Positions 1 through 64,000 of a stretch of DNA of 64,000 nt are shown in pieces. The position numbers were made by a program, and so were the translations under genes. Position 1 is the first letter of the stretch. Each line of letters begins with the position of its first letter. The stretch comes from Flavobacterium sp. J49 (lineage in GTDB: Bacteria > Bacteroidota > Bacteroidia > Flavobacteriales > Flavobacteriaceae). The DNA lies in assembly GCF_011742145.1 (NCBI RefSeq), contig NZ_JAAQQU010000038.1, forward strand, positions 1-64,000, given 5' to 3'. Below the pieces are notes generated by a model, which did not search any database, was not told the origin of the DNA, and saw only the letters and a list, made by a program, of their open reading frames with translations.

Positions 1-20
1 CTTGTGTCTCAAAGCGGGTG

Positions 21-50
21 CAAAAGTAACTATTCTTTTTAAACTAACAA
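21..50 (-). promoter_or_regulatory. Bacteroidetes-type promoter, proximal of a tandem pair
   Basis: Read on the minus strand there is a TTG at 50-48, a 19-base spacer and a TACTTTTG box at 28-21. This fits the Bacteroidetes sigma-factor consensus (TTG, 19-21 bases, TAnnTTTG). Transcription would leave the window at its left edge. The gene it serves is not visible; two stacked strong promoters would suit a stable-RNA operon, which is a guess. Confidence 0.6.
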
Positions 51-132
51 GGCTTTTTAAAATTATTTTTGAATTTATTTTAAATTCCTCGTTTTACAGT
101 TTATCAATGAACAATCCCTCTCTTGCGGGGTG

Positions 133-164
133 CAAATATAAAAACTAAAATCCTCCAATTCCAA
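133..164 (-). promoter_or_regulatory. Bacteroidetes-type promoter, distal of a tandem pair
   Basis: On the minus strand a TTG (164-162) is followed after 21 bases by TATATTTG (140-133). It lies about 110 bases upstream of the second minus-strand promoter at 21-50 and points the same way, off the window. The rest of 1-411 is AT-rich and holds no credible gene, only these promoters and the hairpin repeat at 283-352. Confidence 0.55.
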
Positions 165-282
165 ATAAAAATTACCCTTTTTTTATCTTTTTTTTAATCC
201 ATTGATTCTGCGTTTTTTACAAATGCAGTTCGTCGATAATTTGTTCTTAAGGGTTTCCTAAAAACACAAAAAGCACTCATTT

Positions 283-352
283 AGCCCCGATAGGAGCCGG
301 CTACCCTGGCTGACGATAGGCAGGCAGGTAGCGCGGATAGCGGGACGACGCT
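283..352. repeat. Intergenic hairpin repeat, GC-rich, AGCCCCGATAGGAG type
   Basis: A GC-rich island in an AT-rich leader. The left part (AGCCCCGATAGGAGCCGGCT...) pairs imperfectly with the right part (GGTAGCGCGGATAGCGGGAC...), with CTACC/GGTAG near the centre. A second element with the same left and right ends (AGCCCGGATAGCAG / CGGATAGCCGGATTAGC) lies at 52984-53088. The pattern resembles short nomadic hairpin repeats frequent between genes in Flavobacteria. Confidence 0.6.
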
Positions 353-411
353 TTCTGAGAACTACTATGAATGTGCTTCTAATAAATCTTTCCTATATTA
401 TAGTATATATA

Positions 412-442
412 TTGTATGTGTTTTGTTAATCTCCTATATTTG
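412..442 (+). promoter_or_regulatory. Promoter of the thrS-infC-rpmI-rplT operon
   Basis: TTG at 412-414, a 20-base spacer and TATATTTG at 435-442 match the Bacteroidetes consensus. The thrS ATG follows 20 bases after the -7 box, so the leader should be short; there is no room for a T-box or similar long leader. Confidence 0.7.
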
Positions 443-462
443 CAGTCCATAAAATTTTAGGA

Positions 463-2409
463 ATGATAAAGATTACACTACCTGACGGTTCGGTTAAGGA
501 GTTTGGGCAGAATTCAACTCCAATGGATGTTGCGAGAAGCATCAGTGAAGGATTAGCGCGAAACGTGATTTCGGCCTCCTTTAATGGTACCACTATTGAA
601 ACAGAAACACCATTAACGACCGACGGTTCTCTTATATTGTATACATGGAATGACGCAGCCGGTAAAAAAGCTTTTTGGCATTCGACTTCGCACGTAATGG
701 CGCAAGTGTTGGAAGAAAAATTCCCAGGCATCAAATTAACGCTTGGTCCTGCGATTGACAATGGGTTTTATTACGATGTAGACTTTGGCGATAAGAAAAT
801 CACCGATGCCGACTTTAAAGCCATTGAAGACCGTGTATTGGAAATTTCAAGAGAGAAACACGAATTTAAAATGAGAGCCGTTTCTAAAGCAGAAGCTTTG
901 GAAATTTATAAAAACAACGAGTACAAAACCGAATTGATTTCGAATTTAGAAGACGGAACGATTACGTTTTGTGATCACGCCAACTTCTTTGATTTGTGTC
1001 GCGGCGGTCACATTCCGAATACCGGAATCATCAAAGCGATGAAAATCATGAGCGTTGCCGGTGCTTATTGGCGTGGCGATGAGAAAAACAAGCAGTTGAC
1101 ACGCGTTTACGGCATTTCGTTCCCTAAGCAAAAAGACTTGACGGATTACTTGGAACTGTTGGAAGAAGCGAAACGCAGAGACCACAGAAAACTGGGGAAA
1201 GAATTAGAATTGTTTGCGTTCTCACAAAAAGTGGGTCAAGGTTTGCCATTGTGGTTGCCAAAAGGCGCCGCTTTGAGAGACAGATTAGAACAGTTTTTGA
1301 AAAAAGCGCAGAAAAAAGCAGGTTACGAACAAGTAGTAACGCCACATATCGGGCAAAAAGAATTGTATGTCACTTCGGGTCACTATGCTAAATATGGCGC
1401 TGATAGTTTCCAACCTATACACACACCTGCAGAAGGCGAAGAGTTCTTGTTAAAACCAATGAACTGTCCGCACCACTGCGAGATTTACAACAACAAACCT
1501 TGGTCGTACAAAGATTTGCCGAAGCGTTATGCCGAATTCGGAACCGTTTACCGCTATGAGCAATCAGGCGAATTGCACGGTTTGACTCGCGTTCGTGGGT
1601 TTACTCAAGACGACGCGCATATTTTCTGTACACCGGATCAATTGGATTCAGAGTTCAAAAAAGTAATCGACTTGGTATTGTATGTATTTGGTTCGTTAGG
1701 TTTTGAAAACTTTACTGCTCAAGTTTCGGTTCGCGATTTAGACAATCCGGACAAATACATCGGAAGTGTTGAAAATTGGGAAAAAGCAGAGCAAGCCATT
1801 ATCAATGCTGCCAGCGACAAAGGATTGAATTATGTAATTGAAAGTGGCGAAGCAGCCTTCTATGGTCCGAAATTGGATTTCATGGTAAAAGATGCTTTGG
1901 GCAGACAATGGCAGTTGGGAACGATTCAGGTAGATTACAATTTGCCCGAGCGATTTGAATTGACTTACAAAGGAGCCGATGACAAATTACACCGACCGGT
2001 AATGATTCACCGAGCGCCTTTTGGATCAATGGAACGCTTTATCGCTATTTTACTGGAACATACGGCTGGAAATTTCCCGCTTTGGTTGATGCCGGAGCAA
2101 GCTATTATCTTGTCTTTGAGTGAGAAATATGAAAATTATGCGAAAAAAGTTTTAGAATTGCTAGAAAATCACGAAATTCGCGCCCTAATTGACAACCGCA
2201 ACGAGACGATTGGAAAGAAAATCCGAGAGGCTGAAGTGCAAAAAATGCCGTTTATGCTGATTGTTGGTGAGGAAGAAGAGAAAAACGGAACCATCTCAGT
2301 TCGTCGTCACGGTCAAGAAGGAAAAGGCAATATTACGGTTACCATTGAGGAATTTGCCAGAATTGTAAACGAAGAAATTGCCAAAACATTAAAAACATTT
2401 GAAGTTTAA
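463..2409 (+). CDS. thrS: Threonyl-tRNA synthetase
   Basis: Cytoplasmic class II synthetase that charges tRNA-Thr. At 648 residues it has the normal full length. Order of domains: TGS (about 1-62), the editing domain with HxxxH at H73/H77 and the distal DLCRGGH motif, the catalytic core with the zinc-binding MNCPHHC, motif 2 around the [14 protein letters not shown] region, motif 3 ([11 protein letters not shown]), and a C-terminal anticodon-binding domain. It opens the classic operon with infC, rpmI and rplT. The ATG at 463 lies close behind a consensus promoter. Identification is secure. Confidence 0.98.
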
Positions 2410-2431
2410 CTAAAATTATAGAGCCATAGCA

Positions 2432-2986
2432 ATTAGAAACAACAGAGGTTACCAACCTAGAGAAGAGAAAAAAGCGGCACACCGAATCAATGAGTTGATT
2501 CGTGGAGTGTCTGAAGTTCGATTAGTAGGTGAAAATATTGAGCCGGGAGTTTTTAAACTTTCCGAAGCGCTTCGATTAGCTGAACAATTTGAAGTGGATT
2601 TGGTTGAGATTTCTCCTAACGCAGATCCTCCGGTTTGTAAATTAATGGATTATGGAAAATTCATTTATCAGCAAAAAAAGCGTGACAAAGAGTTAAAAGC
2701 AAAGTCAACGCAGATAACTGTAAAAGAGATTCGTTTCGGACCTCAAACAGATGAGCATGACTATGAATTTAAAAGAAAGAATGCTGAAAAATTCTTAAAA
2801 GAAGGATCAAAACTAAAGGCTTTTGTATTCTTTAAAGGACGTTCTATTATTTATAAAGAACAAGGTCAAATCTTATTGTTGCGTTTAGCACAGGATTTGG
2901 AAGAATTCGGCAAAGTGGAAGCCATGCCGGTATTAGAAGGAAAGAGAATGATTATGTTCATTGCTCCGAAAAAGAAAGGAAAGTAA
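2432..2986 (+). CDS. infC: Translation initiation factor IF-3, non-AUG start
   Basis: IF-3 binds the 30S subunit and proofreads the start codon and initiator tRNA. The frame continues upstream of the first conventional start (TTG 2495) to a stop at 2411, and this upstream stretch encodes the conserved IF-3 N-terminus ([19 protein letters not shown]). No ATG, GTG or TTG is available for it. The plausible starts are ATT at 2432, matching the AUU used by E. coli infC, or ATA at 2426. With ATT the protein has 184 residues, the family's usual size, and contains the [16 protein letters not shown] signature. A rare start would give the known autoregulation in which IF-3 discriminates against its own mRNA. 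The exact start is inferred. Confidence 0.93.
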
Positions 2987-3056
2987 TTAGCCCATGGGCA
3001 TGAGTCAATAGTTATAAAACTAATGGCTAATGACTTTTGGCTATTCACTAATAGTA
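2987..3056. repeat. Degenerate intercistronic hairpin between infC and rpmI
   Basis: The left part has ATTAGCC and GAGTCAATAG; the right part has CTAATGGCTAATGACT and GGCTATTCACTAATAG, their imperfect reverse complements. It follows the infC stop directly. The style (short reiterated words forming two arms) matches the other intercistronic hairpins of this window, but the match is weaker here. Confidence 0.4.
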
Positions 3057-3091
3057 AAGTAAGTAAGTTAAATTAAATAAACTAGGAAAAG

Positions 3092-3289
3092 ATGCCTAAA
3101 ATGAAAACAAAATCCAGTGCTAAGAAGCGATTCAAAGTAACTGGCTCTGGAAAAATCAAGAGAAAACACGCTTTTAAAAGTCACATTTTGACTAAAAAAT
3201 CTAAAAAGCGTAAATTGGCTTTAACTCACTCTGCATTGGTTCACAAAACAGATGAGAAAAGTATCAAACAACAATTAAGAATTATCTAA
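3092..3289 (+). CDS. rpmI: Large ribosomal subunit protein bL35
   Basis: A 65-residue, very basic protein with the L35 N-terminal signature [15 protein letters not shown] and the central [15 protein letters not shown]. It is a component of the 50S subunit. Position between infC and rplT is the conserved order in bacteria. Upstream and downstream gaps each contain repeat-built hairpins (2987-3056 and 3291-3359), unusual within a ribosomal operon that is otherwise compact in most species. Confidence 0.97.
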
Positions 3290-3290
3290 A

Positions 3291-3359
3291 TAGTTGATTG
3301 TTGAAAGTTGATAGTTGATGGATTTAAAACCGACAACCAACAACCGACAACCAACAACT
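3291..3359. repeat. Empty intercistronic hairpin, GTTGATTGTTG family
   Basis: The left arm 3291-3320 is made of AGTTGAT-like words. The right arm 3330-3359 is two copies of the 14-mer CCGACAACCAACAA plus CT. By my count 21 of 30 positions pair. The hairpin begins one base after the rpmI stop codon. About 100 further bases (3360-3463) separate it from rplT and hold no other clear signal; regulation by L20 could act there, but I see no specific proof. Confidence 0.6.
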
Positions 3360-3463
3360 CTTAAATTCTTTAGGTTAAAAAATTATTTAAATAACCTTGG
3401 AGTATGGCTTTAAAGTTCCCTTGATTCAATTCGGGACGCCTGCTACAAAAAAACAGAAAAATT

Positions 3464-3808
3464 ATGCCAAGATCAGTAAATTCAGTTGCTAAAAGAGCAA
3501 GAAGAAAAAAGATAATGAAGCAAGCCAAAGGTTTCTTTGGTAGACGTAAAAACGTTTGGACAGTTGCCAAAAACGCAGTAGAAAAAGCGATGCTTTATGC
3601 TTACCGCGACAGAAAGCAAAACAAAAGAAACTTCCGTTCGTTATGGATTCAACGTATCAACGCTGGAGCCAGATTGGAAGGAATGAGTTATTCACAATTC
3701 ATCGGATTGGTTAAGAAAAACGGAATCGAATTGAACCGTAAAGTATTAGCTGATTTAGCAATGAATCACCCGGAAGCTTTTAAAGCTATCGTGAAAAAAG
3801 TGAAGTAA
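3464..3808 (+). CDS. rplT: Large ribosomal subunit protein bL20
   Basis: A 114-residue basic protein of the L20 family. It begins [24 protein letters not shown]-like and carries the family's conserved [14 protein letters not shown] and [11 protein letters not shown] stretches. L20 binds 23S rRNA early in 50S assembly and in several bacteria represses its own operon. It is the last gene of the thrS-infC-rpmI-rplT operon, followed by a strong terminator. Confidence 0.97.
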
Positions 3809-3845
3809 AACGTTTGTACAACCTCGATTTAACTTACTTACAAAT

Positions 3846-3875
3846 AAAAATCCCAGTTATAACTGGGATTTTTTT
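3846..3875 (+). terminator. Rho-independent terminator after rplT
   Basis: A perfect 9-base stem (ATCCCAGTT / AACTGGGAT) with a two-base loop, followed by seven T residues. It ends the translation-factor operon. The 180 bases from here to the next gene show no further feature. Confidence 0.85.
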
Positions 3876-4055
3876 GTTATATCAAATAGCAACCAACTTT
3901 CATGGTAAGTTCTTAGTAAGAAATATATAGATAATTCCAATTTTAAAATCGTGTTTTACTACAAATTGCTTAACTTTGATTAGCCTCAATCCTTGAACAT
4001 AAGGAATACCATCAGTACACCGAATTTGGAATATTTCAATTAATTGGGCAATTTT

Positions 4056-5345
4056 ATGGACGAAAAGATAGACAACTTAAAAAAAATTGATTATCAAAAA
4101 TTATTTGAAAATTTACAAGGGTTATACCTCATTATCAGCATCGATTTTACCATAATTGAAGTGAGTAAATCTTATGCTCAGGCAACCATGACCCAGCATG
4201 ACAAAATTATAGGTGAAAAATTATTTGATGTTTTTCCCGACAATCCACAAGACGGAACTGCCGATGGGGTTGCAAATCTTAGAAATTCACTGCGCTTTGT
4301 GATCAAAAACAAAGTTCCTCATACTATGGCTGTCCAAAAATATGATATTCGTAAACCGGACGGTAGTTTTGAAGTAAGGTATTGGAGCCCTGTAAATAAA
4401 CCTGTACTTGATGAAAACGGAACAGTTTTATATATTATTCATAAAGCTGAAGATGTTACTGATTTCATAAAATTAGAAGACGAAAAAAATCAAAACGCCA
4501 TACAATCTTCGGAATTGCTTGATCGTTTAGAAGAAATGAAAATCGAAATCGTCAAACGTTCCCACGAGATTCAAAAAATGAACAACCAACTTGAACAAAA
4601 AGTAGACGAACGCACAAATCATTTGAAGGAAGCCAATGAAACGATAAAGAAAAACATTTCCATATTAACCACACAAAAAAAACAACTCGAAGATTTCTGT
4701 AACATTATATCGCACAACTTAAGAGCGCCATTGGTTAACATCTCTATGTTGGCAGAAATGGTAGCTGAAAATTCAGCAAATGATGAAAATAGTATTCTAT
4801 TGGAAAAATTACACAAAGCAACCAAAAACCTGAATGAAACTTTTGATGAATTGGTAGAGTCAATTCAAATAAGTCAAGATACCGAAGTTCCCTCAGAATT
4901 GATAGATTTAAAAAGTTGCACTATGAACATCATCGAGGGATTACAGGGAGAAATCAACAAAACAGAAGCTACCATAGAAATGGATTTTGAAGCAGCCACA
5001 ACTGCTTTTTATCCGATAAACTACATGAAAAGTATATTGCATAATCTAGTGAGCAATTCGCTGAAATATTCTTCTCCTGAACGAAAACCCATCATCAAAA
5101 TAGCTTCTAAAAAAATTGAAGACAAACTAACAATCAGTGTTAGCGATAATGGCCTGGGAATTGACCTAACCAAAAACAAAGACAATATATTTAAAATCCG
5201 AAAGGTTTTTCACAATCATCCTTCTGCAAAAGGATTTGGCCTTTTTCTAACTAAATCGCAAGTTGTAGCCTTAGGCGGTAATATATGGGCTGAAAGCACT
5301 CCGGATGTAGGAAGTACTTTTTTTGTTGAACTTATTAACCAATAA
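4056..5345 (+). CDS. PAS-domain sensor histidine kinase (cytoplasmic)
   Basis: A 429-residue kinase without membrane segments. A PAS domain covers about 10-135, a charged coiled coil about 140-215, then a HisKA helix with the phospho-acceptor His220 in ISHNLRAPL and a HATPase domain (N box VSNSLKYS, G1 DNGLGID, G2 GFGLFLTKSQV). A TTG 12 bases upstream could also start the frame; the ATG at 4056 is preferred. The response regulator follows after one spare base, so the two are surely co-transcribed. The signal is unknown. A similar kinase/regulator pair sits at 55106-57250. Confidence 0.93.
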   Translation: MDEKIDNLKKIDYQKLFENLQGLYLIISIDFTIIEVSKSYAQATMTQHDKIIGEKLFDVFPDNPQDGTADGVANLRNSLRFVIKNKVPHTMAVQKYDIRKPDGSFEVRYWSPVNKPVLDENGTVLYIIHKAEDVTDFIKLEDEKNQNAIQSSELLDRLEEMKIEIVKRSHEIQKMNNQLEQKVDERTNHLKEANETIKKNISILTTQKKQLEDFCNIISHNLRAPLVNISMLAEMVAENSANDENSILLEKLHKATKNLNETFDELVESIQISQDTEVPSELIDLKSCTMNIIEGLQGEINKTEATIEMDFEAATTAFYPINYMKSILHNLVSNSLKYSSPERKPIIKIASKKIEDKLTISVSDNGLGIDLTKNKDNIFKIRKVFHNHPSAKGFGLFLTKSQVVALGGNIWAESTPDVGSTFFVELINQ

Positions 5346-5346
5346 T

Positions 5347-5754
5347 ATGATATCACGCAACAATATAATGTTAGTAGATGATGACGAGATTTTCACCTAT
5401 ATCATCAAAAAAATCATTGAGGAATCGGAATTGGCAGAGCAGATCAATATTTTCGCCAATGGTAGAGAAGCAATGAATTTCTTGACCGAAGTGGCAGAAA
5501 ACGAATCTCTTTTACCCAAAGTAATTTTTCTGGATTTGAACATGCCATATCTCGACGGTTGGGGCTTCTTGGATGAATACATTCGATTAAAACCCAAATT
5601 GTGTAAAAAAGTTAATCTTTATGTCATCACTTCCTCTATATCTCCTTTTGACTATCAGAAATCAAAAGATTATAGCGACATCACTGATTTCATTGTAAAA
5701 CCATTGGCCAAAGAAAAATTTATAGAAATCATTAAAAAAATCTCTAACAGCTGA
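5347..5754 (+). CDS. Single-domain response regulator
   Basis: A stand-alone receiver domain of 135 residues with no output domain. Acidic pocket D11-D13, phospho-acceptor D63 in FLDLNMP, the switch Ser/Thr in YVITSS and the conserved lysine in IVKPL are all present. It starts just behind the upstream kinase gene and is presumably its partner. Receivers of this type act by protein contact or phosphotransfer, so the target cannot be read from the sequence. The start ATG at 5347 is preferred over an upstream TTG that would overlap the kinase. Confidence 0.92.
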   Translation: MISRNNIMLVDDDEIFTYIIKKIIEESELAEQINIFANGREAMNFLTEVAENESLLPKVIFLDLNMPYLDGWGFLDEYIRLKPKLCKKVNLYVITSSISPFDYQKSKDYSDITDFIVKPLAKEKFIEIIKKISNS

Positions 5755-5882
5755 CGCTTTTAAAACCAAATACTATAACCGCAACACAAGTTAAAAAAAA
5801 CCTAAATCTAAAATTTTCACACAAATTAATACTATTTTGGTAAGCTTAAAACAACAAATTAACATCAATCTTAAATAAAAAA

Positions 5883-8492
5883 ATGAACAAACTACGACTC
5901 TCACTATTATTCACTTTAATGTGTATAATCTCTTGTGGTACGACTTTCGCACAAGATAAATCGGAAAAGAAAAAAAGGAACAGAAAAGAAAAAACTGAAG
6001 TAAAAAAAGATTCTGTCAAAGAAAAAAAACCGGCAAAACTTTCTATCGCTGATAAAGTAAAAAGCAGCAAAAAGACAGAAGGTTTGTTTACCATTTACCA
6101 AGATACGGTAACCGGTAACATTCAGCTTTACATCAAAAAAGAACAATTAGACAAAGAGTTCATTTACCAAAGTTACTCCATGAGCGGACCAACTACTTTA
6201 GGTCTGAACCAAAGTATGCACAGGGCTACTAATATTTTTAATATCAAAAAAGCCAACGACAAAATCGAATTTGGTTTGGTCAACACCAATTTCTATTATG
6301 ACAAAAAAAATCCGGTGAGTAAAACTGAAGGAACTGATATCGCCGAGGCCATCTTTTTAGCTGAAAAGATTGTTGCCAAAGACAGCACCGGATATTTAAT
6401 TGCTGCAGACGGTTTGTTCTTAAGCGAAAAATTAGATCCGGTAAAACCAATTATGCCTCCGGGAATTCCCCCAGGAGCTGTCTTTAATTTAGGAAATTTC
6501 AATGCTGCTAAATCAAAATACCACAGCATTCGCTCTTATCCAAACAATACTGATGTTACGGTTGATTTGGCTTACGACAATCCGGCTCCTTTAAATGGTG
6601 GTGGTGAACACATTACTGATCCGCGTTATGTTCGCGTTCGCATGCAACATACTTTCCTTGAAATGCCGGTCAATAATTTCAAACCCCGCAGAGATGATTC
6701 TCGTATTGGGTATTTCGGCCAAACCATAACCGATTTGACCAGTGTAAAAGCAACGCCTTACAAAGACATTATCAATCGTTGGTATTTGACCAAAAAAGAT
6801 CCGACTGCTGCCATCAGCGAACCGGTTGAGCCAATCGTTTGGTGGATTGAAAATACTACACCGTTGGAATACAGACAAACAGTGATGGAAGCCGGAAACA
6901 AATGGAACGAAGCTTTTGAAAAAGCTGGTTTCAAGAATGCAGTGGTGATGAAAATTCAACCCGATGATGCCGATTGGGATGCAGGAGATGTTCGTTACAA
7001 TGTGATTCGTTGGGTTTCCTCTGCTTACCCAAGCTATGGCGCTATCGGACCAAGCTTTGCCAATCCGAGAACAGGACAAATTTTAGGCTCTGACATCACT
7101 ATCGAATGGTATTCAGGAAGCAGTACTCCAACCATGGATGAATTGTTTTCGTTTAAAAATGAAGGCTTTAGTGATAATTTAAGTACTCATTTCCACAAAG
7201 ACGGTACAGCTTGTACATTGGCTAATGAATTAAAAAGTCAATTTTTAATGGGTGCCACATTTGCTGAAGTAAATTCAGAAGATCCGAAAACAATTTCCAG
7301 AGCACACAAAGAATTCTTATACTATTTGGTTTTACACGAAATGGGTCACACCTTAGGATTAAACCACAATATGAAGTCAAGCCAAATGTTGAGTCCGGCC
7401 GATTTACACAATACCGCTATCACCGAAAAAATCGGTTTAATTGGTTCTGTAATGGATTATCCGGCCATCAACCTTTCTTTGGACAAAACCAAACAAGGAA
7501 ATTTCTACACTACAAAACCGGGTCCTTATGATTTGTGGGCTATTGAATTTGGCTACAAAGAATTCGACGAAAAATCAGAAGAAGCCGAATTGCAAAAAAT
7601 TCTTAGCAGAAGTACAGATCCAAATTTGGCTTTCGGAAATGATGCTGACGACATGAGATCACCCGGAAAAGCCATCGACCCTAGAGTAATGGTAAATGAT
7701 TTGAGTAGCGATGCCATTGGGAACGCTGAAGAACGCTTTAAAATAGTTAACAATGTTATGACTAAATTAAAAGCAAAATACAGTAAAAACGGAGAAAGCT
7801 ACGCTGAGTTAAGAAACCGATTCAACATGCTTAACGGGCAAAGAAGAAATATGGCTGCCGTGGTAAGTCGATATGTTGGTGGTGTTTATGTTGACAGAAG
7901 TTTTGTGGGACAAAACACTACTGTAAAACCATTCACTCCGGTTACAAAAGCGCAACAAAAAAGAGCGATTGAAGTTTTGAACAAATATGTATTAGCACCA
8001 AATGCTTTTGATGCCGACGCTTCGCTGTATCCTTATTTACAAATGCAAAGACGCGGATTTAGTTTCTTCTCTTCAACAGAAGACCCTAAATTAAACAGTG
8101 TTTATCAATCAATTCAAACCGATGCTACTTTGGGTCACATTCTTCACCCAACAACTTTACAAAGAATTTCCAACACTAGTTTGTATGGCAATACTTATAC
8201 TGTTGCTGAAGTGATGACTGACTTAACCAATGGCGTTTTCAAAGCAGATTTGGTTGGAAAGGTAAACATGCACCGTCAATATTTACAAACCTATTTTGTA
8301 AAAGAAGTGATTGAAATTGCCGATGTAAACAATCCAAGAAACAGACACGATGACATTTCAAGAGCAGCAGCGCGTCAAACATTGAAGAAAATCAAATTGA
8401 TGTTGGCCACAGCTTCTTCTTTAGACGAAAGCACCCGAGCCCACAGAAATTACATCACTTTCTTAATTGATAATGCTTTAGCTATAAAATAA
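5883..8492 (+). CDS. Large zinc-dependent metalloprotease, secreted or lipoprotein
   Basis: An 869-residue exported metallopeptidase. The N-terminus is a signal sequence; IISC at residues 15-18 could be a lipobox, while FAQ at about 24 would suit signal peptidase I. A Lys/Glu-rich linker follows. The extended zinc motif HExxHxxGxxH is complete (H485, E486, H489, H495), with a downstream SVMDYP Met-turn-like motif typical of metzincins. Overall layout fits the Bacteroidetes family of zinc-dependent metalloproteases with DUF5117/DUF5118-like N-terminal regions. Substrate unknown. It stands alone and is followed by a terminator. Confidence 0.88.
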   Translation: MNKLRLSLLFTLMCIISCGTTFAQDKSEKKKRNRKEKTEVKKDSVKEKKPAKLSIADKVKSSKKTEGLFTIYQDTVTGNIQLYIKKEQLDKEFIYQSYSMSGPTTLGLNQSMHRATNIFNIKKANDKIEFGLVNTNFYYDKKNPVSKTEGTDIAEAIFLAEKIVAKDSTGYLIAADGLFLSEKLDPVKPIMPPGIPPGAVFNLGNFNAAKSKYHSIRSYPNNTDVTVDLAYDNPAPLNGGGEHITDPRYVRVRMQHTFLEMPVNNFKPRRDDSRIGYFGQTITDLTSVKATPYKDIINRWYLTKKDPTAAISEPVEPIVWWIENTTPLEYRQTVMEAGNKWNEAFEKAGFKNAVVMKIQPDDADWDAGDVRYNVIRWVSSAYPSYGAIGPSFANPRTGQILGSDITIEWYSGSSTPTMDELFSFKNEGFSDNLSTHFHKDGTACTLANELKSQFLMGATFAEVNSEDPKTISRAHKEFLYYLVLHEMGHTLGLNHNMKSSQMLSPADLHNTAITEKIGLIGSVMDYPAINLSLDKTKQGNFYTTKPGPYDLWAIEFGYKEFDEKSEEAELQKILSRSTDPNLAFGNDADDMRSPGKAIDPRVMVNDLSSDAIGNAEERFKIVNNVMTKLKAKYSKNGESYAELRNRFNMLNGQRRNMAAVVSRYVGGVYVDRSFVGQNTTVKPFTPVTKAQQKRAIEVLNKYVLAPNAFDADASLYPYLQMQRRGFSFFSSTEDPKLNSVYQSIQTDATLGHILHPTTLQRISNTSLYGNTYTVAEVMTDLTNGVFKADLVGKVNMHRQYLQTYFVKEVIEIADVNNPRNRHDDISRAAARQTLKKIKLMLATASSLDESTRAHRNYITFLIDNALAIK

Positions 8493-8508
8493 ACTAAGCA
8501 CTACAAAC

Positions 8509-8541
8509 AAAAAATCCCAACTGTAAGGTTGGGATTTTTTT
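8509..8541. terminator. Bidirectional terminator between metalloprotease and iaaA
   Basis: The stem ATCCCAAC / GTTGGGAT has A-rich and T-rich flanks on both sides, so it can end both the plus-strand metalloprotease and the convergent minus-strand peptidase transcript. Confidence 0.8.
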
Positions 8542-8559
8542 ATTTTATCTTCAAAAAGA

Positions 8560-9405
8560 TTAATTAAAAACTTCTTCATTCACACCGTCAAAACTAGCAA
8601 ACACCATACTCGGATGCGAATCTTGGTGGAATATATTTCCTTTGTTATCAATAGCAATCGCACCGGCAAATCCATCAAACGGCTTTAACTCCTCGAAAGT
8701 TTTTTCAAAAGCTTGCCCCAAAGTAAAGCCATCCGTAACACGAGTCACAATCTTTGCCGCTACAGCACCGCTGACAATGTCTTCGCCTACTCCGGTTAAA
8801 CTCACACCACAAAAAGCGTTGGCATAATTTCCGGCCACTGTAGCCGAATCAGAAATTCTACCCGGGATTTCAAAACCTTTTCCTCCGGTAGAAGTAGCCA
8901 CTGCTATTTTCCCTTCAGCATCCAAAGCTACACAACCCACAGTTCCCTTTCCGGCGGCAGCCAATTTGGCTTCATACTCTGCCCTGCGTTGTGGAATCTC
9001 GGTAGAGAATTTTTCAAATCCGTGTTGGCGTGCGAAGTTAGTTGCCCCGCTTCCGCCCAAAACTTTATCGTCAAAATCCAACAAAACTTGTGCAACTTGC
9101 ACCGGATTTTTAACTTCTTCAATGTTAATCACACCACTCATTTTCATCGTTGAACCATCCATCAAAGAAGCACTCATTCTGATTTTGCCATCACTCTGAA
9201 TTTGGGAACCAATTCCGGCATTAAACAGTTCATCATCTTCCAAAAGTGAAACCGCATAAACAACTGTTTCCAAAGCTGAATGACTTTGCAAATAGGCATA
9301 AGATTCCTTAGCAATCCGCAACAAAGCTTGTTGTTTAGCTACTTTGGTTTCATGGTTGGTAGAAGATTCTGAGAAAAATCCACCGTGGATGATAATTTTA
9401 GTCAT
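8560..9405 (-). CDS. iaaA: Isoaspartyl peptidase / plant-type L-asparaginase
   Basis: An N-terminal nucleophile (Ntn) hydrolase precursor of 281 residues. The autocleavage/nucleophile threonine is T155 in GKGTVGCVALD; the N-terminal IIIHGG and the central FNAGIG and DGSTM motifs are those of the family. These enzymes split beta-aspartyl dipeptides and asparagine, including the dipeptides released from cyanophycin. It lies downstream of the cyanophycinase-like gene on the same strand, separated by the hairpin 9406-9496, and the two probably act in sequence. No export signal is seen. Confidence 0.93.
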   Translation of the reverse strand: MTKIIIHGGFFSESSTNHETKVAKQQALLRIAKESYAYLQSHSALETVVYAVSLLEDDELFNAGIGSQIQSDGKIRMSASLMDGSTMKMSGVINIEEVKNPVQVAQVLLDFDDKVLGGSGATNFARQHGFEKFSTEIPQRRAEYEAKLAAAGKGTVGCVALDAEGKIAVATSTGGKGFEIPGRISDSATVAGNYANAFCGVSLTGVGEDIVSGAVAAKIVTRVTDGFTLGQAFEKTFEELKPFDGFAGAIAIDNKGNIFHQDSHPSMVFASFDGVNEEVFN

Positions 9406-9496
9406 GTTAGATTATTAGATTGTTAGACATTTTAGACGGCTTAGATAGTTGACTTTCTAAAAAATCTAACAATCTAAGCAGTCTAATACTCTAAAC
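9406..9496. repeat. Empty intercistronic hairpin, TTAGA family
   Basis: Both arms consist of repeated TTAGA/TCTAA words at about 10-base spacing: left 9406-9453, right 9454-9496. The arm on the left abuts the iaaA start codon and the right arm includes the stop codon of the cyanophycinase-like gene, so the hairpin fills the whole intercistronic gap exactly. Confidence 0.6.
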
Positions 9497-10363
9497 ATAT
9501 TGTGAGGACTTAATCGTCATTTTAAAAGTATCCAAATCGAAAGTATCGCTTTTGCTCATTACATGCGTCACCAAATGGTTGATGGAAATGGGTTGTCCCA
9601 ATTCGACTTGGGTTAAATTAGTGTCCTTGATTTCTCTTCCGTCCACCAAAATCACCAATCCCGAACCTAAGGCTTCCATTTGACGACCGTTAGTAATTAA
9701 AAGACCGGTGTCTTCTCCGAGACCAATTCCCAATACTTTCGGGTTACCGACTACCGCTTGAAACAAACGCCCGATACGACCTCTTTGTACAAAGTGTGTG
9801 TCAATTATTACATCGTCAATCAATCCCAAACCGGAAGTGATTTTAACTTCTCCTTTTAACAAAGCTTCATGACTGCTGCCTTGGTAAATCATATTATTGG
9901 AAGCCGCTGCCGCACCGGCAGAAGTTCCTGCATAAACAAAATCTTCGTTTCTGTATTTGTTAATCAGGATATCGTCAAAGGGTGTTCCGCCCAAGATTGA
10001 GGTCAAACGCAATTGGTCACCACCGGTAAACATTACCACATCAGCTGCTTTCAAACGTTCCAAAACCTCTGCTTCAGAAGCTTGCTCTCTTCTTTCAATA
10101 TGCAATACATCTACGTTATTGGCGCCTAAATAATTGAAGGCTTTTACATATTCAGGACCAATTTCTCTGGGGATTTTTGAAGCCGTAGTAATGACTTCAA
10201 TTCTAGATTGCTCTTTGTTTTTAGATTCCTTGATGATGCGCTTTAAAATACCTTCTTCAAAGAAATTCAAATTCTGGGAAGCGCTTTTGTCTAAATCGGT
10301 TTCAGTAAAACTTCCTTTGTCAACCGCACCGCCAATTATTATAAGTTTGCCTTGTATATTCAT
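9491..10363 (-). CDS. cphB: Cyanophycinase-like serine peptidase (S51 family)
   Basis: A 290-residue protein of the S51 peptidase fold. The nucleophile Ser148 lies in GTSAGAAAA and the preceding FTGGDQLRL loop is typical of cyanophycinase. Cyanophycinase hydrolyses the Asp-Arg polymer cyanophycin to beta-Asp-Arg dipeptides, which the neighbouring isoaspartyl peptidase can split. No cyanophycin synthetase gene is present in this window, so the pair may scavenge polymer or dipeptides made elsewhere. No signal peptide is evident. The gene symbol is assigned on family and context. Confidence 0.88.
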   Translation of the reverse strand: MNIQGKLIIIGGAVDKGSFTETDLDKSASQNLNFFEEGILKRIIKESKNKEQSRIEVITTASKIPREIGPEYVKAFNYLGANNVDVLHIERREQASEAEVLERLKAADVVMFTGGDQLRLTSILGGTPFDDILINKYRNEDFVYAGTSAGAAAASNNMIYQGSSHEALLKGEVKITSGLGLIDDVIIDTHFVQRGRIGRLFQAVVGNPKVLGIGLGEDTGLLITNGRQMEALGSGLVILVDGREIKDTNLTQVELGQPISINHLVTHVMSKSDTFDLDTFKMTIKSSQYV

Positions 10364-10466
10364 GCCCGTAAAAATAGGAAAAACTTAAAACTTACCAACC
10401 TTTTTTACGATTTTTGAAGCCAATTTATCAACGGACTTATCAAGAAACAGTATTCTGAAATTGTAT

Positions 10467-10474
10467 TATATTTG
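10467..10474 (+). promoter_or_regulatory. -7 box very close to the rluF start
   Basis: TATATTTG matches the Bacteroidetes -7 consensus. The rluF ATG begins at 10479, so transcription would start at or within a base or two of the start codon. No good TTG is present 19-21 bases upstream, which makes the call tentative. Confidence 0.45.
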
Positions 10475-10478
10475 CGGT

Positions 10479-11300
10479 ATGGAAGTCAATCAAACCCGTA
10501 TCAATAAATTCTTGTCTGAAAGTGGTTTTTGTTCGCGTCGCGAAGCCGATAAACTATTGGAACAAGGCCGAATCACCATCAACGGAAAAGTCCCCGAATT
10601 GGGCACCAAAGTTTCGGCAGAAGACGAAATAAGGGTTGACGGCAAATTAATCCGTGAAAAAACCGAAAAACCGATCTATTTGGCTTTCTACAAACCGGTT
10701 GGCATTGAATGTACCACCAACCAAAATGTACGCGACAACATCGTAGATTACATCAATTATCCCAAGCGAATTTTCCCGATTGGCCGTTTAGACAAAGCCA
10801 GTGAAGGCTTGATTTTTATGACCAATGACGGTGATATTGTCAATAAAATACTGCGCGCACGAAACAACCACGAAAAAGAATACATCGTAACGGTGAATCG
10901 ACCAATCACCGACCGATTTATCGAACGCATGGGCAATGGCATCCCGATTTTGGACACTGTTACCCGAAAATGCAAAGTGGAACAAATTAGCAAATACATA
11001 TTCAAAATCATTTTGACCCAAGGTTTGAACCGTCAAATCCGCAGAATGTGTGAATATTTGGGCTATGAAGTAACAGCACTGAAAAGAACGCGCATCATCA
11101 ACATTTCCTTAGATGTTCATGTTGGCCGCTACCGAGAACTGACTGATACCGAAATCAAACAATTGAACGAACTCATCGAACCTTCGAGCAAAACCGAAGA
11201 AGCAAGTTTACCCAAAACTACACAAGCCGGAAATCGGAAACCGGAAGAGGGAAGAAAAAATTCAACCATTCGAATCAGAAAAAACCCTAATTCAAAATAA
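10479..11300 (+). CDS. rluF: 23S rRNA pseudouridine synthase, RluF type
   Basis: An S4 RNA-binding domain (about 5-60) followed by a RluB/E/F-type catalytic domain with the active Asp105 in [10 protein letters not shown]. The C-terminal 40 residues are Lys/Ser/Arg-rich and probably disordered. RluF modifies U2604 of 23S rRNA. Start ATG 10479 is preferred over an upstream TTG because it precedes [14 protein letters not shown], where the S4 domain begins. A TATATTTG box ends only four bases before the ATG, implying a leaderless or nearly leaderless mRNA. The next gene, crcB, starts two bases after the stop. Confidence 0.92.
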
Positions 11301-11302
11301 GG

Positions 11303-11674
11303 ATGCTTAAGACCATTTTATACATAGCTTTAGGCGGTGCCATTGGAAGTGTTTTGCGCTATCTGACCTCGGTTTTGGTGGCTAAATTTTGGTCAAATCA
11401 CTTTCCTTTAGCAACTTTCTTGGCCAATATACTGGGCTGTTTTTTGATTGGATTGTTTATCGGTATTTTAGAAAAAAACCAGTTGACCGACAGCAATTTG
11501 AAGTGGTTTTTAATCACCGGATTCTGTGGTGGCTACACGACTTTCTCTACCTTTGGTATAGAAAATTATAATCTGTTCCAAAACCATCATTCCCTTTTGG
11601 CTTTTGGCTATATTGGTTTGAGCATTTTACTCGGCCTTTTTGCGGTTTGGTTCGGACTTTTTGTATCCAAATAA
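11303..11674 (+). CDS. crcB: Fluoride ion channel CrcB/Fluc
   Basis: A 123-residue four-helix membrane protein. The family motifs GGAIGSVLRY near the N-terminus and GFCGGYTTFSTF in the third helix are intact. Fluc proteins form dual-topology dimers that export fluoride. It is translationally close to rluF (two-base gap). No fluoride riboswitch is visible, as there is no space upstream. Confidence 0.95.
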   Translation: MLKTILYIALGGAIGSVLRYLTSVLVAKFWSNHFPLATFLANILGCFLIGLFIGILEKNQLTDSNLKWFLITGFCGGYTTFSTFGIENYNLFQNHHSLLAFGYIGLSILLGLFAVWFGLFVSK

Positions 11675-11710
11675 TTCCCATTTCCTGAAAAAAATGTAAC
11701 TTCGCCCTCT

Positions 11711-12715
11711 ATGAAAAAAGAAGACATTTTTGCCATCCAACAATTATTGGCTACGCCAAAAAAAATTGCGATTATTCCACACCGAAGTCCTGATGGAGAT
11801 GCTATGGGATCGACCTTGGCCTTGTATCATTTTCTTCTGAAATTGAATCATCAAGCCGTTGTAATTGCCCCAAATGACTTTCCTAATTTCTTGGCTTGGT
11901 TACCAAGTTCAGAAAAGGTTTTGATTTATGAAAATGACAAGCCCAATTGTACCCAAATTATTCAGGAAGCCGAAATAGTTTTTACTTTAGATTTCAATGC
12001 TCTGCATAGAACCGGAGAAATGGAACAAGTGTTGAATAAAGTAACCGTTCCGATGATTATGATTGACCACCATCAAAAGCCGGACAATTATGCTACGTAT
12101 ACTTATTCTGATACAATTTTTGGTTCAACTTGCGAGATGATTTATAATTTTATCACGTTTTTGGGACATAAAAATTTAATCGATAAAACCATAGCCACTT
12201 GTATCTATACCGGAATTACAACTGATTCGGGTTCGTTTCGCTTTCCTTCCACAACTGGTACAACACACAGAATTGTAGCTGATTTAATCGACTTAGGTAT
12301 TGACAACAGTGATATTCACAACCAGATTTTTGACAATAATTCTTATAATCGTTTGCAACTTTTGGGCAGGGCTTTACAAAACATGAAAGTCTTCCCTGAA
12401 CACAAAACTTCTTATATCACTCTTAGTCAAAAGGAGTTAGACGAGTTTCACTATGAAAAAGGTGATACAGAAGGAATAGTGAATTATGGCTTGACCATTA
12501 AAGGCATACATTTTGCGGCAATTTTTATCGAACATAGAGATGAGAATATCATCAAAATCTCGTTCCGTTCACAGGGCAATTTTGATGTCAATCAATTTGC
12601 GAGAGACCATTTCAATGGAGGCGGACACATCAATGCGGCCGGAGGAAAGTCTTATGAAAGTATGAAAGAAACCCTCAAAAAATTTGAAAATTTAATTTCA
12701 AAAATAAAAATTTAG
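11711..12715 (+). CDS. DHH-family phosphoesterase, NrnA-like oligoribonuclease/pAp phosphatase
   Basis: A 334-residue cytoplasmic DHH/DHHA1 enzyme. The N-terminal DHH domain shows IPHRSPDGDAMGS and the DHH motif in IDHHQKP; the C-terminal DHHA1 substrate domain shows FNGGGHINAAGG. NrnA-type members degrade nanoRNA and dephosphorylate pAp. Length and motifs fit this group rather than RecJ or PPX. A weak promoter box TAACTTCG precedes the ATG. It leads directly into gldI, the usual order in flavobacteria as far as I know. Confidence 0.9.
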   Translation: MKKEDIFAIQQLLATPKKIAIIPHRSPDGDAMGSTLALYHFLLKLNHQAVVIAPNDFPNFLAWLPSSEKVLIYENDKPNCTQIIQEAEIVFTLDFNALHRTGEMEQVLNKVTVPMIMIDHHQKPDNYATYTYSDTIFGSTCEMIYNFITFLGHKNLIDKTIATCIYTGITTDSGSFRFPSTTGTTHRIVADLIDLGIDNSDIHNQIFDNNSYNRLQLLGRALQNMKVFPEHKTSYITLSQKELDEFHYEKGDTEGIVNYGLTIKGIHFAAIFIEHRDENIIKISFRSQGNFDVNQFARDHFNGGGHINAAGGKSYESMKETLKKFENLISKIKI

Positions 12716-12718
12716 CAC

Positions 12719-13285
12719 ATGAAAAATACCACCAAAATTGCTGCTTTGCTAATCGTTTTTGTTACAATGATAAGTTGTAAACAACAACAAGCTCGTATGC
12801 CCGTATCACGTTCTTCGGGTACTTTTATGAAAGAATCTGTTGAGCGCAACAAAAAACTGATTGCCGGTGAAGAAGCTAAAATTGATTCCATCATCAAGAG
12901 CAATCCGCAGATCAAATACATTGCTTCTAAAAAAGGTTATTGGTACCATTATGAAAGCAAAAACGAAACCGATACACTTCGCCCTAAAAAAGGAGATGTG
13001 GCTAATTTTGATTACGAAATCAAGGACTTAAAAGGCAATGTAGTCTACTCGGAAGTGGAGTTGCGTCCGCAAACTTACGTTGTCGACAAACAAAACATCA
13101 TGATAGGATTGCGCCATGGCATCAAATTGATGCGCAAAAACGAGAAAGTAACTTTTCTTTTTCCATCACACATGGCCTACGGTTATCATGGCGACAATAA
13201 GCGAATTGGCTCTAATGAACCTTTGATTTGTACCGTAACTTTAAATGATTTTAAACCCGAAACTAAATTAAAAACCGAAAACTAA
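12719..13285 (+). CDS. gldI: Gliding motility lipoprotein GldI, FKBP-type isomerase
   Basis: A 188-residue lipoprotein with a signal peptide ending in the lipobox MISC (Cys20). The C-terminal half (about 85-180) is an FKBP-type peptidyl-prolyl isomerase domain with YGYHGD and GSNEPLICTV. In Flavobacterium johnsoniae GldI is required for gliding and is thought to help fold exported motility/T9SS proteins at the cell envelope. It starts three bases after the DHH gene and is followed by two more isomerases, forming a periplasmic folding cluster. Confidence 0.9.
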   Translation: MKNTTKIAALLIVFVTMISCKQQQARMPVSRSSGTFMKESVERNKKLIAGEEAKIDSIIKSNPQIKYIASKKGYWYHYESKNETDTLRPKKGDVANFDYEIKDLKGNVVYSEVELRPQTYVVDKQNIMIGLRHGIKLMRKNEKVTFLFPSHMAYGYHGDNKRIGSNEPLICTVTLNDFKPETKLKTEN

Positions 13286-13295
13286 TCTCTCTAAA

Positions 13296-14342
13296 ATGAA
13301 CAGAACTATAGGTCTTTTTTTATTGGCTTTATCCGTAATGGTAAGCGCTTGTAAGAACGAACACAAAAACTTAAAAGATGGTTTATACGCCGAAATTATC
13401 ACTTCAAAAGGAAATATTATTGTTGAACTCGACTATAAAAAAGCGCCTATCACAGTGGCTAACTTTGTGACATTAGCCGAAGGAAACAATCCTTATGTTA
13501 TAGAGGATTTAAAAGGAAAACCATTCTATAACGGCACCGTTTTTCACCGAGTTGAAAAAGGATTCGTAATTCAAGGTGGTGATCCATACGGCAATGGTTC
13601 CGGTGACCCGGGATATATTTTTAAAAATGAAATCAGTGATTTGAAACATGACAAAGCCGGTATACTTGCCATGGCCAATTCGGGGCCGGATACTAACGGT
13701 TGTCAATTCTACATCACCCAAAAACCAACCCCACAATTAGATGGCGGTTACAGTGTTTTCGGCCGTGTGGTTGAAGGAATAAAATTAGTGGATTCAATAG
13801 CGGTAAACGACGAAATGACTGAAGTAAACATTATCCGAAAAGGAGAAGATGTCAAAAAATTTGATGCCTTAAAAGTGTTTTCTGAATATTTCAAAAAAAA
13901 TAAAACTTCCAAAGAGCAAAAAGCAGCTTATTTTAAAAAGCTTAAAAAAACAGCTAACAAATTGCCTTCCGGTTTGGCGTATAAAGTCACCCAAGCCTGT
14001 TCGGCTGACAGCCCGAAACCAGGCACTACTTCAAAAATCAAATATTCAGGATTCTTAGAAGACGGAACGCTTTTTGATACCAGTGAACCGGAAGTAGCCA
14101 AACAATTCGGTAAGTTTGATGAACAAAGAGCTATGCAAGGCGGTTACACTAAAATCGCTTATACCTTTGGCGGTCAAAACCAATTAATTCCGGGATTTGT
14201 GGAAGGCGTTGGAAAATTGAAAATTGGTGAAAAAGCAGTTCTTTTTATCCCTTCGAATTTAGGATATGGAGAACAAGGCGCCGGAAATGTAATTCCACCT
14301 AACACCAATATCATTTTCGAAATTGAACTTTTAGATAAATAA
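13296..14342 (+). CDS. Double-domain peptidyl-prolyl isomerase lipoprotein (cyclophilin + FKBP)
   Basis: A 348-residue lipoprotein (lipobox VSAC, Cys19). The first half (about 30-175) is a cyclophilin domain with FHRVEKGFVIQGGDP and MANSGPDTNGCQFYIT; the second (about 225-348) is an FKBP domain ending LGYGEQGAGNVIPPNT. Fusing the two unrelated isomerase folds gives two proline-isomerase sites on one envelope protein. It sits in a run with gldI and a second fused isomerase, of which it is a paralogue. Confidence 0.92.
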   Translation: MNRTIGLFLLALSVMVSACKNEHKNLKDGLYAEIITSKGNIIVELDYKKAPITVANFVTLAEGNNPYVIEDLKGKPFYNGTVFHRVEKGFVIQGGDPYGNGSGDPGYIFKNEISDLKHDKAGILAMANSGPDTNGCQFYITQKPTPQLDGGYSVFGRVVEGIKLVDSIAVNDEMTEVNIIRKGEDVKKFDALKVFSEYFKKNKTSKEQKAAYFKKLKKTANKLPSGLAYKVTQACSADSPKPGTTSKIKYSGFLEDGTLFDTSEPEVAKQFGKFDEQRAMQGGYTKIAYTFGGQNQLIPGFVEGVGKLKIGEKAVLFIPSNLGYGEQGAGNVIPPNTNIIFEIELLDK

Positions 14343-14365
14343 AAACCAACAAATAAATTAAAATC

Positions 14366-15571
14366 ATGAAAATAAAATTAAGTATTCTTTGCTTGCTTGT
14401 GATTGGATTGACAAGCAGCATAGCACAAACCAAGAAAAAACCGGTCGCTGCCAAAGCTGTACCGGCTGCTTCAAACGCTACTGAAGGAATTTTTGCCGAA
14501 ATCGACACGGATAAAGGTAAAATTCTATTACAATTAGAGTACAAAAAAACACCGGTAACCGTAGCCAATTTTGTGGCCTTAGTCGAAGGAACAAATGCTT
14601 CAGTAACTGATGCTAACTTGAAAGGAAAACCATTTTTTAACGGATTGAAGTTTCACCGCGTGATTGCCGATTTTATGATCCAAGGCGGAGATCCTGCCGG
14701 AAATGGTTCGGGCGGACCGGGTTATGCTTTCAAAGACGAGTTTGTATCCGATTTAAAACACAATCGTCCGGGTGTACTTTCAATGGCTAACTCCGGGCCA
14801 AAAACCAATGGTTCACAATTTTTTATTACTCACAAAGAAACCCCTTGGCTAGACAACAAACACACCGTTTTTGGTTTTGTAATCAAAGGACAAGAGGTGG
14901 TTAATGCTATCAAACAAGATGATTTAATTAAAAGCATAACCATCACCCGAAAAGGTGCTGAGGCCAAAAAATTTGATGCGCCAAAGATTTTTGCCGATTA
15001 CATGGCTAACAAAGCCACTGATGAAGCTAAAGAAGCCGCCATTGCTGCTGAAAACAAAAGAAAACAAGCTGAAGCTGAAGCCCAGAGACAAGCCGAGCAC
15101 CAAGCGAAATACGGACCGGTTTTTGCTGCAAAAGCCAAATATTTATCCGAAACTAAAGCAACTGCTACTGAAACCACTTCAGGTTTGAAATACAAAATTA
15201 TCCAAACCGGAACCGGTAAAAAACCTGCTGACGGAACCAATGTTTTTATCCATTATGCCGGTTATTTAGAAGACGGAACGCTATTTGACAGCAGCTACGA
15301 AGCCGTTAATAAAGAATGCGGTAAGTTTGATGAAAACAGAGCCAAACAAAATGGTTACCAACCGTTTCCTTTCCAGTATGGTAAAAAAGACGGTTTAATA
15401 GCCGGATTCATTGAAGGATTGAGTTTTATGAACTTTGGAGACAAAGCTATTTTATTTATTCCCGCTAAATTAGGTTACGGAGAAAGAGGTGCCGGTAATG
15501 TGATTCCACCCAACTCCAACATCATTTTTGAAGTTGAAATGCTGGAAACTGCTCCTGCAACTAAACAATAA
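14366..15571 (+). CDS. Double-domain peptidyl-prolyl isomerase (cyclophilin + FKBP), periplasmic
   Basis: A 401-residue paralogue of the gene before it. It has a cleavable signal peptide (SSIAQ) rather than a lipobox, a cyclophilin domain (about 40-190; FHRVIADFMIQGGDP, NGSQFFITH), an Ala/Glu/Lys-rich helical linker (about 205-260) longer than in its neighbour, and an FKBP domain (about 270-395). Both copies share LGYGE(R/Q)GAGNVIPPN. Soluble versus lipidated forms suggest division of labour at the envelope. A strong terminator follows. Confidence 0.92.
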   Translation: MKIKLSILCLLVIGLTSSIAQTKKKPVAAKAVPAASNATEGIFAEIDTDKGKILLQLEYKKTPVTVANFVALVEGTNASVTDANLKGKPFFNGLKFHRVIADFMIQGGDPAGNGSGGPGYAFKDEFVSDLKHNRPGVLSMANSGPKTNGSQFFITHKETPWLDNKHTVFGFVIKGQEVVNAIKQDDLIKSITITRKGAEAKKFDAPKIFADYMANKATDEAKEAAIAAENKRKQAEAEAQRQAEHQAKYGPVFAAKAKYLSETKATATETTSGLKYKIIQTGTGKKPADGTNVFIHYAGYLEDGTLFDSSYEAVNKECGKFDENRAKQNGYQPFPFQYGKKDGLIAGFIEGLSFMNFGDKAILFIPAKLGYGERGAGNVIPPNSNIIFEVEMLETAPATKQ

Positions 15572-15587
15572 AGAATTATTTCTTCCA

Positions 15588-15620
15588 TAAAAAAAGAGTC
15601 CCAATCGGGACTCTTTTTTT
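15588..15620. terminator. Bidirectional terminator between isomerase operon and APC permease
   Basis: AAAAAGAGTCCC and GGGACTCTTTTT form a stem with A and T tracts on both sides. It ends the plus-strand isomerase operon and the convergent minus-strand permease transcript. Confidence 0.85.
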
Positions 15621-17064
15621 ATTCTTTTTTATTCATAAACAAATAATAGACCGGAATTCCTAAGGCCACAATGACCAAACCTAATCCTGTGTTAACGGTA
15701 TCGTATATCAATAATGCCACACAAATAGCAGCCGTCAAGATAATGTATAAAGCTGGGATGATTGGATAACCAAAAGCTTTATAAGGTCTTTCAGCATTGG
15801 GTTCTTTCTTTCTTAAGATGAATATACCATAGATGGTTAAAATGTAAAAGAGCAATGACGCAAATGTAGCATAGGTCAACAAATCGCCGTATTTTCCGGA
15901 TATACAAAGCAAACAAGCCCAAAAACATTGGAACCAAAGCGCTCTTTCAGGAACGTCATTGTCATTTAACTCACCCGCTTTTTTAAAGAACAAACCGTCT
16001 TTTGACATCGCATAAAAAACCCTTCCGCCAGCCAAAACCAAACCGCTGTTACAGCCAAAAGTAGACACCATAATCAATCCTGCCATGACAAATACACCAA
16101 TATTTCCGAGGATCATATTGGCTGCGGCTGCACCTACTCTATCTTGAGCCGCAAACATAATTCCATTGTCTAAAACAGTCGTAGCATCGGGAGTTCCTTT
16201 CATGGGCAACAAAGCCAAATAGGCAATATTTGCCATGATGTAAATAATGGTCACAATTAAGGTTCCTAAAAACAAACTTCGGGGAATGTTCTTTTTGGGT
16301 TCTTTAATCTCGCCTGCTATAAAAGTCACATTGTTCCAAGCATCACTTGAAAATAAAGAGTTGATAATCGTTGCACCCATCGCACCCAACAAAGCCATTC
16401 CGGTCAATTGCGTTATCGTAATCGAGCCATCCGGATTCAAAACCGTTTTGGACGCTTCCCACATATTGGTGAAATTATCGGATAAGACATTGGTTTTCAT
16501 TCCAACATACAAACCTAAAATTATCAAAGCAAAGAGTGCCGTCAGTTTGGCCAAGGTAAACATCAACTGTATTGTCTTTCCTGTTTTAATGCCTTTGGTA
16601 TTGATATAAGTCAACAACAATATACTCGCCATGGCCAATACTTGCTTATTGGTAAAAGCATAACTCTCGCCTATGGTAAAAAGTTTAGTCTCTAAAACCG
16701 GAAAGAAAACCGCCGTATAATTGGCAAAAGCCACGGCAACTGCTGCAATAGTTCCCGTTTGAATCACGGTAAAAACTGTCCAGCCATAAAGAAACGAGGC
16801 TAGTTTTCCATAAGCCCGTTGGATGTATACAAATTGCCCGCCGGCATTAGGCATCATGCCTGCTAATTCTCCGTAACTCAAAGCGGCTGACATGGTCAAT
16901 AATCCGGTAACCAGCCAAATTACCAATAACCAAGCGGCCGAACCCACATCACGTGCCATAGCAGCTGTTACAATAAAAATACCGGAACCTATCATGGATC
17001 CGGCAACTATACTGGTGGCGTTGAGCAAGCCTAAGGAACGTTTTAATTCGTGTTTTTCAGTCAT
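15619..17064 (-). CDS. APC-superfamily amino acid permease
   Basis: An inner-membrane transporter of 481 residues with about 12 hydrophobic segments. The first helix has the APC signature SIVAGSMIGSGIFIV, followed by GELAGMMPNAGGQFVY. It belongs to the LAT/serine-threonine exchanger-like branch by general pattern, and the substrate cannot be fixed. A TATATTTG box is visible upstream on the minus strand (17110-17103). It is monocistronic, between the isomerase cluster and mazG. Confidence 0.9.
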   Translation of the reverse strand: MTEKHELKRSLGLLNATSIVAGSMIGSGIFIVTAAMARDVGSAAWLLVIWLVTGLLTMSAALSYGELAGMMPNAGGQFVYIQRAYGKLASFLYGWTVFTVIQTGTIAAVAVAFANYTAVFFPVLETKLFTIGESYAFTNKQVLAMASILLLTYINTKGIKTGKTIQLMFTLAKLTALFALIILGLYVGMKTNVLSDNFTNMWEASKTVLNPDGSITITQLTGMALLGAMGATIINSLFSSDAWNNVTFIAGEIKEPKKNIPRSLFLGTLIVTIIYIMANIAYLALLPMKGTPDATTVLDNGIMFAAQDRVGAAAANMILGNIGVFVMAGLIMVSTFGCNSGLVLAGGRVFYAMSKDGLFFKKAGELNDNDVPERALWFQCFWACLLCISGKYGDLLTYATFASLLFYILTIYGIFILRKKEPNAERPYKAFGYPIIPALYIILTAAICVALLIYDTVNTGLGLVIVALGIPVYYLFMNKKE

Positions 17065-17204
17065 CTTTGTGGTTTATAGTTAATGGTTGGTTGATAATTT
17101 TCCAAATATAGTTAAAAAGATAATGGATGTTAAAAGTAAAGGTCAGGCGTGAAATATTCGGTGCTGAATGTTAGAAATGGGATGTTGGAAGTACAATTGG
17201 CCAG

Positions 17205-17978
17205 CTATAACTTCTTCGCCTCTTCCCAAAAAACATCCATTTCTGCCAAAGTCATATCCATTAGAGGTTTCCCTAACTCGCCGGCTTTGCTTTCGAGATA
17301 CATGAATCGCTTCATGAATTTTTTGTTGGTGCGTTCCAAAGCGTCTTCAGGATTGACTTTTAGGAATCTGGCATAGTTTATCATGGAAAACAGAACGTCA
17401 CCGAATTCGGCTTCAATTTTATCTTGATTTCCGGATTTTACCTCAACTTGGAGTTCATTTAACTCTTCTTGCACTTTGTCCCAAACTTGATGCGGTTCTT
17501 CCCAATCAAAACCAACGCCTTTGACTTTGTCTTGAATTCGGCTGGCTTTAACCAGCGCAGGTAAACTTTTCGGCACGCCTTCGAGTACTGATTTTTTGCC
17601 TTCCTTGAGTTTGAGTTTTTCCCAGTTTTGCTTTACTTCTTCTTCATCGGCTACGACTATATCGCCATAAATATGCGGATGACGGTCAATTAATTTGTCA
17701 CAAATGCTGTTCGCTACATCAGCTATATCAAAATCATTGGTCTCGCTTCCGATTTTGGCATAAAAAACAATGTGCAATAACAGGTCGCCCAACTCTTTTT
17801 TGATTTCCTGCAAGTCATTATCGAGAATAGCGTCGCCCAATTCATAAGTTTCTTCAATGGTTAGGTGACGTAAACTTTCGAGGGTTTGCTTTTTGTCCCA
17901 CGGACATTTTTCACGCAAATCGTCCATAATATCAAGTAATCGACCGAAAGCTTCAAGTTGTTGTTGGCGTGTGTTCAT
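17205..17978 (-). CDS. mazG: Nucleoside triphosphate pyrophosphohydrolase MazG
   Basis: A 257-residue housecleaning NTPase that removes non-canonical NTPs and can modulate ppGpp. Two tandem MazG domains: the first with CPWDKKQT, EETYELGDAI and KKELGDLLLH, the second with VQEELNELQVE and EAEFGDVLFSM, both giving the ExxE/ExxD magnesium sites. The downstream 140 bases to the permease gene contain imperfect GATGTTnnAAGT words but no gene. Identification is firm. Confidence 0.95.
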   Translation of the reverse strand: MNTRQQQLEAFGRLLDIMDDLREKCPWDKKQTLESLRHLTIEETYELGDAILDNDLQEIKKELGDLLLHIVFYAKIGSETNDFDIADVANSICDKLIDRHPHIYGDIVVADEEEVKQNWEKLKLKEGKKSVLEGVPKSLPALVKASRIQDKVKGVGFDWEEPHQVWDKVQEELNELQVEVKSGNQDKIEAEFGDVLFSMINYARFLKVNPEDALERTNKKFMKRFMYLESKAGELGKPLMDMTLAEMDVFWEEAKKL

Positions 17979-18049
17979 TTTCGTTTTTTGTTTCAGGTTT
18001 AAAGTTTCAAGTTGTTGTTTAAGACTTTTTGCCTATAATGTAAAAATAG

Positions 18050-18083
18050 AAAATCCTATCATTGAAATTCAACAATAGGATTT
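18050..18083 (-). terminator. Terminator of the def-DUF5606 transcript
   Basis: AAATCCTAT and ATAGGATTT form a nine-base stem around a loop; on the minus strand it is followed by a T-rich run. It lies just past the stop of the DUF5606 gene. Confidence 0.65.
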
Positions 18084-18105
18084 GTATTTATAAAGAAGTA
18101 ATTAA

Positions 18106-18588
18106 CTATTCTTCTTTCTTAGCCGCTTTTTTGGGTGCTTTTTTGGCCTTTACTTCTTCCACCACTTCTTCTTTGATGGCTTCAGCGTTTTCTACTTTTG
18201 GCTCTTCTTTAGAAACCAAACCTTTAGCCTGAAGAATATTATACCAGTTCAATACTTTTTTGATGTCTGAAGGATAAACCCTGTCTTCATCATAATCCGG
18301 AAGAATTTCTTTGAAGTAAGCAATTAGCTTTGCATTGTCTTCTTTGTGAGAAATGGCCTGACCTTCATTTTCTTTGACCGCAATCGCTCTCATAATATCG
18401 GCCAACGGTTTTTCTTCGCTGTAAGTATACATCGAAATTTCTGAAAGCAAACTCACATTACTTCTCATTCCCACGGTGATTTTTTTTCCGTCTAAAAGTG
18501 ATTCTGCTAAAAACCCGGAACGAGTTTGCAATTTCAATTCGAATAAACCCGGTTTTCCGGCAATAGCTAATATTTTCTCTACGTTCAT
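18106..18588 (-). CDS. DUF5606 family protein with Lys/Ala tail
   Basis: A 160-residue protein of unknown function that I recognise as the small flavobacterial DUF5606 type. The body (about 1-115) begins MNVEKILAIAGKPGLFEL and contains the SDIKKVLNWYN region; the last 45 residues are charged and alanine-rich (EEVVEEVKAKKAPKKAAKK), probably disordered and able to bind nucleic acid. It follows def by 57 bases and has its own TATATTTG box on the minus strand (18618-18611), so it may be transcribed with or without def. Confidence 0.8.
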   Translation of the reverse strand: MNVEKILAIAGKPGLFELKLQTRSGFLAESLLDGKKITVGMRSNVSLLSEISMYTYSEEKPLADIMRAIAVKENEGQAISHKEDNAKLIAYFKEILPDYDEDRVYPSDIKKVLNWYNILQAKGLVSKEEPKVENAEAIKEEVVEEVKAKKAPKKAAKKEE

Positions 18589-18645
18589 TGTCTTAATTTA
18601 ATTTAGGGCACAAATATATTTAAATGTTTATTTCAGAAATGTTAA

Positions 18646-19233
18646 TTATCTGCCTTTTTTATTGGCAAATTTCATTCGGTAATCAGGGAAAGCTTTGCCG
18701 TCCATGATGTTTTGCAATTTCTTTTTGATGAGTGTCTTTTTTAAGGTCGAAATTTTATCGGTAAACAAAACACCTTCAATGTGATCGTACTCATGCTGGA
18801 TTACACGGGCAATCAATCCGTCAAACACTTCCGTTTTTTTATTAAAATCTTCGTCGCAATATTCAATCGTGATTCGCTCATGGCGATAAACATCTTCGCG
18901 CACGTCCGGAATGCTCAAACAACCTTCGTTAAAACCCCATTCTTCGCCTTCTTCTTTTAACATTTTCGCATTGATAAAAGTTCTTTTGAAGTTTTTCAAC
19001 TGCGCTTGTTCTTCTTTAGACAAATCATCACTATCGCTGAACGGTTCGGTATCGATTACAAACAATCGAATCGCCATGCCCACTTGTGGCGCAGCCAAAC
19101 CCACACCATAAGCATTGTACATGGTGTCATACATATTGGCGATAATCTCTTTTAAATTAGGATAATCGGGTGTAATTTCAGCACCAACTTGTCTTAAAAC
19201 AGGTTCACCATATCCGTAAATTGGAATAATCAT
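18646..19233 (-). CDS. def: Peptide deformylase
   Basis: A 195-residue metalloenzyme that removes the formyl group from nascent proteins. All three motifs are present: GVGLAAPQVG (43-52), EGCLSIP with metal ligand C105, and QHEYDH with H147, E148 and H151. The loop around 65-85 (SDSDDLSKEEQAQLK) is an insertion typical of Bacteroidetes enzymes. A TACTTTTG box on the minus strand (19313-19306) and an imperfect hairpin (about 19246-19295) lie in the leader. Confidence 0.97.
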   Translation of the reverse strand: MIIPIYGYGEPVLRQVGAEITPDYPNLKEIIANMYDTMYNAYGVGLAAPQVGMAIRLFVIDTEPFSDSDDLSKEEQAQLKNFKRTFINAKMLKEEGEEWGFNEGCLSIPDVREDVYRHERITIEYCDEDFNKKTEVFDGLIARVIQHEYDHIEGVLFTDKISTLKKTLIKKKLQNIMDGKAFPDYRMKFANKKGR

Positions 19234-19245
19234 TATAATTTTAGA

Positions 19246-19295
19246 TTTTGGAATTGAGAATTGAGGTTTTGAAAACCTGAATTCTTGTTTCTAAT
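19246..19295. repeat. Imperfect hairpin in the def leader
   Basis: AGAATTGAGGTTTT and AAAACCTGAATTCT form a 13-base stem with one mismatch and almost no loop, set in the gap between ruvX and def. It resembles the other intercistronic hairpins but lacks clear internal reiteration. Confidence 0.45.
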
Positions 19296-19319
19296 TTTAA
19301 CGGAGCAAAAGTAACAAAA

Positions 19320-19736
19320 TTAAATCATTTTACGTGTCAGATAATCTTGCAGCAAAATCGTAGCGGCTATTTCGTCTACCAAACCTTTGTTTTGTCTTTG
19401 CTTCTTTGACAAGCCGCTGTCAATCATCGTTTGAAAAGCCATTTTGGAAGTAAAACGCTCGTCCACTCTTTCGATTTTCATTTCGGGAAAAGCAGTAACA
19501 AAATTAGCCACAAACTTTTCTATAACCGGTGTGCTTTCAGAAGGTTGACCGTTCATTTGTTTGGGTTCGCCAATCAACACTTTCGCCACGTTTTCTTTGG
19601 AAAAATAATCCTTAAGAAATGTAATCGCTGTTTCCGAAGGAATGGTTGTCAAGCCTGAAGCAATAATTTGCAACTCGTCGGTGACAGCTATTCCGGTTCG
19701 TTTCATTCCATAATCGATGGCGAGAATTCTTGGCAT
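19320..19736 (-). CDS. ruvX: Putative pre-16S rRNA nuclease / Holliday junction resolvase-like YqgF
   Basis: A 138-residue RNase H-fold nuclease (YqgF/RuvX). It starts at the ATG that gives MPRILAIDYGMKRTGIAV; an upstream TTG would overlap the next gene more deeply. Conserved acidic residues sit in AIDYG, the middle IGEPKQMNG strand, the VDERFTS motif and the C-terminal VDEIAATILLQDYL. The family processes the 5' end of 16S rRNA. It lies eight bases downstream of the lipoprotein gene on the same strand. Confidence 0.93.
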   Translation of the reverse strand: MPRILAIDYGMKRTGIAVTDELQIIASGLTTIPSETAITFLKDYFSKENVAKVLIGEPKQMNGQPSESTPVIEKFVANFVTAFPEMKIERVDERFTSKMAFQTMIDSGLSKKQRQNKGLVDEIAATILLQDYLTRKMI

Positions 19737-19743
19737 GCTTTTG

Positions 19744-20655
19744 TTATTTAATGGGTTCAAAGGTAGCCAAAATTGCTATTTTCCCTTTGTGGAGCTTCAG
19801 AATATTATCTTTGATAGTGTATCGGTCTGTTTCCTCTAATGCTTTTGAAAAAAGGTTTTCTATAACCATTTCGGGACAAGCCATTTTAGTCATGGCCATG
19901 TTGGAAAATGACAAACCAAAAGCCGATGGCATCACATAACTTCCCATTATTGAATTACAACCGGCATAAGCGCTGAACTTTCCGTCTTCTGAATTTAGTT
20001 TAAGAAAATAGTCTTTCTTCCCTTTTTGGGTCACCACTTTTCCGTTTAAAGTAATCAACTTCCATTTGGTTTCTGCCAAAGTCGCTTTGCCAATGGCCGG
20101 ATTGACTTTTTTGATTACCGTTTGAGATTCAATTCTATTGTTTAAATCCACTGTCTTTTTGGGTTCAGAAGTGGTTTCAATTTCAGAATTCTCCGCAGGT
20201 TGTTTGGCCAAAATATAAGCCGTGGCTAAATCGCCGGTGATTTTTTTTCCCGACAAGTCCAATTGGGTCAAGGTATTTTCACCCACAAAATATTGATTAG
20301 GACCATTCTTTACATCGGCTAAAACAATCGTATTTCCTTCTTTGTTCCAAGAAAAAGTCCCTTTTTGTTCGAATACTTTTTCACCTTTGCCTTGGTATTG
20401 GGTTTTGATATTGTAGGTGTTATTTTCATTGATACAAATCACGGTTTCCAATCCTTCACAATCGGCACATGGCAAAATCCCTTTATAGGTTCCAATGTAA
20501 TCCAGTGAATTTTTAGCATTATGGGCCGCAATATTGTTCATTGAATCAACCTTTGCAATAGAATCTTTAGTCGCAATACTGCTATCGGTAGTTTGCTTCT
20601 GACAGCTTATAAAAAAGAGCAGCAATAGTGTAAAAAGTAAAAGTTTTGCCTTCAT
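19744..20655 (-). CDS. Envelope lipoprotein with NlpE N-terminal and META domains
   Basis: A 303-residue lipoprotein (lipobox FISC, Cys18). The first domain (about 50-130) is NlpE-N-like, with the CADC motif at C63/C66 in GILPCADCEG; the second (about 195-300) is a META/DUF306 domain with the typical YAGCNSIMGSY and MTKMACPEM. NlpE senses envelope or copper stress in E. coli; META proteins are linked to stress and motility. The start MKAKLLL is chosen over an upstream TTG since it begins the signal peptide. A TAAGTTTG box lies at 20698-20691 on the minus strand. Confidence 0.88.
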   Translation of the reverse strand: MKAKLLLFTLLLLFFISCQKQTTDSSIATKDSIAKVDSMNNIAAHNAKNSLDYIGTYKGILPCADCEGLETVICINENNTYNIKTQYQGKGEKVFEQKGTFSWNKEGNTIVLADVKNGPNQYFVGENTLTQLDLSGKKITGDLATAYILAKQPAENSEIETTSEPKKTVDLNNRIESQTVIKKVNPAIGKATLAETKWKLITLNGKVVTQKGKKDYFLKLNSEDGKFSAYAGCNSIMGSYVMPSAFGLSFSNMAMTKMACPEMVIENLFSKALEETDRYTIKDNILKLHKGKIAILATFEPIK

Positions 20656-20765
20656 ATGTTTAGAGAGTTGTAATGTTAAATTGGTCAAGACAAACTTACT
20701 TATTCTACTAACTACTAGTGTTAATTTAACATTTTTTTGATACTGTAACCCAACGAATAAATGCT

Positions 20766-20796
20766 TTGTTACTTTCTAAAAATGAAACTATCTTTG
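20766..20796 (+). promoter_or_regulatory. Promoter of dapD
   Basis: TTG at 20766-20768, a 20-base spacer and TATCTTTG at 20789-20796: a full consensus match. The dapD ATG is at 20814. Confidence 0.7.
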
Positions 20797-20813
20797 TTCC
20801 AAATTCAAAAAAC

Positions 20814-21629
20814 ATGACAACACTACAAAATACGATTGAAAAAGCTTGGGACAACCGCGCTTTATTACAAGAAGAAACGACTACAACAGCCATTAGAGAA
20901 GTTATCGCTTTATTAGACGCCGGAACTCTGCGCGTTGCTGAACCAACAGCCAATGGTTGGCAAGTAAACGAATGGGTAAAAAAAGCCGTAGTGATGTATT
21001 TCCCTATTCAAAAAATGGAAACTTGGGAAGCCGGAATTTTTGAATACCACGATAAAATGTTGCTCAAAACCGGTTATGCCGAAAAAGGCATCCGCGTTGT
21101 ACCACCGGCAACAGCCCGTTACGGTGCCTACATTTCTAAAGGCGTAATCTTGATGCCAAGTTATGTAAATATCGGTGCTTATGTAGACGAAGGAACGATG
21201 GTAGATACTTGGGCGACTGTTGGTAGTTGTGCCCAAATCGGGAAAGACGTTCACCTTTCCGGCGGTGTTGGTATTGGTGGTGTTTTAGAACCTTTACAAG
21301 CGGCTCCGGTTATTATTGAAGACGGTGCTTTTATCGGTTCAAGATGTATTGTGGTGGAAGGTGTTCATGTTGGAAAAGAAGCCGTACTTGGAGCCAATGT
21401 TTGTTTGACTGCTTCTACCAAAATCATCGACGTTACCGGAAGTGAACCAATTGAATATAAAGGATTTGTTCCGGCGCGTTCTGTTGTGATTCCCGGAAGT
21501 TATACGAAGTCTTTTGCGGCTGGCGATTATCAAGTGCCTTGTGCGTTAATTATTGGTACTCGCAAACCTTCAACCGATTTGAAAACCTCACTTAACAATG
21601 CGTTGAGAGAATACGACGTAGCGGTTTAA
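20814..21629 (+). CDS. dapD: Tetrahydrodipicolinate N-succinyltransferase
   Basis: A 271-residue acyltransferase of the lysine/diaminopimelate pathway, the normal DapD length. The C-terminal two thirds show the left-handed beta-helix hexapeptide pattern and the DapD stretches GTMVDTWATVGSCAQIG and GVGIGGVLEPLQA. It uses succinyl-CoA on tetrahydrodipicolinate. The ATG follows the promoter by 17 bases; an upstream TTG in the same frame lies within the promoter and is rejected. The surface-polymer genes follow after 19 bases and might be read through from it. Confidence 0.97.
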   Translation: MTTLQNTIEKAWDNRALLQEETTTTAIREVIALLDAGTLRVAEPTANGWQVNEWVKKAVVMYFPIQKMETWEAGIFEYHDKMLLKTGYAEKGIRVVPPATARYGAYISKGVILMPSYVNIGAYVDEGTMVDTWATVGSCAQIGKDVHLSGGVGIGGVLEPLQAAPVIIEDGAFIGSRCIVVEGVHVGKEAVLGANVCLTASTKIIDVTGSEPIEYKGFVPARSVVIPGSYTKSFAAGDYQVPCALIIGTRKPSTDLKTSLNNALREYDVAV

Positions 21630-21648
21630 TTAAGAAATCACAATCGAA

Positions 21649-22629
21649 ATGAGTGTTGAAATAAAAAATACTAATGCTATTGATGCTGTAATCACTTGGG
21701 TAGATGGCAGTGATTCGGTATGGAGAGATAAAATCAACGCTCATTTAGAAAAGAAAATTGATTGGGAGAACAAAATCAGTAGCAAGCGATATAATTCAAT
21801 CGATGAGATTGATTTGACTATTGAATCCATTATAAAATTTGCGCCTTTTATCGGGACAATTTTTTTGGTAACCGATAGTCAGCAACCCAAATCCTTTGAA
21901 GCATTAAAAGAAAAGGCGGAAAAAAGTAACATCCATTTAAAATTAGTAGACCACACGGTGATTTTCAAAGACTTTGAAAATTGCTTACCTACCTTTAATT
22001 CGTGTTCCATCATAACTGCCTTATACCGAATTCCGGAACTTGCCGAACAGTTTATCATCTTTAATGATGACACTTTGCTGATGAGAGCAACCAAACCGGA
22101 AGATTTTTTTATTAATGGCTTACCGGTAATCAGAGGTCGTTGGGATTATTTTTACCGAAATAGTTGGTTTCGTAAGACCTACAACAAATACTTTAATAAG
22201 AATTTAAAAACCAATGTAGGTTACAAAGCTTTACAACAAAAAAGTGCCCAAATTGCCGGATTTAAAAAGAAGTATGTAAGAAGAGACCACACTCCCGTTT
22301 CGGTGAGGAAATCGACTTTGGACCATTTTTTCGCCCAAAATCCCGAATTGCTGCTTAATAATATCAAACACAAATTCAGACACAACAATCAGTTTATCAT
22401 TTCATCGCTTTCAAACCATTTGGAAATTAAGAATAAAACCTATGTTTTGAAAACCGATTTTCAATTGACGTATTTCAGAACTTATAAAACCATTCCAACT
22501 TTATTCAAATTATTTTGGTTTGATTGGAACAAGCAAAAATTGTTTGTTTGCCTGCAAAGTCTGGAATTAGGAAGCAAGAGCATGCAGACCTATGTTTTAA
22601 ACTGGATTCATAAAAAATTAAATAGCTAA
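21649..22629 (+). CDS. Stealth-family sugar-phosphate transferase
   Basis: A 326-residue protein of the Stealth family, which transfers hexose-1-phosphate to build capsule or other phosphoglycans. Conserved region 1 is seen at 11-21 (DAVITWVDGSD), region 2 with RYNSIDEIDLTIESI and FLVTD, and region 3 with the metal-binding FIIFNDDTLL; a later region includes FRHNNQF. No signal peptide or membrane segment. It is followed by a nucleotidyltransferase and a CDP-glycerol-type transferase, a combination that points to a phosphate-linked surface polymer. Confidence 0.9.
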   Translation: MSVEIKNTNAIDAVITWVDGSDSVWRDKINAHLEKKIDWENKISSKRYNSIDEIDLTIESIIKFAPFIGTIFLVTDSQQPKSFEALKEKAEKSNIHLKLVDHTVIFKDFENCLPTFNSCSIITALYRIPELAEQFIIFNDDTLLMRATKPEDFFINGLPVIRGRWDYFYRNSWFRKTYNKYFNKNLKTNVGYKALQQKSAQIAGFKKKYVRRDHTPVSVRKSTLDHFFAQNPELLLNNIKHKFRHNNQFIISSLSNHLEIKNKTYVLKTDFQLTYFRTYKTIPTLFKLFWFDWNKQKLFVCLQSLELGSKSMQTYVLNWIHKKLNS

Positions 22630-22665
22630 TTAAAAAACAGCATCAACCAAAGACAAAGTAAAAAG

Positions 22666-23346
22666 ATGAAAATAATCATTCTAGCCGCCGGAATTGGGTC
22701 AAGATTAGGAAATCCGTTTCCAAAGCCGTTAACACCATTAAAAAATGGTAAAAGCATCATGGAATACCAAACCGAGAACATCGCTTCCAAGTTTAATATT
22801 GATGATATCAATGTGGTTGTTGGTTTCAAAAAGGATTTAATCATGGAACGTTTTCCTGAACTGACATACATCTACAATCCGTTTTTTGACCGTACCAATA
22901 CCTCAAAAAGTTTACTGCAAGCCTTGCGCAAAAATCGCGACAAATCGGTGATGTGGTTTAATGGTGATGTGGTTTTTGACCGACAAATTTTAGACATACT
23001 TCAACCCTATATAAAATCAAAAACTTCTTTTGTAGCGGTAAATACCAGCAAAGTAGCTGAAGAAGAAGTGAAATATACTTTAAAAGATGGTTACATACAC
23101 GAACTGTCAAAAACCGTTAAAAATGGACTCGGAGAAGCGGTAGGCATCAATTTTATTGCCTCCAAAGACATCCAACACTTCATCAACCGATTGGAAGAGT
23201 GCGATGACAACGATTACTTTGAAAGAGGTTTGGAATTGGCTATCGAAAAAGACGGAATAAAAATCACAGCTGTTGATATTTCTGCCTACAATTGTATGGA
23301 AATTGACTTTGTGGAAGATTTGGAGAATGTAAACAAAATGCTCTAA
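22666..23346 (+). CDS. Nucleotidyltransferase (phosphocholine/sugar-phosphate cytidylyltransferase-like)
   Basis: A 226-residue NTP_transferase domain with the loop LAAGIGSRLGNPFPKPLTP near the N-terminus (residues 5-24), then WFNGDVVFD with the metal aspartates. Proteins of this type activate an alcohol phosphate or sugar phosphate as a CDP or UDP derivative. The next gene, only one base away, is a CDP-glycerol-type transferase, so a CDP-activated donor is likely; the exact substrate (glycerol, choline, ribitol or other) is not determined. Confidence 0.85.
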   Translation: MKIIILAAGIGSRLGNPFPKPLTPLKNGKSIMEYQTENIASKFNIDDINVVVGFKKDLIMERFPELTYIYNPFFDRTNTSKSLLQALRKNRDKSVMWFNGDVVFDRQILDILQPYIKSKTSFVAVNTSKVAEEEVKYTLKDGYIHELSKTVKNGLGEAVGINFIASKDIQHFINRLEECDDNDYFERGLELAIEKDGIKITAVDISAYNCMEIDFVEDLENVNKML

Positions 23347-23347
23347 A

Positions 23348-24394
23348 ATGAAATGCATCCTTTTTTGCCAAAACAATTATTCGTTCGGAATTCTTGAACC
23401 CATTAAAAACTATTTGGCACTTAATGGAGACGAATACCTCTGGTATGTCAACAAAAAAATATTGGCAGATTTTCCGTTTACCCATGAAAATCACACTACT
23501 GAGATAGCCGATTTAGAAGCGTTTCAAAGCGATGCTATTTTTGTGCCCGGCAATGAAGTTCCTCATTATTTAAGAGGCGTAAAAGTTCAGATTTTTCACG
23601 GACTGGCCGGAGAGAAGAAAGGCCATTTCAGAATACGCCATTATTTTGATTTGTACTTAACTCAAGGACCGTATTTTACCCAAAAATTCCTCGAGTTTAA
23701 AAACAAATACCGCGATTTTGAAGTAATTGAAACCGGTTGGCCCAAACTCGATATTTACGGTACCGATTTTCACAAATACGATACTGAAAAGCAAAATCTT
23801 TTGCAAAAACACGGGGCGAAAAAAATACTCTTGTATGCGCCAACATTTTCTCCCAAACTGACTTCTGCGCCATTTTTGGTGGAAGAACTAAAAGCTTTGG
23901 TTAAAAATCCTGATTATTTAGTGTTGCTAAAATTCCATCCTTTGATGAATGTCGATTGGTTGGACACGTATAAAAAACTAGCCGAAGAAACACCTAATAT
24001 TGTCTTTGAATCCGAAAAAAACATCATCAAGTTTTTATTGATGGCTGACTTGCTCATCAGTGATACTTCCTCCGTAATTTATGAATTTTTGCTTTTGGAC
24101 AAACCCGTAGTGACCTTCAGAAACATCTCCGAAAACATTCTTTGGGACAATAGTTCCGATTACCATCAGCTAATTTCTTTGGTTGAAAATAACCTAAACC
24201 AAGATCCATTTGCCAAAAACAGAAAAGAAATTTTTAACCAATACCATCCGTACATAGACGGCAAATCGGCAGAAAGAATGGTAGAAGCAGTAAAAAAATA
24301 CTGTTTGGAAAATGGCGTGCCTCAAAAAAGAAAGATATCGCTGTTCAGAAGAATGAAAATGCATTCACTTTTTGGAAAACCAACAAAAAGCTAA
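23348..24394 (+). CDS. CDP-glycerol glycerophosphotransferase family protein
   Basis: A 348-residue GT-B enzyme of the TagB/TagF type. Signature features are FHGLAGEKKGHFR early, LYAPTFSPK, LKFHPLMNVDW and SDTSSVIYEFLLLDKPV. The family adds glycerol-phosphate or ribitol-phosphate units in wall teichoic acids; Gram-negative relatives build phosphate-containing capsules or O-antigens. It follows the nucleotidyltransferase by one base. Its stop overlaps the convergent glycosyltransferase stop by four bases. Confidence 0.88.
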   Translation: MKCILFCQNNYSFGILEPIKNYLALNGDEYLWYVNKKILADFPFTHENHTTEIADLEAFQSDAIFVPGNEVPHYLRGVKVQIFHGLAGEKKGHFRIRHYFDLYLTQGPYFTQKFLEFKNKYRDFEVIETGWPKLDIYGTDFHKYDTEKQNLLQKHGAKKILLYAPTFSPKLTSAPFLVEELKALVKNPDYLVLLKFHPLMNVDWLDTYKKLAEETPNIVFESEKNIIKFLLMADLLISDTSSVIYEFLLLDKPVVTFRNISENILWDNSSDYHQLISLVENNLNQDPFAKNRKEIFNQYHPYIDGKSAERMVEAVKKYCLENGVPQKRKISLFRRMKMHSLFGKPTKS

Positions 24395-25206
24395 GACAAC
24401 TTTTCAATGCCGTTTTTGACTTTTATGATATGGTGCTTTTTGTTATAAGCCCTAATTGCCAAATTTTTATCCCAACCTTCTTGGCTGTAATAACCACGTG
24501 CGTGGTCTAAATGCACACACACTGCTGAGTACCTGATTTGTTTTGAAATCAAACCGTTGTTAAACATGCGTTCCCCAACTTCGCGATCTAAACCACCATA
24601 CTGCATGTCTTCATTGAAGCCGTTTACGGCTATAATATCGCTTTTATAACAAGAAGTATTGTGCCCGTTGAAAGTTCGTTTTGTGGGCGTCAACCAATTC
24701 ATAAATGAAGCAAAATAGCTATTTTGCGTTAGCTTTGAAGCCTTGAAACTCAAATGCAAACCTTGCTTTTTCAACCATAAAACACTAAAACAATTTTGCT
24801 TGATAATATCCTCATCGGTAATGGCTTTGGATAGGTTCATGGGTAATTTAAAATAACCTCCTGAAAGAAAACAACCTTCTTCACGGTATTTTAAATGAAC
24901 CGAAACAAAATCTTTCCGCGGGATGCAATCGCCATCGGTAAACAGTAAATAATCGGCGTTGGTTTTGAGAATGGCTTTATTGAGAATTTCAGACTTTCGA
25001 AAGCCCAAATCTTCGTGCCACACATGGGTAATGGGATGTTTAAACTTAGTCGAAAACAAAGCCAAAACTTCTTTGACTTTTGGCGTAGAACCATCATCCG
25101 CTATCACAATTTCAAAATCATCGGTAGTTTGAACACTATACCCTACAAGAACTTTGTGAAGCCATTCTTCAGCATTGTAAGTGGTGATGATTACTGATAA
25201 TTTCAT
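24391..25206 (-). CDS. Family 2 glycosyltransferase
   Basis: A 271-residue GT-A glycosyltransferase. The N-terminal SVIITTYNAEEWL and IVIADDGS bind the nucleotide sugar, DGDC at about 92-95 acts as the DxD metal motif, and GGLDREVGERM near the C-terminus is the galactosyltransferase-like acceptor/catalytic loop. It is convergent with the CDP-glycerol-type gene, sharing four bases at their stops. Likely to work in the same polymer or in lipid A/O-antigen modification with the acyltransferase upstream. Confidence 0.9.
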   Translation of the reverse strand: MKLSVIITTYNAEEWLHKVLVGYSVQTTDDFEIVIADDGSTPKVKEVLALFSTKFKHPITHVWHEDLGFRKSEILNKAILKTNADYLLFTDGDCIPRKDFVSVHLKYREEGCFLSGGYFKLPMNLSKAITDEDIIKQNCFSVLWLKKQGLHLSFKASKLTQNSYFASFMNWLTPTKRTFNGHNTSCYKSDIIAVNGFNEDMQYGGLDREVGERMFNNGLISKQIRYSAVCVHLDHARGYYSQEGWDKNLAIRAYNKKHHIIKVKNGIEKLS

Positions 25207-25240
25207 TATTACAATAATACTAAAATAAAATTGTAAGTAA

Positions 25241-26131
25241 TCATTTGTTGACCAATTTGTTTTTGCCTTTGTGCTTCCATCTTTTGTGTGTCCAAAGATA
25301 AAATTCGGGCGCTTCCAAAATTTGATTTTCTACTTTTCTCAAAAATGTTTCTGTGATTTGATAATCGGGAATGGTTTTTACATTATCGGATAACAATTCA
25401 AAATGGGCTTCATAAAAACCTCTTTTTACTTTTTCCACTTTCAAAAAAACCATAGTCATATCAAAGCGTTTGGCGAGCATCTCGGCACCGGTATGTACCG
25501 GAACTTCTATGCCCATAAAAGTACTCCAATAGGTTTTTCTCTTCACCTGCGGCGACTGGTCGCTGGCAAATCCGTAAAGTCCTTTAATCCCTGCAGATTC
25601 ATTGCTTTCAATAGTAATAACGGCTTGTTTAGTAGTGATTAATTGGGCCTTGAAACGCGAGCGTATCTTTTTTACCAAATCGTCAAAATACTTATTGTTG
25701 ATTCTTTTATAAATGGCGTACCCAATAAAGTTTGATCTTGAATTTATTGAAATCACCCATTCATAACTGGCATAATGCGCACACATCAAAGCCACACTCT
25801 TGCCCTTTTTTTCCAAATCCTGATAAACCTCTAAATTCTTGAAGACAAATCGGCGCTCAATATCCTTAACCGAAATAGTCATCGTTTTAATCATTTCCAA
25901 AAACATATCGCACAAGTGACGATAGGATTCTTTTTCAATACGCCTTCTTTCCTTTTCCGCTAAATGTGGCAATGCCAAAGCGATGTTGGCTCTAACCACT
26001 TTTTTTCTGTAACCGAAAACATAGTAAACCAAAACAAAAACAAAATCTGAAAAAAGATACAGTAACCTAAAAGGCAATATCGAAATTAAATACAGAATCG
26101 GATATAGAATTAAAAAAAGTACCAGTTGCAT
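25241..26131 (-). CDS. LpxL/HtrB-like lipid A acyltransferase
   Basis: A 296-residue inner-membrane acyltransferase with one N-terminal membrane segment and the family HxxxxE motif in MCAHYASYEW. It has the size and pattern of lysophospholipid/Kdo-lipid A acyltransferases, which add secondary acyl chains. The ATG at 26131 (MQLVLFLIL) is preferred over a TTG 21 bases upstream. A TATCTTTG box is found on the minus strand at 26157-26150. It is divergent from tsaC. Confidence 0.85.
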   Translation of the reverse strand: MQLVLFLILYPILYLISILPFRLLYLFSDFVFVLVYYVFGYRKKVVRANIALALPHLAEKERRRIEKESYRHLCDMFLEMIKTMTISVKDIERRFVFKNLEVYQDLEKKGKSVALMCAHYASYEWVISINSRSNFIGYAIYKRINNKYFDDLVKKIRSRFKAQLITTKQAVITIESNESAGIKGLYGFASDQSPQVKRKTYWSTFMGIEVPVHTGAEMLAKRFDMTMVFLKVEKVKRGFYEAHFELLSDNVKTIPDYQITETFLRKVENQILEAPEFYLWTHKRWKHKGKNKLVNK

Positions 26132-26209
26132 TTTTTCTCTTTTTTTCGGCAAAGATAACCAAAACTGAATTCTTGTGATTTACATTATCTTTACAAAAAT
26201 TTTGTAAAA

Positions 26210-26776
26210 ATGAATCTCAACGAAGAAGTACACAAAGCTTTTGAAGTTATCCAAAATGGCGGTATCATCCTATATCCGACCGATACGGTTTGGGGAATCG
26301 GTTGTGATGCGACCAATGCAGAAGCCATACAAAAAATCTACGCCTTAAAACAACGAGAAGAAACCAAAAGCATGATCGTATTGATGAATGGCGAAAAAAT
26401 GATGTATAATGTTTTCAAAGACATACCCGAAGTCGCTTGGCAAATATTGGATTTATCCGAAAAACCAACGACCTTAATCCTTGACAATCCAAGAAATGTA
26501 GCCACTAATGTAATTGCAGAAGACAAAACCCTTGGCGTGCGTATCGTCAAAGAACCGTTTTGTTTCAAATTAATGGAACGCATGAAAAAACCTTTGGTTT
26601 CTACCTCAGCAAATATTTCGGGAATGTTTACGCCAAAATCTTTTAAAGAAATTAGCCCCGAAATTATAAATGGTGTAGACTATGTAGTAAATTTGCACCA
26701 CGAAAAAATTTGTGACAAACCATCAACGATTATCAAACTTACGAGTGATAGTCAGGTGAAAATCATCAGAAAATAG
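26210..26776 (+). CDS. tsaC: Threonylcarbamoyl-AMP synthase
   Basis: A 188-residue YrdC/Sua5-fold protein that makes threonylcarbamoyl-AMP for the t6A37 modification of ANN-decoding tRNAs. Motifs include LYPTDTVWGIGCDA, the KQREETKSM substrate loop and VSTSANISG. It is the short (TsaC) form without the Sua5 C-terminal domain. The stop codon coincides with the first base of the inverted repeat enclosing the next small gene. Confidence 0.95.
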   Translation: MNLNEEVHKAFEVIQNGGIILYPTDTVWGIGCDATNAEAIQKIYALKQREETKSMIVLMNGEKMMYNVFKDIPEVAWQILDLSEKPTTLILDNPRNVATNVIAEDKTLGVRIVKEPFCFKLMERMKKPLVSTSANISGMFTPKSFKEISPEIINGVDYVVNLHHEKICDKPSTIIKLTSDSQVKIIRK

Positions 26777-26800
26777 TTTTGACCGCAAATTCGCAAATTA
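26776..26800 (+). repeat. Left inverted repeat of the GxxExxY cassette
   Basis: GTTTTGACCGCAAATTCGCAAATTA. It contains two tandem copies of CGCAAATT-like words and matches the reverse complement of 27195-27218 at every position apart from one inserted G. It begins at the last base of the tsaC stop codon. Confidence 0.85.
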
Positions 26801-26813
26801 CTTTTTAACTAAA

Positions 26814-27197
26814 ATGGATGATTATTTATACAAGGATGAAAGTTATTCAATAGTTGGAATACTTTATGAAGTGCATAAAAATCTTGGTAAAGGTTTTTCT
26901 GAAATTGTTTATAAAGATGCTGTTGAATATGAGTTTCAGCAACAAAATATTCCTTATGAAAGAGAAAAAGAGTTTTCTGTTGCTCATAAAAGTACAACAC
27001 TAAAACATAAATTTTATGCAGATTTTGTGGGTCATGGAGAAATCATTTTGGAAATAAAAACAGTTGAATGCTTTAATAGCGCCCATTATAATCAGTGTCT
27101 GAACTATTTAAAAATTTCTGGAAATCAGTTGGCTATTCTTGCTAATTTCAATTTAATATCTTTAGAATACAAACGCATAATAAATTCAAAAAAATAA
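26814..27197 (+). CDS. GxxExxY protein, PD-(D/E)XK nuclease-like
   Basis: A 127-residue protein with the family-defining motif G27-E30-Y33 (GFSEIVY) and a nuclease-type core D70...E80-x-K82 ([14 protein letters not shown]). The family (PDDEXK_3) is widespread but its function is not established. The gene is nested exactly within a near-perfect inverted repeat: the left arm ends 13 bases before the ATG, and the stop codon TAA is the first three bases of the right arm. The insertion separates tsaC from cca, whose ATG is two bases past the right arm. Codon use is more AT-rich than in the neighbours. Acquired cassette is my interpretation. Confidence 0.9.
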
Positions 27198-27218
27198 TTT
27201 GCGAATTTGCGGTAAAAC
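27195..27218 (+). repeat. Right inverted repeat of the GxxExxY cassette
   Basis: TAATTTGCGAATTTGCGG followed by TAAAAC. It is the reverse complement of 26776-26800 with a single one-base gap. It supplies the stop codon of the cassette gene and ends one base before the cca start codon. Confidence 0.85.
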
Positions 27219-27219
27219 T

Positions 27220-28641
27220 ATGAATTACACAAAAGCATTAGACAATAAAATCTTCGAAATCATTTCAAAAGCTTCGCAAGAACTCAATCTTGAAAGCTAC
27301 GTAATCGGCGGATTTGTGCGTGACTATTTATTGCAACGCGATTTCAAAAAAGACATTGACATCGTAGCCGTGGGTTCCGGGATTGATTTGGCGCTGAAAG
27401 TTTCCCAATTGTTACCCAACAAACCCAAAGTACAGGTTTTCAAAAACTATGGTACGGCCATGTTGCGTTACAAAGAAATCGACATCGAATTTGTGGGTGC
27501 CAGAAAAGAAAGTTACACCCAAGACAGCCGAAATCCTTTGGTGGAAAACGGTACACTTGAAGACGACCAAAACCGTCGTGATTTTACCATAAATGCCTTG
27601 GCTTTTTCTTTGAATCCTAATAATTACGGTGAATTGGTTGATCCGTTTGATGGTTTGACCGACATGAAAAACAAACTCATCAAAACGCCTTTAAATCCGG
27701 ACATTACGTATTCTGATGATCCGTTGCGGATGATGAGAGCCATTCGTTTTGCGACACAATTGAACTTCACCATTGAAGAAAAATCTTTGCAGGCGATTGC
27801 CGATAACAAAGACCGCATCAAAATCATTTCGGGCGAAAGAATTGTAGACGAATTGAACAAAATTCTTGAAACGCCGAAACCGTCTATTGGTTTTTTACAT
27901 TTATACAAAACCGGCTTACTAGAGATTATTTTACCCGAATTGACCGCACTCAATAACGTAGAAGAAATCGAAGGTCATACCCATAAAAACAACTTCTATC
28001 ACACTTTGGAAGTGGTAGATAATATTTGTCCGAATACCGACGATGTTTGGTTGCGCTGGGCAGCATTGTTGCACGATATTGGCAAAGCACCTACAAAACG
28101 TTTCAATAAAAAACAAGGATGGACTTTCCACGGACATGAATTCTTAGGCGGCAAAATGGTGAAGAAAATCTTTGAAAGATTGCACATGCCATTGAACCAA
28201 AAAATGAAATTTGTGCAAAAAATGGTAATGCTGAGTTCAAGACCAATCGTATTGTCAGAAGATATCGTAACCGATTCGGCCGTACGCAGATTGGTGTTTG
28301 ATGCCGGAGAAGACGTAGACAATTTGATGACGCTGTGCGAAGCGGATATCACAACCAAGAATCCGACGAAATTCAAAAAATACCACAACAATTTCGATAT
28401 CGTTCGCCGAAAAATTATTGAGGTAGAAGAACGCGATCATGTGCGTAATTTCCAACCGCCAATTTCCGGAGAAGAAATTATGACCATATTCAATTTGCAG
28501 CCGTCAAGAGAAATTGGAGTATTAAAAGAAGCGGTAAAAGAAGCGATACTCGAAGGAGAAATCCCGAATGAATATCAAGCTGCCTACGATTTTGTTTTGG
28601 CTAAAGCGGAGAAAATGGGGTTGAAGAAAGTGGCAAAGTAG
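27220..28641 (+). CDS. cca: CCA tRNA nucleotidyltransferase with HD domain
   Basis: A 473-residue enzyme that adds or repairs the tRNA 3' CCA end. The N-terminal nucleotidyltransferase has [20 protein letters not shown]-like signature (cut here: [14 protein letters not shown]) and [10 protein letters not shown]; the tRNA-binding neck follows ([14 protein letters not shown]) and a C-terminal HD domain with HDIGK at about 287-291. Start ATG 27220 is chosen; the upstream TTG at 27199 lies inside the cassette repeat. Its last codons overlap the left arm of the next hairpin. Confidence 0.95.
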
Positions 28642-28664
28642 CAGAGTGACAAAGTAGCAAAGTA
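28631..28664 (+). repeat. Forward arm, CAAAGT family, overlapping the end of cca
   Basis: Four CAAAGT/CAGAGT words at about 10- and 8-base spacing. It overlaps the last codons and stop of cca. It can pair with the reverse arms at 28699-28730 (19 of 28 positions by my count) or at 29099-29126. Confidence 0.7.
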
Positions 28665-28698
28665 CATTAAAAGTGTATCTTGATTAAAATTAAACGCT

Positions 28699-28730
28699 GC
28701 AACTTTGAAACTTAGTAACTTTGAAACTTA
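28699..28730 (+). repeat. Proximal reverse arm, ACTTTG family
   Basis: GCAACTTTGAAACTTAGTAA followed by CTTTGAAACTTA. It is the inverse of the CAAAGT arm and a direct, imperfect copy of the arm at 29099-29126, so the four-helix gene is bracketed by direct copies of this arm and enclosed by inverted ones. Confidence 0.7.
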
Positions 28731-28738
28731 TTAAAAAA

Positions 28739-29098
28739 ATGAAAACATTTAGAGATTTATTGATATGGCAAAAAGCAATGGCTCTGGTAACAAAATGCTA
28801 TTCTACTTCATCAAATTTCCCTAAAGAGGAACAATTTGGATTGACATCCCAAATCAGAAGATGTAGTATTTCAATTCCAAGTAATATTTCGGAAGGATAT
28901 GGAAGAGGAACTAATAAAGATTACAGACGTTTTTTAAATATATCGTTAGGATCTCTTTTTGAATTTCAAACTCAAGTAGAAATAGCCTATAATTTAGAAT
29001 ATTTAACAGAAGAAAAATTTAATCAATTATATGAAGACAGCAGAGAATTGGAACGAATGTTAACTGCATTCATCAATAAAGTGAATGGTACTTTATAA
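28739..29098 (+). CDS. Four-helix-bundle protein, 23S rRNA IVS / Avd-like
   Basis: A 119-residue protein of the S23/IVP family (four helix bundle). The family core is clear: LIWQKAM, FPKEEQFGLTSQIRRC, SIPSNISEGYGR, FLNISLGSLFE. Family members are encoded in intervening sequences within 23S rRNA in some bacteria, and Avd of diversity-generating retroelements has the same fold; biochemical role is unclear, probably RNA or DNA binding. ATG 28739 is chosen over TTG 28721, giving the same length as the paralogue at 41183-41542 (76 of 119 residues identical by ungapped count). It lies between cca and ctaA, within repeat arms. Confidence 0.92.
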   Translation: MKTFRDLLIWQKAMALVTKCYSTSSNFPKEEQFGLTSQIRRCSISIPSNISEGYGRGTNKDYRRFLNISLGSLFEFQTQVEIAYNLEYLTEEKFNQLYEDSRELERMLTAFINKVNGTL

Positions 29099-29126
29099 CT
29101 CTGCAACTTTGTAACTTTGTAACTTA
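29099..29126 (+). repeat. Distal reverse arm, ACTTTG family, abutting ctaA
   Basis: CTCTGCAACTTTGTAACTTT followed by GTAACTTA. It begins right after the stop codon of the four-helix gene, and its last A is the A of the ctaA start codon. It is complementary to the forward arm at the cca end, for example 12 of 14 over GCAAAGTAGCAGAG. Confidence 0.75.
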
Positions 29127-30145
29127 TGAAACGAGACAAATCAGTCATTTATTGGCTACTTTCCGGTTGTGTTTTAGTGTTTATTATGGTCGTAGTTGGC
29201 GGAATTACCCGCTTAACGAACTCGGGTTTATCAATGACCGACTGGCATTTGGTTACCGATACTTTTCCACCGATGAGTGAAGAGAAATGGATTCAGGCTT
29301 TTGAAGAATACAAGAAGTTCCCTGAATATCAAAAAATCAATATTCACAACGATTTTCAGTTGGATGATTACAAATTCATTTATTTCTGGGAATGGTTCCA
29401 CCGTTTTATCGGACGCATTATCGGTTTGGTATTTATCATTCCGTTTGTGTACTTTTTAATTAAAAAAAGAATCGACAAAGCCACTTTAAACAAGTGCTTC
29501 ATCCTACTCGGAATGGGCGCTTTGCAAGGTTTCTTTGGTTGGTTTATGGTAAAAAGCGGTTTGGTTGACAATCCGGATGTGAGTCATTTTCGATTGGCGT
29601 TGCACTTGACTTTTGCCTTCATCACTTTTGCGTACACACTTTGGGTCGCTTTGGATTTGATTTATCCGGAAAGAAAAGAAGTGATTTTACCTTTGAAAAA
29701 ATTGGCACGAATTACCCTGTTTTTCTTGGTTGTCCAAATCATTTACGGGGGTTTTGTGGCCGGTTTAAACGCCGGATTAGTGCATAACCATTGGCCGCTC
29801 ATGAGTGACGGACAGTTTTTCCACGACAGTATTGCTTTGGAAAAAGACAGTTGGTTACTGCGTTTCACCGAAGGGAAAAGCGGTGTTCAATTCGTACACC
29901 GAACGATGGCTTATGTCGTAGTTGGATTGATTCTATTTTTGTATTTCAAAAGCAAAAAATATACACTTTCGGCCCAACAACAAAAGGGTTTGAATGCCTT
30001 GGTTGTATTGGTGTTTGTACAATTTGCTTTAGGCGTTCTCACTTTGTTGTATGCAGTTCCTCTTTGGTTGGGATTGACACATCAAGTGGTAGCGTTCTTC
30101 TTATTGACAGCGATGACTTATACTTTGCATCGCTTGTCAAAATAA
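29126..30145 (+). CDS. ctaA: Heme A synthase, COX15/CtaA family
   Basis: A 339-residue polytopic inner-membrane enzyme that oxidises heme O to heme A for aa3-type cytochrome oxidase. About eight membrane segments; conserved GGITRLTNSGLSM after the first helix, EWFHRFIGR in the next, and QFVHRTMAY and LTHQVVAFF with the heme-ligand histidines. Length is typical of the alphaproteobacterial/Bacteroidetes type. The ATG directly abuts the distal repeat arm of the four-helix cassette, so its ribosome entry region is entirely repeat sequence. Confidence 0.95.
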   Translation: MKRDKSVIYWLLSGCVLVFIMVVVGGITRLTNSGLSMTDWHLVTDTFPPMSEEKWIQAFEEYKKFPEYQKINIHNDFQLDDYKFIYFWEWFHRFIGRIIGLVFIIPFVYFLIKKRIDKATLNKCFILLGMGALQGFFGWFMVKSGLVDNPDVSHFRLALHLTFAFITFAYTLWVALDLIYPERKEVILPLKKLARITLFFLVVQIIYGGFVAGLNAGLVHNHWPLMSDGQFFHDSIALEKDSWLLRFTEGKSGVQFVHRTMAYVVVGLILFLYFKSKKYTLSAQQQKGLNALVVLVFVQFALGVLTLLYAVPLWLGLTHQVVAFFLLTAMTYTLHRLSK

Positions 30146-30194
30146 TACGCTTGCCCTGACTATATTGTCGCAGTTACCTTGTTTACTAACTTAA

Positions 30195-30965
30195 ATGTCT
30201 AAACTTGCCGCCCAGGATAAATTTCTGGATTTATCGGATTACGGAAGATCATTCGGTAGATTTTTTGCTAATCAATTAAAAGATTCCCGCTTCACGCCTA
30301 TTCATGTCACCTTACTATTTGGGTTTTCCGGATTGATTGCGATTTATTGCATTTTGGAACAACATTATTTACTTGCCGGATTTTTCATTTTGCTAAAATC
30401 AGGAATTGATGCTGCCGATGGTGAATTGGCCCGGTTGAAAAATACGCCTTCGTATTCCGGCAGGTATTTAGACAGTGTGTTTGATATTGTCTTGAACTTT
30501 ATGTTTCTGATGGCCATTTGTTATGTTTCTCAAACCTCGATTTGGTATACAATCCTAGCTTTTATTGGGCTCCAATTGCAAGGCACTTTGTATAACTATT
30601 ATTATGTCATCTTGAGAAATAAATCGGTTGGCGGCGATAGTACGAGTAAAATTTTTGAATACAAAACTCCTAAAGCCTTGCCGGGAGAAACCCAAAAATC
30701 AGTCAATATCTTATTTGGTATTTACCAAATGGTCTACGGCACTTTTGATAAAATCATCCACGCTCTGGATTCAGAGGCTTACAAAGTCAAAACTTTTCCC
30801 AATTGGTTTATGACCTTGCTTTCGTTATACGGATTAGGCTTTCAATTGTTGATTATCGCCGTGATGTTACCGATGGGCTGGATTGAATTGATTGTGCCCT
30901 TTTTCATAGCTTATACTTTGCTAATCTTTGCCTTCATTGGCATTCGAAAAAAATGCATAGTGTGA
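30195..30965 (+). CDS. CDP-alcohol phosphatidyltransferase family protein
   Basis: A 256-residue inner-membrane protein with about six membrane segments. The catalytic motif D-x2-DG-x2-AR-x8-G-x3-D-x3-D is intact (DAADGELARLK ... SGRYLDSVFD). Such enzymes condense a CDP-alcohol or CDP-diacylglycerol with a second alcohol to make a phospholipid. The specific product cannot be told. It may share a transcript with ctaA, 50 bases upstream. Confidence 0.9.
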   Translation: MSKLAAQDKFLDLSDYGRSFGRFFANQLKDSRFTPIHVTLLFGFSGLIAIYCILEQHYLLAGFFILLKSGIDAADGELARLKNTPSYSGRYLDSVFDIVLNFMFLMAICYVSQTSIWYTILAFIGLQLQGTLYNYYYVILRNKSVGGDSTSKIFEYKTPKALPGETQKSVNILFGIYQMVYGTFDKIIHALDSEAYKVKTFPNWFMTLLSLYGLGFQLLIIAVMLPMGWIELIVPFFIAYTLLIFAFIGIRKKCIV

Positions 30966-31052
30966 ATTATGCAATCTTGAGATATAATTGCATAACAACA
31001 ACTTCCAACTAATTGCCGAAATTTATAGTCTGTAATTTTAAAACTATAAATC

Positions 31053-31235
31053 ATGCCGAATTCAAAAGAGATTGAAGGAAATTGGGAACAGCTAAAAGGA
31101 AAACTGAAGCAAAAATATGCCGACTTAACCGATGATGATTTGCTTTATGATGAAGGCAAAGAACAAGAAATGTGGGGAAGATTGCAAGAAAAGATAGGAA
31201 AGACTGAAAAAGAAATTAAAGCGTTGTTTGATTGA
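31053..31235 (+). CDS. CsbD-family stress protein
   Basis: A 60-residue charged protein that fits CsbD: it begins by [20 protein letters not shown] and continues with [21 protein letters not shown]. CsbD proteins are general-stress proteins of unknown mechanism in many bacteria. Single gene between two terminator-like regions. Small size and composition match the family. Confidence 0.92.
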
Positions 31236-31290
31236 ATTAAGTGATGCTTTGATTGTATTCGGAAAGGCTGCATCAATGAGTTTTTCCAAT

Positions 31291-31321
31291 AAAAAAGTCC
31301 CGATAGAATCGGGACTTTTTC
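31291..31321. terminator. Bidirectional terminator between csbD-like gene and thioredoxin-like gene
   Basis: AAAAAAGTCCCGAT and ATCGGGACTTTTT form a strong stem with A and T tracts on each side, between convergent genes. Confidence 0.85.
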
Positions 31322-31322
31322 T

Positions 31323-31928
31323 TTATACTTTTTTCTTGGCTTTTATCGAACAACCAATGGCTTTGGTGAGAGAAGGTGAAGGTTCACTTCCTTTTTCCAA
31401 GGCGGCGATGGCGTTTTCCAGATATTTTTCTTTTACTGCTGAAGCATCGTCTGAATTATCATCGATAGCGCCAATGTATTTTACCACCAAATTTTTGTCT
31501 AACAAAAACACGTGCGGTGTTTTCGTAGCGCCATATTGCGGATAAACCTGTTGCCCTTCATCTACTAAATAAGGAAAAGCAAACTTTTTGTCTTTGGCCT
31601 TTTCTTTCATTAACTCGTAAGTATCGGCCGGTTGTACTGCAGGATCATTTGGATTGATGGCCAAAAGCACATAACCTTGTTTTTTGTATTTCTTGGCCAA
31701 ATCATTAATTCGGTCTTCATATTTCACCGCAAACGGACAAGTGTTACAAGTAAAAACCACAATAAAACCTTTGGCGTCTTTGTAATCGGCCATGCTGTAC
31801 ATTTTGCCATCAACGGATTTCAGTTTGAAATCAGCGGCTTTGTCACCAGGTTGGTAACCATTGGAAACCACACTTTCTCCTACAAACAAACTGCTGAAGA
31901 ATAGAATTAAAAAAGGTAAAACTTTCAT
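31323..31928 (-). CDS. Exported thioredoxin-fold protein (AhpC/TSA-like)
   Basis: A 201-residue exported redoxin. An N-terminal signal segment (about 1-18) precedes a peroxiredoxin/TlpA-like domain with FTCNTCPFAVKYEDR, giving a CNTC pair where thioredoxins carry CxxC, and TKTPHVFLLDK with the cis-proline. Peroxiredoxin-like proteins of this group are common in Bacteroidetes; the redox partner is not known. It follows the TlpA-like gene by seven bases on the same strand. Confidence 0.88.
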   Translation of the reverse strand: MKVLPFLILFFSSLFVGESVVSNGYQPGDKAADFKLKSVDGKMYSMADYKDAKGFIVVFTCNTCPFAVKYEDRINDLAKKYKKQGYVLLAINPNDPAVQPADTYELMKEKAKDKKFAFPYLVDEGQQVYPQYGATKTPHVFLLDKNLVVKYIGAIDDNSDDASAVKEKYLENAIAALEKGSEPSPSLTKAIGCSIKAKKKV

Positions 31929-31935
31929 ATTGTAC

Positions 31936-32421
31936 TTAATTAAGATTGATAAATGAGTTTACGTATTCGTTGAGTTCGGTAAAATTTTCAAATTCGCGCT
32001 CGGCGAATAAATGCTTTTTACCTTGTATGAGTAATGTGGCCGGAATGGCACCCGACCAGTCTTTGTCGATTTTAGAAAGCCATGAATTGTAATCTTTGTC
32101 GCTTAGCAGCAAAACCTCAGCGGAGATTTTTTTTCTTTCTACAAAAGGGATAAGCTTTTTCTCGAGATCTTTTCTGCTGTCGAGACTGACCAATAGTACT
32201 TTTACCTTTTTATTCTCCTTGTGAAGTTGCTCAAAATAAGGTAACTCTTTGATACACGGTGCGCACCAAGTCGCCCAAAAATTTATCACATAAGTAGTTT
32301 GGTCTTCTTTGATTACAACTTTTTCAAAGTCGGCAAACTTTTCATAAACGGTTATTTGTGCCAAAGCATTACTGGCAAAGGTCAGGATGAAAAAGATTGA
32401 TATTGAGTAAAGTAACTTCAT
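31936..32421 (-). CDS. TlpA-family thiol-disulfide oxidoreductase
   Basis: A 161-residue periplasmic thioredoxin with a signal peptide (cleavage near SNALAQ) and the active site WCAPC in FWATWCAPCIKELPYF, followed by the cis-proline segment AIPATLLI. TlpA/ResA-like proteins reduce disulfides in the periplasm, for instance during cytochrome c maturation. It heads a two-gene unit with the AhpC/TSA-like protein downstream. Confidence 0.92.
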   Translation of the reverse strand: MKLLYSISIFFILTFASNALAQITVYEKFADFEKVVIKEDQTTYVINFWATWCAPCIKELPYFEQLHKENKKVKVLLVSLDSRKDLEKKLIPFVERKKISAEVLLLSDKDYNSWLSKIDKDWSGAIPATLLIQGKKHLFAEREFENFTELNEYVNSFINLN

Positions 32422-32530
32422 CAGAAAAATTAAGTGTAACGAAGTTAATGAGTTACGGTTTGGAATGGAATGTACTTAACAAAATTTTACCAACTTTAAC
32501 ATAAAGTAGTTACGCAACCGCTTACACTTT

Positions 32531-32623
32531 CTTTTTGTCATTTTGAGGAACGAAAAATCAAATCTTTCAAACCATTATGAGATTCCTCTATCGTCTAAAA
32601 AGACGAGACGGAATGACAAAAAG
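32531..32623. repeat. Hairpin repeat with TGTCATTTTGAGGAACGA end
   Basis: Ends CTTTTTGTCATTTTGAGGAA and GACGGAATGACAAAAAG are imperfect reverse complements, with GAGATTCCTCTATCGTC inside. The TGTCATTnnGA...GAGATTCCTC...GGAATGACA layout is a widespread intergenic repeat style in Bacteroidetes and other phyla. Confidence 0.6.
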
Positions 32624-32680
32624 GAAAAATAGTCCAAAAATCAACTTTTGAGCATTTCCTAGGCCTCGCAGCCAGCAAAC

Positions 32681-32800
32681 GAGCTTCGAACAGACAAGAA
32701 TGCTTTTCGGACATACAATAACAAGCTTCGGACAACCAAGAAAACATTTCTGACTGAAAGAAACAGCCTTCGGAGTGGCAAGATTGTGCTTCGGATGGAA
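32681..32800. repeat. Degenerate tandem repeat, about 20-22 base period
   Basis: Six units share the word AGCTTCGGAC or a variant (at about 32682, 32702, 32724, 32746, 32766 and 32787), with CAAGAA-like words between. Units are divergent, so the array is old or under weak constraint. It encodes nothing recognisable. Confidence 0.55.
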
Positions 32801-32905
32801 ATTGTAGGACTTTGCAGAATGTTTTGTATTTTAGCTGAGAGTATTTGTGATGAGAGTTGCGGATATTCGAGTTATGAGTAAATTTGAAAAACCTATTTAC
32901 CAAAA

Positions 32906-33382
32906 ATGAAAAGTTTAATTTTCACGCTGATCTTTATAATATCTCAAATTTCATATTCTCAGCAAAAAATTGAGCAAATGGCTTTTGATTATTTTATCAA
33001 GAATGTGGTAATGAATGATTATCCAAAAATTGGTAAAATTAAATTTGACGGTTATACACAATCTGATACCTCAGGATTATTTTCCTATGGAGAATGTTTT
33101 ACTGATTATGAATTCAAGTTCATCCTCGAAAATGGTTTTAAATCAAATGACAAAGTTGTCAAAATTGAAAATAATTCTCAAGAAATTATAAATCTAAAAC
33201 TTAAGAGAGAAAGAAAACAAAAAATAAAAATATTTGTTTATCAAGCTTTAAAACTGGATAATGGATATTTTGTAGCTATTAAATCTGAGGAAAAAGAAGG
33301 CGGTTATCTTTATTACTTATTTTTTGATAACAATCATAATATTGTTAAGTATTGTAATGAAGGATTTATATCCTGCAAATAA
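32906..33382 (+). CDS. Hypothetical exported protein
   Basis: A 158-residue protein that I do not recognise. A signal peptide (MKSLIFTLIFIISQISYSQ) is followed by a mixed alpha/beta domain rich in Lys, Phe and Tyr. The pattern alternates short hydrophobic strands (YFVAIKSEEKEGGYLYYLFF) and ends by a pair of cysteines. AT-rich coding sequence, no operon partner: the next gene pair is ParDE. Confidence 0.75.
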   Translation: MKSLIFTLIFIISQISYSQQKIEQMAFDYFIKNVVMNDYPKIGKIKFDGYTQSDTSGLFSYGECFTDYEFKFILENGFKSNDKVVKIENNSQEIINLKLKRERKQKIKIFVYQALKLDNGYFVAIKSEEKEGGYLYYLFFDNNHNIVKYCNEGFISCK

Positions 33383-33423
33383 AAACTTCTTCCTCAAAAC
33401 TTTCCATAAAAAAAATGGTTTGA

Positions 33424-33440
33424 TTACCAAATTTTGGTAA
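33424..33440. promoter_or_regulatory. Perfect palindrome, candidate ParD operator
   Basis: TTACCAAATTTTGGTAA is a perfect 8-1-8 palindrome 24 bases upstream of the antitoxin ATG. It overlaps a possible -7 box (TAACTTTA, 33438-33445). ParD-type antitoxins autorepress through such sites, so binding here would shut the promoter. Confidence 0.6.
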
Positions 33441-33463
33441 CTTTACTTAAAATTGAGATAATC

Positions 33464-33712
33464 ATGGGAAAAAACACTTCAATATCATTAGGCAATCATT
33501 TCGAAAGTTTTATTGAAACAACGATTTCAAAAGGTCGTTTTAGCAACGCTAGTGAAGTTGTACGTGCCGGACTTCGTCTTTTGGAAGAAGAAGAAAATCG
33601 CGTAATCGTTTTGCGCAATGCTATCCGTGAAGGAATTGATAGCGGTCGCGCTGTCGACTTTGATCCGAAAAAGCATTTAGAAACAATGAAGTCAACAAAA
33701 AAGAATGGCTAA
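33464..33712 (+). CDS. parD: ParD-family antitoxin
   Basis: An 82-residue type II antitoxin. The N-terminal ribbon-helix-helix segment (MGKNTSISLGNHFESFIE) binds DNA; the conserved GRFSNASEVVRAGLRLLEEEE follows, and the C-terminus would wrap the toxin. The ATG at 33464 is chosen over a TTG 30 bases upstream. The gene overlaps the toxin gene by eight bases and has a perfect palindrome in front. Confidence 0.92.
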   Translation: MGKNTSISLGNHFESFIETTISKGRFSNASEVVRAGLRLLEEEENRVIVLRNAIREGIDSGRAVDFDPKKHLETMKSTKKNG

Positions 33713-33998
33713 GTTTTACTTAACCAACAAAGCCGTTGAAGATTTAGGAGCTATTTGGCATTATACGGTAGAAACTTGGTCTGAAAACCAAGCGGTTATT
33801 TATTACTCATTACTCATTGATTCTTGCCAAGAATTAGCCAACAAACCCAATCAAGGTAAATCATACGAAGTCGTTGAAAAAAACATATTAGGCTTTAAAA
33901 CCGGAGAACACCTAATTTTTTACAGAATAATAACTGAAAATGAAATCGAAGTGGTTAGAATTTTACACGGTATGATGGATCTAAAAAACCACCTTTAA
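33705..33998 (+). CDS. parE: ParE/RelE-family toxin
   Basis: A 97-residue type II toxin with the ParE pattern: AVEDLGAIWHYTVETWSENQA, a central LANKPNQGKSYE, and the C-terminal strands HLIFYRIITENEIEVVRILHG. ParE toxins poison DNA gyrase; RelE relatives cut mRNA, and the residues here fit ParE better. It overlaps parD by eight bases, which couples their translation. Confidence 0.92.
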   Translation: MAKFYLTNKAVEDLGAIWHYTVETWSENQAVIYYSLLIDSCQELANKPNQGKSYEVVEKNILGFKTGEHLIFYRIITENEIEVVRILHGMMDLKNHL

Positions 33999-34003
33999 AA
34001 CAC

Positions 34004-34759
34004 CTACCCCAACCACTCCTTAAAATCATTCACCCTTTCTCGTGCCACTATAACCTCATCGTCTTTGTATGTGGGTAAAATCACTTTGAGTCTGGAATTG
34101 CTATGGAGTTGAATTTCTTTTATCGCTTTCAACGGGATGATGAATTTGCGCGAAACGCGGTAAAAGGATGCCGGGTCAAGTTCGGTTTCGAGTTGTTCTA
34201 AAGTGTTATCGAGCAAGTAATCGCGGTTGTCTGAAGTGTGCAAATAAGTGCCTTTGTTTTCGCTGTAAAAACATTCGACTTCTTCAATATTAATCATCTT
34301 CAATTGCTGACCCATTTTGATGGTGAAGCGCTTTTTATACACTCTGTCGATTGGGTTAACCAACATTTTTTTAATCATTTCGAAATCCAAGGAAAGATTC
34401 GGCGCCGCTATGTTTCTCGCTTTGAATTTATTAACCGCGGTTTCCAAATCGTCTTCGTCAATTGGTTTCAATAAATAATCGATGCTATTCAGTTTGAAGG
34501 CACGCAACGCATATTCGTCATAAGCTGTAGTGAAAATCACCGCACTCTTGATGTCGATTGTCTCAAAAATCTCAAACGACAAACCGTCTGACAATTGGAT
34601 GTCCAAAAAAATCAAATCAGGATGCGGATTTGAATTGAACCAATGAATCGCTTCTTCTACAGAATGTAAAAGTGTATTAACCTGTAAACCCAATTTCTCC
34701 ACTTTGCGTTGGAGCAATCTGGCAGCGGGTTTTTCGTCTTCAATAATGATAATATTCAT
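34004..34759 (-). CDS. LytTR response regulator
   Basis: A 251-residue AlgR/LytR-type regulator. The receiver (1-120) has E7/D8, phospho-acceptor D53 in FLDIQLSDG and lysine in LLKPIDEDD; the C-terminal LytTR DNA-binding domain (about 150-250) shows FYRVSRKFIIPLKAI and SRLKVILP. The LytS-type kinase partner lies upstream on the same strand, separated by two 2TM-domain genes, all probably one operon. An empty GAGGTTCT hairpin directly precedes its start codon. Confidence 0.94.
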   Translation of the reverse strand: MNIIIIEDEKPAARLLQRKVEKLGLQVNTLLHSVEEAIHWFNSNPHPDLIFLDIQLSDGLSFEIFETIDIKSAVIFTTAYDEYALRAFKLNSIDYLLKPIDEDDLETAVNKFKARNIAAPNLSLDFEMIKKMLVNPIDRVYKKRFTIKMGQQLKMINIEEVECFYSENKGTYLHTSDNRDYLLDNTLEQLETELDPASFYRVSRKFIIPLKAIKEIQLHSNSRLKVILPTYKDDEVIVARERVNDFKEWLG

Positions 34760-34764
34760 TTTTC

Positions 34765-34851
34765 TTAAGGTTCTGAGGTTCTAAGGTTCTGAGGTTCTGA
34801 GGTTCTGAGGTCTTTTTACTTAAAACCTTAGTACCTCAGTGCCTTACCACC
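34765..34851. repeat. Empty intercistronic hairpin, AGGTTCTG family
   Basis: The left arm (34765-34811) is at least five 8-base copies of AGGTTCTG or AGGTTCTA; the right arm (34822-34851) is the inverse, AAAACCTTAGTACCTCAGTG and on. It fills the gap between the 2TM gene stop and the LytTR regulator start on the minus strand. The words are those of the arms around the four-helix gene at 41183-41542. Confidence 0.75.
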
Positions 34852-34856
34852 TATTT

Positions 34857-35165
34857 TTATTCCCATTTATTATTATTCTTCTCCTTCTCCATCAACTCTT
34901 TAATCTTTTTATCTTCCCAATTTTTGCCCAAAATCATCGTGGGTACAAAAACAGAAAATCCGTGCGCGGCCAAACCGATTCCCCAAAATAAAGGCGTGAT
35001 GAAGTTCTTCAAATGAAAAAAACCTTCGGAGGAATTTTTAGTGTTTACAACCAGCAAGATGATGTTAATCACCACGTAAACCGCAGCGTGACTATAGAAA
35101 CCTTTGATTCGCTTCACTCTTTTTACCGCTTCCTGGTATTTGATTTCGTCAATATTTTCCATCAT
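34857..35165 (-). CDS. 2TM domain protein (small histidine-kinase-associated)
   Basis: A 102-residue membrane protein of the 2TM type. An N-terminal amphipathic helix (YQEAVKRVKRIKGFYSHAAVYV) leads to two membrane segments and a short charged tail with WEDKKIKELMEKE. It is the third 2TM module in a row: the others are at 35165-35467 and the C-terminus of the kinase at 35470-36807. The stop of the upstream gene touches its start. Function unknown, presumably a membrane accessory of the LytS-like signalling unit. Confidence 0.88.
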   Translation of the reverse strand: MMENIDEIKYQEAVKRVKRIKGFYSHAAVYVVINIILLVVNTKNSSEGFFHLKNFITPLFWGIGLAAHGFSVFVPTMILGKNWEDKKIKELMEKEKNNNKWE

Positions 35166-35467
35166 TATTCAAATTTATTTCTTTTATTTTCTTCGTCCAT
35201 GTATTCTCTAATCTTTTTTTCTTCCCATTCTTGATTAAAAAACGGAAGCCAATTGAACACTTTCATCGCGTGAAAAAACAAACCAATTCCCCAACCCATC
35301 ATCGACCAAAAAAACCAAAGGTATTGCGGGGTATATTTTAAATTGATAAAAATTAAAATCGCCATGACTAAGATATAAGAAGCCAAGTGACTGTAAAAAC
35401 CTTTGATTTGCTCCACTTGTTTTTTGGCGCGTTGGTATCTTTCGAAGTCGTTATTATTTGTTTCCAT
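35165..35467 (-). CDS. 2TM domain protein
   Basis: About 100 residues, with the same pattern as its neighbour: METNNNDFERYQRAKKQVEQ, IKGFYSHLASYI, two membrane helices and the tail WEEKKIREYMDEE. ATG 35467 places the start three bases after the kinase stop; an in-frame ATG at 35479 that overlaps the kinase is possible. The start overlaps nothing else and the stop touches the next gene by one base. Confidence 0.88.
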   Translation of the reverse strand: METNNNDFERYQRAKKQVEQIKGFYSHLASYILVMAILIFINLKYTPQYLWFFWSMMGWGIGLFFHAMKVFNWLPFFNQEWEEKKIREYMDEENKRNKFE

Positions 35468-35469
35468 GA

Positions 35470-36807
35470 TTAACTCCATTTGTTATGCTGACTATTTTCT
35501 TTATTCAAAATTTCTCTGATTTTACGTTCTTCCCAACTTTTTCCGTAGCCAAAGGTTTCTAAGGCATGGAAAGTCAATCCCATTCCCCAACCCAACATGG
35601 GGAACCAAAACCATTGAAAACCGCCGGTTTTTAAATTGATAAAAATTAAAAACGGAATCACACAGCAGTAAGAAATTAAATTACCGTAAAATCCTTTGAG
35701 TTTTTCTACTCGTTCTTTGGCTTTCATGTAAGCCATATTCTCGTTGTAAATATTTTGTGTTTCCATGAGAACTATTTGTTTGGTTAAAATGGGAATTTTT
35801 ACTTTGAAAGCTGTCTCGGTTTGATCGACCAAGACTTTGCGCTCTGAAATCAATCCATAACGGTTGACTATGTTTTGCAAGCCAACGCCTTTGCGGTCTT
35901 GCAAGACTTCTTTCTTCTGTAAATTATTCTCAACGATTAAGTAATTGTTTTCAATATAAATTTTGATGTGTAGCGGTTTTTGCTCGCTTGCTACATTGTG
36001 TTTGATGGTGTTTTCCAGTAAAAGTTGCAACGACAAAGGCACCACTTTAGCTTCGGGATTATCATACTCAGTGGGCAATTCGTAACTGATGCTGTTTTCG
36101 AAACGCATTTTAAGCAAATTCATATACGTTTTGGCGAAAGCCAGTTCTTCCGCAACTGAAACCAACTCCTTGTCTTTCTGTTCCAAAACATAGCGGTATA
36201 TTTTTGACAAAGAAGTGGTGAACTTTTGAGCATTATCGGGGTTTTCTTCTATTAACGAACTCAATACATTGAGACTGTTGAACAAAAAATGCGGGTCGAT
36301 TTGGTTCTTCAAACTTTCGAACTGTGCCGAGGCCGTTCCGGCAATAACCTTTTGCTCTTTGACTTTGTTTTCGGCGTAAGCTTTGTAAAAATAAAACGCA
36401 TGAAAAGCCAAAGTCACTATAAATGTGATAATCACCGCTACCAAATAATTCGACATTTGCTCTTGACTTAAAAAGTCACTAAACGAAGTGCCCTCAACCA
36501 TTACATCCTCAAAAATGCGCAGCAAAAAAATCACACCGATGGAAATCAGAAAAGAAGACACAAAGCCAATCAAAATGCGTTTTGGGGTAAACCGGTCAGC
36601 CTTAAAAACTTGATCCAAATAAATAAAAATAGCAGCATTGGCAAAGTACAACGAAAATCCGTACAACATGTTGTACCCAAAGTTAACCAATAAAGCATAA
36701 TCAAAAGCCACTTGGTTTCCTGTAATCAGTCTGATTAACAACAACACCAAAAAGATACTGATGGAGATGATGATAGCTCTCGGGATTTCTTTTATCAATT
36801 GTTTCAT
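35470..36807 (-). CDS. LytS/YehU-type histidine kinase fused to a C-terminal 2TM domain
   Basis: A 445-residue membrane kinase. Four membrane segments (about 10-28, 38-64, 78-97, 120-142) precede a His_kinase domain with acceptor H173 in QIDPHFLFNSLN, the N box LLLENTIKHN and GVGLQNIVNRYG. The kinase would normally end near KVKIPILTK. Instead the frame runs through M348 (METQNIYNENMAY) into a complete 2TM domain resembling the two separate downstream proteins. This looks like a fusion by loss of a stop codon; M348 could also start an independent protein. ATG 36807 is preferred to an upstream TTG. Confidence 0.92.
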   Translation of the reverse strand: MKQLIKEIPRAIIISISIFLVLLLIRLITGNQVAFDYALLVNFGYNMLYGFSLYFANAAIFIYLDQVFKADRFTPKRILIGFVSSFLISIGVIFLLRIFEDVMVEGTSFSDFLSQEQMSNYLVAVIITFIVTLAFHAFYFYKAYAENKVKEQKVIAGTASAQFESLKNQIDPHFLFNSLNVLSSLIEENPDNAQKFTTSLSKIYRYVLEQKDKELVSVAEELAFAKTYMNLLKMRFENSISYELPTEYDNPEAKVVPLSLQLLLENTIKHNVASEQKPLHIKIYIENNYLIVENNLQKKEVLQDRKGVGLQNIVNRYGLISERKVLVDQTETAFKVKIPILTKQIVLMETQNIYNENMAYMKAKERVEKLKGFYGNLISYCCVIPFLIFINLKTGGFQWFWFPMLGWGMGLTFHALETFGYGKSWEERKIREILNKENSQHNKWS

Positions 36808-36820
36808 TACTTTCTTTTTT

Positions 36821-36891
36821 AGGTTCTGAGGCACTAAGATACTGAGGTACTGAGGTTTTTACCTAGAACCTTAGTGCCTTAGTGCCTTTTT
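36821..36891. repeat. Empty intercistronic hairpin, AGGTTCTG family
   Basis: The left arm (36821-36860) is built of AGGTTCTGAGGCACTAAG-type words, the right arm (36861-36891) of ACCTAGAACCTTAGTGCC-type inverse words. It lies between the kinase start and the stop of the next gene on the minus strand. Confidence 0.7.
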
Positions 36892-36893
36892 AT

Positions 36894-37514
36894 TTATTTA
36901 CAATTTTTCAAAGCTTCTTTGGCTCTGTCTGATCCCCATTTGGGATGAAAAGGCGTTTCGGGTTGGAATTTTTCAAACAACGGAATGGCACTTTGCAAAT
37001 CTTGACACAATTTTTTCACATCGGCTCCGGTCCATGGTGCGCTGTTGATTTCAAATTCGGCTTTGCAATATACTACTCTTGGATTTTCCGGAGCAATGAT
37101 TTTGGCTTTGGTATACAATTCTGTCACTTTTGGAGAATATTTCATCCCGTTTACCATAGGATCCTGAACAATCCAAGCGGTATAAATCATGGCTTGCATT
37201 ACCATCAGTTCCGGATTATTTAAGCTAATCATGGTAGCTGCATCTTGGGCATTTTGTGCTTTTTCCAACAAAGCAACTACTTTGGCTTTATTCGCCGGAT
37301 TAAAAGCTTCTGTTGTATTAATCAAAGCTACATAATAATTGGGTAACCAATTGTTTTTTTCTGCAGCAGCAATGCGTTCCATCAAATCCGAAGCTTCCTG
37401 TGCTTTTCCTTCACCCCAAAGTCCGAGTGATTTGGCCATACCTTGTTCATATTGTGTTTGCGCCGATAATAAAGAGCAAACGAAAAAAGCGATTGTAGTG
37501 ATAATTTTTGTCAT
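36894..37514 (-). CDS. Exported helical-repeat (TPR-like) protein
   Basis: A 206-residue periplasmic protein of unknown function. The signal peptide is MTKIITTIAFFVCSLLSAQT; the rest is helical with TPR-like spacing (AMIYTAWIVQDP, VTELYTKAKIIAPENP). The start at 37514 is chosen as it begins the signal peptide; the frame is open 183 bases further upstream without protein-like pattern. It lies downstream of the TonB-dependent receptor gene and probably shares its transcript, with a hairpin (37639-37706) between. Confidence 0.82.
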   Translation of the reverse strand: MTKIITTIAFFVCSLLSAQTQYEQGMAKSLGLWGEGKAQEASDLMERIAAAEKNNWLPNYYVALINTTEAFNPANKAKVVALLEKAQNAQDAATMISLNNPELMVMQAMIYTAWIVQDPMVNGMKYSPKVTELYTKAKIIAPENPRVVYCKAEFEINSAPWTGADVKKLCQDLQSAIPLFEKFQPETPFHPKWGSDRAKEALKNCK

Positions 37515-37638
37515 GTCTTTTAATGTATTGATGATTAAAACTCTTGTTATTTTATAGTCCAAAAGTATCTCGGTTTTGATTGCTGTAAAACTTATACTTA
37601 CTGAACTGTTGATTTTTGAGGATGAATTGTTTTCTTTA

Positions 37639-37706
37639 AGTTGCAAAGTTCCATAGTTGCAAAGTATTTTGACTTTGTTACTTTGCGACTCTGCCACTTT
37701 GTAACT
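37639..37706. repeat. Empty intercistronic hairpin, CAAAGT family
   Basis: The left arm AGTTGCAAAGTTCCATAGTT (37639-37666) pairs with the right arm ending CACTTTGTAACT (37672-37706) around a loop of about five bases; 23 of 28 positions match by my count. It starts one base from the receptor stop codon. The words are those of the arms at 28631-29126, which enclose a four-helix gene, so this is the empty counterpart. Confidence 0.78.
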
Positions 37707-39860
37707 CTACAAATTATCCAACTGATTCTCCTTCTTATTCTCACTAATGGTCCAAAAGAAACCCACAAAGAAAAACTGGTCAGCCGTTGGTCGAATGGCT
37801 CTTCGGTTGTAAACGCCTTCTGAGTTGGGCGAGTTGGCATATTCGTAGCCAAAAACATTTTGAGTTCCCAATACATTCGATACTGAAAAGTACAAAATCT
37901 TTTGTTGCGACATTAAATACGCCCAACCCAAACTCAAATTGTTATAGCCTTTGGTTTTGCCGTTCATAAATTCGGATTCATTCGGATTGTTATAAGGTCT
38001 TCCGGTGGTGAAGGAATTGGTAATACTCAATTGTGATTTCAGTTTGTTAATCCACCATTTGCTTACGACACTTAGACTATGATTGGCTACAAAGCTTGGG
38101 GTTACCTCTGCTGTATAATTTTTATAGTTTCTTTGGGTATCGATAAACGAATAAGAAACCCAGTATTCTACATTTTTAACGGTCTTATTGTCTCTCCAAA
38201 AAATGTCTAACCCTTTGGCATAACCCGAACCGGTATTGTTGAAATCGGTATCAAATTGAGCCGCATCTGTGTCGTATTTCACCAAATCGGAATAGTCTTT
38301 AAAGTAAGCTTCAGCGCGGAATGTTCTTCGGTCTTTGCTGTATTGGTAGTTCAAAATATAATGCTGTGCCTTTTCGCTATCCAAATAATCGGCATACTTC
38401 AAATAATCCTGTCTTGGCGCTTGGGTAAAACTACCGTAGGCAAAAGAAAACTGACCATTCTTGGAAACTTTATAGGCCAAGGAAGCTCTCGGAGCCACTA
38501 CGGTTTCGGCTAATAAATCATTGTTGGATAATCTTGCGCCTAATTTTACCGCAAAATTTTTAGAGAAGAAAATATCCGCTTCGGTAAAGAAAGCCGCAAT
38601 GTTGGCATCGTAACTGCTGTTAAAAGTATTGCCTTCGTAGGGTTTGAAATCTTCGTCGAATTTTGTGATAAAATAATCCCCGCCAAAAGACAACTTCACT
38701 CTTTCTGAAAAGGATTTTTTTAGTTTCAATTTGAAATGAGACGAATGTTCTGAGTTGGCCACCTTATCTAAATCAATACCGATTTTATTTTGGCTGTAAC
38801 CATAGCTCAAACCGGTAAACAACTGCCATTGCGAACCAAAATTGCCTTTGTAAGAGGAATTCAAATAAAAATTGTTATTGTCTAAATCCACTCGGATTTT
38901 ATCCGGATTATTGATAGATTCACTGTTAATGTCGAATTGAGAAGCTTCAAAAGCGGCGTATAACTTGAAAATTCCACTGGTAAAACTGTGTCGGTAAACC
39001 GCTTCACCCGAAAGCGATTGAAAAGGTTTGTTCCAATCGGCGCGTTGCGGAAATACCTTTTGATAGGGAGCCAAATTGATATAAGCCGTATTAAAACTTA
39101 AGGAATTGTTTTTCCATTTTTGGGTATTGGCTAAACCTAAACCAACGGTCATCAAAGAAATATCGGTTTTCTCTTCAACGGCTTCGTCTTGGGTATTTAG
39201 CAATAAAACACTCGACAACGCTTCGCCATATTCGGCAGAATATCCACCGGTAGAGAACGACATTCCACTGAACAAAAACGGAGAAAATCTACCGCGAGTT
39301 GGCACATTCGCCGTTGTGGCGCCATAAGGTTGTGCTACGCGAATACCATCTACAAACGTTTGGGTTTCATCGGCTTCGCCACCGCGAACGAACAATCTTC
39401 CGTCTTCGCCTACGGTTTGGGTTCCGGGTAAGGTTTGCAAAGCCGAAACAATATCACCCATCGCACCGGCAGTGGTTACTATATCTAATGGTTTCAAAAC
39501 CGAAACCCTGGCTTTTTCCCCGGCGTCAAAAGTTCCGGCAGTTACGATAACAGCATCGAGTGAGTTGACGCTTTCTTTCAGTTTGAACAATTTGTTTTGG
39601 CAAGTGGCAATGTCAATTGGTGCTTTTAATGTTTCATACGTTAAGAAACTAATCACTAAAATTTGATTGCCTTTGGCAGTGGTAGTGAATTTAAAGTTCC
39701 CATTCTCATCAGACGAACTGCCGTCGTAAGTGCCATCGATAAAAACATTGGCACCGGCGATAGGTTTGCTTTTTTCATCCAATACAGTTCCGGAAACGAT
39801 TTGTTGGGCATTGCTTACACAAGCAACTAAAAAAAGGATTAAGGTGTAAATCTTCTTCAT
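37707..39860 (-). CDS. TonB-dependent outer-membrane receptor
   Basis: A 717-residue outer-membrane receptor. Signal peptide (MKKIYTLILFLVACVSNAQ), a CarbopepD-like N-terminal domain (GTVLDEKSKPIAGANVFIDG), a plug domain with GDIVSALQTLPGTQ and RGGEADETQTFVDGI, then a barrel ending in an aromatic residue close to FFVGFFWTISENKKE. Proteins of this type import siderophores, vitamins or glycans with TonB-ExbBD energy; no SusD partner follows, so it is not a typical SusC. Start 39860 is the signal-peptide methionine rather than an upstream ATG. Confidence 0.92.
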   Translation of the reverse strand: MKKIYTLILFLVACVSNAQQIVSGTVLDEKSKPIAGANVFIDGTYDGSSSDENGNFKFTTTAKGNQILVISFLTYETLKAPIDIATCQNKLFKLKESVNSLDAVIVTAGTFDAGEKARVSVLKPLDIVTTAGAMGDIVSALQTLPGTQTVGEDGRLFVRGGEADETQTFVDGIRVAQPYGATTANVPTRGRFSPFLFSGMSFSTGGYSAEYGEALSSVLLLNTQDEAVEEKTDISLMTVGLGLANTQKWKNNSLSFNTAYINLAPYQKVFPQRADWNKPFQSLSGEAVYRHSFTSGIFKLYAAFEASQFDINSESINNPDKIRVDLDNNNFYLNSSYKGNFGSQWQLFTGLSYGYSQNKIGIDLDKVANSEHSSHFKLKLKKSFSERVKLSFGGDYFITKFDEDFKPYEGNTFNSSYDANIAAFFTEADIFFSKNFAVKLGARLSNNDLLAETVVAPRASLAYKVSKNGQFSFAYGSFTQAPRQDYLKYADYLDSEKAQHYILNYQYSKDRRTFRAEAYFKDYSDLVKYDTDAAQFDTDFNNTGSGYAKGLDIFWRDNKTVKNVEYWVSYSFIDTQRNYKNYTAEVTPSFVANHSLSVVSKWWINKLKSQLSITNSFTTGRPYNNPNESEFMNGKTKGYNNLSLGWAYLMSQQKILYFSVSNVLGTQNVFGYEYANSPNSEGVYNRRAIRPTADQFFFVGFFWTISENKKENQLDNL

Positions 39861-40035
39861 GGGTTTTGTTTTGATGAAGCAAACTTGCAACAAATCATGC
39901 AACTGGAGAATTTATGTTTACCGAATTGTAATTTTGAGTGGATGAATTGTAAATCATTATCAAAAAAAAAATATCTTTAACAAAAAAATACAAATAAAAA
40001 TCAGTAGCATTGCATTACCAAAAATCACTAAGACA

Positions 40036-40431
40036 ATGAAAATTATAAAATCACTATTGGCCATTGCGGCTTTCTTTGCCATTAACAGCGCATCGGCCCA
40101 AACAATTTCTGAAAGATGGCCTGAAATTAAAGCGTACCATGAAGTAATTTCCAAATCATTTCATTCTTCTGAAGAAGGAAACTTAAATCCAATCAAATTG
40201 AATTCTGAACTATTGGTCGAACGAGCAGAAGCCTTAGCTGTTGAAAATATGCCGGAAGAATACCGCACTCCAAAGCTCATAGAGTCGATAGTAGTTTTGA
40301 AAAAAGAAACCAAAAAAGTAAATGATCTGGTGCAAAGAAAAGCCGGAGACGAAGAAATAAAGAAAGCTTTAGCATCACTTCACGATACATTCCACAAAAT
40401 TGTCGGTTTGTGTCAAACCGAAAAGAAATAA
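40036..40431 (+). CDS. Hypothetical exported helical protein
   Basis: A 131-residue protein with a clear signal peptide (AFFAINSASAQT) and an all-helical mature part of about 110 residues rich in Glu, Lys and Leu. Four amphipathic helices can be drawn, ending in HDTFHKIVGLCQTEKK. It recalls four-helix cytochrome c556-like folds but lacks a CxxCH heme site. Family not recognised. A strong terminator follows. Confidence 0.78.
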   Translation: MKIIKSLLAIAAFFAINSASAQTISERWPEIKAYHEVISKSFHSSEEGNLNPIKLNSELLVERAEALAVENMPEEYRTPKLIESIVVLKKETKKVNDLVQRKAGDEEIKKALASLHDTFHKIVGLCQTEKK

Positions 40432-40433
40432 TT

Positions 40434-40464
40434 AAAAAAGCCCGACCTCAGCGTCGGGTTTTTT
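40434..40464 (+). terminator. Rho-independent terminator
   Basis: AAAAAAGCCCGAC and GTCGGGTTTTTT form a GC-rich stem with a six-base loop, directly after the helical exported protein gene. Confidence 0.85.
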
Positions 40465-40551
40465 GATGCAAATAGTTTTCAACAAATCGCTTTCACTAAA
40501 TCAAATATTGCAAATTAAATTTACCTTTGTGCGCTTATAAAAATTACGATT

Positions 40552-41088
40552 ATGATTTATAAATTCAGAGCCATTCTCGATGCCGAAGAAGATGTTTTCA
40601 GAGACATTGCGATTCAGGATGAAGACACCTTAGAAGATTTGCACAACGCCATTGTTAATGCTTTTGGTTTTGACGGTTTGGAAGTTGCTTCCTTTTACAC
40701 TTGTGATGACCAATGGAACCAAGAAGAAGAGATTCCGATGTTTGATTCGGGCGATGTTCCGGGTGAAATGAAAATCATGAGTGATTATCCTTTGAACCAA
40801 TTATTAGGCGAAGACCAAACCAAAATCATTTACGTATACGACTTCATCAATATGTGGACATTCTTAGTAGAATTGGCCGCAGTAGAAGAAGCCGAAACCG
40901 GCGTCATTTATCCCAACTTGCTATTTTCTCACGGCGAATTGCCTAATGTAGCTCCTGAAAAAGAATTTGAAGCCGAAAACGAAGACTTCTACTCCGAATT
41001 TGAAGATGATTTAGACGATGACGATTTGGATATGTTTGGTGGTGATGACAGCTTTGAGGATTTTGGATTTGAAGAGAATTGGAATTAG
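40552..41088 (+). CDS. pRiA4b ORF-3-like protein (TnpR-like fold), acidic
   Basis: A 178-residue protein of the PRiA4_ORF3 family, often named IS1096 element passenger TnpR family. The core IYKFRAILDAEEDVFRDIAI, LEDLHNAIVNAFGFDG and DYPLNQLLGED is present, and the last 40 residues are strongly acidic (DDLDDDDLDMFGGDD). Function unknown. Despite the name there is no transposase or IS end nearby. A TACCTTTG box lies at 40522-40529. Left arm of the four-helix cassette follows six bases after the stop. Confidence 0.85.
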   Translation: MIYKFRAILDAEEDVFRDIAIQDEDTLEDLHNAIVNAFGFDGLEVASFYTCDDQWNQEEEIPMFDSGDVPGEMKIMSDYPLNQLLGEDQTKIIYVYDFINMWTFLVELAAVEEAETGVIYPNLLFSHGELPNVAPEKEFEAENEDFYSEFEDDLDDDDLDMFGGDDSFEDFGFEENWN

Positions 41089-41093
41089 TTTTT

Positions 41094-41135
41094 GAGGTAC
41101 TGAGGAACTAAGGTTCTGAGGCGCTAAGGTTTTTA
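41094..41135 (+). repeat. Left inverted repeat of the second four-helix cassette
   Basis: GAGGTACTGAGGAACTAAGG and TTCTGAGGCGCTAAGGTTTT: five 8-base words of AGGTnCT(G/A). By my count 33 of 41 positions match the reverse complement of 41540-41586. Confidence 0.8.
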
Positions 41136-41182
41136 TTTATAAGATTTTTATTATTTTTAATTAAATTTAAAATCTTTACAAA

Positions 41183-41542
41183 ATGAGCAACTTTAGAAAT
41201 CTTCAAGTATGGCAAAAGTCCATGATACTAACTACCAACATTTACTTTACAACAAAGAACTTCCCCAAAGAGGAAATTTTTGGATTAACAGCACAAATAA
41301 GACGAAGTGCCATATCGATTTCAAGTAATATAGCCGAAGGCTTTGGAAGAGACAGCAATAAAGAATACCTGAGATTTTTGAACGTTTCAATTGCTTCATT
41401 ATTTGAATTGCAAACACAATTAGAAATCGGAAAAAACATTGAATACTTAACCGAACAAGAATTTAACAAGATATACGAAGACAGCCGAGAATTAGAAAGA
41501 ATGTTAGTTTCCTTCATCAACAAAATTAAAGAACGAGACTAA
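41183..41542 (+). CDS. Four-helix-bundle protein, 23S rRNA IVS / Avd-like, second copy
   Basis: A 119-residue paralogue of the protein at 28739-29098, identical at 76 of 119 positions without gaps. Family core: LQVWQKSM, FPKEEIFGLTAQIRRS, SISSNIAEGFGR, FLNVSIASLFE. It is enclosed by inverted repeats of AGGTTCTG words, and its TAA stop opens the right arm. An AT-rich leader of 47 bases (41136-41182) may carry a promoter. The DNA between the genes for the pRiA4b ORF-3-like and nucleoid-associated proteins is entirely this cassette. Confidence 0.93.
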   Translation: MSNFRNLQVWQKSMILTTNIYFTTKNFPKEEIFGLTAQIRRSAISISSNIAEGFGRDSNKEYLRFLNVSIASLFELQTQLEIGKNIEYLTEQEFNKIYEDSRELERMLVSFINKIKERD

Positions 41543-41586
41543 AACCTTAGAACCTCAGCACCTGAGTACCTTAGAACCTTAGAACC
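41540..41586 (+). repeat. Right inverted repeat of the second four-helix cassette
   Basis: TAAAACCTTAGAACCTCAGC followed by ACCTGAGTACCTTAGAACC-type words. The first three bases are the stop codon of the enclosed gene, and the arm ends four bases before the start codon of the nucleoid-associated protein. Confidence 0.8.
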
Positions 41587-41590
41587 AAAA

Positions 41591-42649
41591 ATGATCAACC
41601 TATTCAACGCCCACATCGAGTCCTTATCCATCCACCGTGTTGGAAACAAAAGCCGTAACGAAGCCATTTTTCTTTCAGACCAACCTTATGGGTTGAACGA
41701 TGAAATTGTGCCGCTTTTGAAGGAATATTTCTTTAAACCTTTCCGTGAGAAAGAGGAAAATTATTTTCAGTTTGCCCATGACGTCGATTTGGAATACAAC
41801 GACATGTTCAATTTGGCAACAGAGATTTTCACCAATCCAAATGATACGCATGAAGTATCTAAAAAAATCACCAAACACTTGTTTGAGCAATCCAATCATC
41901 CGCACATCAAAAACGGTGAAGTGTATGTGGCTTATTTGACCAATGTTTCTATCGATAATAATGTAGTAGACGCCATTGGTGTTTTCAAAAGTGAAATCAA
42001 ATCCGATTTTATGCAGTTTGAGGAAAAAGGCACTACTTTGGAAATGATTTTGCAACAGGGAATCAATTTGAACAAACTAGACAAGGGCTGTTTGATTTTC
42101 AATTACAAAAAGGAAGAAGGCTACAAAATTCTAACCGTCGACAGCAACCGTTATGACGCGCGTTATTGGTTGGAGCATTTCCTTTCGGTAGATGCTTTTC
42201 AGGATGAAAATTTCTATACTAAAAAGTACTTGAAATTCTGTCAAGGCTTTGCCAAAGACGTGGTTTTACCCGCAGAAGACAAGAAAGAAGAAGTGATGTT
42301 TATGAACCGTTCTGTAAATTATTTTGCCAAAAATGACGAATTTGAAGAAAGCAAATTCTTGAACGAAGTGTTAGACAATCCTGATTTGATTCCGGAGTTT
42401 AAAAACTACAAGGTTGACAAAGGTGAAAAATACAGTATCGAAGACATTACCAATTTCCCGATTGCCAACGCAGCCGTGACTGATGCCAGAAAATCGATTA
42501 AGAATGTGATTAATTTGGACACCAACATCCAAATCAAACTCGATTTCATCAACCCTGAAAGTGCCGAAAAGTTTGTGGAAAAAGGCTGGGACGAAGAAAA
42601 ACAAATGTATTACTACTTGGTTTATTTCAATAAAGAACAAAAAAGTTAA
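41591..42649 (+). CDS. Nucleoid-associated protein, NdpA/YejK (NA37) family
   Basis: A 352-residue cytoplasmic protein. The N-terminal IESLSIHRVGNKSRNEAIFLS and the central KIAxH-like VAYLTNVSIDNNVVDAIGVFKSE fit the 37-kDa nucleoid-associated family, which binds the chromosome. The C-terminal half is charged. Its translation start region is preceded by the right arm of the four-helix cassette, so cassette RNA would form its leader. A terminator follows. Confidence 0.88.
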   Translation: MINLFNAHIESLSIHRVGNKSRNEAIFLSDQPYGLNDEIVPLLKEYFFKPFREKEENYFQFAHDVDLEYNDMFNLATEIFTNPNDTHEVSKKITKHLFEQSNHPHIKNGEVYVAYLTNVSIDNNVVDAIGVFKSEIKSDFMQFEEKGTTLEMILQQGINLNKLDKGCLIFNYKKEEGYKILTVDSNRYDARYWLEHFLSVDAFQDENFYTKKYLKFCQGFAKDVVLPAEDKKEEVMFMNRSVNYFAKNDEFEESKFLNEVLDNPDLIPEFKNYKVDKGEKYSIEDITNFPIANAAVTDARKSIKNVINLDTNIQIKLDFINPESAEKFVEKGWDEEKQMYYYLVYFNKEQKS

Positions 42650-42682
42650 CACCGAGTTCACGTGGTTAGACGAAAAAATCTC

Positions 42683-42719
42683 AAATCCTCAATTGTTAAA
42701 AGAATTGGGGATTTTTTTT
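42683..42719 (+). terminator. Rho-independent terminator
   Basis: AATCCTCAATT and AATTGGGGATT (with G-U pairs) form a stem followed by eight T residues, after the nucleoid-associated protein gene. Confidence 0.75.
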
Positions 42720-42766
42720 ATCTGATGATTAATTTTATATCTTTCAGAATTAGTTAATAAACAAGC

Positions 42767-44614
42767 ATGTCCTCAAAGCATTATCTATACTTCCTACTGC
42801 TCCTTTTTTGTTGCCAAAACTTATCCGCGCAGCAAAAAGAAACCCATAGTGGTAATGACTCGACCATAGTGTACAAGAACATTGAAAAATTGTCTAAGAA
42901 AAGTAAGTTCAATAAATTCATCTACAAACTATTATTCAAATCCAACCGAAAACCAAAAACAACAGCAGCAAGTGCCAAAAGAAAGCGGTTTTTAATCAAA
43001 AAATCTTTTGACCGTAACGAAGGCAAAATCATCCGGAACATCAACATCGAAACCTTAGATCCTTTTGGATATGCTGTGGATAATTACAAAGACGTTCCCG
43101 AAAAAGGATTTGAAAAGTTCGGAAACAAACTTCACCTTAAATCTAAAACCTGGACCATTAGAAACCAACTGCTTTTCAAAAAAAACCAGCCTTTAGATTC
43201 GCTTATTGTCAAAGAATCGGAGCGTTTAATTCGACGCCAACGTTACACCCGAAGTGTCATCATCAAACCTATAGAAATTCAGGGCAGTAAAGATTCTGTT
43301 GACATTTCTGTCCGCGTTTTAGATTCATGGAGCTTAATCCCAACCGGAAGTTTGTCGAGTTCCAGTGGGAATTTTGAGTTGACAGAACGAAACTTTTTAG
43401 GCCTTGGTCATGAATTCAGAAACGATTTTACCAAACAATTTGACACCAGAAAAAATGCTTATTTAGGCCAATACTCCATCAATAACATTAAAAATACGTT
43501 TATCAATACGGTCTTCACTTATGAGAACTCAATCAACAACAACACGACCAAAAGCGCTCGTATTGAACGTCAATTTTTCTCTCCTTTAACCCGATTGGCG
43601 GGTGGTGCTTATTTTGAAAATCGATTTTATGTTGATTCATTATCCCTTAATAACATTGATTATGAAAACCATCGGTTCAAACTGGAAACACAAGATTATT
43701 GGTTAGGTCATTCGTTTAAAATTTTTAAAGGAAGAGATGAGGATTACCGAACGACCAACTTGGTAACGACCATTGGCTATAAAAATGTTGACTATCGCGA
43801 AATGCCCACTTTGACTTATGACCCGGAAAGATTTTTTGCTTCTGAGAAATTGTATTTAGCTACTATCGGTTTGAATACCCGAAAGTTTGCCGAAGACAAA
43901 TATTTATTCAACTTTGGGATTATTGAAGATATCCCTTATGGACAAATCTATTCGATTACCGGAGGATTCCAAGATAAAAATGACATCAGCAGAAGCTATT
44001 TTGGCGCCCGATTTGCTTATGGTGATTATTTTCCTTTTGGTTACTTAAGCTTAAATACCGAATGGGGAAGCTTTTTCAACAATGGTTGCACAGAAGAAAC
44101 CACTTTTAAAGTTGAAGGGAATTATTTTACCAACCTACAATACTTAGGCAATTGGAAAATAAGGCAGTTTATCAAACCCAAATTAGTCATTGGAAATCAT
44201 AGAGCACCGGTGAGCAGAGATCGAGTACTTCTGTCAGATGACAATGGAATAATCGGATTTAACAATCCTTCCATCAATGGTCTCCGAAAGTTTTCTATGG
44301 CATTGCAAACCCAAACCTATGCACCGGGCAATTGGCATGGCTTTCACTTTAGTCCGTTTTACAACATGACTTTCGGATTTTTAGGCAATGAAGCGGACAA
44401 ATTTCTCGATGGCCGATTGTATTCTAAATTCAGTTTGGGCGTATTGATCAATAACGATTATTTGGTATTCAACAGTTTTCAAATTTCTTTCTCTTATTAT
44501 CCTTCTATTCCGTTTGAAGGAGATAATGTTTACAAAACAAACTCTTTCAAAAACAACGACTTAGCCCTACCTGATTTCCAAATTGGCCAACCAATGATTG
44601 TTCCCTACAAATAA
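42767..44614 (+). CDS. Outer-membrane barrel protein, Omp85/BamA-like
   Basis: A 615-residue outer-membrane protein with a signal peptide (LLLFCCQNLSAQ). A basic region (50-85) is followed by what looks like POTRA-type segments (IIRNINIETLDPFGY; LIVKESERLIRRQRYTRSVII) and then many alternating beta strands (about 190-615) ending in a strand-rich tail. The layout suggests an Omp85-superfamily translocon or assembly protein, or a two-partner secretion-like pore. No secreted partner is adjacent. Confidence 0.75.
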   Translation: MSSKHYLYFLLLLFCCQNLSAQQKETHSGNDSTIVYKNIEKLSKKSKFNKFIYKLLFKSNRKPKTTAASAKRKRFLIKKSFDRNEGKIIRNINIETLDPFGYAVDNYKDVPEKGFEKFGNKLHLKSKTWTIRNQLLFKKNQPLDSLIVKESERLIRRQRYTRSVIIKPIEIQGSKDSVDISVRVLDSWSLIPTGSLSSSSGNFELTERNFLGLGHEFRNDFTKQFDTRKNAYLGQYSINNIKNTFINTVFTYENSINNNTTKSARIERQFFSPLTRLAGGAYFENRFYVDSLSLNNIDYENHRFKLETQDYWLGHSFKIFKGRDEDYRTTNLVTTIGYKNVDYREMPTLTYDPERFFASEKLYLATIGLNTRKFAEDKYLFNFGIIEDIPYGQIYSITGGFQDKNDISRSYFGARFAYGDYFPFGYLSLNTEWGSFFNNGCTEETTFKVEGNYFTNLQYLGNWKIRQFIKPKLVIGNHRAPVSRDRVLLSDDNGIIGFNNPSINGLRKFSMALQTQTYAPGNWHGFHFSPFYNMTFGFLGNEADKFLDGRLYSKFSLGVLINNDYLVFNSFQISFSYYPSIPFEGDNVYKTNSFKNNDLALPDFQIGQPMIVPYK

Positions 44615-44749
44615 TTTTTTATCAGTTATTTGTAAGTTTATATCTTTATAAAAATACAATATAATGTATTTTGACGACTATTTTTTGCACTTTAACGTCA
44701 AAACAATAAGTTTACTATACCTAACTAAACCCGAAGCGCGTCAAATGGT

Positions 44750-45046
44750 ATGGAGCGTAACGGATTAAAACCTTGTCCTATGAAACTAAACTACTTAACT
44801 CAAGGAATGGTCAATAAAAGTTATCGCTGTTCCATCCTTGGACATCGCTTTGTAGAAACCAAAAAAATCAATATTCATTTTAGTGAATACCAATGTGAAG
44901 TTTGCAAGATGCAAGCTACCAATGACAGCAGAGGTCAAAAAATAACACTGACTTCCAAACTCAAAGACATCAATGAAACGCTTTTTTATTTGAATCTGAA
45001 AAAACAGTTTATCACTAAATTCTACTTTCCCAAAAAAGAGCAGTAA
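44750..45046 (+). CDS. Small putative zinc-ribbon protein
   Basis: A 98-residue (or 88 if started at ATG 44780, MKLNYLTQGM) basic protein. Two cysteine knuckle-like sites are spaced as CSILGHRF and CEVCKM, with a His in between, a pattern compatible with one structural zinc; a NDSRGQKITLT segment follows. I do not recognise a named function. It stands between the Omp85-like gene and the ABC exporter genes, with its own upstream AT-rich region. Confidence 0.65.
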   Translation: MERNGLKPCPMKLNYLTQGMVNKSYRCSILGHRFVETKKINIHFSEYQCEVCKMQATNDSRGQKITLTSKLKDINETLFYLNLKKQFITKFYFPKKEQ

Positions 45047-45093
45047 CAAATCAAAGTTTCAATCGTCATACCCTAAACCAAAAAAACTGACCA

Positions 45094-45990
45094 TTGGAAT
45101 CAACTATTCTTTCAATTAACAAACTCAACAAACGTTACGGCAAAATCCATGCGGTAAAAGACGTTTCTCTCGAAATACACAAAGGCAATGTTTACGGCAT
45201 TCTCGGTCCGAATGGTAGTGGAAAATCAACTACTTTAGGCATCGTATTGAATGTGGTCAACAAAACCTCCGGAGACTACAGTTGGTTTGACGGCGCCATG
45301 CAAACCCATGAAGCTTTGAAAAAAGTAGGTGCTATTATTGAGCGTCCCAATTTTTACCCTTACATGACGGCCAAAGAAAACCTGGAATTGGTTTGTAAAA
45401 TCAAAGGCATCAATTATGAAAAAGTCAACGAAAAATTGGAAATCGTTGGGCTAATGGACAGAAAAGACAGCAAATTCAAAACCTTTTCCCTGGGAATGAA
45501 ACAGCGTTTGGCCATAGCTTCCGCACTTTTAAACGACCCTGAAATTTTAATTTTAGACGAACCCACCAACGGTTTGGATCCGCAGGGAATTCACCAAATC
45601 AGAGATATTATACGATTGATTGCCTCACAAGGCACAACGATTCTTTTGGCTTCTCACTTATTAGACGAAGTCGAAAAAGTTTGTAGTCATGTCTTGGTTT
45701 TACGTTATGGTGAAATTTTATACAACGGAACTGTTGACGGTATGATTGCGCATGAAGGTTATTTTGAACTTCAGGCCAATGACAACCCAAAACTTATGCA
45801 AGCTTTAAACCTACATCCCGAAATCAAGAAAACTTCGGAAGTTGAAGGCAAAGTAATTGCCCATTTCAAAAGCATTGTCGAGGCGGCGCAATTGAACCGA
45901 TATTTATTTGACCAAGGCATTTGTTTGAATCATTTGGTCTTGAAAAAACTGAGTTTAGAAGAACAATTTTTAGCCTTAACCAAACAATAA
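45094..45990 (+). CDS. ABC transporter ATP-binding protein, TTG start
   Basis: A 298-residue ATPase of the gliding/antibiotic-export type (DrrA/CcmA family). Walker A GPNGSGKST, signature SLGMKQRLAIASALL and Walker B ILILDEPTNGLD are complete, and a C-terminal regulatory extension of about 80 residues follows. A TGA stop lies six bases upstream in frame and no ATG or GTG precedes the conserved LSINKLNKRYG, so TTG at 45094 is the only reasonable start. The permease gene follows after 10 bases. Confidence 0.93.
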   Translation: MESTILSINKLNKRYGKIHAVKDVSLEIHKGNVYGILGPNGSGKSTTLGIVLNVVNKTSGDYSWFDGAMQTHEALKKVGAIIERPNFYPYMTAKENLELVCKIKGINYEKVNEKLEIVGLMDRKDSKFKTFSLGMKQRLAIASALLNDPEILILDEPTNGLDPQGIHQIRDIIRLIASQGTTILLASHLLDEVEKVCSHVLVLRYGEILYNGTVDGMIAHEGYFELQANDNPKLMQALNLHPEIKKTSEVEGKVIAHFKSIVEAAQLNRYLFDQGICLNHLVLKKLSLEEQFLALTKQ

Positions 45991-46000
45991 ACGCACGATT

Positions 46001-46837
46001 ATGAAAAGATTACTCGCTATAGAATTACAAAAAATCTGGAAAAATCGCGCCAGTAAAGTTTTGACCATTGGATATTTTGTCATCCTTTCATTTATTGCCT
46101 TAATAGCTTCTATCAAGTTTGATATTGGCACTTTTAAAATTCATTTCGCCGAAATGGGTATTTTTAACTTCCCTTTTATTTGGCATTTTAACTCTTGGAT
46201 TGCCTCCTTGTTGAAGTTCTTTTTAGCAGTGGTTATTGTTTCGATGATGGCCAATGAATACAGTTACGGGACTTTAAAACAAAACCTGATTGACGGTATG
46301 AGCAAAAAAGAGTTCATCCTTTCCAAGTTTCTTACTGTTTTGCTCTTTGCCTTTGGCTCAACTGCTTTTATTTTCGTAATGTCATTAATTTTAGGATTTA
46401 GTTTTTCTTCTTATACCGAATTGGGGATTGTCTTTTCTGATATGGAATATCTATTGGCCTATTTTGTCAAACTCGTTGGTTTTTTCTCCTTCTGTTTGTT
46501 CTTAGGCGTCTTGATCAAACGTTCCGCTTTTGCCATCGGATTTTTGTTCATTTGGTTTTTAATTGAAAAAATCTCTTATGGCATTTTAAAGTTTGAAATA
46601 TTTGACCGAAACCCAATGGTAGACCAAGTTTATGCCTTTATGCCTTTAGAATCCATGAGCAATCTTGTGATAGAACCGTTCACTCGATTGAGCGTCATCA
46701 AAAACATACAAACGGCAGTGGGAGAAAATAATGTAAAGGATTATGATGTCCATTTTTCTTCTTTGCTAATCGTTTTGGTTTGGAGCGCCATCTTTATTTA
46801 CTCTTCATACAAAATAATCAAAAAACGAGATTTATAA
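46001..46837 (+). CDS. ABC transporter permease, ABC-2 type
   Basis: A 278-residue membrane protein with six hydrophobic segments, beginning with an N-terminal amphipathic RLLAIELQKIWKNRASK as usual for ABC-2 permeases. The NEYSYGTLKQNLIDGMSKKEF motif is typical of these families. It pairs with the ATPase just upstream. Substrate unknown; lantibiotic-immunity-like and multidrug exporters share this form. Confidence 0.9.
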   Translation: MKRLLAIELQKIWKNRASKVLTIGYFVILSFIALIASIKFDIGTFKIHFAEMGIFNFPFIWHFNSWIASLLKFFLAVVIVSMMANEYSYGTLKQNLIDGMSKKEFILSKFLTVLLFAFGSTAFIFVMSLILGFSFSSYTELGIVFSDMEYLLAYFVKLVGFFSFCLFLGVLIKRSAFAIGFLFIWFLIEKISYGILKFEIFDRNPMVDQVYAFMPLESMSNLVIEPFTRLSVIKNIQTAVGENNVKDYDVHFSSLLIVLVWSAIFIYSSYKIIKKRDL

Positions 46838-46898
46838 TTCAATCTTCACACGAGGCGAAACCAAACTGTTTGGAGCGCAGCGTAAATAATCAATTCTT

Positions 46899-46943
46899 AA
46901 AGAAAACATAAATAGAAAACTTCTTTTTATGTTTTCTTTTTTA
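46899..46943 (+). terminator. Terminator after ABC exporter
   Basis: AAAGAAAACATAAA and TTTTATGTTTTCTTT form a long AT-rich stem followed by T residues, just before the giant T9SS cargo gene. The T9SS gene start is within 20 bases, so its promoter must overlap this hairpin. Confidence 0.6.
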
Positions 46944-46960
46944 TTTGTTAATTTTAGCAA

Positions 46961-49900
46961 ATGAAAAAGAAATTATTTTTTTTATTATTTATTGCTTTCT
47001 CTACTATAAATTGTTTCTCACAATTTAGTAAAACGCATTACATTCCACCGCTTTCAGGGTCGAGTAGTGTTACTTCTGAAGATCAATTTTTATACATTTC
47101 TACTCCCAATATCAATCCGATTAATTTCAGAATTATTGAATTAGGCGGAAGCGTTATCACCGGTACCGTTTCAAGAAGCACACCTTACATTTATAATGTT
47201 GGTTTTGGTAATGATACCCAATTGCATGTTGATGCCGGCATGGTCAATAATGTATTTAACAATAAAGGCTACATCGTTGAAGCCGATGACTTGATTTATG
47301 TTTCAGCTCGTGTAACTGCAGGTTCGGGAAATCAAGCCGGAGAGTTGGTTTCAAAAGGTAAAGCTTCGTTAGGTAATCGATTCAGAATTGGCGCCATTAC
47401 AAATCTTGCTGTAACCAACTACGTTAATATTCACAACACTTTTATCTCAGTTTTAGCTTCTGAAAACAATACCACTGTAAATTTCAGCGATATCAGAGCC
47501 GGTGTTCAGCCTATCAACAGCTCCAACGGAAACACTCCTTTCAGCATCGTTTTAAACAGTGGGGAAAGTTATGTAATGGCTGTTCAAGGACCGCTCAACG
47601 CAAATCGAGATGGATTAATCGGTTCATTGGTTACTTCAGATAAGCCCATTGCATTGAACTGTGGTTCATTTGGAGGAAGTAATGCACCAGGCAATTTAGA
47701 TTTAGGATTCGACCAAATAGTTCCGGCAGAACGCATCAACAATAACGAATACATTTTTATAAAAAGTACCGGTATTGACATGGTTGAAACCGTTTTGTTG
47801 GTAGCTGATGTAGACAATACCGAAATCTATTTGAGCGGATCGACAACACCTTCTACTACTATAAATGCAGGAGATTATGTGGTTTTTGACGGTTCAAATT
47901 TTGATGCTAACGGCAATTTGTATATCAGCACCAGCCAAAAAGTTTTTGCCTATCAAACCATTGGAGACAATAGTGCTACTGACCAAAGAAATCAAGAAAT
48001 GTTTTTTGTTCCACCTTTAAGTTGTCAGACTCCAAGAATCATTGATAATATTCCATCCATTAATTTCGTGGGCAACCGACAGTTTACCGGAAGAGTTACT
48101 ATAGTGACCAAAACCGGTGCCGCTTTAAATTTTATTATCGATGGTGTAAACTATACTTTGGCCAATTTATCCCAAACGGCTTCTGTTATTGGACCAACCA
48201 ATGTCGTTGGAAATACCGATTATGAAACCTATATCATTACAGGTTTAACAGGTGATGTTTCTGTTTTCTCAACCGAAGAGTTGTATTTGGCAGCCTATGG
48301 TACCAGTGGTGCGGCTACCTTTGGAGGCTTTTATTCGGGTTTTACTTTTGAACCCGAGATTTCCTTTAACCAATTAGACCCAACGCTTGCAAGTTGTATT
48401 CCCAATACGAGTTTGTCTGTAAACACCTTGAGTCCGTTTGATACATTTCAATGGTATTTTAACGGAAGTGTAATTCCAGGTGCCACCAATAGCAGTTATA
48501 CTCCTTCAACGCTTGGACCGGGTTACTATTATGTATCGGCAACGATTTCAAATTGTTCCCAACCGATAAATTCAAATGAAATTCCGGTTAGTTCTTGTCC
48601 TATTGACACCGACAACGATGGTACAAATAGTAATATTGACCTAGACAACGATAACGACGGAATCACCAATTGTAACGAATCTTACGGAAATCAAAATATC
48701 AATTTAACCAACACTACTATTGGTACTGTTGCTGTGGGTAATTATACCAATTCATTTGTGGGTACAGTTGCTACAACCGGTACAGGAACGCCTTCTGCAA
48801 CACCTATTGTTGGTGACGTTAATGGTAATTTTGTAACCGAAGCTACCAGCGGAAAGCAAAACAGCATCAGTTATACCACCGCTTGGAACAATCCTATAAG
48901 TTTGTCTTTAGAATATGCTTCAACCGCTTTGCCCAATGATTTGTTCACCGCTTCTACAGAAATAAGAGTCACTTGTCCAATCAATAAAACCCTGACCATT
49001 TTAAACCCCAACAACCAAGTTTTGGTAGATACCAATTACGATGGGATTTTTGAAAGTGGAATCACCGAATATTCCTCTTTTGAAATTCGCTTTCGATTGA
49101 ACAGCAGCATTTCCTTAGCCCCCGGAACAGGAACTTTTTCGGTTAGAGGTAATTTAATCGACGCCATTACGGTGAGTAATATCAACTTAGTCGACACCAA
49201 TTCCAGTAGAGTCACTATGCGATTAATGGCCACTTGTGTTCCGTTAGACTCAGACAACGATGGTATTCCTGACCAAAATGACTATGACAGCGACAACGAC
49301 ACCATCCCGGATTTGATTGAAAGTCAAGGACAAAACGTAGTTGCACTTTCCAATACAGATTCCAATCAAGATGGGATCGATGATGTTTTTGGAAATGGAC
49401 TAACGCCAGCCGACACAGATAACGATGGTGTTTTTAATTATCTCGATTTAGATTCCGACAACGATGGAATTCATGATTTAGATGAGTCTAATAGTAATGC
49501 ATTAGATTCTGACAATAACGGAATAATTGACGGTGCTAATTTTGGCACAAATGGATTGGCAAATACTTTGGAGACAACCCCAGACAGTGGAATTCTAAAC
49601 TATTCAATAGCAGATACTGACGCTGATGGCATTTACAATTACATTGAGTTAGACAGTGATAATGACTTATGTTTTGATGTCATTGAAGCCGGTTATCTGG
49701 ATCCAAATGGAGATGGAATCCTTGGAGATCTTCCAAATTCAACTGATTCGAATGGATTGTTATACAGCAGTAGCGGCTACGGAATTCCAAATGGTAATTA
49801 TATTATCGGAGCGCCTATTTCAATTTCTGTCCAACCGGTTAATGTAACTACTTGTGAATTACAATCGGCAACTTTTACCGTAACTTCTGTACCGGTTGAC

Positions 49901-52060
49901 AGTTATCAATGGCAATTATCTACTGATGGCGGAACCAATTGGACCAATCTTACCAATAATGCAATCTATTCGGGTGTAACAACCGTTTTGCTAACCGTTT
50001 CCAATGTTTCGCCTACAATGGCGGGTTACCAATACCGCGTATTTTTGAACAAAAACGGTAATAGTTGTGGTTTGTATTCAGCTGCTGGTATTTTAACGAC
50101 TTATGCGCTGCCGGTAGTGACCACACCTATTTCCTTAATCCAATGTGATGATGATACTGATGCCATTACGGTTTTCAATCTTACTCAAAAAAACAATGTG
50201 ATTTCGGCTAATTATTTGAATGAAACCTTTACTTATTTCACGACCTCAATTGCTGCCAATACTGAAAATAGCGCTTTTGAAATAACAAATCCTTTGGCTT
50301 ACACTTCGGGCAATGGTGTGGTATATACTCGTGTGGAAAACAGTAACGGTTGTTTCAGAGTGGTTCAAATTAATTTGGCAGTATCAGTGACACAAATCCC
50401 GGCCAACTTTGTGATACCAAATCAGTATTTGTGCGACGATTATCTGGATGCCGTAAATAACGATTACGATGGTATTTCCGGTCCATTTAATTTTACAGCC
50501 ATTCAAAACAGTTTAGCGGCTATCCTTCCGGCCAATGTTACCATTAAATTCTACAAAACCCAAGCCGATTTCTTAGCTGAAACTGATGTTTCAGGAAACT
50601 CTTTAGCCATTGCTGATATTACCAATTACAGGAATATTGGTTTCCCTAATGCGCAAACCATTTGGGTTCGTGTTGACAGTACCATAGACAATTCCTGCTT
50701 TGGTTATAAAACTTTTGAGGTAATCGTAGAAGCTTTACCTATAGCCTATCCTGTGAACGCTGCTAATTTGATTCGCCATTGTGATGACAACCATGACGGG
50801 ATTTACGGTTTTGACACTTCCGGAATTGAAGCAGCCGTTGTCAATGGTCAAACCGGAGTCAATGTAAAATATTTCAGGGCTAACGGAACACAGATTTTAC
50901 CATTTACTAATCCGTATAATGTTACCGGAACCGAAACCATCACAATTAGAGTCAGTAATAACACAACACAAACCGGTGGACAACCCTGTTATGACGAAGT
51001 ATCTCTTCAATTCATAGTCGATGATTTACCCGAAGCCTTTGCCATTCCTAATAGCTTGACCACCACTTGTGATGATGAAGTAATTGCCATTGCCCAAGAT
51101 GGCTATTTTGACTTTGACACTACCACTTTTTTAAATACCATTTTGGGAACACAAACCGGGATGAATGTTTATTATTACGACCAAAACAACGTCCTTATCC
51201 CGAGTACCAATCCGAATCAACTCCCAAATCCGTTCAGAACCAATACCCAAAACATAAGGGTTGTAGTTGAAAACCCAACGAATACCGATTGTTATGCCGA
51301 AACCACCATTCCGTTTGTAGTCAATCCAACGCCTAAAATAGACCAGGAAGAAACCATTATTATTTGTCTTCCCGATACCGAAGCCTTGATTGATGCAGGG
51401 ATTTTAGATGGTACGCCGGCCAGTGATTATTCGTTTCAATGGTATGAAAACAACGTTATCATGACCGGACAAACTAATCAAACTATAACGGTGAATACTC
51501 CGGGACTTTACAGTGTGGAAGTGACCAATGCTTTCAATTGTACCAAAACCAGAAATATTACTATACTTGGTTCAGAAATTGCTTCGATTCGAGGCATTGA
51601 GGTTGTTGATTTGAGCGATATCAACTCGATTTTGGTCAATGTAACCGGCTTAGGAGATTACGTGTTTGCCTTAGACGATATTAACGGACCTTATCAAGAA
51701 AGCAATTTCTTTAACAATGTTCCGATTGGTTTTCACGAATTGTATGTCAGAGACCAAAATGGCTGTGGAACACTGGGTCCAATTTTAATTCCGGTATTGG
51801 GCATACCAAAATATTTCACGCCAAACGGAGATGGTTTCCACGATTATTGGAATGTGAAAGGCGTAAGTGCTCTTCACAATTACCGCTCAACAATTTATAT
51901 TTTTGACCGTTATGGGAAGTTGTTAAAACAAATTGGAACCACCAGCCCGGGTTGGGATGGCACTTACAACGGAAGACCAATGCCTGCTGATGATTATTGG
52001 TATTCCATTGAATTTGAAGACGGACGGAACGCCAAAGGACATTTCACATTAAAACGATAA
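46961..52060 (+). CDS. T9SS type B sorting domain-containing giant surface protein
   Basis: A 1699-residue secreted protein. Signal peptide (about 1-20, CFSQ), an IgGFc-binding-protein-like N-terminal region (about 60-470), an Ig/PKD-like strand region, two clusters of Ca-binding thrombospondin type 3-like repeats (DTDNDG, DNDNDGI at about 550-570 and DSDNDGIP..., DTDNDGV, DSDNDGIH at about 763-900), further Ig-like repeats (about 950-1600) with recurrent CDD(D/N) motifs, and the gliding-motility C-terminal domain (last 85 residues, FTPNGDGFHDYWNV ... FDRYGKLL, YWYSIEF). This C-terminus targets it through the type IX system, as in SprB. Adhesin or matrix role is inferred. Confidence 0.92.
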   Translation: MKKKLFFLLFIAFSTINCFSQFSKTHYIPPLSGSSSVTSEDQFLYISTPNINPINFRIIELGGSVITGTVSRSTPYIYNVGFGNDTQLHVDAGMVNNVFNNKGYIVEADDLIYVSARVTAGSGNQAGELVSKGKASLGNRFRIGAITNLAVTNYVNIHNTFISVLASENNTTVNFSDIRAGVQPINSSNGNTPFSIVLNSGESYVMAVQGPLNANRDGLIGSLVTSDKPIALNCGSFGGSNAPGNLDLGFDQIVPAERINNNEYIFIKSTGIDMVETVLLVADVDNTEIYLSGSTTPSTTINAGDYVVFDGSNFDANGNLYISTSQKVFAYQTIGDNSATDQRNQEMFFVPPLSCQTPRIIDNIPSINFVGNRQFTGRVTIVTKTGAALNFIIDGVNYTLANLSQTASVIGPTNVVGNTDYETYIITGLTGDVSVFSTEELYLAAYGTSGAATFGGFYSGFTFEPEISFNQLDPTLASCIPNTSLSVNTLSPFDTFQWYFNGSVIPGATNSSYTPSTLGPGYYYVSATISNCSQPINSNEIPVSSCPIDTDNDGTNSNIDLDNDNDGITNCNESYGNQNINLTNTTIGTVAVGNYTNSFVGTVATTGTGTPSATPIVGDVNGNFVTEATSGKQNSISYTTAWNNPISLSLEYASTALPNDLFTASTEIRVTCPINKTLTILNPNNQVLVDTNYDGIFESGITEYSSFEIRFRLNSSISLAPGTGTFSVRGNLIDAITVSNINLVDTNSSRVTMRLMATCVPLDSDNDGIPDQNDYDSDNDTIPDLIESQGQNVVALSNTDSNQDGIDDVFGNGLTPADTDNDGVFNYLDLDSDNDGIHDLDESNSNALDSDNNGIIDGANFGTNGLANTLETTPDSGILNYSIADTDADGIYNYIELDSDNDLCFDVIEAGYLDPNGDGILGDLPNSTDSNGLLYSSSGYGIPNGNYIIGAPISISVQPVNVTTCELQSATFTVTSVPVDSYQWQLSTDGGTNWTNLTNNAIYSGVTTVLLTVSNVSPTMAGYQYRVFLNKNGNSCGLYSAAGILTTYALPVVTTPISLIQCDDDTDAITVFNLTQKNNVISANYLNETFTYFTTSIAANTENSAFEITNPLAYTSGNGVVYTRVENSNGCFRVVQINLAVSVTQIPANFVIPNQYLCDDYLDAVNNDYDGISGPFNFTAIQNSLAAILPANVTIKFYKTQADFLAETDVSGNSLAIADITNYRNIGFPNAQTIWVRVDSTIDNSCFGYKTFEVIVEALPIAYPVNAANLIRHCDDNHDGIYGFDTSGIEAAVVNGQTGVNVKYFRANGTQILPFTNPYNVTGTETITIRVSNNTTQTGGQPCYDEVSLQFIVDDLPEAFAIPNSLTTTCDDEVIAIAQDGYFDFDTTTFLNTILGTQTGMNVYYYDQNNVLIPSTNPNQLPNPFRTNTQNIRVVVENPTNTDCYAETTIPFVVNPTPKIDQEETIIICLPDTEALIDAGILDGTPASDYSFQWYENNVIMTGQTNQTITVNTPGLYSVEVTNAFNCTKTRNITILGSEIASIRGIEVVDLSDINSILVNVTGLGDYVFALDDINGPYQESNFFNNVPIGFHELYVRDQNGCGTLGPILIPVLGIPKYFTPNGDGFHDYWNVKGVSALHNYRSTIYIFDRYGKLLKQIGTTSPGWDGTYNGRPMPADDYWYSIEFEDGRNAKGHFTLKR

Positions 52061-52983
52061 TGTTTATGAGAAGTAAGCTAACCCTAATATTGATCGTTTT
52101 TTGTTCACTTCTTCAGGCGCAAAATATCAAAGTTTCTACAGGTAAAGTACAGCGTTTTGAAAATTTTGAGTCGAAGTTTATTGACGCACGAAATGTAGAT
52201 GTTTGGTTGCCCAATGGGTATAATACTAATGAAAAATATGCCGTTTTGTACATGCACGACGGACAAATGCTTTTTGATGCTGAAACAACTTGGAACAAAC
52301 AAGCGTGGGAAGTGGATGAAGTTGCCGGAAAATTAAATATTGAAGGCAAAGTTAAAAAGTTCATCGTAGTGGGCATTTGGAATATTGCTGCCAAAAGACA
52401 TCCCGAATACTTTCCGCAGAAACCTTATGAGCGTTTGAGCAAAGTACAAAAAGACTCGATTACCGCTCAATTGCAAAAAGCGGGAAGAACCACAGACGTT
52501 TTCAAACCCTATTCGGACTCCTATTTGAAATTTATCGTAACCGAATTGAAGCCCTTTATTGATAAAACTTTTTCTACACAGACTGATAAAGACAATACTT
52601 TTATTGCCGGTTCAAGTATGGGCGGCTTGATTTCGATGTATGCGATTTGTGAATATCCCGAAGTTTTTGGAGCAGCCGCTTGTATCTCGACGCATTGGCC
52701 GGGCATTTTTGCCGTAGAAAACAATCCGATTCCGGAGGCTTTTTATGCTTATTTGAGAAAAAAACTTCCGAATCCGAAGACCAATCGGATTTACTTTGAT
52801 TATGGCGACCAGACTTTGGATGCTTTGTATCCGCCGTTGCAGAAGAGCGCTGATGCAGTTATGAAAGAAAAGGGATTTACCACAGAAAATTGGGTTACGA
52901 AATTCTTTCCCGGGAAAAATCATTCTGAAGAAGCTTGGGCAGAAAGATTACAGATTCCGCTGGAGTTCTTGTTACAAAAATAA
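52060..52983 (+). CDS. Exported alpha/beta-hydrolase esterase (esterase D-like)
   Basis: A 307-residue hydrolase with a signal peptide (LILIVFCSLLQAQ). The nucleophile elbow is GSSMGG, the oxyanion region LYMHDGQMLFD and a C-terminal GKNHSEEAW with the likely catalytic His. It matches PF00756-type esterases of secreted enzymes. The start codon overlaps the stop of the giant T9SS gene by one base (TAATG), implying coupled translation; ATG 52066 is an alternative. Confidence 0.9.
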   Translation: MFMRSKLTLILIVFCSLLQAQNIKVSTGKVQRFENFESKFIDARNVDVWLPNGYNTNEKYAVLYMHDGQMLFDAETTWNKQAWEVDEVAGKLNIEGKVKKFIVVGIWNIAAKRHPEYFPQKPYERLSKVQKDSITAQLQKAGRTTDVFKPYSDSYLKFIVTELKPFIDKTFSTQTDKDNTFIAGSSMGGLISMYAICEYPEVFGAAACISTHWPGIFAVENNPIPEAFYAYLRKKLPNPKTNRIYFDYGDQTLDALYPPLQKSADAVMKEKGFTTENWVTKFFPGKNHSEEAWAERLQIPLEFLLQK

Positions 52984-53088
52984 CCCTAGCCCGGATAGCA
53001 GTGGAAATCCTTTTTGTTTAATAAAAGTCCTTGGACTGCACTCAGGGTGAAAAACAAAAAGATTGCAACGGATAGCCGGATTAGCTCC
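52984..53088. repeat. Intergenic hairpin repeat, AGCCCGGATAGCAG type
   Basis: CCCTAGCCCGGATAGCAGTG and on pairs with the inverse on the right, AACGGATAGCCGGATTAGCT; both arms hold TTTTTGTTT and AAACAAAAA. A separate word, CCTTGGACTGCACTCAGGGTGA type, sits in the loop. A related element lies at 283-352. Confidence 0.65.
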
Positions 53089-53095
53089 TAAAACA

Positions 53096-53127
53096 AAAAA
53101 CCCTCTCATTACTGAAAGGGTTTCTTT
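53096..53127 (-). terminator. Terminator after typA
   Basis: AAACCCT and AGGGTTT form a stem around TCATTACTGA; on the minus strand a T tract follows. It lies 20 bases beyond the typA stop. Confidence 0.7.
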
Positions 53128-53146
53128 TTATAGTATTTTCAAAAAA

Positions 53147-54943
53147 TTACATTTTGAAACGTTTTCTGTCGTTTTCGTTCAAGTAGATTTTACGCAAACG
53201 CAACGATTTTGGTGTTACTTCTACATACTCATCTTTTTGAATATACTCTAAAGCTTCTTCCAATGAGAATTTGATGGCCGGAATAATTCGGGCTTTATCA
53301 TCAGCTCCTGAAGAACGAACGTTGGATAATTTTTTCGTTTTGGTTACGTTTACCGTCATATCATCAGAACGGGTATTTTCGCCAATTACTTGACCTTCGT
53401 AGATGTCTTCGTTTGGATCGACAAAGAATTTACCTCTGTCTTGTAATTTATCAATTGAGTAAGGAATCGCTTTTCCGTTTTCCATAGAGATTAATGAACC
53501 GTTGTTTCTTCCCGGAATTTCTCCTTTGAAGGGTTCGTAACCAATAAAACGGTGTGCCATAATGGCTTCACCGGCCGTAGCGGTCAACAATTGATTTCTC
53601 AATCCGATGATACCACGTGACGGGATGTTGAATTTCACAATCATGCGCTCGCCTTTTCCTTCCATCGAAAGCATTTCTCCTTTACGTACCGAAACAAACT
53701 CTACCGCTCTACCGGATAAATGCTCGGGTAAGTCGATGGTTAATTCTTCGATTGGCTCACATTTTACCCCATCAATTTCTTTGATGATTACTTGTGGTTG
53801 CCCGATTTGCAATTCGTAACCTTCTCTTCTCATGGTTTCAATTAAAACCGATAAGTGCAATACTCCACGACCGAAAACCATGAATTTATCTGCAGAATCT
53901 GTATCGCCTACTTTTAGCGCTAGGTTTTTCTCTAATTCTTTCGCCAAACGGTCTTTGATGTGACGAGACGTTACAAATTTACCTTCTTTACCAAAGAATG
54001 GTGAATCGTTGATGGTAAACAACATACTCATTGTTGGCTCATCGATGGCGATGGTTTGCAAAGCTTCCGGATTTTCGAAGTCGGCGATCGTATCTCCGAT
54101 TTCAAAACCTTCCACTCCCACAATTGCACAAATATCACCTGCTATAACTTCTTGCACTTTTTTACGGCCTAACCCTTCAAAAGTGTGTAATTCTTTAATT
54201 CTTGATTTGATGATTTTACCATCTCTTTTTACCAAAGAAATCGGCATCCCTTCTTTTAAAACGCCTCTTTCCAAACGACCAATCGCGATACGACCGGTGA
54301 ACGAAGAGAAATCTAAAGAGGTAATCAACATTTGTGGTGTTCCTTCAGATACTTTTGGAGCAGGCACATTGGCTACTACCATATCCAATAAAGGTTCGAT
54401 GTTTGACGTTTGGTTTTCCCAATGGTCAGACATCCAGTTATTTTTAGCAGAACCGTAAACTGTTGGGAAATCCAACTGCCATTCTTCGGCGCCTAATTCA
54501 AACATTAAGTCGAATACTTTTTCGTGTACTTCTTCAGGAGTACAGTTTTCTTTGTCTACTTTATTAATTACCACACAAGGTTTCAACCCTAAGTCGATGG
54601 CTTTTTGCAATACAAAACGCGTTTGCGGCATTGGTCCTTCAAAAGCATCTACCAATAAACAAACACCATCAGCCATGTTCAATACTCTTTCTACTTCCCC
54701 ACCAAAATCGGCGTGACCCGGAGTATCGATAATGTTGATTTTGGTTCCTTTGTAAACCACTGAAACGTTTTTAGAAGTAATCGTAATTCCTCTTTCGCGC
54801 TCTAAGTCGTTGTTGTCAAGAATTAAATCACCGGTATTTTCGTTTTCGCGAAATAATTGACAGTGATACATAATTTTGTCAACCAAAGTCGTTTTTCCGT
54901 GGTCAACGTGCGCAATAATTGCAATGTTTCTGATAGATTCCAT
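53147..54943 (-). CDS. typA: Translational GTPase TypA/BipA
   Basis: A 598-residue ribosome-associated GTPase, full length. G1 AHVDHGKTTL, the G3 DTPGHADFGGEV, G4 NKVDKENC, and the C-terminal TypA-specific domain (PEHLSGRAVEF, GKGERMIVKFNIPSRGIIGLR) are present. It supports stress and cold growth by acting in 50S assembly. ATG 54943 is chosen; the upstream TTG-type frame extends only into the leader. A TACCTTTG box on the minus strand (54970-54963) precedes it. Confidence 0.97.
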   Translation of the reverse strand: MESIRNIAIIAHVDHGKTTLVDKIMYHCQLFRENENTGDLILDNNDLERERGITITSKNVSVVYKGTKINIIDTPGHADFGGEVERVLNMADGVCLLVDAFEGPMPQTRFVLQKAIDLGLKPCVVINKVDKENCTPEEVHEKVFDLMFELGAEEWQLDFPTVYGSAKNNWMSDHWENQTSNIEPLLDMVVANVPAPKVSEGTPQMLITSLDFSSFTGRIAIGRLERGVLKEGMPISLVKRDGKIIKSRIKELHTFEGLGRKKVQEVIAGDICAIVGVEGFEIGDTIADFENPEALQTIAIDEPTMSMLFTINDSPFFGKEGKFVTSRHIKDRLAKELEKNLALKVGDTDSADKFMVFGRGVLHLSVLIETMRREGYELQIGQPQVIIKEIDGVKCEPIEELTIDLPEHLSGRAVEFVSVRKGEMLSMEGKGERMIVKFNIPSRGIIGLRNQLLTATAGEAIMAHRFIGYEPFKGEIPGRNNGSLISMENGKAIPYSIDKLQDRGKFFVDPNEDIYEGQVIGENTRSDDMTVNVTKTKKLSNVRSSGADDKARIIPAIKFSLEEALEYIQKDEYVEVTPKSLRLRKIYLNENDRKRFKM

Positions 54944-54962
54944 GTGTGCTTTTTTGTGGGTG

Positions 54963-54970
54963 CAAAGGTA
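54963..54970 (-). promoter_or_regulatory. -7 box of typA
   Basis: TACCTTTG on the minus strand, 19 bases upstream of the ATG. A TTG is found 23 bases further upstream, slightly beyond the usual 19-21, so the full promoter is less certain. Confidence 0.5.
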
Positions 54971-55105
54971 CACTTTATTTTCAGATAAAAAACCAATAAC
55001 AAATTAGTTTACACTTTATTAAAATAAGCAGGAAAGTTTATAAAAAACTTAATAAGTTTTTGGCTAAATTTTAAAACTAATTTGAAAATCTATATATTTG
55101 GAGTA

Positions 55106-56824
55106 ATGAAAAATAATTCTAATAAAATAACATTAACATACATCATTATCTTAATGTTTGTGGCCATACTTGGTCACCAAGTTTTTTTAGATTATATCGA
55201 AACTTCACCTGAAAAATCTTTGATTTATTTTTATGTTAGAGACTTTATATTTATTCTTATTTCGGGGATAATTTTAAAGTTCATCCTCTATCGCAATGAC
55301 GAAAACAACAAATCGGTTTTTGAAAAACTTCAGGTAACCAATAATGAAATTCTGGAATCAAATGAGCGCTATGACATTGTGGCCAAAGCGACAAGTGACA
55401 CCATTTGGGATTGGAAGATTGAAGACGACAGTTTTATTTGGAACAAAGGAATTCAAGGTGTTTTTGGATATAAAAAAGAAGACGTTGGTATGACGTCCAA
55501 ATGGTGGTTTGAAAGAATTCATCCGGAAGACAGTTTGAAAATGTCTGTCAAACTTTATTCTTTTTTGGAACAAAAAACAGAGAAGTGGCAAGACGAGTAC
55601 CGTTTTCAATGTGCGGACGGAAGTTACAAATATGTTTTTGACAGGGGATTTTTAGTCAAGGACAAAGAAGGCAAACCCATCAGAATGATTGGAGCCATTC
55701 AGGATGTTACCAAGCAAAAAGAGGAAGAACAACGCCTTAGACTATTAGAAACGGTAATTACCCAAACCAAAGATGCGGTTATGATTACTGATATAGATAC
55801 TACTGTTGAAGTGATTCCGAATATCATTTTTGTCAATTCGGCTTTTACTGACATGACCGGTTACCAGTCGGATGAAGTGATTGGCAAATCTCCGGTGATG
55901 TTCTTTGGTCCTAAATCTGATATTTTTGAATTTGACAAATTAAAAACAGCCATTCAAGAGTACAAAGAATGCTACGTAGAAACCATCAGTTATAAAAAAA
56001 GTGGTGAAGAATTTTGGATTAATTTCTCGATGATTCCGGTGACCAATAAAGACGGTGAACATTCTCACTGGATATCCATTCAAAGAGATGTTACCGAAGA
56101 AAAAAACAAAGAAAAGGAAAGAGAACAACTCATTAGAGAGCTTACCCAAAACAATAAGGATTTAAAACAATTCTCCTATATCACTTCGCACAACTTGAGA
56201 GCGCCTTTGTCTAACCTAACCGGTTTATTGAACTTGGTGGAAGAAGTGCAGATTGAAGATCCGGAACTGAAAGAAATCATTGCCGGATTTACCAAATCGA
56301 CCCATCTTTTGAATGAAACCATTAATGACTTGGTTAAAGTAGTCATCATTAAAGACAACCCGTCTATTCAAAAAGAGAAAGTATTGATTAAAGAAATTTT
56401 TGAGAATGTGTTTAATCAATTGAGCTTTTTAATCGGGCTTCACAAACCCATTTTGAAAATAGATTTGGAAGAAGTCACAATTTTAAACATCAACAAGTCT
56501 TACTTAGAAAGTATTTTTTTAAATTTACTGACGAACGCTATCAAATACAGATCTGACAACAAACAATTGCGTGTGAACATCTCTTCTAAAGTGGTTGATG
56601 ATAATTTAATCCTCACATTTAAAGATAACGGTATCGGAATTGATTTGGTCAGAAATAAAGATAAAATTTTCGGTTTGTACCAACGATTCCACAACCATCC
56701 CGACAGCAAAGGATTAGGATTGTATTTAGTGAAATCTCAAGTAGAAGCCATGGGCGGAACAATAAACGTATCGAGTATAGTGGGCAAAGGAACAACTTTT
56801 ACCATTACATTTAAAAACAACTAA
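55106..56824 (+). CDS. Membrane PAS-PAS sensor histidine kinase
   Basis: A 572-residue membrane kinase. Two N-terminal membrane segments (about 8-27 and 40-60) precede a PAS domain with SIWDWKIEDDSFIW (about 100-215), a second PAS domain (about 220-345), a short linker and HisKA with H362 in ITSHNLRAPLSNL, then HATPase with LTNAIKYRSDN, DNGIGID and GLGLYLVKSQVEAMGG. It resembles the cytoplasmic kinase at 4056-5345. The partner receiver follows by 15 bases. ATG 55106 is preferred to a TTG at 55082; a TATATTTG box at 55093-55100 implies a very short leader. Confidence 0.92.
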   Translation: MKNNSNKITLTYIIILMFVAILGHQVFLDYIETSPEKSLIYFYVRDFIFILISGIILKFILYRNDENNKSVFEKLQVTNNEILESNERYDIVAKATSDTIWDWKIEDDSFIWNKGIQGVFGYKKEDVGMTSKWWFERIHPEDSLKMSVKLYSFLEQKTEKWQDEYRFQCADGSYKYVFDRGFLVKDKEGKPIRMIGAIQDVTKQKEEEQRLRLLETVITQTKDAVMITDIDTTVEVIPNIIFVNSAFTDMTGYQSDEVIGKSPVMFFGPKSDIFEFDKLKTAIQEYKECYVETISYKKSGEEFWINFSMIPVTNKDGEHSHWISIQRDVTEEKNKEKEREQLIRELTQNNKDLKQFSYITSHNLRAPLSNLTGLLNLVEEVQIEDPELKEIIAGFTKSTHLLNETINDLVKVVIIKDNPSIQKEKVLIKEIFENVFNQLSFLIGLHKPILKIDLEEVTILNINKSYLESIFLNLLTNAIKYRSDNKQLRVNISSKVVDDNLILTFKDNGIGIDLVRNKDKIFGLYQRFHNHPDSKGLGLYLVKSQVEAMGGTINVSSIVGKGTTFTITFKNN

Positions 56825-56839
56825 ACTTTTTTTGATTAC

Positions 56840-57250
56840 ATGCTGAATAAAATACTCTGTGTAGATGACGATGCGATAACTTTAATGCTTTGCAAAAAGG
56901 TGATTGAACGGGTAGCTTTTGCCCACGAAGTATTAACTGCCAAAAACGGAGAAGAGGCTATTTTTTATTTTAACGAATTAGCCCCGCTGTTCAAAGAGAA
57001 TCAAACCATGCCCTACCCTAAATTGACCTTCTTAGATTTGAATATGCCTATAATGAACGGCTGGGAGTTTCTGGACAACTACCTTCAAAACGGATATCAT
57101 GAGCTGTTTACCGAAGCCCAATTTATCGTGCTTTCGTCGACTATAGACCCGCAGGATGTCGAAAAAACCAAAAGCTACCCGATGGTGATTGACTTTCTCT
57201 CTAAACCTATTACCAAAGAAATGCTTGAAATTTTAAAACAAAAATTTTAA
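56840..57250 (+). CDS. Single-domain response regulator
   Basis: A 136-residue receiver without output domain, very like the regulator at 5347-5754. Acidic residues D9-D11, phospho-acceptor D66 in FLDLNMPIMNGW, and the switch and lysine (VLSSTIDP, LSKPI) are present. It is the partner of the kinase just upstream. Output by protein contact is likely. Confidence 0.92.
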   Translation: MLNKILCVDDDAITLMLCKKVIERVAFAHEVLTAKNGEEAIFYFNELAPLFKENQTMPYPKLTFLDLNMPIMNGWEFLDNYLQNGYHELFTEAQFIVLSSTIDPQDVEKTKSYPMVIDFLSKPITKEMLEILKQKF

Positions 57251-57265
57251 GAATACTATAAAAAC

Positions 57266-57298
57266 AAAAAAGCACTCAAAATTGAGTGCTTTTTTTTT
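57266..57298. terminator. Bidirectional terminator between response regulator and rpsT
   Basis: AGCACTCAA and TTGAGTGCT make a nine-base stem with a two-base loop between A and T tracts. It serves the plus-strand regulator and the convergent rpsT transcript. Confidence 0.85.
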
Positions 57299-57315
57299 AT
57301 ACTTTGTAAGTTAGA

Positions 57316-57567
57316 TTATAACTTAGTAACGTGCTTAGTTAATTTAGATTTTAAATTAGCAGCTTTATTATCGTGAATGATATTTTTCTTAGCCAATTTG
57401 TCAATCATAGAAATAACAGCAGATAATTTAGCAGAAGCCTCAGACTTATCTGTAGCCAATCTTAATGCTTTGATAGCATTACGAGTCGTTTTGTGTTGGT
57501 ATCTGTTCAACACTCTTTTCTTTTCGTTACTTCTGATTCTTTTTAAAGCTGACTTGTGATTTGCCAT
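57316..57567 (-). CDS. rpsT: Small ribosomal subunit protein bS20
   Basis: An 83-residue, very basic protein beginning MANHKSALKRIRSNEKKRVLN, the S20 signature. It binds 16S rRNA. It lies 25 bases downstream of the tRNA-Glu gene on the same strand and has no promoter box of its own in between, so the two probably share one transcript. Confidence 0.96.
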   Translation of the reverse strand: MANHKSALKRIRSNEKKRVLNRYQHKTTRNAIKALRLATDKSEASAKLSAVISMIDKLAKKNIIHDNKAANLKSKLTKHVTKL

Positions 57568-57592
57568 TTTTTCTTTTCTTTTATTTAAATTG

Positions 57593-57664
57593 TAGCCCGT
57601 AGGGGAATCGAACCCCTCTTACCAGGATGAAAACCTGGCGTCCTAACCGATAGACGAACGGGCC
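57593..57664 (-). tRNA. tRNA-Glu (anticodon TTC)
   Basis: A 72-base tRNA on the minus strand. The acceptor stem is GGCCCGT/ACGGGCT, the D arm holds CGGTTAGGACG, the anticodon stem CCAGG/CCTGG encloses TTTTCAT with anticodon TTC, and the T arm is GGGGTTCGATTCCCC. No CCA is encoded. It is preceded by a consensus promoter and followed by rpsT. Confidence 0.97.
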
Positions 57665-57683
57665 ATCTTTCTCATTGCGGTTG

Positions 57684-57713
57684 CAAAGATACAACTGTTT
57701 TTTATTCTCGCAA
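57684..57713 (-). promoter_or_regulatory. Promoter of tRNA-Glu and probably rpsT
   Basis: On the minus strand TTG (57713-57711), a 19-base spacer and TATCTTTG (57691-57684) match the consensus. The tRNA begins 20 bases downstream. Confidence 0.75.
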
Positions 57714-57742
57714 GAGGGAAGATAATTTTTTTTTGATTTTTT

Positions 57743-59221
57743 TTAGTACGCTTTTGCAAATAACACTCTACCAGTGGATTTGTTTCCGGAAAAAATACAA
57801 ATCCCTTCTTCATTTTTCCTGTTTAGAGGAATACAACGAATGGTTGCCTTGGTCAAATCCTTAATTTTTTCTTCTGTTTCCGGTGTTCCATCCCAATGTG
57901 CAGAGATAAAACCGGTTTTGTTTTCTAAAACATCTTTAAACTCTTCAAAAGAATTGACTTCCGTAATATGAGTATTTCTGAATTCCAAAGCACGATTGAA
58001 TAAATCCTTTTGGATTTGCTCCAATAAATCAGAGATATAATTTACAGCGCCGTCTTTGGCAATAATCTCTTTAGTCAATGTATCGCGTCGGGCTACTTCA
58101 AAAGTACCGTTTTCTAAATCTTTTGGCCCTATAGCAATTCTAACCGGCACTCCTTTTAACTCCCATTCGGCAAATTTAAAGCCAGGTTTTTGGGTGGTTC
58201 TGTTGTCAAACTTAACCGAAATGCCTAATTTTCTGAATTGAGCAACCAAATCATTTGCTACTGTCGAAATCGCATCAAATTCTTCATCTGTCCTGAAAAT
58301 TGGCACTATCACTACCTGAATTGGCGCCAAATTTGGAGGCAAAACCAATCCGTTATCATCAGAATGGGTCATTACCAATGCGCCCATCAAACGCGTAGAA
58401 ACACCCCATGACGTACCCCAAACGTGCTCTTGTTTTCCTTCTTGGTTGGCAAATTTGACATCAAAAGCTTTGGCAAAGTTTTGTCCTAAGAAATGGGAAG
58501 TCCCGGCTTGCAATGCCTTTCCGTCTTGCATTAAAGCCTCAATACAATAGGTTTCTTCCGCACCGGCAAAACGTTCGGTCTCTGTTTTTAATCCTTTAAT
58601 TACCGGTATTGCCATAAAATTCTCGGCAAAATCAGCATACACATGCATCATTTTCTCAGACTCTTCAATAGCTTCAGCTTTAGTCGCATGCGCTGTATGT
58701 CCTTCCTGCCATAAAAACTCAGCTGTTCTCAGAAATAATCGGGTTCGCATTTCCCAACGAACGACATTTGCCCATTGGTTGATTAATAGTGGTAAATCTC
58801 TGTAAGATTGTACCCAGTTTTTATAAGTTGACCAAATAATAGCTTCACTGGTAGGGCGAACAATTAGTTCTTCCTCTAATTTAGCATTGGGATCAACCAT
58901 TAATTTTCCGGGTTTGTCCGGATCGTTTTTTAATCGGTAGTGCGTTACGATGGCACATTCTTTGGCAAAGCCTTCTGCATTCTTTTCTTCGGCCTCAAAC
59001 ATGCTTTTGGGAACAAAAAGAGGAAAATAGGCATTGCTATGACCGGTTTCTTTAAACATACGGTCTAATTCCGCTTGCATTTTTTCCCAAATTGCATAGC
59101 CGTAGGGTTTGATTACCATACAACCTCTAACCCCTGAGTTCTCGGCTAAATCCGCCTTGACTACGAGCTCGTTATACCATTTGGAATAGTCTTCTTCTCT
59201 CTTTGTTAAGTTCTTACTCAT
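57743..59221 (-). CDS. proS: Prolyl-tRNA synthetase, archaeal/eukaryotic-like type
   Basis: A 492-residue class II synthetase of the ProRS type without the bacterial editing insertion. Motif 2 [20 protein letters not shown] and the TSEAIIW proline-binding loop are present, as is [14 protein letters not shown]; the C-terminal zinc-binding-like domain that marks the archaeal type ends by FAKAY. It charges tRNA-Pro. Divergent from the lipoprotein gene at 59322, with which its promoter region overlaps. Confidence 0.96.
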
Positions 59222-59274
59222 AATGAATAGTTTGGCATAAAAATTGTTTAACTTTTTTTAACTAAATAGTTCGA

Positions 59275-59305
59275 CAAAACTAACTATTTTTGTATAGTCC
59301 AACAA
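59275..59305 (-). promoter_or_regulatory. Promoter of proS
   Basis: On the minus strand TTG (59305-59303), 20 bases and TAGTTTTG (59282-59275). A plus-strand TATTTTTG box (59285-59292) for the divergent lipoprotein gene lies inside the spacer, so the two promoters interleave and may exclude each other. Confidence 0.65.
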
Positions 59306-59321
59306 TAAAAATGCTATAGAT

Positions 59322-60263
59322 ATGAAAACTTATTATTTATTCAGTAGAAGATTGTCCTTATTTTCCGTCTTAGGAATTTTGGCCATTACAATTACCTCGT
59401 GCGGTTCTTATCAAAACAGTTCTTATTATGACTCCGACGGAGTTTACGGAAACGGAGAAAACAAGAAAAAAGAGGTAGCATCAGGGGATAATTCTCAAAG
59501 CAATAAATACCAAGAATATTTTAGCGAATTAAATAAAGATGCTCAAGCATTTACAAACGTAGAAACCTATAGCACTGTATCGGACGACTCTACCGCTACT
59601 AACAGTAAAAACTATGATGATAATAATGCCGGTTGGGGAAGCAATGCCCAATCAGTAACCATAAATGTTTATGATAACAATTGGGGTTATGGCTATTGGA
59701 ACAACTATTGGTATGGCAATTATTGGGGTTGGAGCAGTTGGGGACCATCATGGGGATGGGGCTGGAACAGCTGGTACGGACCGGGTTGGAACGTTGGATG
59801 GGGAGGTTGGTACAGTCCATGGTATAGCCCATGGTATGGTGGCTATTATGGCTACAACAATTGGTACGGAGGCTATTACAACAATTATTACCACTACAAT
59901 GGCGGAAGAAGAGGTTCTACCTATGGTTATTATGCCGGAAATCGAGCAAACAGTTCAAGATATGGCATCAGAAATGCATCTAATTATAGTGGAAGAGGTA
60001 ATAGCGTTGTTAGACCAAGAAATTCAAACTTCAGCCCAACTAGAAACAACTACAGCAATCCAAGAAATAATTCTTCCAGTCCGAGAAATTACAACAACAG
60101 TAGTTCTCCCAGACAAAATACGAATACCACACAGCCCAGAAACAACGTAAGAACAGAATCCTCACCTACCCGTTCTTATAGTCCAAGTTCTAACTATGGC
60201 GGCGGTCGTTCTTCGTCTGGCGGCGGTGGCGGCAGGTCTTCGTCTGGTGGCGGAAGACGATAA
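59322..60263 (+). CDS. Low-complexity Trp/Gly/Tyr-rich lipoprotein
   Basis: A 313-residue lipoprotein (ITITSCGS, Cys27). After a Ser/Asp/Asn-rich region (30-110) comes a strongly biased stretch of WG, YG, NY and WY repeats (about 125-195, for example NWGYGYWNNYWYGNYWGW), then an Asn/Arg/Ser/Pro-rich tail (225-313) ending in GGG/SSSGGG. No fold can be assigned. It may form an aromatic-rich scaffold on the surface. Divergent from proS. A frame within it on the same strand is also open but is only a shadow of this bias. Confidence 0.8.
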   Translation: MKTYYLFSRRLSLFSVLGILAITITSCGSYQNSSYYDSDGVYGNGENKKKEVASGDNSQSNKYQEYFSELNKDAQAFTNVETYSTVSDDSTATNSKNYDDNNAGWGSNAQSVTINVYDNNWGYGYWNNYWYGNYWGWSSWGPSWGWGWNSWYGPGWNVGWGGWYSPWYSPWYGGYYGYNNWYGGYYNNYYHYNGGRRGSTYGYYAGNRANSSRYGIRNASNYSGRGNSVVRPRNSNFSPTRNNYSNPRNNSSSPRNYNNSSSPRQNTNTTQPRNNVRTESSPTRSYSPSSNYGGGRSSSGGGGGRSSSGGGRR

Positions 60264-60281
60264 TACTATCACCTATCTTAT

Positions 60282-60318
60282 ACCTATGCTTTGTTAATCT
60301 ATTGCATAGGTTTTTTTT
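60282..60318 (+). terminator. Terminator after the Trp/Gly-rich lipoprotein
   Basis: ACCTATGC and GCATAGGT form an eight-base stem with a 14-base loop, followed by a run of T residues. Confidence 0.7.
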
Positions 60319-60339
60319 GAATAAAAATTTAAAATTACT

Positions 60340-61845
60340 ATGAAAAAGTATCTACTATTATTTTGTATTGGGATGTCATTATCCAATATGCATGCCCAAG
60401 AAACTACACCGGAAGATGTTATTCGGCTGGCTACCGATAACCTAACCGGAACCGCCCGATTCAGAGGAATGAGTGGTGCGTTTGGAGCTGTTGGCGGCGA
60501 TTTGTCTGCCATAAATGTTAACCCGGCAGGTTCTGTTTTTTTTAACAACAACTTTGCCACCATCACTGGTTCTGTTTATAATGCCAAAAACAGATCACGT
60601 TATTTTGGCACCTCAACCAACGATACCGACAGTACGCTTGACATCAATCAAATTGGAGCAGTATTCATTTTTAAAGAAGGTGCTGACAGCAAAAATGATT
60701 GGAAAAAATTGGCTGTAGGCTTGAATTATGAAAACGCAAATAATTTCAACAATAGTGTGTTTTCGGCCGGTGTTAACCCTTATAATTCTATCGGGAACTA
60801 TTTTGTAAATATCGCACAGGGAATTCCGACTGATATACTGGACAATGAAAATTTTTACAATATGAATTTTTATGAACAACAAGCCTTTCTGGGATACAAC
60901 ACTTATATTTTTGAACCAACTGTTGATACCCCGAACAACTCTTCCTATTACACCAACATACCAAACGGCGGAAATTACTACCAAGAAAACCAAATTTTAA
61001 CTACCGGTTACAATGGAAAACTTACCGGAAACTTCTCTGCCGCATACAAAGATATTCTCTTCTTAGGCGCAAATTTAAATTTTCACTTTGTAAACATTGA
61101 AAGGTTATCTTCTGTTTATGAAAGTAATGAAAATCCGCTTTATGACACTGGCTCAACCATTTCGGAAATTCTTTTCGAGAACCGTCTTTGGACAACCGGA
61201 TCCGGATTCTCTTTTAACTTGGGTGCTATCGTAAAACCGATTGAAAGCCTTCGTATTGGGTTGGCTTACGAATCTCCAACATGGCTTAGGTTAACCGATG
61301 AATTACAACAAGGTGTTAGTACACATAGCCTCAACAATCAGGATGGAAATGAATTTCCTTTTTCCTATCATGACCCTATTACCTATTTGCCTTACACCAT
61401 TCAAACACCCGGAAAATGGACCGGAAGTATGGCGTATATTTTTGGCAAAAGAGGTTTGTTGAGCGTTGACGTTTCAACCAAAGATTACAGCAGTACAAGA
61501 ATAAAACCCAAAAACGATTACACCGGTATCAATACTTTTATGAGTAATGCCCTAGACAATGCCATGGAAATTCGTGTAGGTGGAGAATTCAAAATCAAAC
61601 AAGTGAGTTTAAGAGCAGGTTATCGCTTTGAGGAAAGTCCATATAAAGTTGATGAAACGTTTGGTGACTTAACCGGATATACCGGCGGTATAGGTTATAA
61701 TTTTGGTGAAAGCCGTTTGGATTTGGCTTATTCTTATGACCACAGAAACAGCAACCAAGCCTTAGTGTCTTCAGGCATGACTGATCCTGCAAGAATAAGC
61801 CGCTACAATAACAATATTACCCTTAGTTATTCTATTAATTTCTAA
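60340..61845 (+). CDS. FadL/OmpP1-like outer-membrane transport protein
   Basis: A 501-residue barrel with a signal peptide (MSLSNMHAQ) and the FadL-type N-terminal plug GTARFRGMSGAFGAVGGDLSAINVNPAG, then alternating strands and a C-terminal aromatic residue (YSINF). Such channels take up hydrophobic compounds, such as fatty acids. It is followed by a terminator and then rimO. Confidence 0.88.
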   Translation: MKKYLLLFCIGMSLSNMHAQETTPEDVIRLATDNLTGTARFRGMSGAFGAVGGDLSAINVNPAGSVFFNNNFATITGSVYNAKNRSRYFGTSTNDTDSTLDINQIGAVFIFKEGADSKNDWKKLAVGLNYENANNFNNSVFSAGVNPYNSIGNYFVNIAQGIPTDILDNENFYNMNFYEQQAFLGYNTYIFEPTVDTPNNSSYYTNIPNGGNYYQENQILTTGYNGKLTGNFSAAYKDILFLGANLNFHFVNIERLSSVYESNENPLYDTGSTISEILFENRLWTTGSGFSFNLGAIVKPIESLRIGLAYESPTWLRLTDELQQGVSTHSLNNQDGNEFPFSYHDPITYLPYTIQTPGKWTGSMAYIFGKRGLLSVDVSTKDYSSTRIKPKNDYTGINTFMSNALDNAMEIRVGGEFKIKQVSLRAGYRFEESPYKVDETFGDLTGYTGGIGYNFGESRLDLAYSYDHRNSNQALVSSGMTDPARISRYNNNITLSYSINF

Positions 61846-61864
61846 TTTTTAGAATACCCTATCT

Positions 61865-61892
61865 AAACCATCTCTATTGAGATGGTTTTTTT
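61865..61892 (+). terminator. Terminator after FadL-like gene
   Basis: AAACCATCTC and GAGATGGTTT form a 10-base perfect stem around a four-base loop, followed by a T run. Confidence 0.85.
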
Positions 61893-61930
61893 ATTTCTCA
61901 AAGTCAACAAACTAATTAGAAATAAAAGCG

Positions 61931-61938
61931 TAATTTTG
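61931..61938 (+). promoter_or_regulatory. -7 box of rimO
   Basis: TAATTTTG fits TAnnTTTG and lies 30 bases upstream of the rimO ATG. No clear TTG at the right distance upstream. Confidence 0.4.
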
Positions 61939-61968
61939 CACGCTTTCCCAATAATCGGAATTAAATCT

Positions 61969-63270
61969 ATGAGAACTAAGTCTTTAAAGAAAAACAAAAT
62001 CAATGTCATTACCCTTGGATGTTCTAAAAACACTTACGACAGTGAGGTTTTAATGGGACAATTAAAAGCCAGTGGTAAAGATGTAGTGCATGAACAAGAA
62101 GGAAATATCGTGGTGATTAACACTTGCGGTTTTATTGATAATGCCAAAGCAGAATCGGTGAACACCATTTTGGAATATGCCGATAAAAAAGAGAAAGGTT
62201 TGGTAGACAAAGTTTTTGTGACCGGTTGTCTTTCTGAAAGATACCGTCCCGATTTAGAGAAAGAGATTCCGAATGTTGACCAGTATTTCGGTACCACAGA
62301 ATTGCCTCTTTTGCTAAAAGCTTTAGGCGCCGATTATAAACATGAATTGCTTGGAGAGCGTTTAACGACTACGCCCAAAAACTATGCTTATCTCAAAATT
62401 GCCGAGGGTTGTGACAGACCATGTAGTTTTTGCGCGATTCCGATTATGCGAGGCAAACACGTTTCACAATCTATTGAAAAACTAGTAAAAGAAGCTGAAG
62501 GTTTGGCCAAAAACGGCGTCAAAGAATTGATTCTTATCGCTCAGGATTTGACTTACTACGGTTTGGATTTATACAAAAAAAGAAATTTAGCCGAATTATT
62601 AGAAAACTTGGTAAAAGTCGAAGGCATCGAATGGATTCGTTTGCATTATGCGTTTCCAACCGGTTTCCCGATGGATGTGTTGGAATTGATGAAAAACGAA
62701 CCAAAAATCTGTAACTACATAGACATTCCGTTACAACACATTTCAGATAACATTTTGAAATCGATGCGCCGCGGAACAACTAAAGAAAAAACCACCAAAC
62801 TTTTAAAAGACTTCCGCGCTGCGGTACCGGGCATGACAATCAGAACGACTTTGATTGTGGGTTATCCGGGCGAAACCCAAGAAGATTTCGAAACCATGAG
62901 AGATTGGGTTCAGGAAATGAAATTTGAACGTTTGGGTTGCTTCACTTATTCTCACGAAGAAAACACGCACGCCTATTTATTGGAAGACGATGTTCCCGAG
63001 GAAGTAAAACAAGCACGTGCTGCCGAGATAATGGACTTACAGTCACAAATTTCATGGGATTTAAATCAAGAAAAAATCGGGCAAACTTTTAAATGTATTA
63101 TCGACAGAAAAGAAGGCCAACATTTTATCGGAAGAACTGAATTTGACAGTCCGGATGTAGACAACGAAGTCTTGATTGATGCCGCTAAATTCTACGTTAA
63201 AACCGGTGAATTTGTTAATGTAAAGATTATTGACGCCACTGAATTCGATCTTTACGGCGAGCCGGTTTAA
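61969..63270 (+). CDS. rimO: Ribosomal protein uS12 methylthiotransferase
   Basis: A 433-residue radical-SAM enzyme that methylthiolates Asp88/89 of ribosomal S12. The N-terminal UPF0004 domain contributes three cysteines (LGCSKNTYDSE, NTCGF, VTGCLSERY); the radical-SAM cluster motif CxxxCxxC is CDRPCSFCAIPIMRG, and the C-terminal TRAM domain ends near FDLYGEPV. ATG 61969 is preferred over an upstream ATG at 61882 that overlaps the terminator hairpin and a promoter box. Confidence 0.96.
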   Translation: MRTKSLKKNKINVITLGCSKNTYDSEVLMGQLKASGKDVVHEQEGNIVVINTCGFIDNAKAESVNTILEYADKKEKGLVDKVFVTGCLSERYRPDLEKEIPNVDQYFGTTELPLLLKALGADYKHELLGERLTTTPKNYAYLKIAEGCDRPCSFCAIPIMRGKHVSQSIEKLVKEAEGLAKNGVKELILIAQDLTYYGLDLYKKRNLAELLENLVKVEGIEWIRLHYAFPTGFPMDVLELMKNEPKICNYIDIPLQHISDNILKSMRRGTTKEKTTKLLKDFRAAVPGMTIRTTLIVGYPGETQEDFETMRDWVQEMKFERLGCFTYSHEENTHAYLLEDDVPEEVKQARAAEIMDLQSQISWDLNQEKIGQTFKCIIDRKEGQHFIGRTEFDSPDVDNEVLIDAAKFYVKTGEFVNVKIIDATEFDLYGEPV

Positions 63271-64000
63271 TAGCTAAAACTTACCGTAGTTATCCAAAAG
63301 TTTTTCCCGAATACTTCTGTATTCTTGGAAGCACCATTGTGTGTATAATTCACAGAAATAGGCATGGTAACACCTTTACCCAAATCAATTTCTTTGGATG
63401 CGGTTACGCCCAAATTCACAAAAGAAGGTTTATCATAATTGGCATAAGAATAATACTCGGCTTTATTATTAATCACAGCACCAACAACCGGAGCAATTTC
63501 AATATTTTGAAGCGCACTGTATTTGGCTTTTTCAAAAAACAAAAATGTATACCCTAACTCCAAATAAGTCGTGAAATTCTGTTTCGGATTTTCTCCAAAA
63601 CGATCATAACGATAATCGTTTCCGGCCACCAAAGTACTTAGAGTAGCATTAAAAGGATAACGATAACCTTCTGAGAAATCAAAATACCAAATGGCATCAA
63701 CTGTTTTAGTACTGTCATTGCCGTAATTTAAAAAACCGTTGTCAACACCCGCTACCTTGCCTACTGATGGCCAATAGTAATCCCAAAGTTGGAACTGAAG
63801 AAAGTCATTAACTTGATAAGTAATATAAAAATCTATCTCTTGGTAACCTTTGTAATAGGTTATACCATCGGGATAAAAATAGTCGTTTTTAAAATTGGTG
63901 GTAGCCCAAAAACCCAAAGTGAATTTTGGTGTAAGTCGGTATTCGATAGTTGGCTGCACCGCCATATAATCTCCTCCCCAACATTGGCCACGCCAAAGAT
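63267..64000 (-). CDS. Outer-membrane beta-barrel protein, N-terminus beyond the window
   Basis: A partial minus-strand gene of at least 244 codons. The frame stays open through the last bases of the window (residues before MAVQPTIEYRL read LWRGQCWGGDY), so an ATG at 63965 is probably internal. The sequence has many alternating Tyr/Phe/Trp-rich strands (FLQFQLWDYYWP, YLELGYTFLFF) and ends in aromatic FSY, as outer-membrane barrels do. Family not recognised. Its stop overlaps the end of rimO by four bases (convergent). Confidence 0.75.
   Translation of the reverse strand, partial: LWRGQCWGGDYMAVQPTIEYRLTPKFTLGFWATTNFKNDYFYPDGITYYKGYQEIDFYITYQVNDFLQFQLWDYYWPSVGKVAGVDNGFLNYGNDSTKTVDAIWYFDFSEGYRYPFNATLSTLVAGNDYRYDRFGENPKQNFTTYLELGYTFLFFEKAKYSALQNIEIAPVVGAVINNKAEYYSYANYDKPSFVNLGVTASKEIDLGKGVTMPISVNYTHNGASKNTEVFGKNFWITTVSFSY

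Follow-up and report, generated by a model that had tools for sequence, protein, structure and literature searches.

Inverted arrays of short words around small four-helix-bundle and GxxExxY genes in Flavobacterium sp. J49, and a putative five-fold code

Three enclosed genes in a Flavobacterium contig

The window analysed here is a 64,000-nucleotide stretch of Flavobacterium sp. J49 (contig NZ_JAAQQU010000038.1). Between its protein genes lie three small genes of two families, two of which we call ivpA and ivpB, each inside a pair of inverted arrays of short tandem words:

26778-26806, + strand: GxxExxY cassette, left arm with words CGCAAATT (29-nt inverted repeat, 93%)
26814-27197, + strand: GxxExxY / PD-(D/E)XK gene (TIGR04256, 9.6e-35; PF13366, PDDEXK_3, 2.9e-31)
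27189-27217, - strand: right arm of the GxxExxY cassette, containing the stop codon; next ATG about 3 nt beyond
28629-28662, + strand: AG array, five AG at a pitch of 8 nt, which overlaps the preceding gene at its 3' end
28703-28728, - strand: near CT array, four units, closing a hairpin upstream of ivpA (fold z -3.25)
28739-29098, + strand: ivpA, four-helix-bundle gene (PF05635, 5.5e-42)
29098-29125, - strand: right arm of the ivpA cassette, CT words, read from the sequence and abutting the next ATG (29126)
41087-41128, + strand: AG array left of ivpB, six AG at a pitch of 8 nt
41183-41542, + strand: ivpB, four-helix-bundle gene (PF05635, 9.4e-40)
41546-41579, - strand: CT array, five CT at a pitch of 8 nt; next gene from 41591

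Both ivpA and ivpB match four-helix-bundle/23S_rRNA_IVP profiles (TIGR02436 in addition to PF05635), and the nearest solved relatives of ivpB are 2gsc and 2rld. Their matches to Avd/bAvd are weak, with Avd equivalog scores of 28.4 and 27.6 against a cut-off of 80. The arms of the GxxExxY cassette (26778-26806/27189-27217) are 93% complementary over 29 nt, the left one carrying the word CRCDRAK twice, and those of ivpB (41085-41133/41541-41589) are 78% complementary over 49 nt. The ivpA arms are absent from the inverted-repeat listing, yet their inverted-flank score is 36; a full AG/CT hairpin, the one closed at 28703-28728, additionally sits just 5' of the ivpA start codon.

As a chance test, a 380-nt pseudo-gene was placed at 1,698 positions in the window and its inverted flanks were scored. 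The cassettes (56, 43 and 36) took the top three ranks, and the highest score among the 1,603 placements away from cassettes was 28. Across 1.2 Mb of the same genome, eight of the 12 best-flanked of 1,090 genes belonged to the two families. Profile matches and flank scores thus confirm the proposal of a first-pass annotation that three small genes of two families lie within tandem-word inverted repeats. Its placement of the stop codons in or against the right arms, with the next starts 0-4 nt past them, can be read directly from the sequence, and its wider suggestions, of intercistronic sites in mRNA-coding DNA and of a recurrent class with one architecture, many words and both protein families, are supported.

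A word grammar around four-helix-bundle genes

What the loci have in common is a word grammar that the first-pass annotation had not seen. PF05635 loci were found by a scan seeded with SIPSNIAE or [LF]P..E motifs, and the best 80 of 583 listed, from 14 named phyla, were retained. In these 80 loci, where the code was both discovered and counted, upstream AG chains at an exact pitch of 7 or 8 nt reached a length of at least four in 58 (shuffles, 3.0) and of at least five in 48 (shuffles, 0.2), and downstream CT chains of at least four in 60 (shuffles, 0.6) and of at least five in 49 (shuffles, 0.0); the runner-up dinucleotides were GT upstream (21 loci) and AA downstream (24 loci; shuffles, 8.4). 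The word code is thus shown to be equally strong in both arms. At least one arm carried it in 70 of these best 80 of 583 loci, spanning 13 of the 14 named phyla, and it was missing from both arms in the other ten. Some loci without the AG code had other cores (GA, GC or GT) at a pitch of 7 or 9.

Among the same best 80 of 583, the pitch was 7 nt in 40 upstream and 37 downstream loci and 8 nt in 19 and 24, with 0-3 loci at each remaining non-harmonic pitch; in 50 of 50 loci it was equal in both arms. Chain length had its mode at five on either side (upstream, 11 chains of four, 29 of five and ten of six; downstream, 12, 37 and seven), and this mode reappeared in 86 loci from the genus and in a census of the window's own genome. 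Pitch tracks protein clade, with seven changes on the protein tree against a shuffled mean of 22.7, and none of 500 shuffles was as low.

Pitch alone follows the protein in this way. A general rule that the word follows the protein was rejected: arm and protein similarity across sites were not significantly correlated (Mantel rho 0.097, p 0.11), nor were they with one cassette per site, where four identity cut-offs gave p values of 0.90, 0.45, 0.10 and 0.10 (21, 3, 1 and 1 pairs). A mirrored stem was likewise rejected. In the 38 loci with five AG words in each arm, the spacers of the two arms had a mirrored identity of 0.633 against 0.632 for any order, and the mirrored order had a mean rank of 0.488 +- 0.039. 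Moreover, the code was present in at least one arm of 34 of 41 loci whose arms lacked significant complementarity.

GxxExxY genes have a separate word. Around 30 GxxExxY loci, AG chains occurred in two at pitch 8 and in none at pitch 7, so the AG code was rejected for this family; its loci carry instead CRCDRAK, a motif picked after inspection of the same 30 loci, for which the check set was 15 loci from the genus, 11 of them at one site and several seen beforehand.

Inheritance, gene-less hairpins and dispersed words

Cassette genes are at fixed loci. In eight other genomes of 30, ivpB lies at the same junction, between the genes at 40552 and 41591 in the window, with 61-76% identity, and this junction is common to 20 of 28 close homologues analysed. 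In the set compared, protein pairs more than 55% alike are at shared sites, with the exception of one between-site pair. The ivpB gene is under purifying selection, with dN/dS ~0.08 from the 80 of 120 pairs that had 0<dS<2 (20 further pairs fell outside this range and another 20 were unusable). The nearest genome found was 88% identical in the CCA protein, and 60 of the 61 genomes sampled from the genus had PF05635. From species to species the same junctions hold different genes or hairpins, the same junction can have quite different words in other species, and words drift between orthologues.

Hairpins of tandem words without a gene also occur in the window, none with an assigned strand:

34765-34852: CTRAGG words, AG six and CT five (fold z -5.8 over 34765-34856)
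36821-36891: CTRAGG words (fold z -7.8)
37639-37706: CAAAGT words (fold z -7.1)
9423-9494: TTAGAC words (fold z -5.4)
3277-3370: GTTGTCG words

The RNA folds of the first three establish as real the empty hairpins reported earlier near the cassettes; those at 9423-9494 and 3277-3370 are additions to that set. By a criterion that retained overlapping arms, gene-less hairpins were found in 16 of 612 intergenic gaps (shuffles, 0.67), that is, in 16 of 483 co-directional or convergent gaps and 0 of 129 divergent ones. Of 18 copies of the word CTRAGGNNCTRAGG in the 3.05-Mb genome, 12 lie within 34773-41582; a reversed-pattern control gave 0.

Non-coding DNA of this genome contains 88 AG/CT chains of at least four, 43 of exactly five and four of six, and there are 13 AG-to-CT pairs (three of which share one CT array) versus two CT-to-AG pairs; at pitch 7, AA/TT chains are raised too (85). 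Chains of five number 53 in 113.3 kb of non-coding DNA here versus 0 in 69.9 kb of the single genome compared that had no PF05635 match, and they are absent from the flanks in two genomes with PF05635 genes (G010 and G022). Dispersed CTRAGG words are associated with their cognate genes: of 20 genomes carrying an ivpA/B-like gene, 12 had at least eight matches, versus 0 of 41 without (cut-off 1e-36), or 11 of 17 versus one of 44 at a cut-off of 1e-41, in counts that include the cassettes' own arms and statistics that ignore kinship; six of the 20 carriers had no match at all.

A putative ring reader and its relation to known systems

We modestly favour a protein-coupled repeat family, resembling REPIN/RAYT but lacking the transposase, in which a pentameric ring would read five AG words. 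A single-copy, vertically inherited four-helix-bundle gene would be flanked by a pair of inverted arrays, usually of five words each, the 5' array on either strand being AG-N5 or AG-N6 repeated five times. Homology to solved relatives points to a pentameric ring, since both deposited structures, 2gsc and 2rld, contain five chains, and each subunit may bind one AG word in single-stranded DNA or RNA. The five-fold AG pattern matches the five-part ring, a correspondence that suggests both what the proteins read and why similar hairpins are scattered in the same genomes: binding to paired arrays might promote or maintain the dispersed gene-less hairpins. No catalytic site that could serve dispersal is known in the four-helix fold. 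GxxExxY proteins would form a parallel second case with their own word, CRCDRAK.

An RNA regulator of the TRAP type is unlikely, though a serious contender. A ring on the AG array of nascent mRNA would keep the hairpin open and control its own and the downstream operon gene, with the gene-less hairpins as its regulon. The AG arm usually precedes the CT arm (13 pairs versus two) and would therefore emerge first in nascent mRNA; right arms finish near start codons, gene-less hairpins are confined to co-directional or convergent gaps, ivpB is under purifying selection, and TRAP itself is a ring protein described as binding 9-11 NAG repeats whose spacers are not conserved (PMC4347634). Against this, the arms are equally constrained, though sense RNA offers the AG arm alone, their spacers are not mirrored, and one junction may carry quite different words in other species.

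The first-pass annotation had proposed mobile cassettes that enter or generate intercistronic hairpins, with a stem like that of 23S rRNA intervening sequences (IVSs) cut by RNase III. This we consider improbable. Strong stems, the exchange of genes or hairpins at the same junctions between species, and the Coxiella IVS, in which a stem and GACAGAT heptamers in tandem precede the S23p ORF (PMC4990558), speak for it, but shared junctions and low dN/dS argue against recent insertion, and unmirrored spacers and a code present in loci without significant complementarity argue against a conserved stem. The annotation had named fixed loci with arms that do not co-occur with the genes as evidence against itself; the loci are indeed fixed, yet the arms do co-occur. 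Joint action of an RNA stem and the protein, another part of that proposal, may still apply. Neutral slippage of tandem repeats in AT-rich intergenic DNA, with chance association to genes, would fit the drift of words between orthologues and is very hard to credit: it is already contradicted by the ranking of the two families among best-flanked genes, and by one dinucleotide of 16, two pitches and a mode of five in many phyla.

Returning to the ring reader, we see an even chance that S23/IVP proteins in general are pentameric rings counting five AG words on single-stranded nucleic acid, with a widespread class of elements of which 23S rRNA IVSs are a special case and the GxxExxY/CRCDRAK loci a parallel. 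In the open-licence PMC literature we found no description of the AG code or of a general class of such elements. The reading gives a concrete, testable putative ligand for families of many phyla whose annotation goes no further than 'four helix bundle protein' or 'GxxExxY'. If true, it would account for a large class of short tandem arrays that have been puzzling in the intergenic DNA of bacteria, let a single rule cover IVSs, such arrays and REP-like elements, and add a fresh case in which DNA spells out the symmetry of a ring protein.

Several known arrays share parts of this plan. Geobacter metallireducens has sites of four tandem octamers in opposite-strand pairs at variable distance, called global regulator binding sites, for which IHF/HU binding was proposed (PMC2700814); the paired tandem octamers are alike, and a link to a four-helix-bundle gene is not seen in the portions of that article available to us. 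Intergenic TAACTGA heptamers are tandem, just upstream of starts, and also occur in some Bacteroidetes and Cyanobacteria (PMC4679880). Unlike the arrays here, they are direct repeats of one fixed word with no cognate gene named in the available portions of that text, where S23 and four-helix terms are also absent. TRAP is an unrelated protein, and its family has no match here in Pfam/NCBIfam; its 9-11 repeats differ from five words at 7-8 nt in an inverted pair, where the AG mode of five may correspond to the five chains of 2gsc and 2rld.

The 23S rRNA IVSs share an S23p-family ORF between inverted ends and the same protein family, and the GACAGAT heptamers before the start codon in Coxiella (PMC4990558) amount to AG at a 7-nt pitch. 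A position inside 23S rRNA was rejected for the cassettes: five conserved 23S k-mers were absent from all 80 loci (best 80 of 583), and those in the window lie between protein genes. Unlike in IVSs, the arms here are not mirrored, and unlike the Coxiella S23p, reported to be decaying, the gene is under purifying selection.

In REPIN/RAYT, a single-copy gene has inverted short-repeat flanks and the repeat is dispersed as hairpin-forming doublets (PMC3116915). Here, too, the gene lies between inverted copies of a repeat that is dispersed elsewhere as doublets, and the gene is vertically inherited and not itself mobile, as shared sites and low dN/dS indicate. The differences are that a tyrosine (Y1/HuH) transposase is absent, Pfam/NCBIfam giving PF05635/bAvd or PF13366 matches alone, and that a degenerate five-word array set by AG pitch takes the place of one palindrome.

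Cassettes in the window and in the genome

The first-pass annotation placed three small genes inside inverted arms, and this arrangement holds throughout: inverted-flank alignment scores are 56, 43 and 36 at the three loci, against a maximum of 28 among 1,603 other placements in the window. The features are:

26814-27197, GxxExxY/PD-(D/E)XK gene (PF13366) between inverted word arms
28739-29098, ivpA, four-helix-bundle gene (4HB; PF05635, S23/IVP) between inverted word arms
41183-41542, ivpB, second 4HB gene between inverted word arms
33434-33998, two small overlapping ORFs, which we take to resemble a ParD/ParE-type toxin-antitoxin pair

The architecture is confirmed, and it extends much further than the first-pass annotation described. 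Ranking 1,090 genes by their flanks with family ignored, across 1.2 Mb of the genome (contig C95, part of C96 and the window), gave 12 genes scoring at least 36, including all five 4HB genes and three of the four GxxExxY genes of that stretch; of the remaining four, two are neighbours on the same arms and two sit between dispersed palindromes. An ORF of 154 aa lies between copies of the ATCCCGTTAGGGAT palindrome repeat (G000:C95:280821-281283). The whole genome (G000) holds nine PF05635 and six PF13366 matches, two of the latter being pieces of one broken gene. PF05635 matches are present in 60 of 61 genomes of the genus Flavobacterium, and an ivpA relative was found in 381 of 398.

Word codes of the two families

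We compared the best 80 of 583 4HB loci across phyla. Measured against a swapped control, arm complementarity passed the 99% point at 39 of the 80 and the 95% point at 59. After the words appeared to share AG, all 16 dinucleotides were tested for chains at exact pitch, and only AG upstream (chains of at least four at 58/80 loci; shuffles 3.0) and CT downstream (60/80; shuffles 0.6) stood far above the rest. The pitch is 7 or 8 nt and identical in both arms at 50 of 50 loci, with chain length peaking at five. Five is again the mode (30 upstream, 31 downstream) at 86 loci of the genus, many of them orthologous. Non-coding DNA of the J49 genome contains 35, 43 and four AG/CT chains of four, five and six, against 20, 7 and 4 for GA/TC; chains of five or more number 27 for AC/GT and 16 for GA/TC, and AA/TT chains are likewise raised at pitch 7 (85 versus 16-28 at other pitches). 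Five-AG arrays are absent from 69.9 kb of non-coding DNA in one genome without PF05635, and are few or absent near cassettes in G010, G022, G032 and G058 despite PF05635 genes.

Several loci depart from this pattern. Best chains at L281, L301, L305 and L312 use other dinucleotides (GA, GT/GG at 9, GC), perhaps as variant codes, and AC/GT chains are frequent around cassettes in the G010 and G058 regions (L113-L116, L133-L136), in place of AG/CT. A run of 21 CT at 7-nt pitch (AAGAAGC words), one array grown far beyond five, lies beside a 4HB gene (source contigs of L107 and L106; G000:C96:22857-22999). At window 28626-28730, the left AG array of ivpA can pair with either a near CT array 5' of the start or a far one behind the gene, giving two mutually exclusive structures.

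GxxExxY genes carry a different word. At 30 loci of the phylum, CRCDRAK occurs 2.57 times per locus on the sense strand upstream (shuffles 0.16) and 2.30 times on the antisense strand downstream (shuffles 0.21), mostly spaced 8-11 nt, and is rare at 4HB loci (0.30 and 0.23). Arm complementarity passed the 99% control point at 10 of the 30. Within the genus, at least two words occur upstream at 14 of 15 loci and downstream at 13 of 15, a count that includes L009, although its arms are non-complementary.

Occupied junctions and dispersed hairpins

The first-pass annotation suggested inserting cassettes, and recent mobility is not borne out: of 28 close homologues analysed (from 30), eight adjoin the cca gene as ivpA does and 20 lie between the ivpB-flanking genes, and ivpB orthologues have a median dN/dS of 0.08 (80 pairs). 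Arms were not detectable at one of these 20, L090. The neighbour names sua5, cca and ctaA are our presumed assignments. Of 30 genomes compared at the ivpB junction, nine (J49 included) carry an ivpB-like gene of at least 61% identity with arms, one a 51% relative with no arms detected, one an unrelated 4HB gene (30%) bearing GTTTAAA arms, and 19 no intact gene by tblastn. Among these 19, L227 retains a decayed 4HB gene with GTTTAAA arms still visible, the kind that flanks an intact 4HB gene at L219; L228 has a CAAAGT hairpin, and nine share the same AAGANNC hairpin by eye. The sua5-cca gap holds a GxxExxY gene in 12 of 30 genomes and, by eye, hairpins of other words in many of the remainder. 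In some lineages, then, a 4HB gene is stably settled at these junctions, and in others different word hairpins hold them. Other palindromic repeats occupy these junctions elsewhere: GTCATTTCGACGAAGGAGAAATC; CCCTCTCC...GGAGAGGG (L045 and L058, sua5-cca gap; L217 and L225, ivpB junction).

Gene-less word hairpins number 16 in 612 gaps (shuffles 0.67): the 399 co-directional gaps account for 14 and the 84 convergent ones for 2, and the 129 divergent gaps have none. For 28 cassettes with arm scores of at least 33, the cassette's words are denser in its own region (20 kb, or 64 kb for the window; 27 matches in 661 kb) than near the genome's other cassettes (43 in 2,997 kb). CTRAGG words go together with ivpA/B-like genes, an association subject to relatedness, genome size and the cassettes' own arms. 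Genomes G006, G015 and G057 now have CAAAG words in the cassette itself.

Candidate readers and precedents

The stem, which the first-pass annotation paired with the protein, does not emerge as a conserved feature. Of 166 loci, 38 (20 of them non-independent genus loci) have five AG in each arm; here spacer identity between the arms was 0.633 when read in mirrored order and 0.632 over all orders, compared with 0.420 between loci. The word is thus particular to each locus and alike in both arms, but the arms are not base-by-base complements. L136 has a 4HB gene flanked by a long (>140 nt) imperfect inverted repeat. AG and CT arms are equally strong (best 80 of 583 loci), which, with the non-complementary spacers, speaks for two equivalent candidate recognition sites, one on each strand, rather than for one arm that is bound and another that pairs with it.

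Among proteins of solved structure the nearest are 2gsc and 2rld, both with five chains, and Xanthomonas S23p is stated to be a homopentamer (PMC4990558). Most simply, one AG word would be read per ring subunit. On the 4HB tree, in which few forks are well supported, pitch changes 7 times against a shuffled mean of 22.7. A 7-8-nt pitch misfits the 10.5-bp duplex turn, so a single strand is the likelier target of the ring. We lean towards a REPIN/RAYT-like partnership read by a predicted pentameric ring; its main rival, a TRAP-like RNA regulator, seems rather unlikely.

Neither the AG code nor a general cassette class came up among the open-licence PMC papers searched. Near precedents are the Coxiella IVS heptamers (PMC4990558), Geobacter paired octamer arrays (PMC2700814), TAACTGA repeats (PMC4679880), REPIN/RAYT (PMC3116915) and TRAP (PMC4347634).
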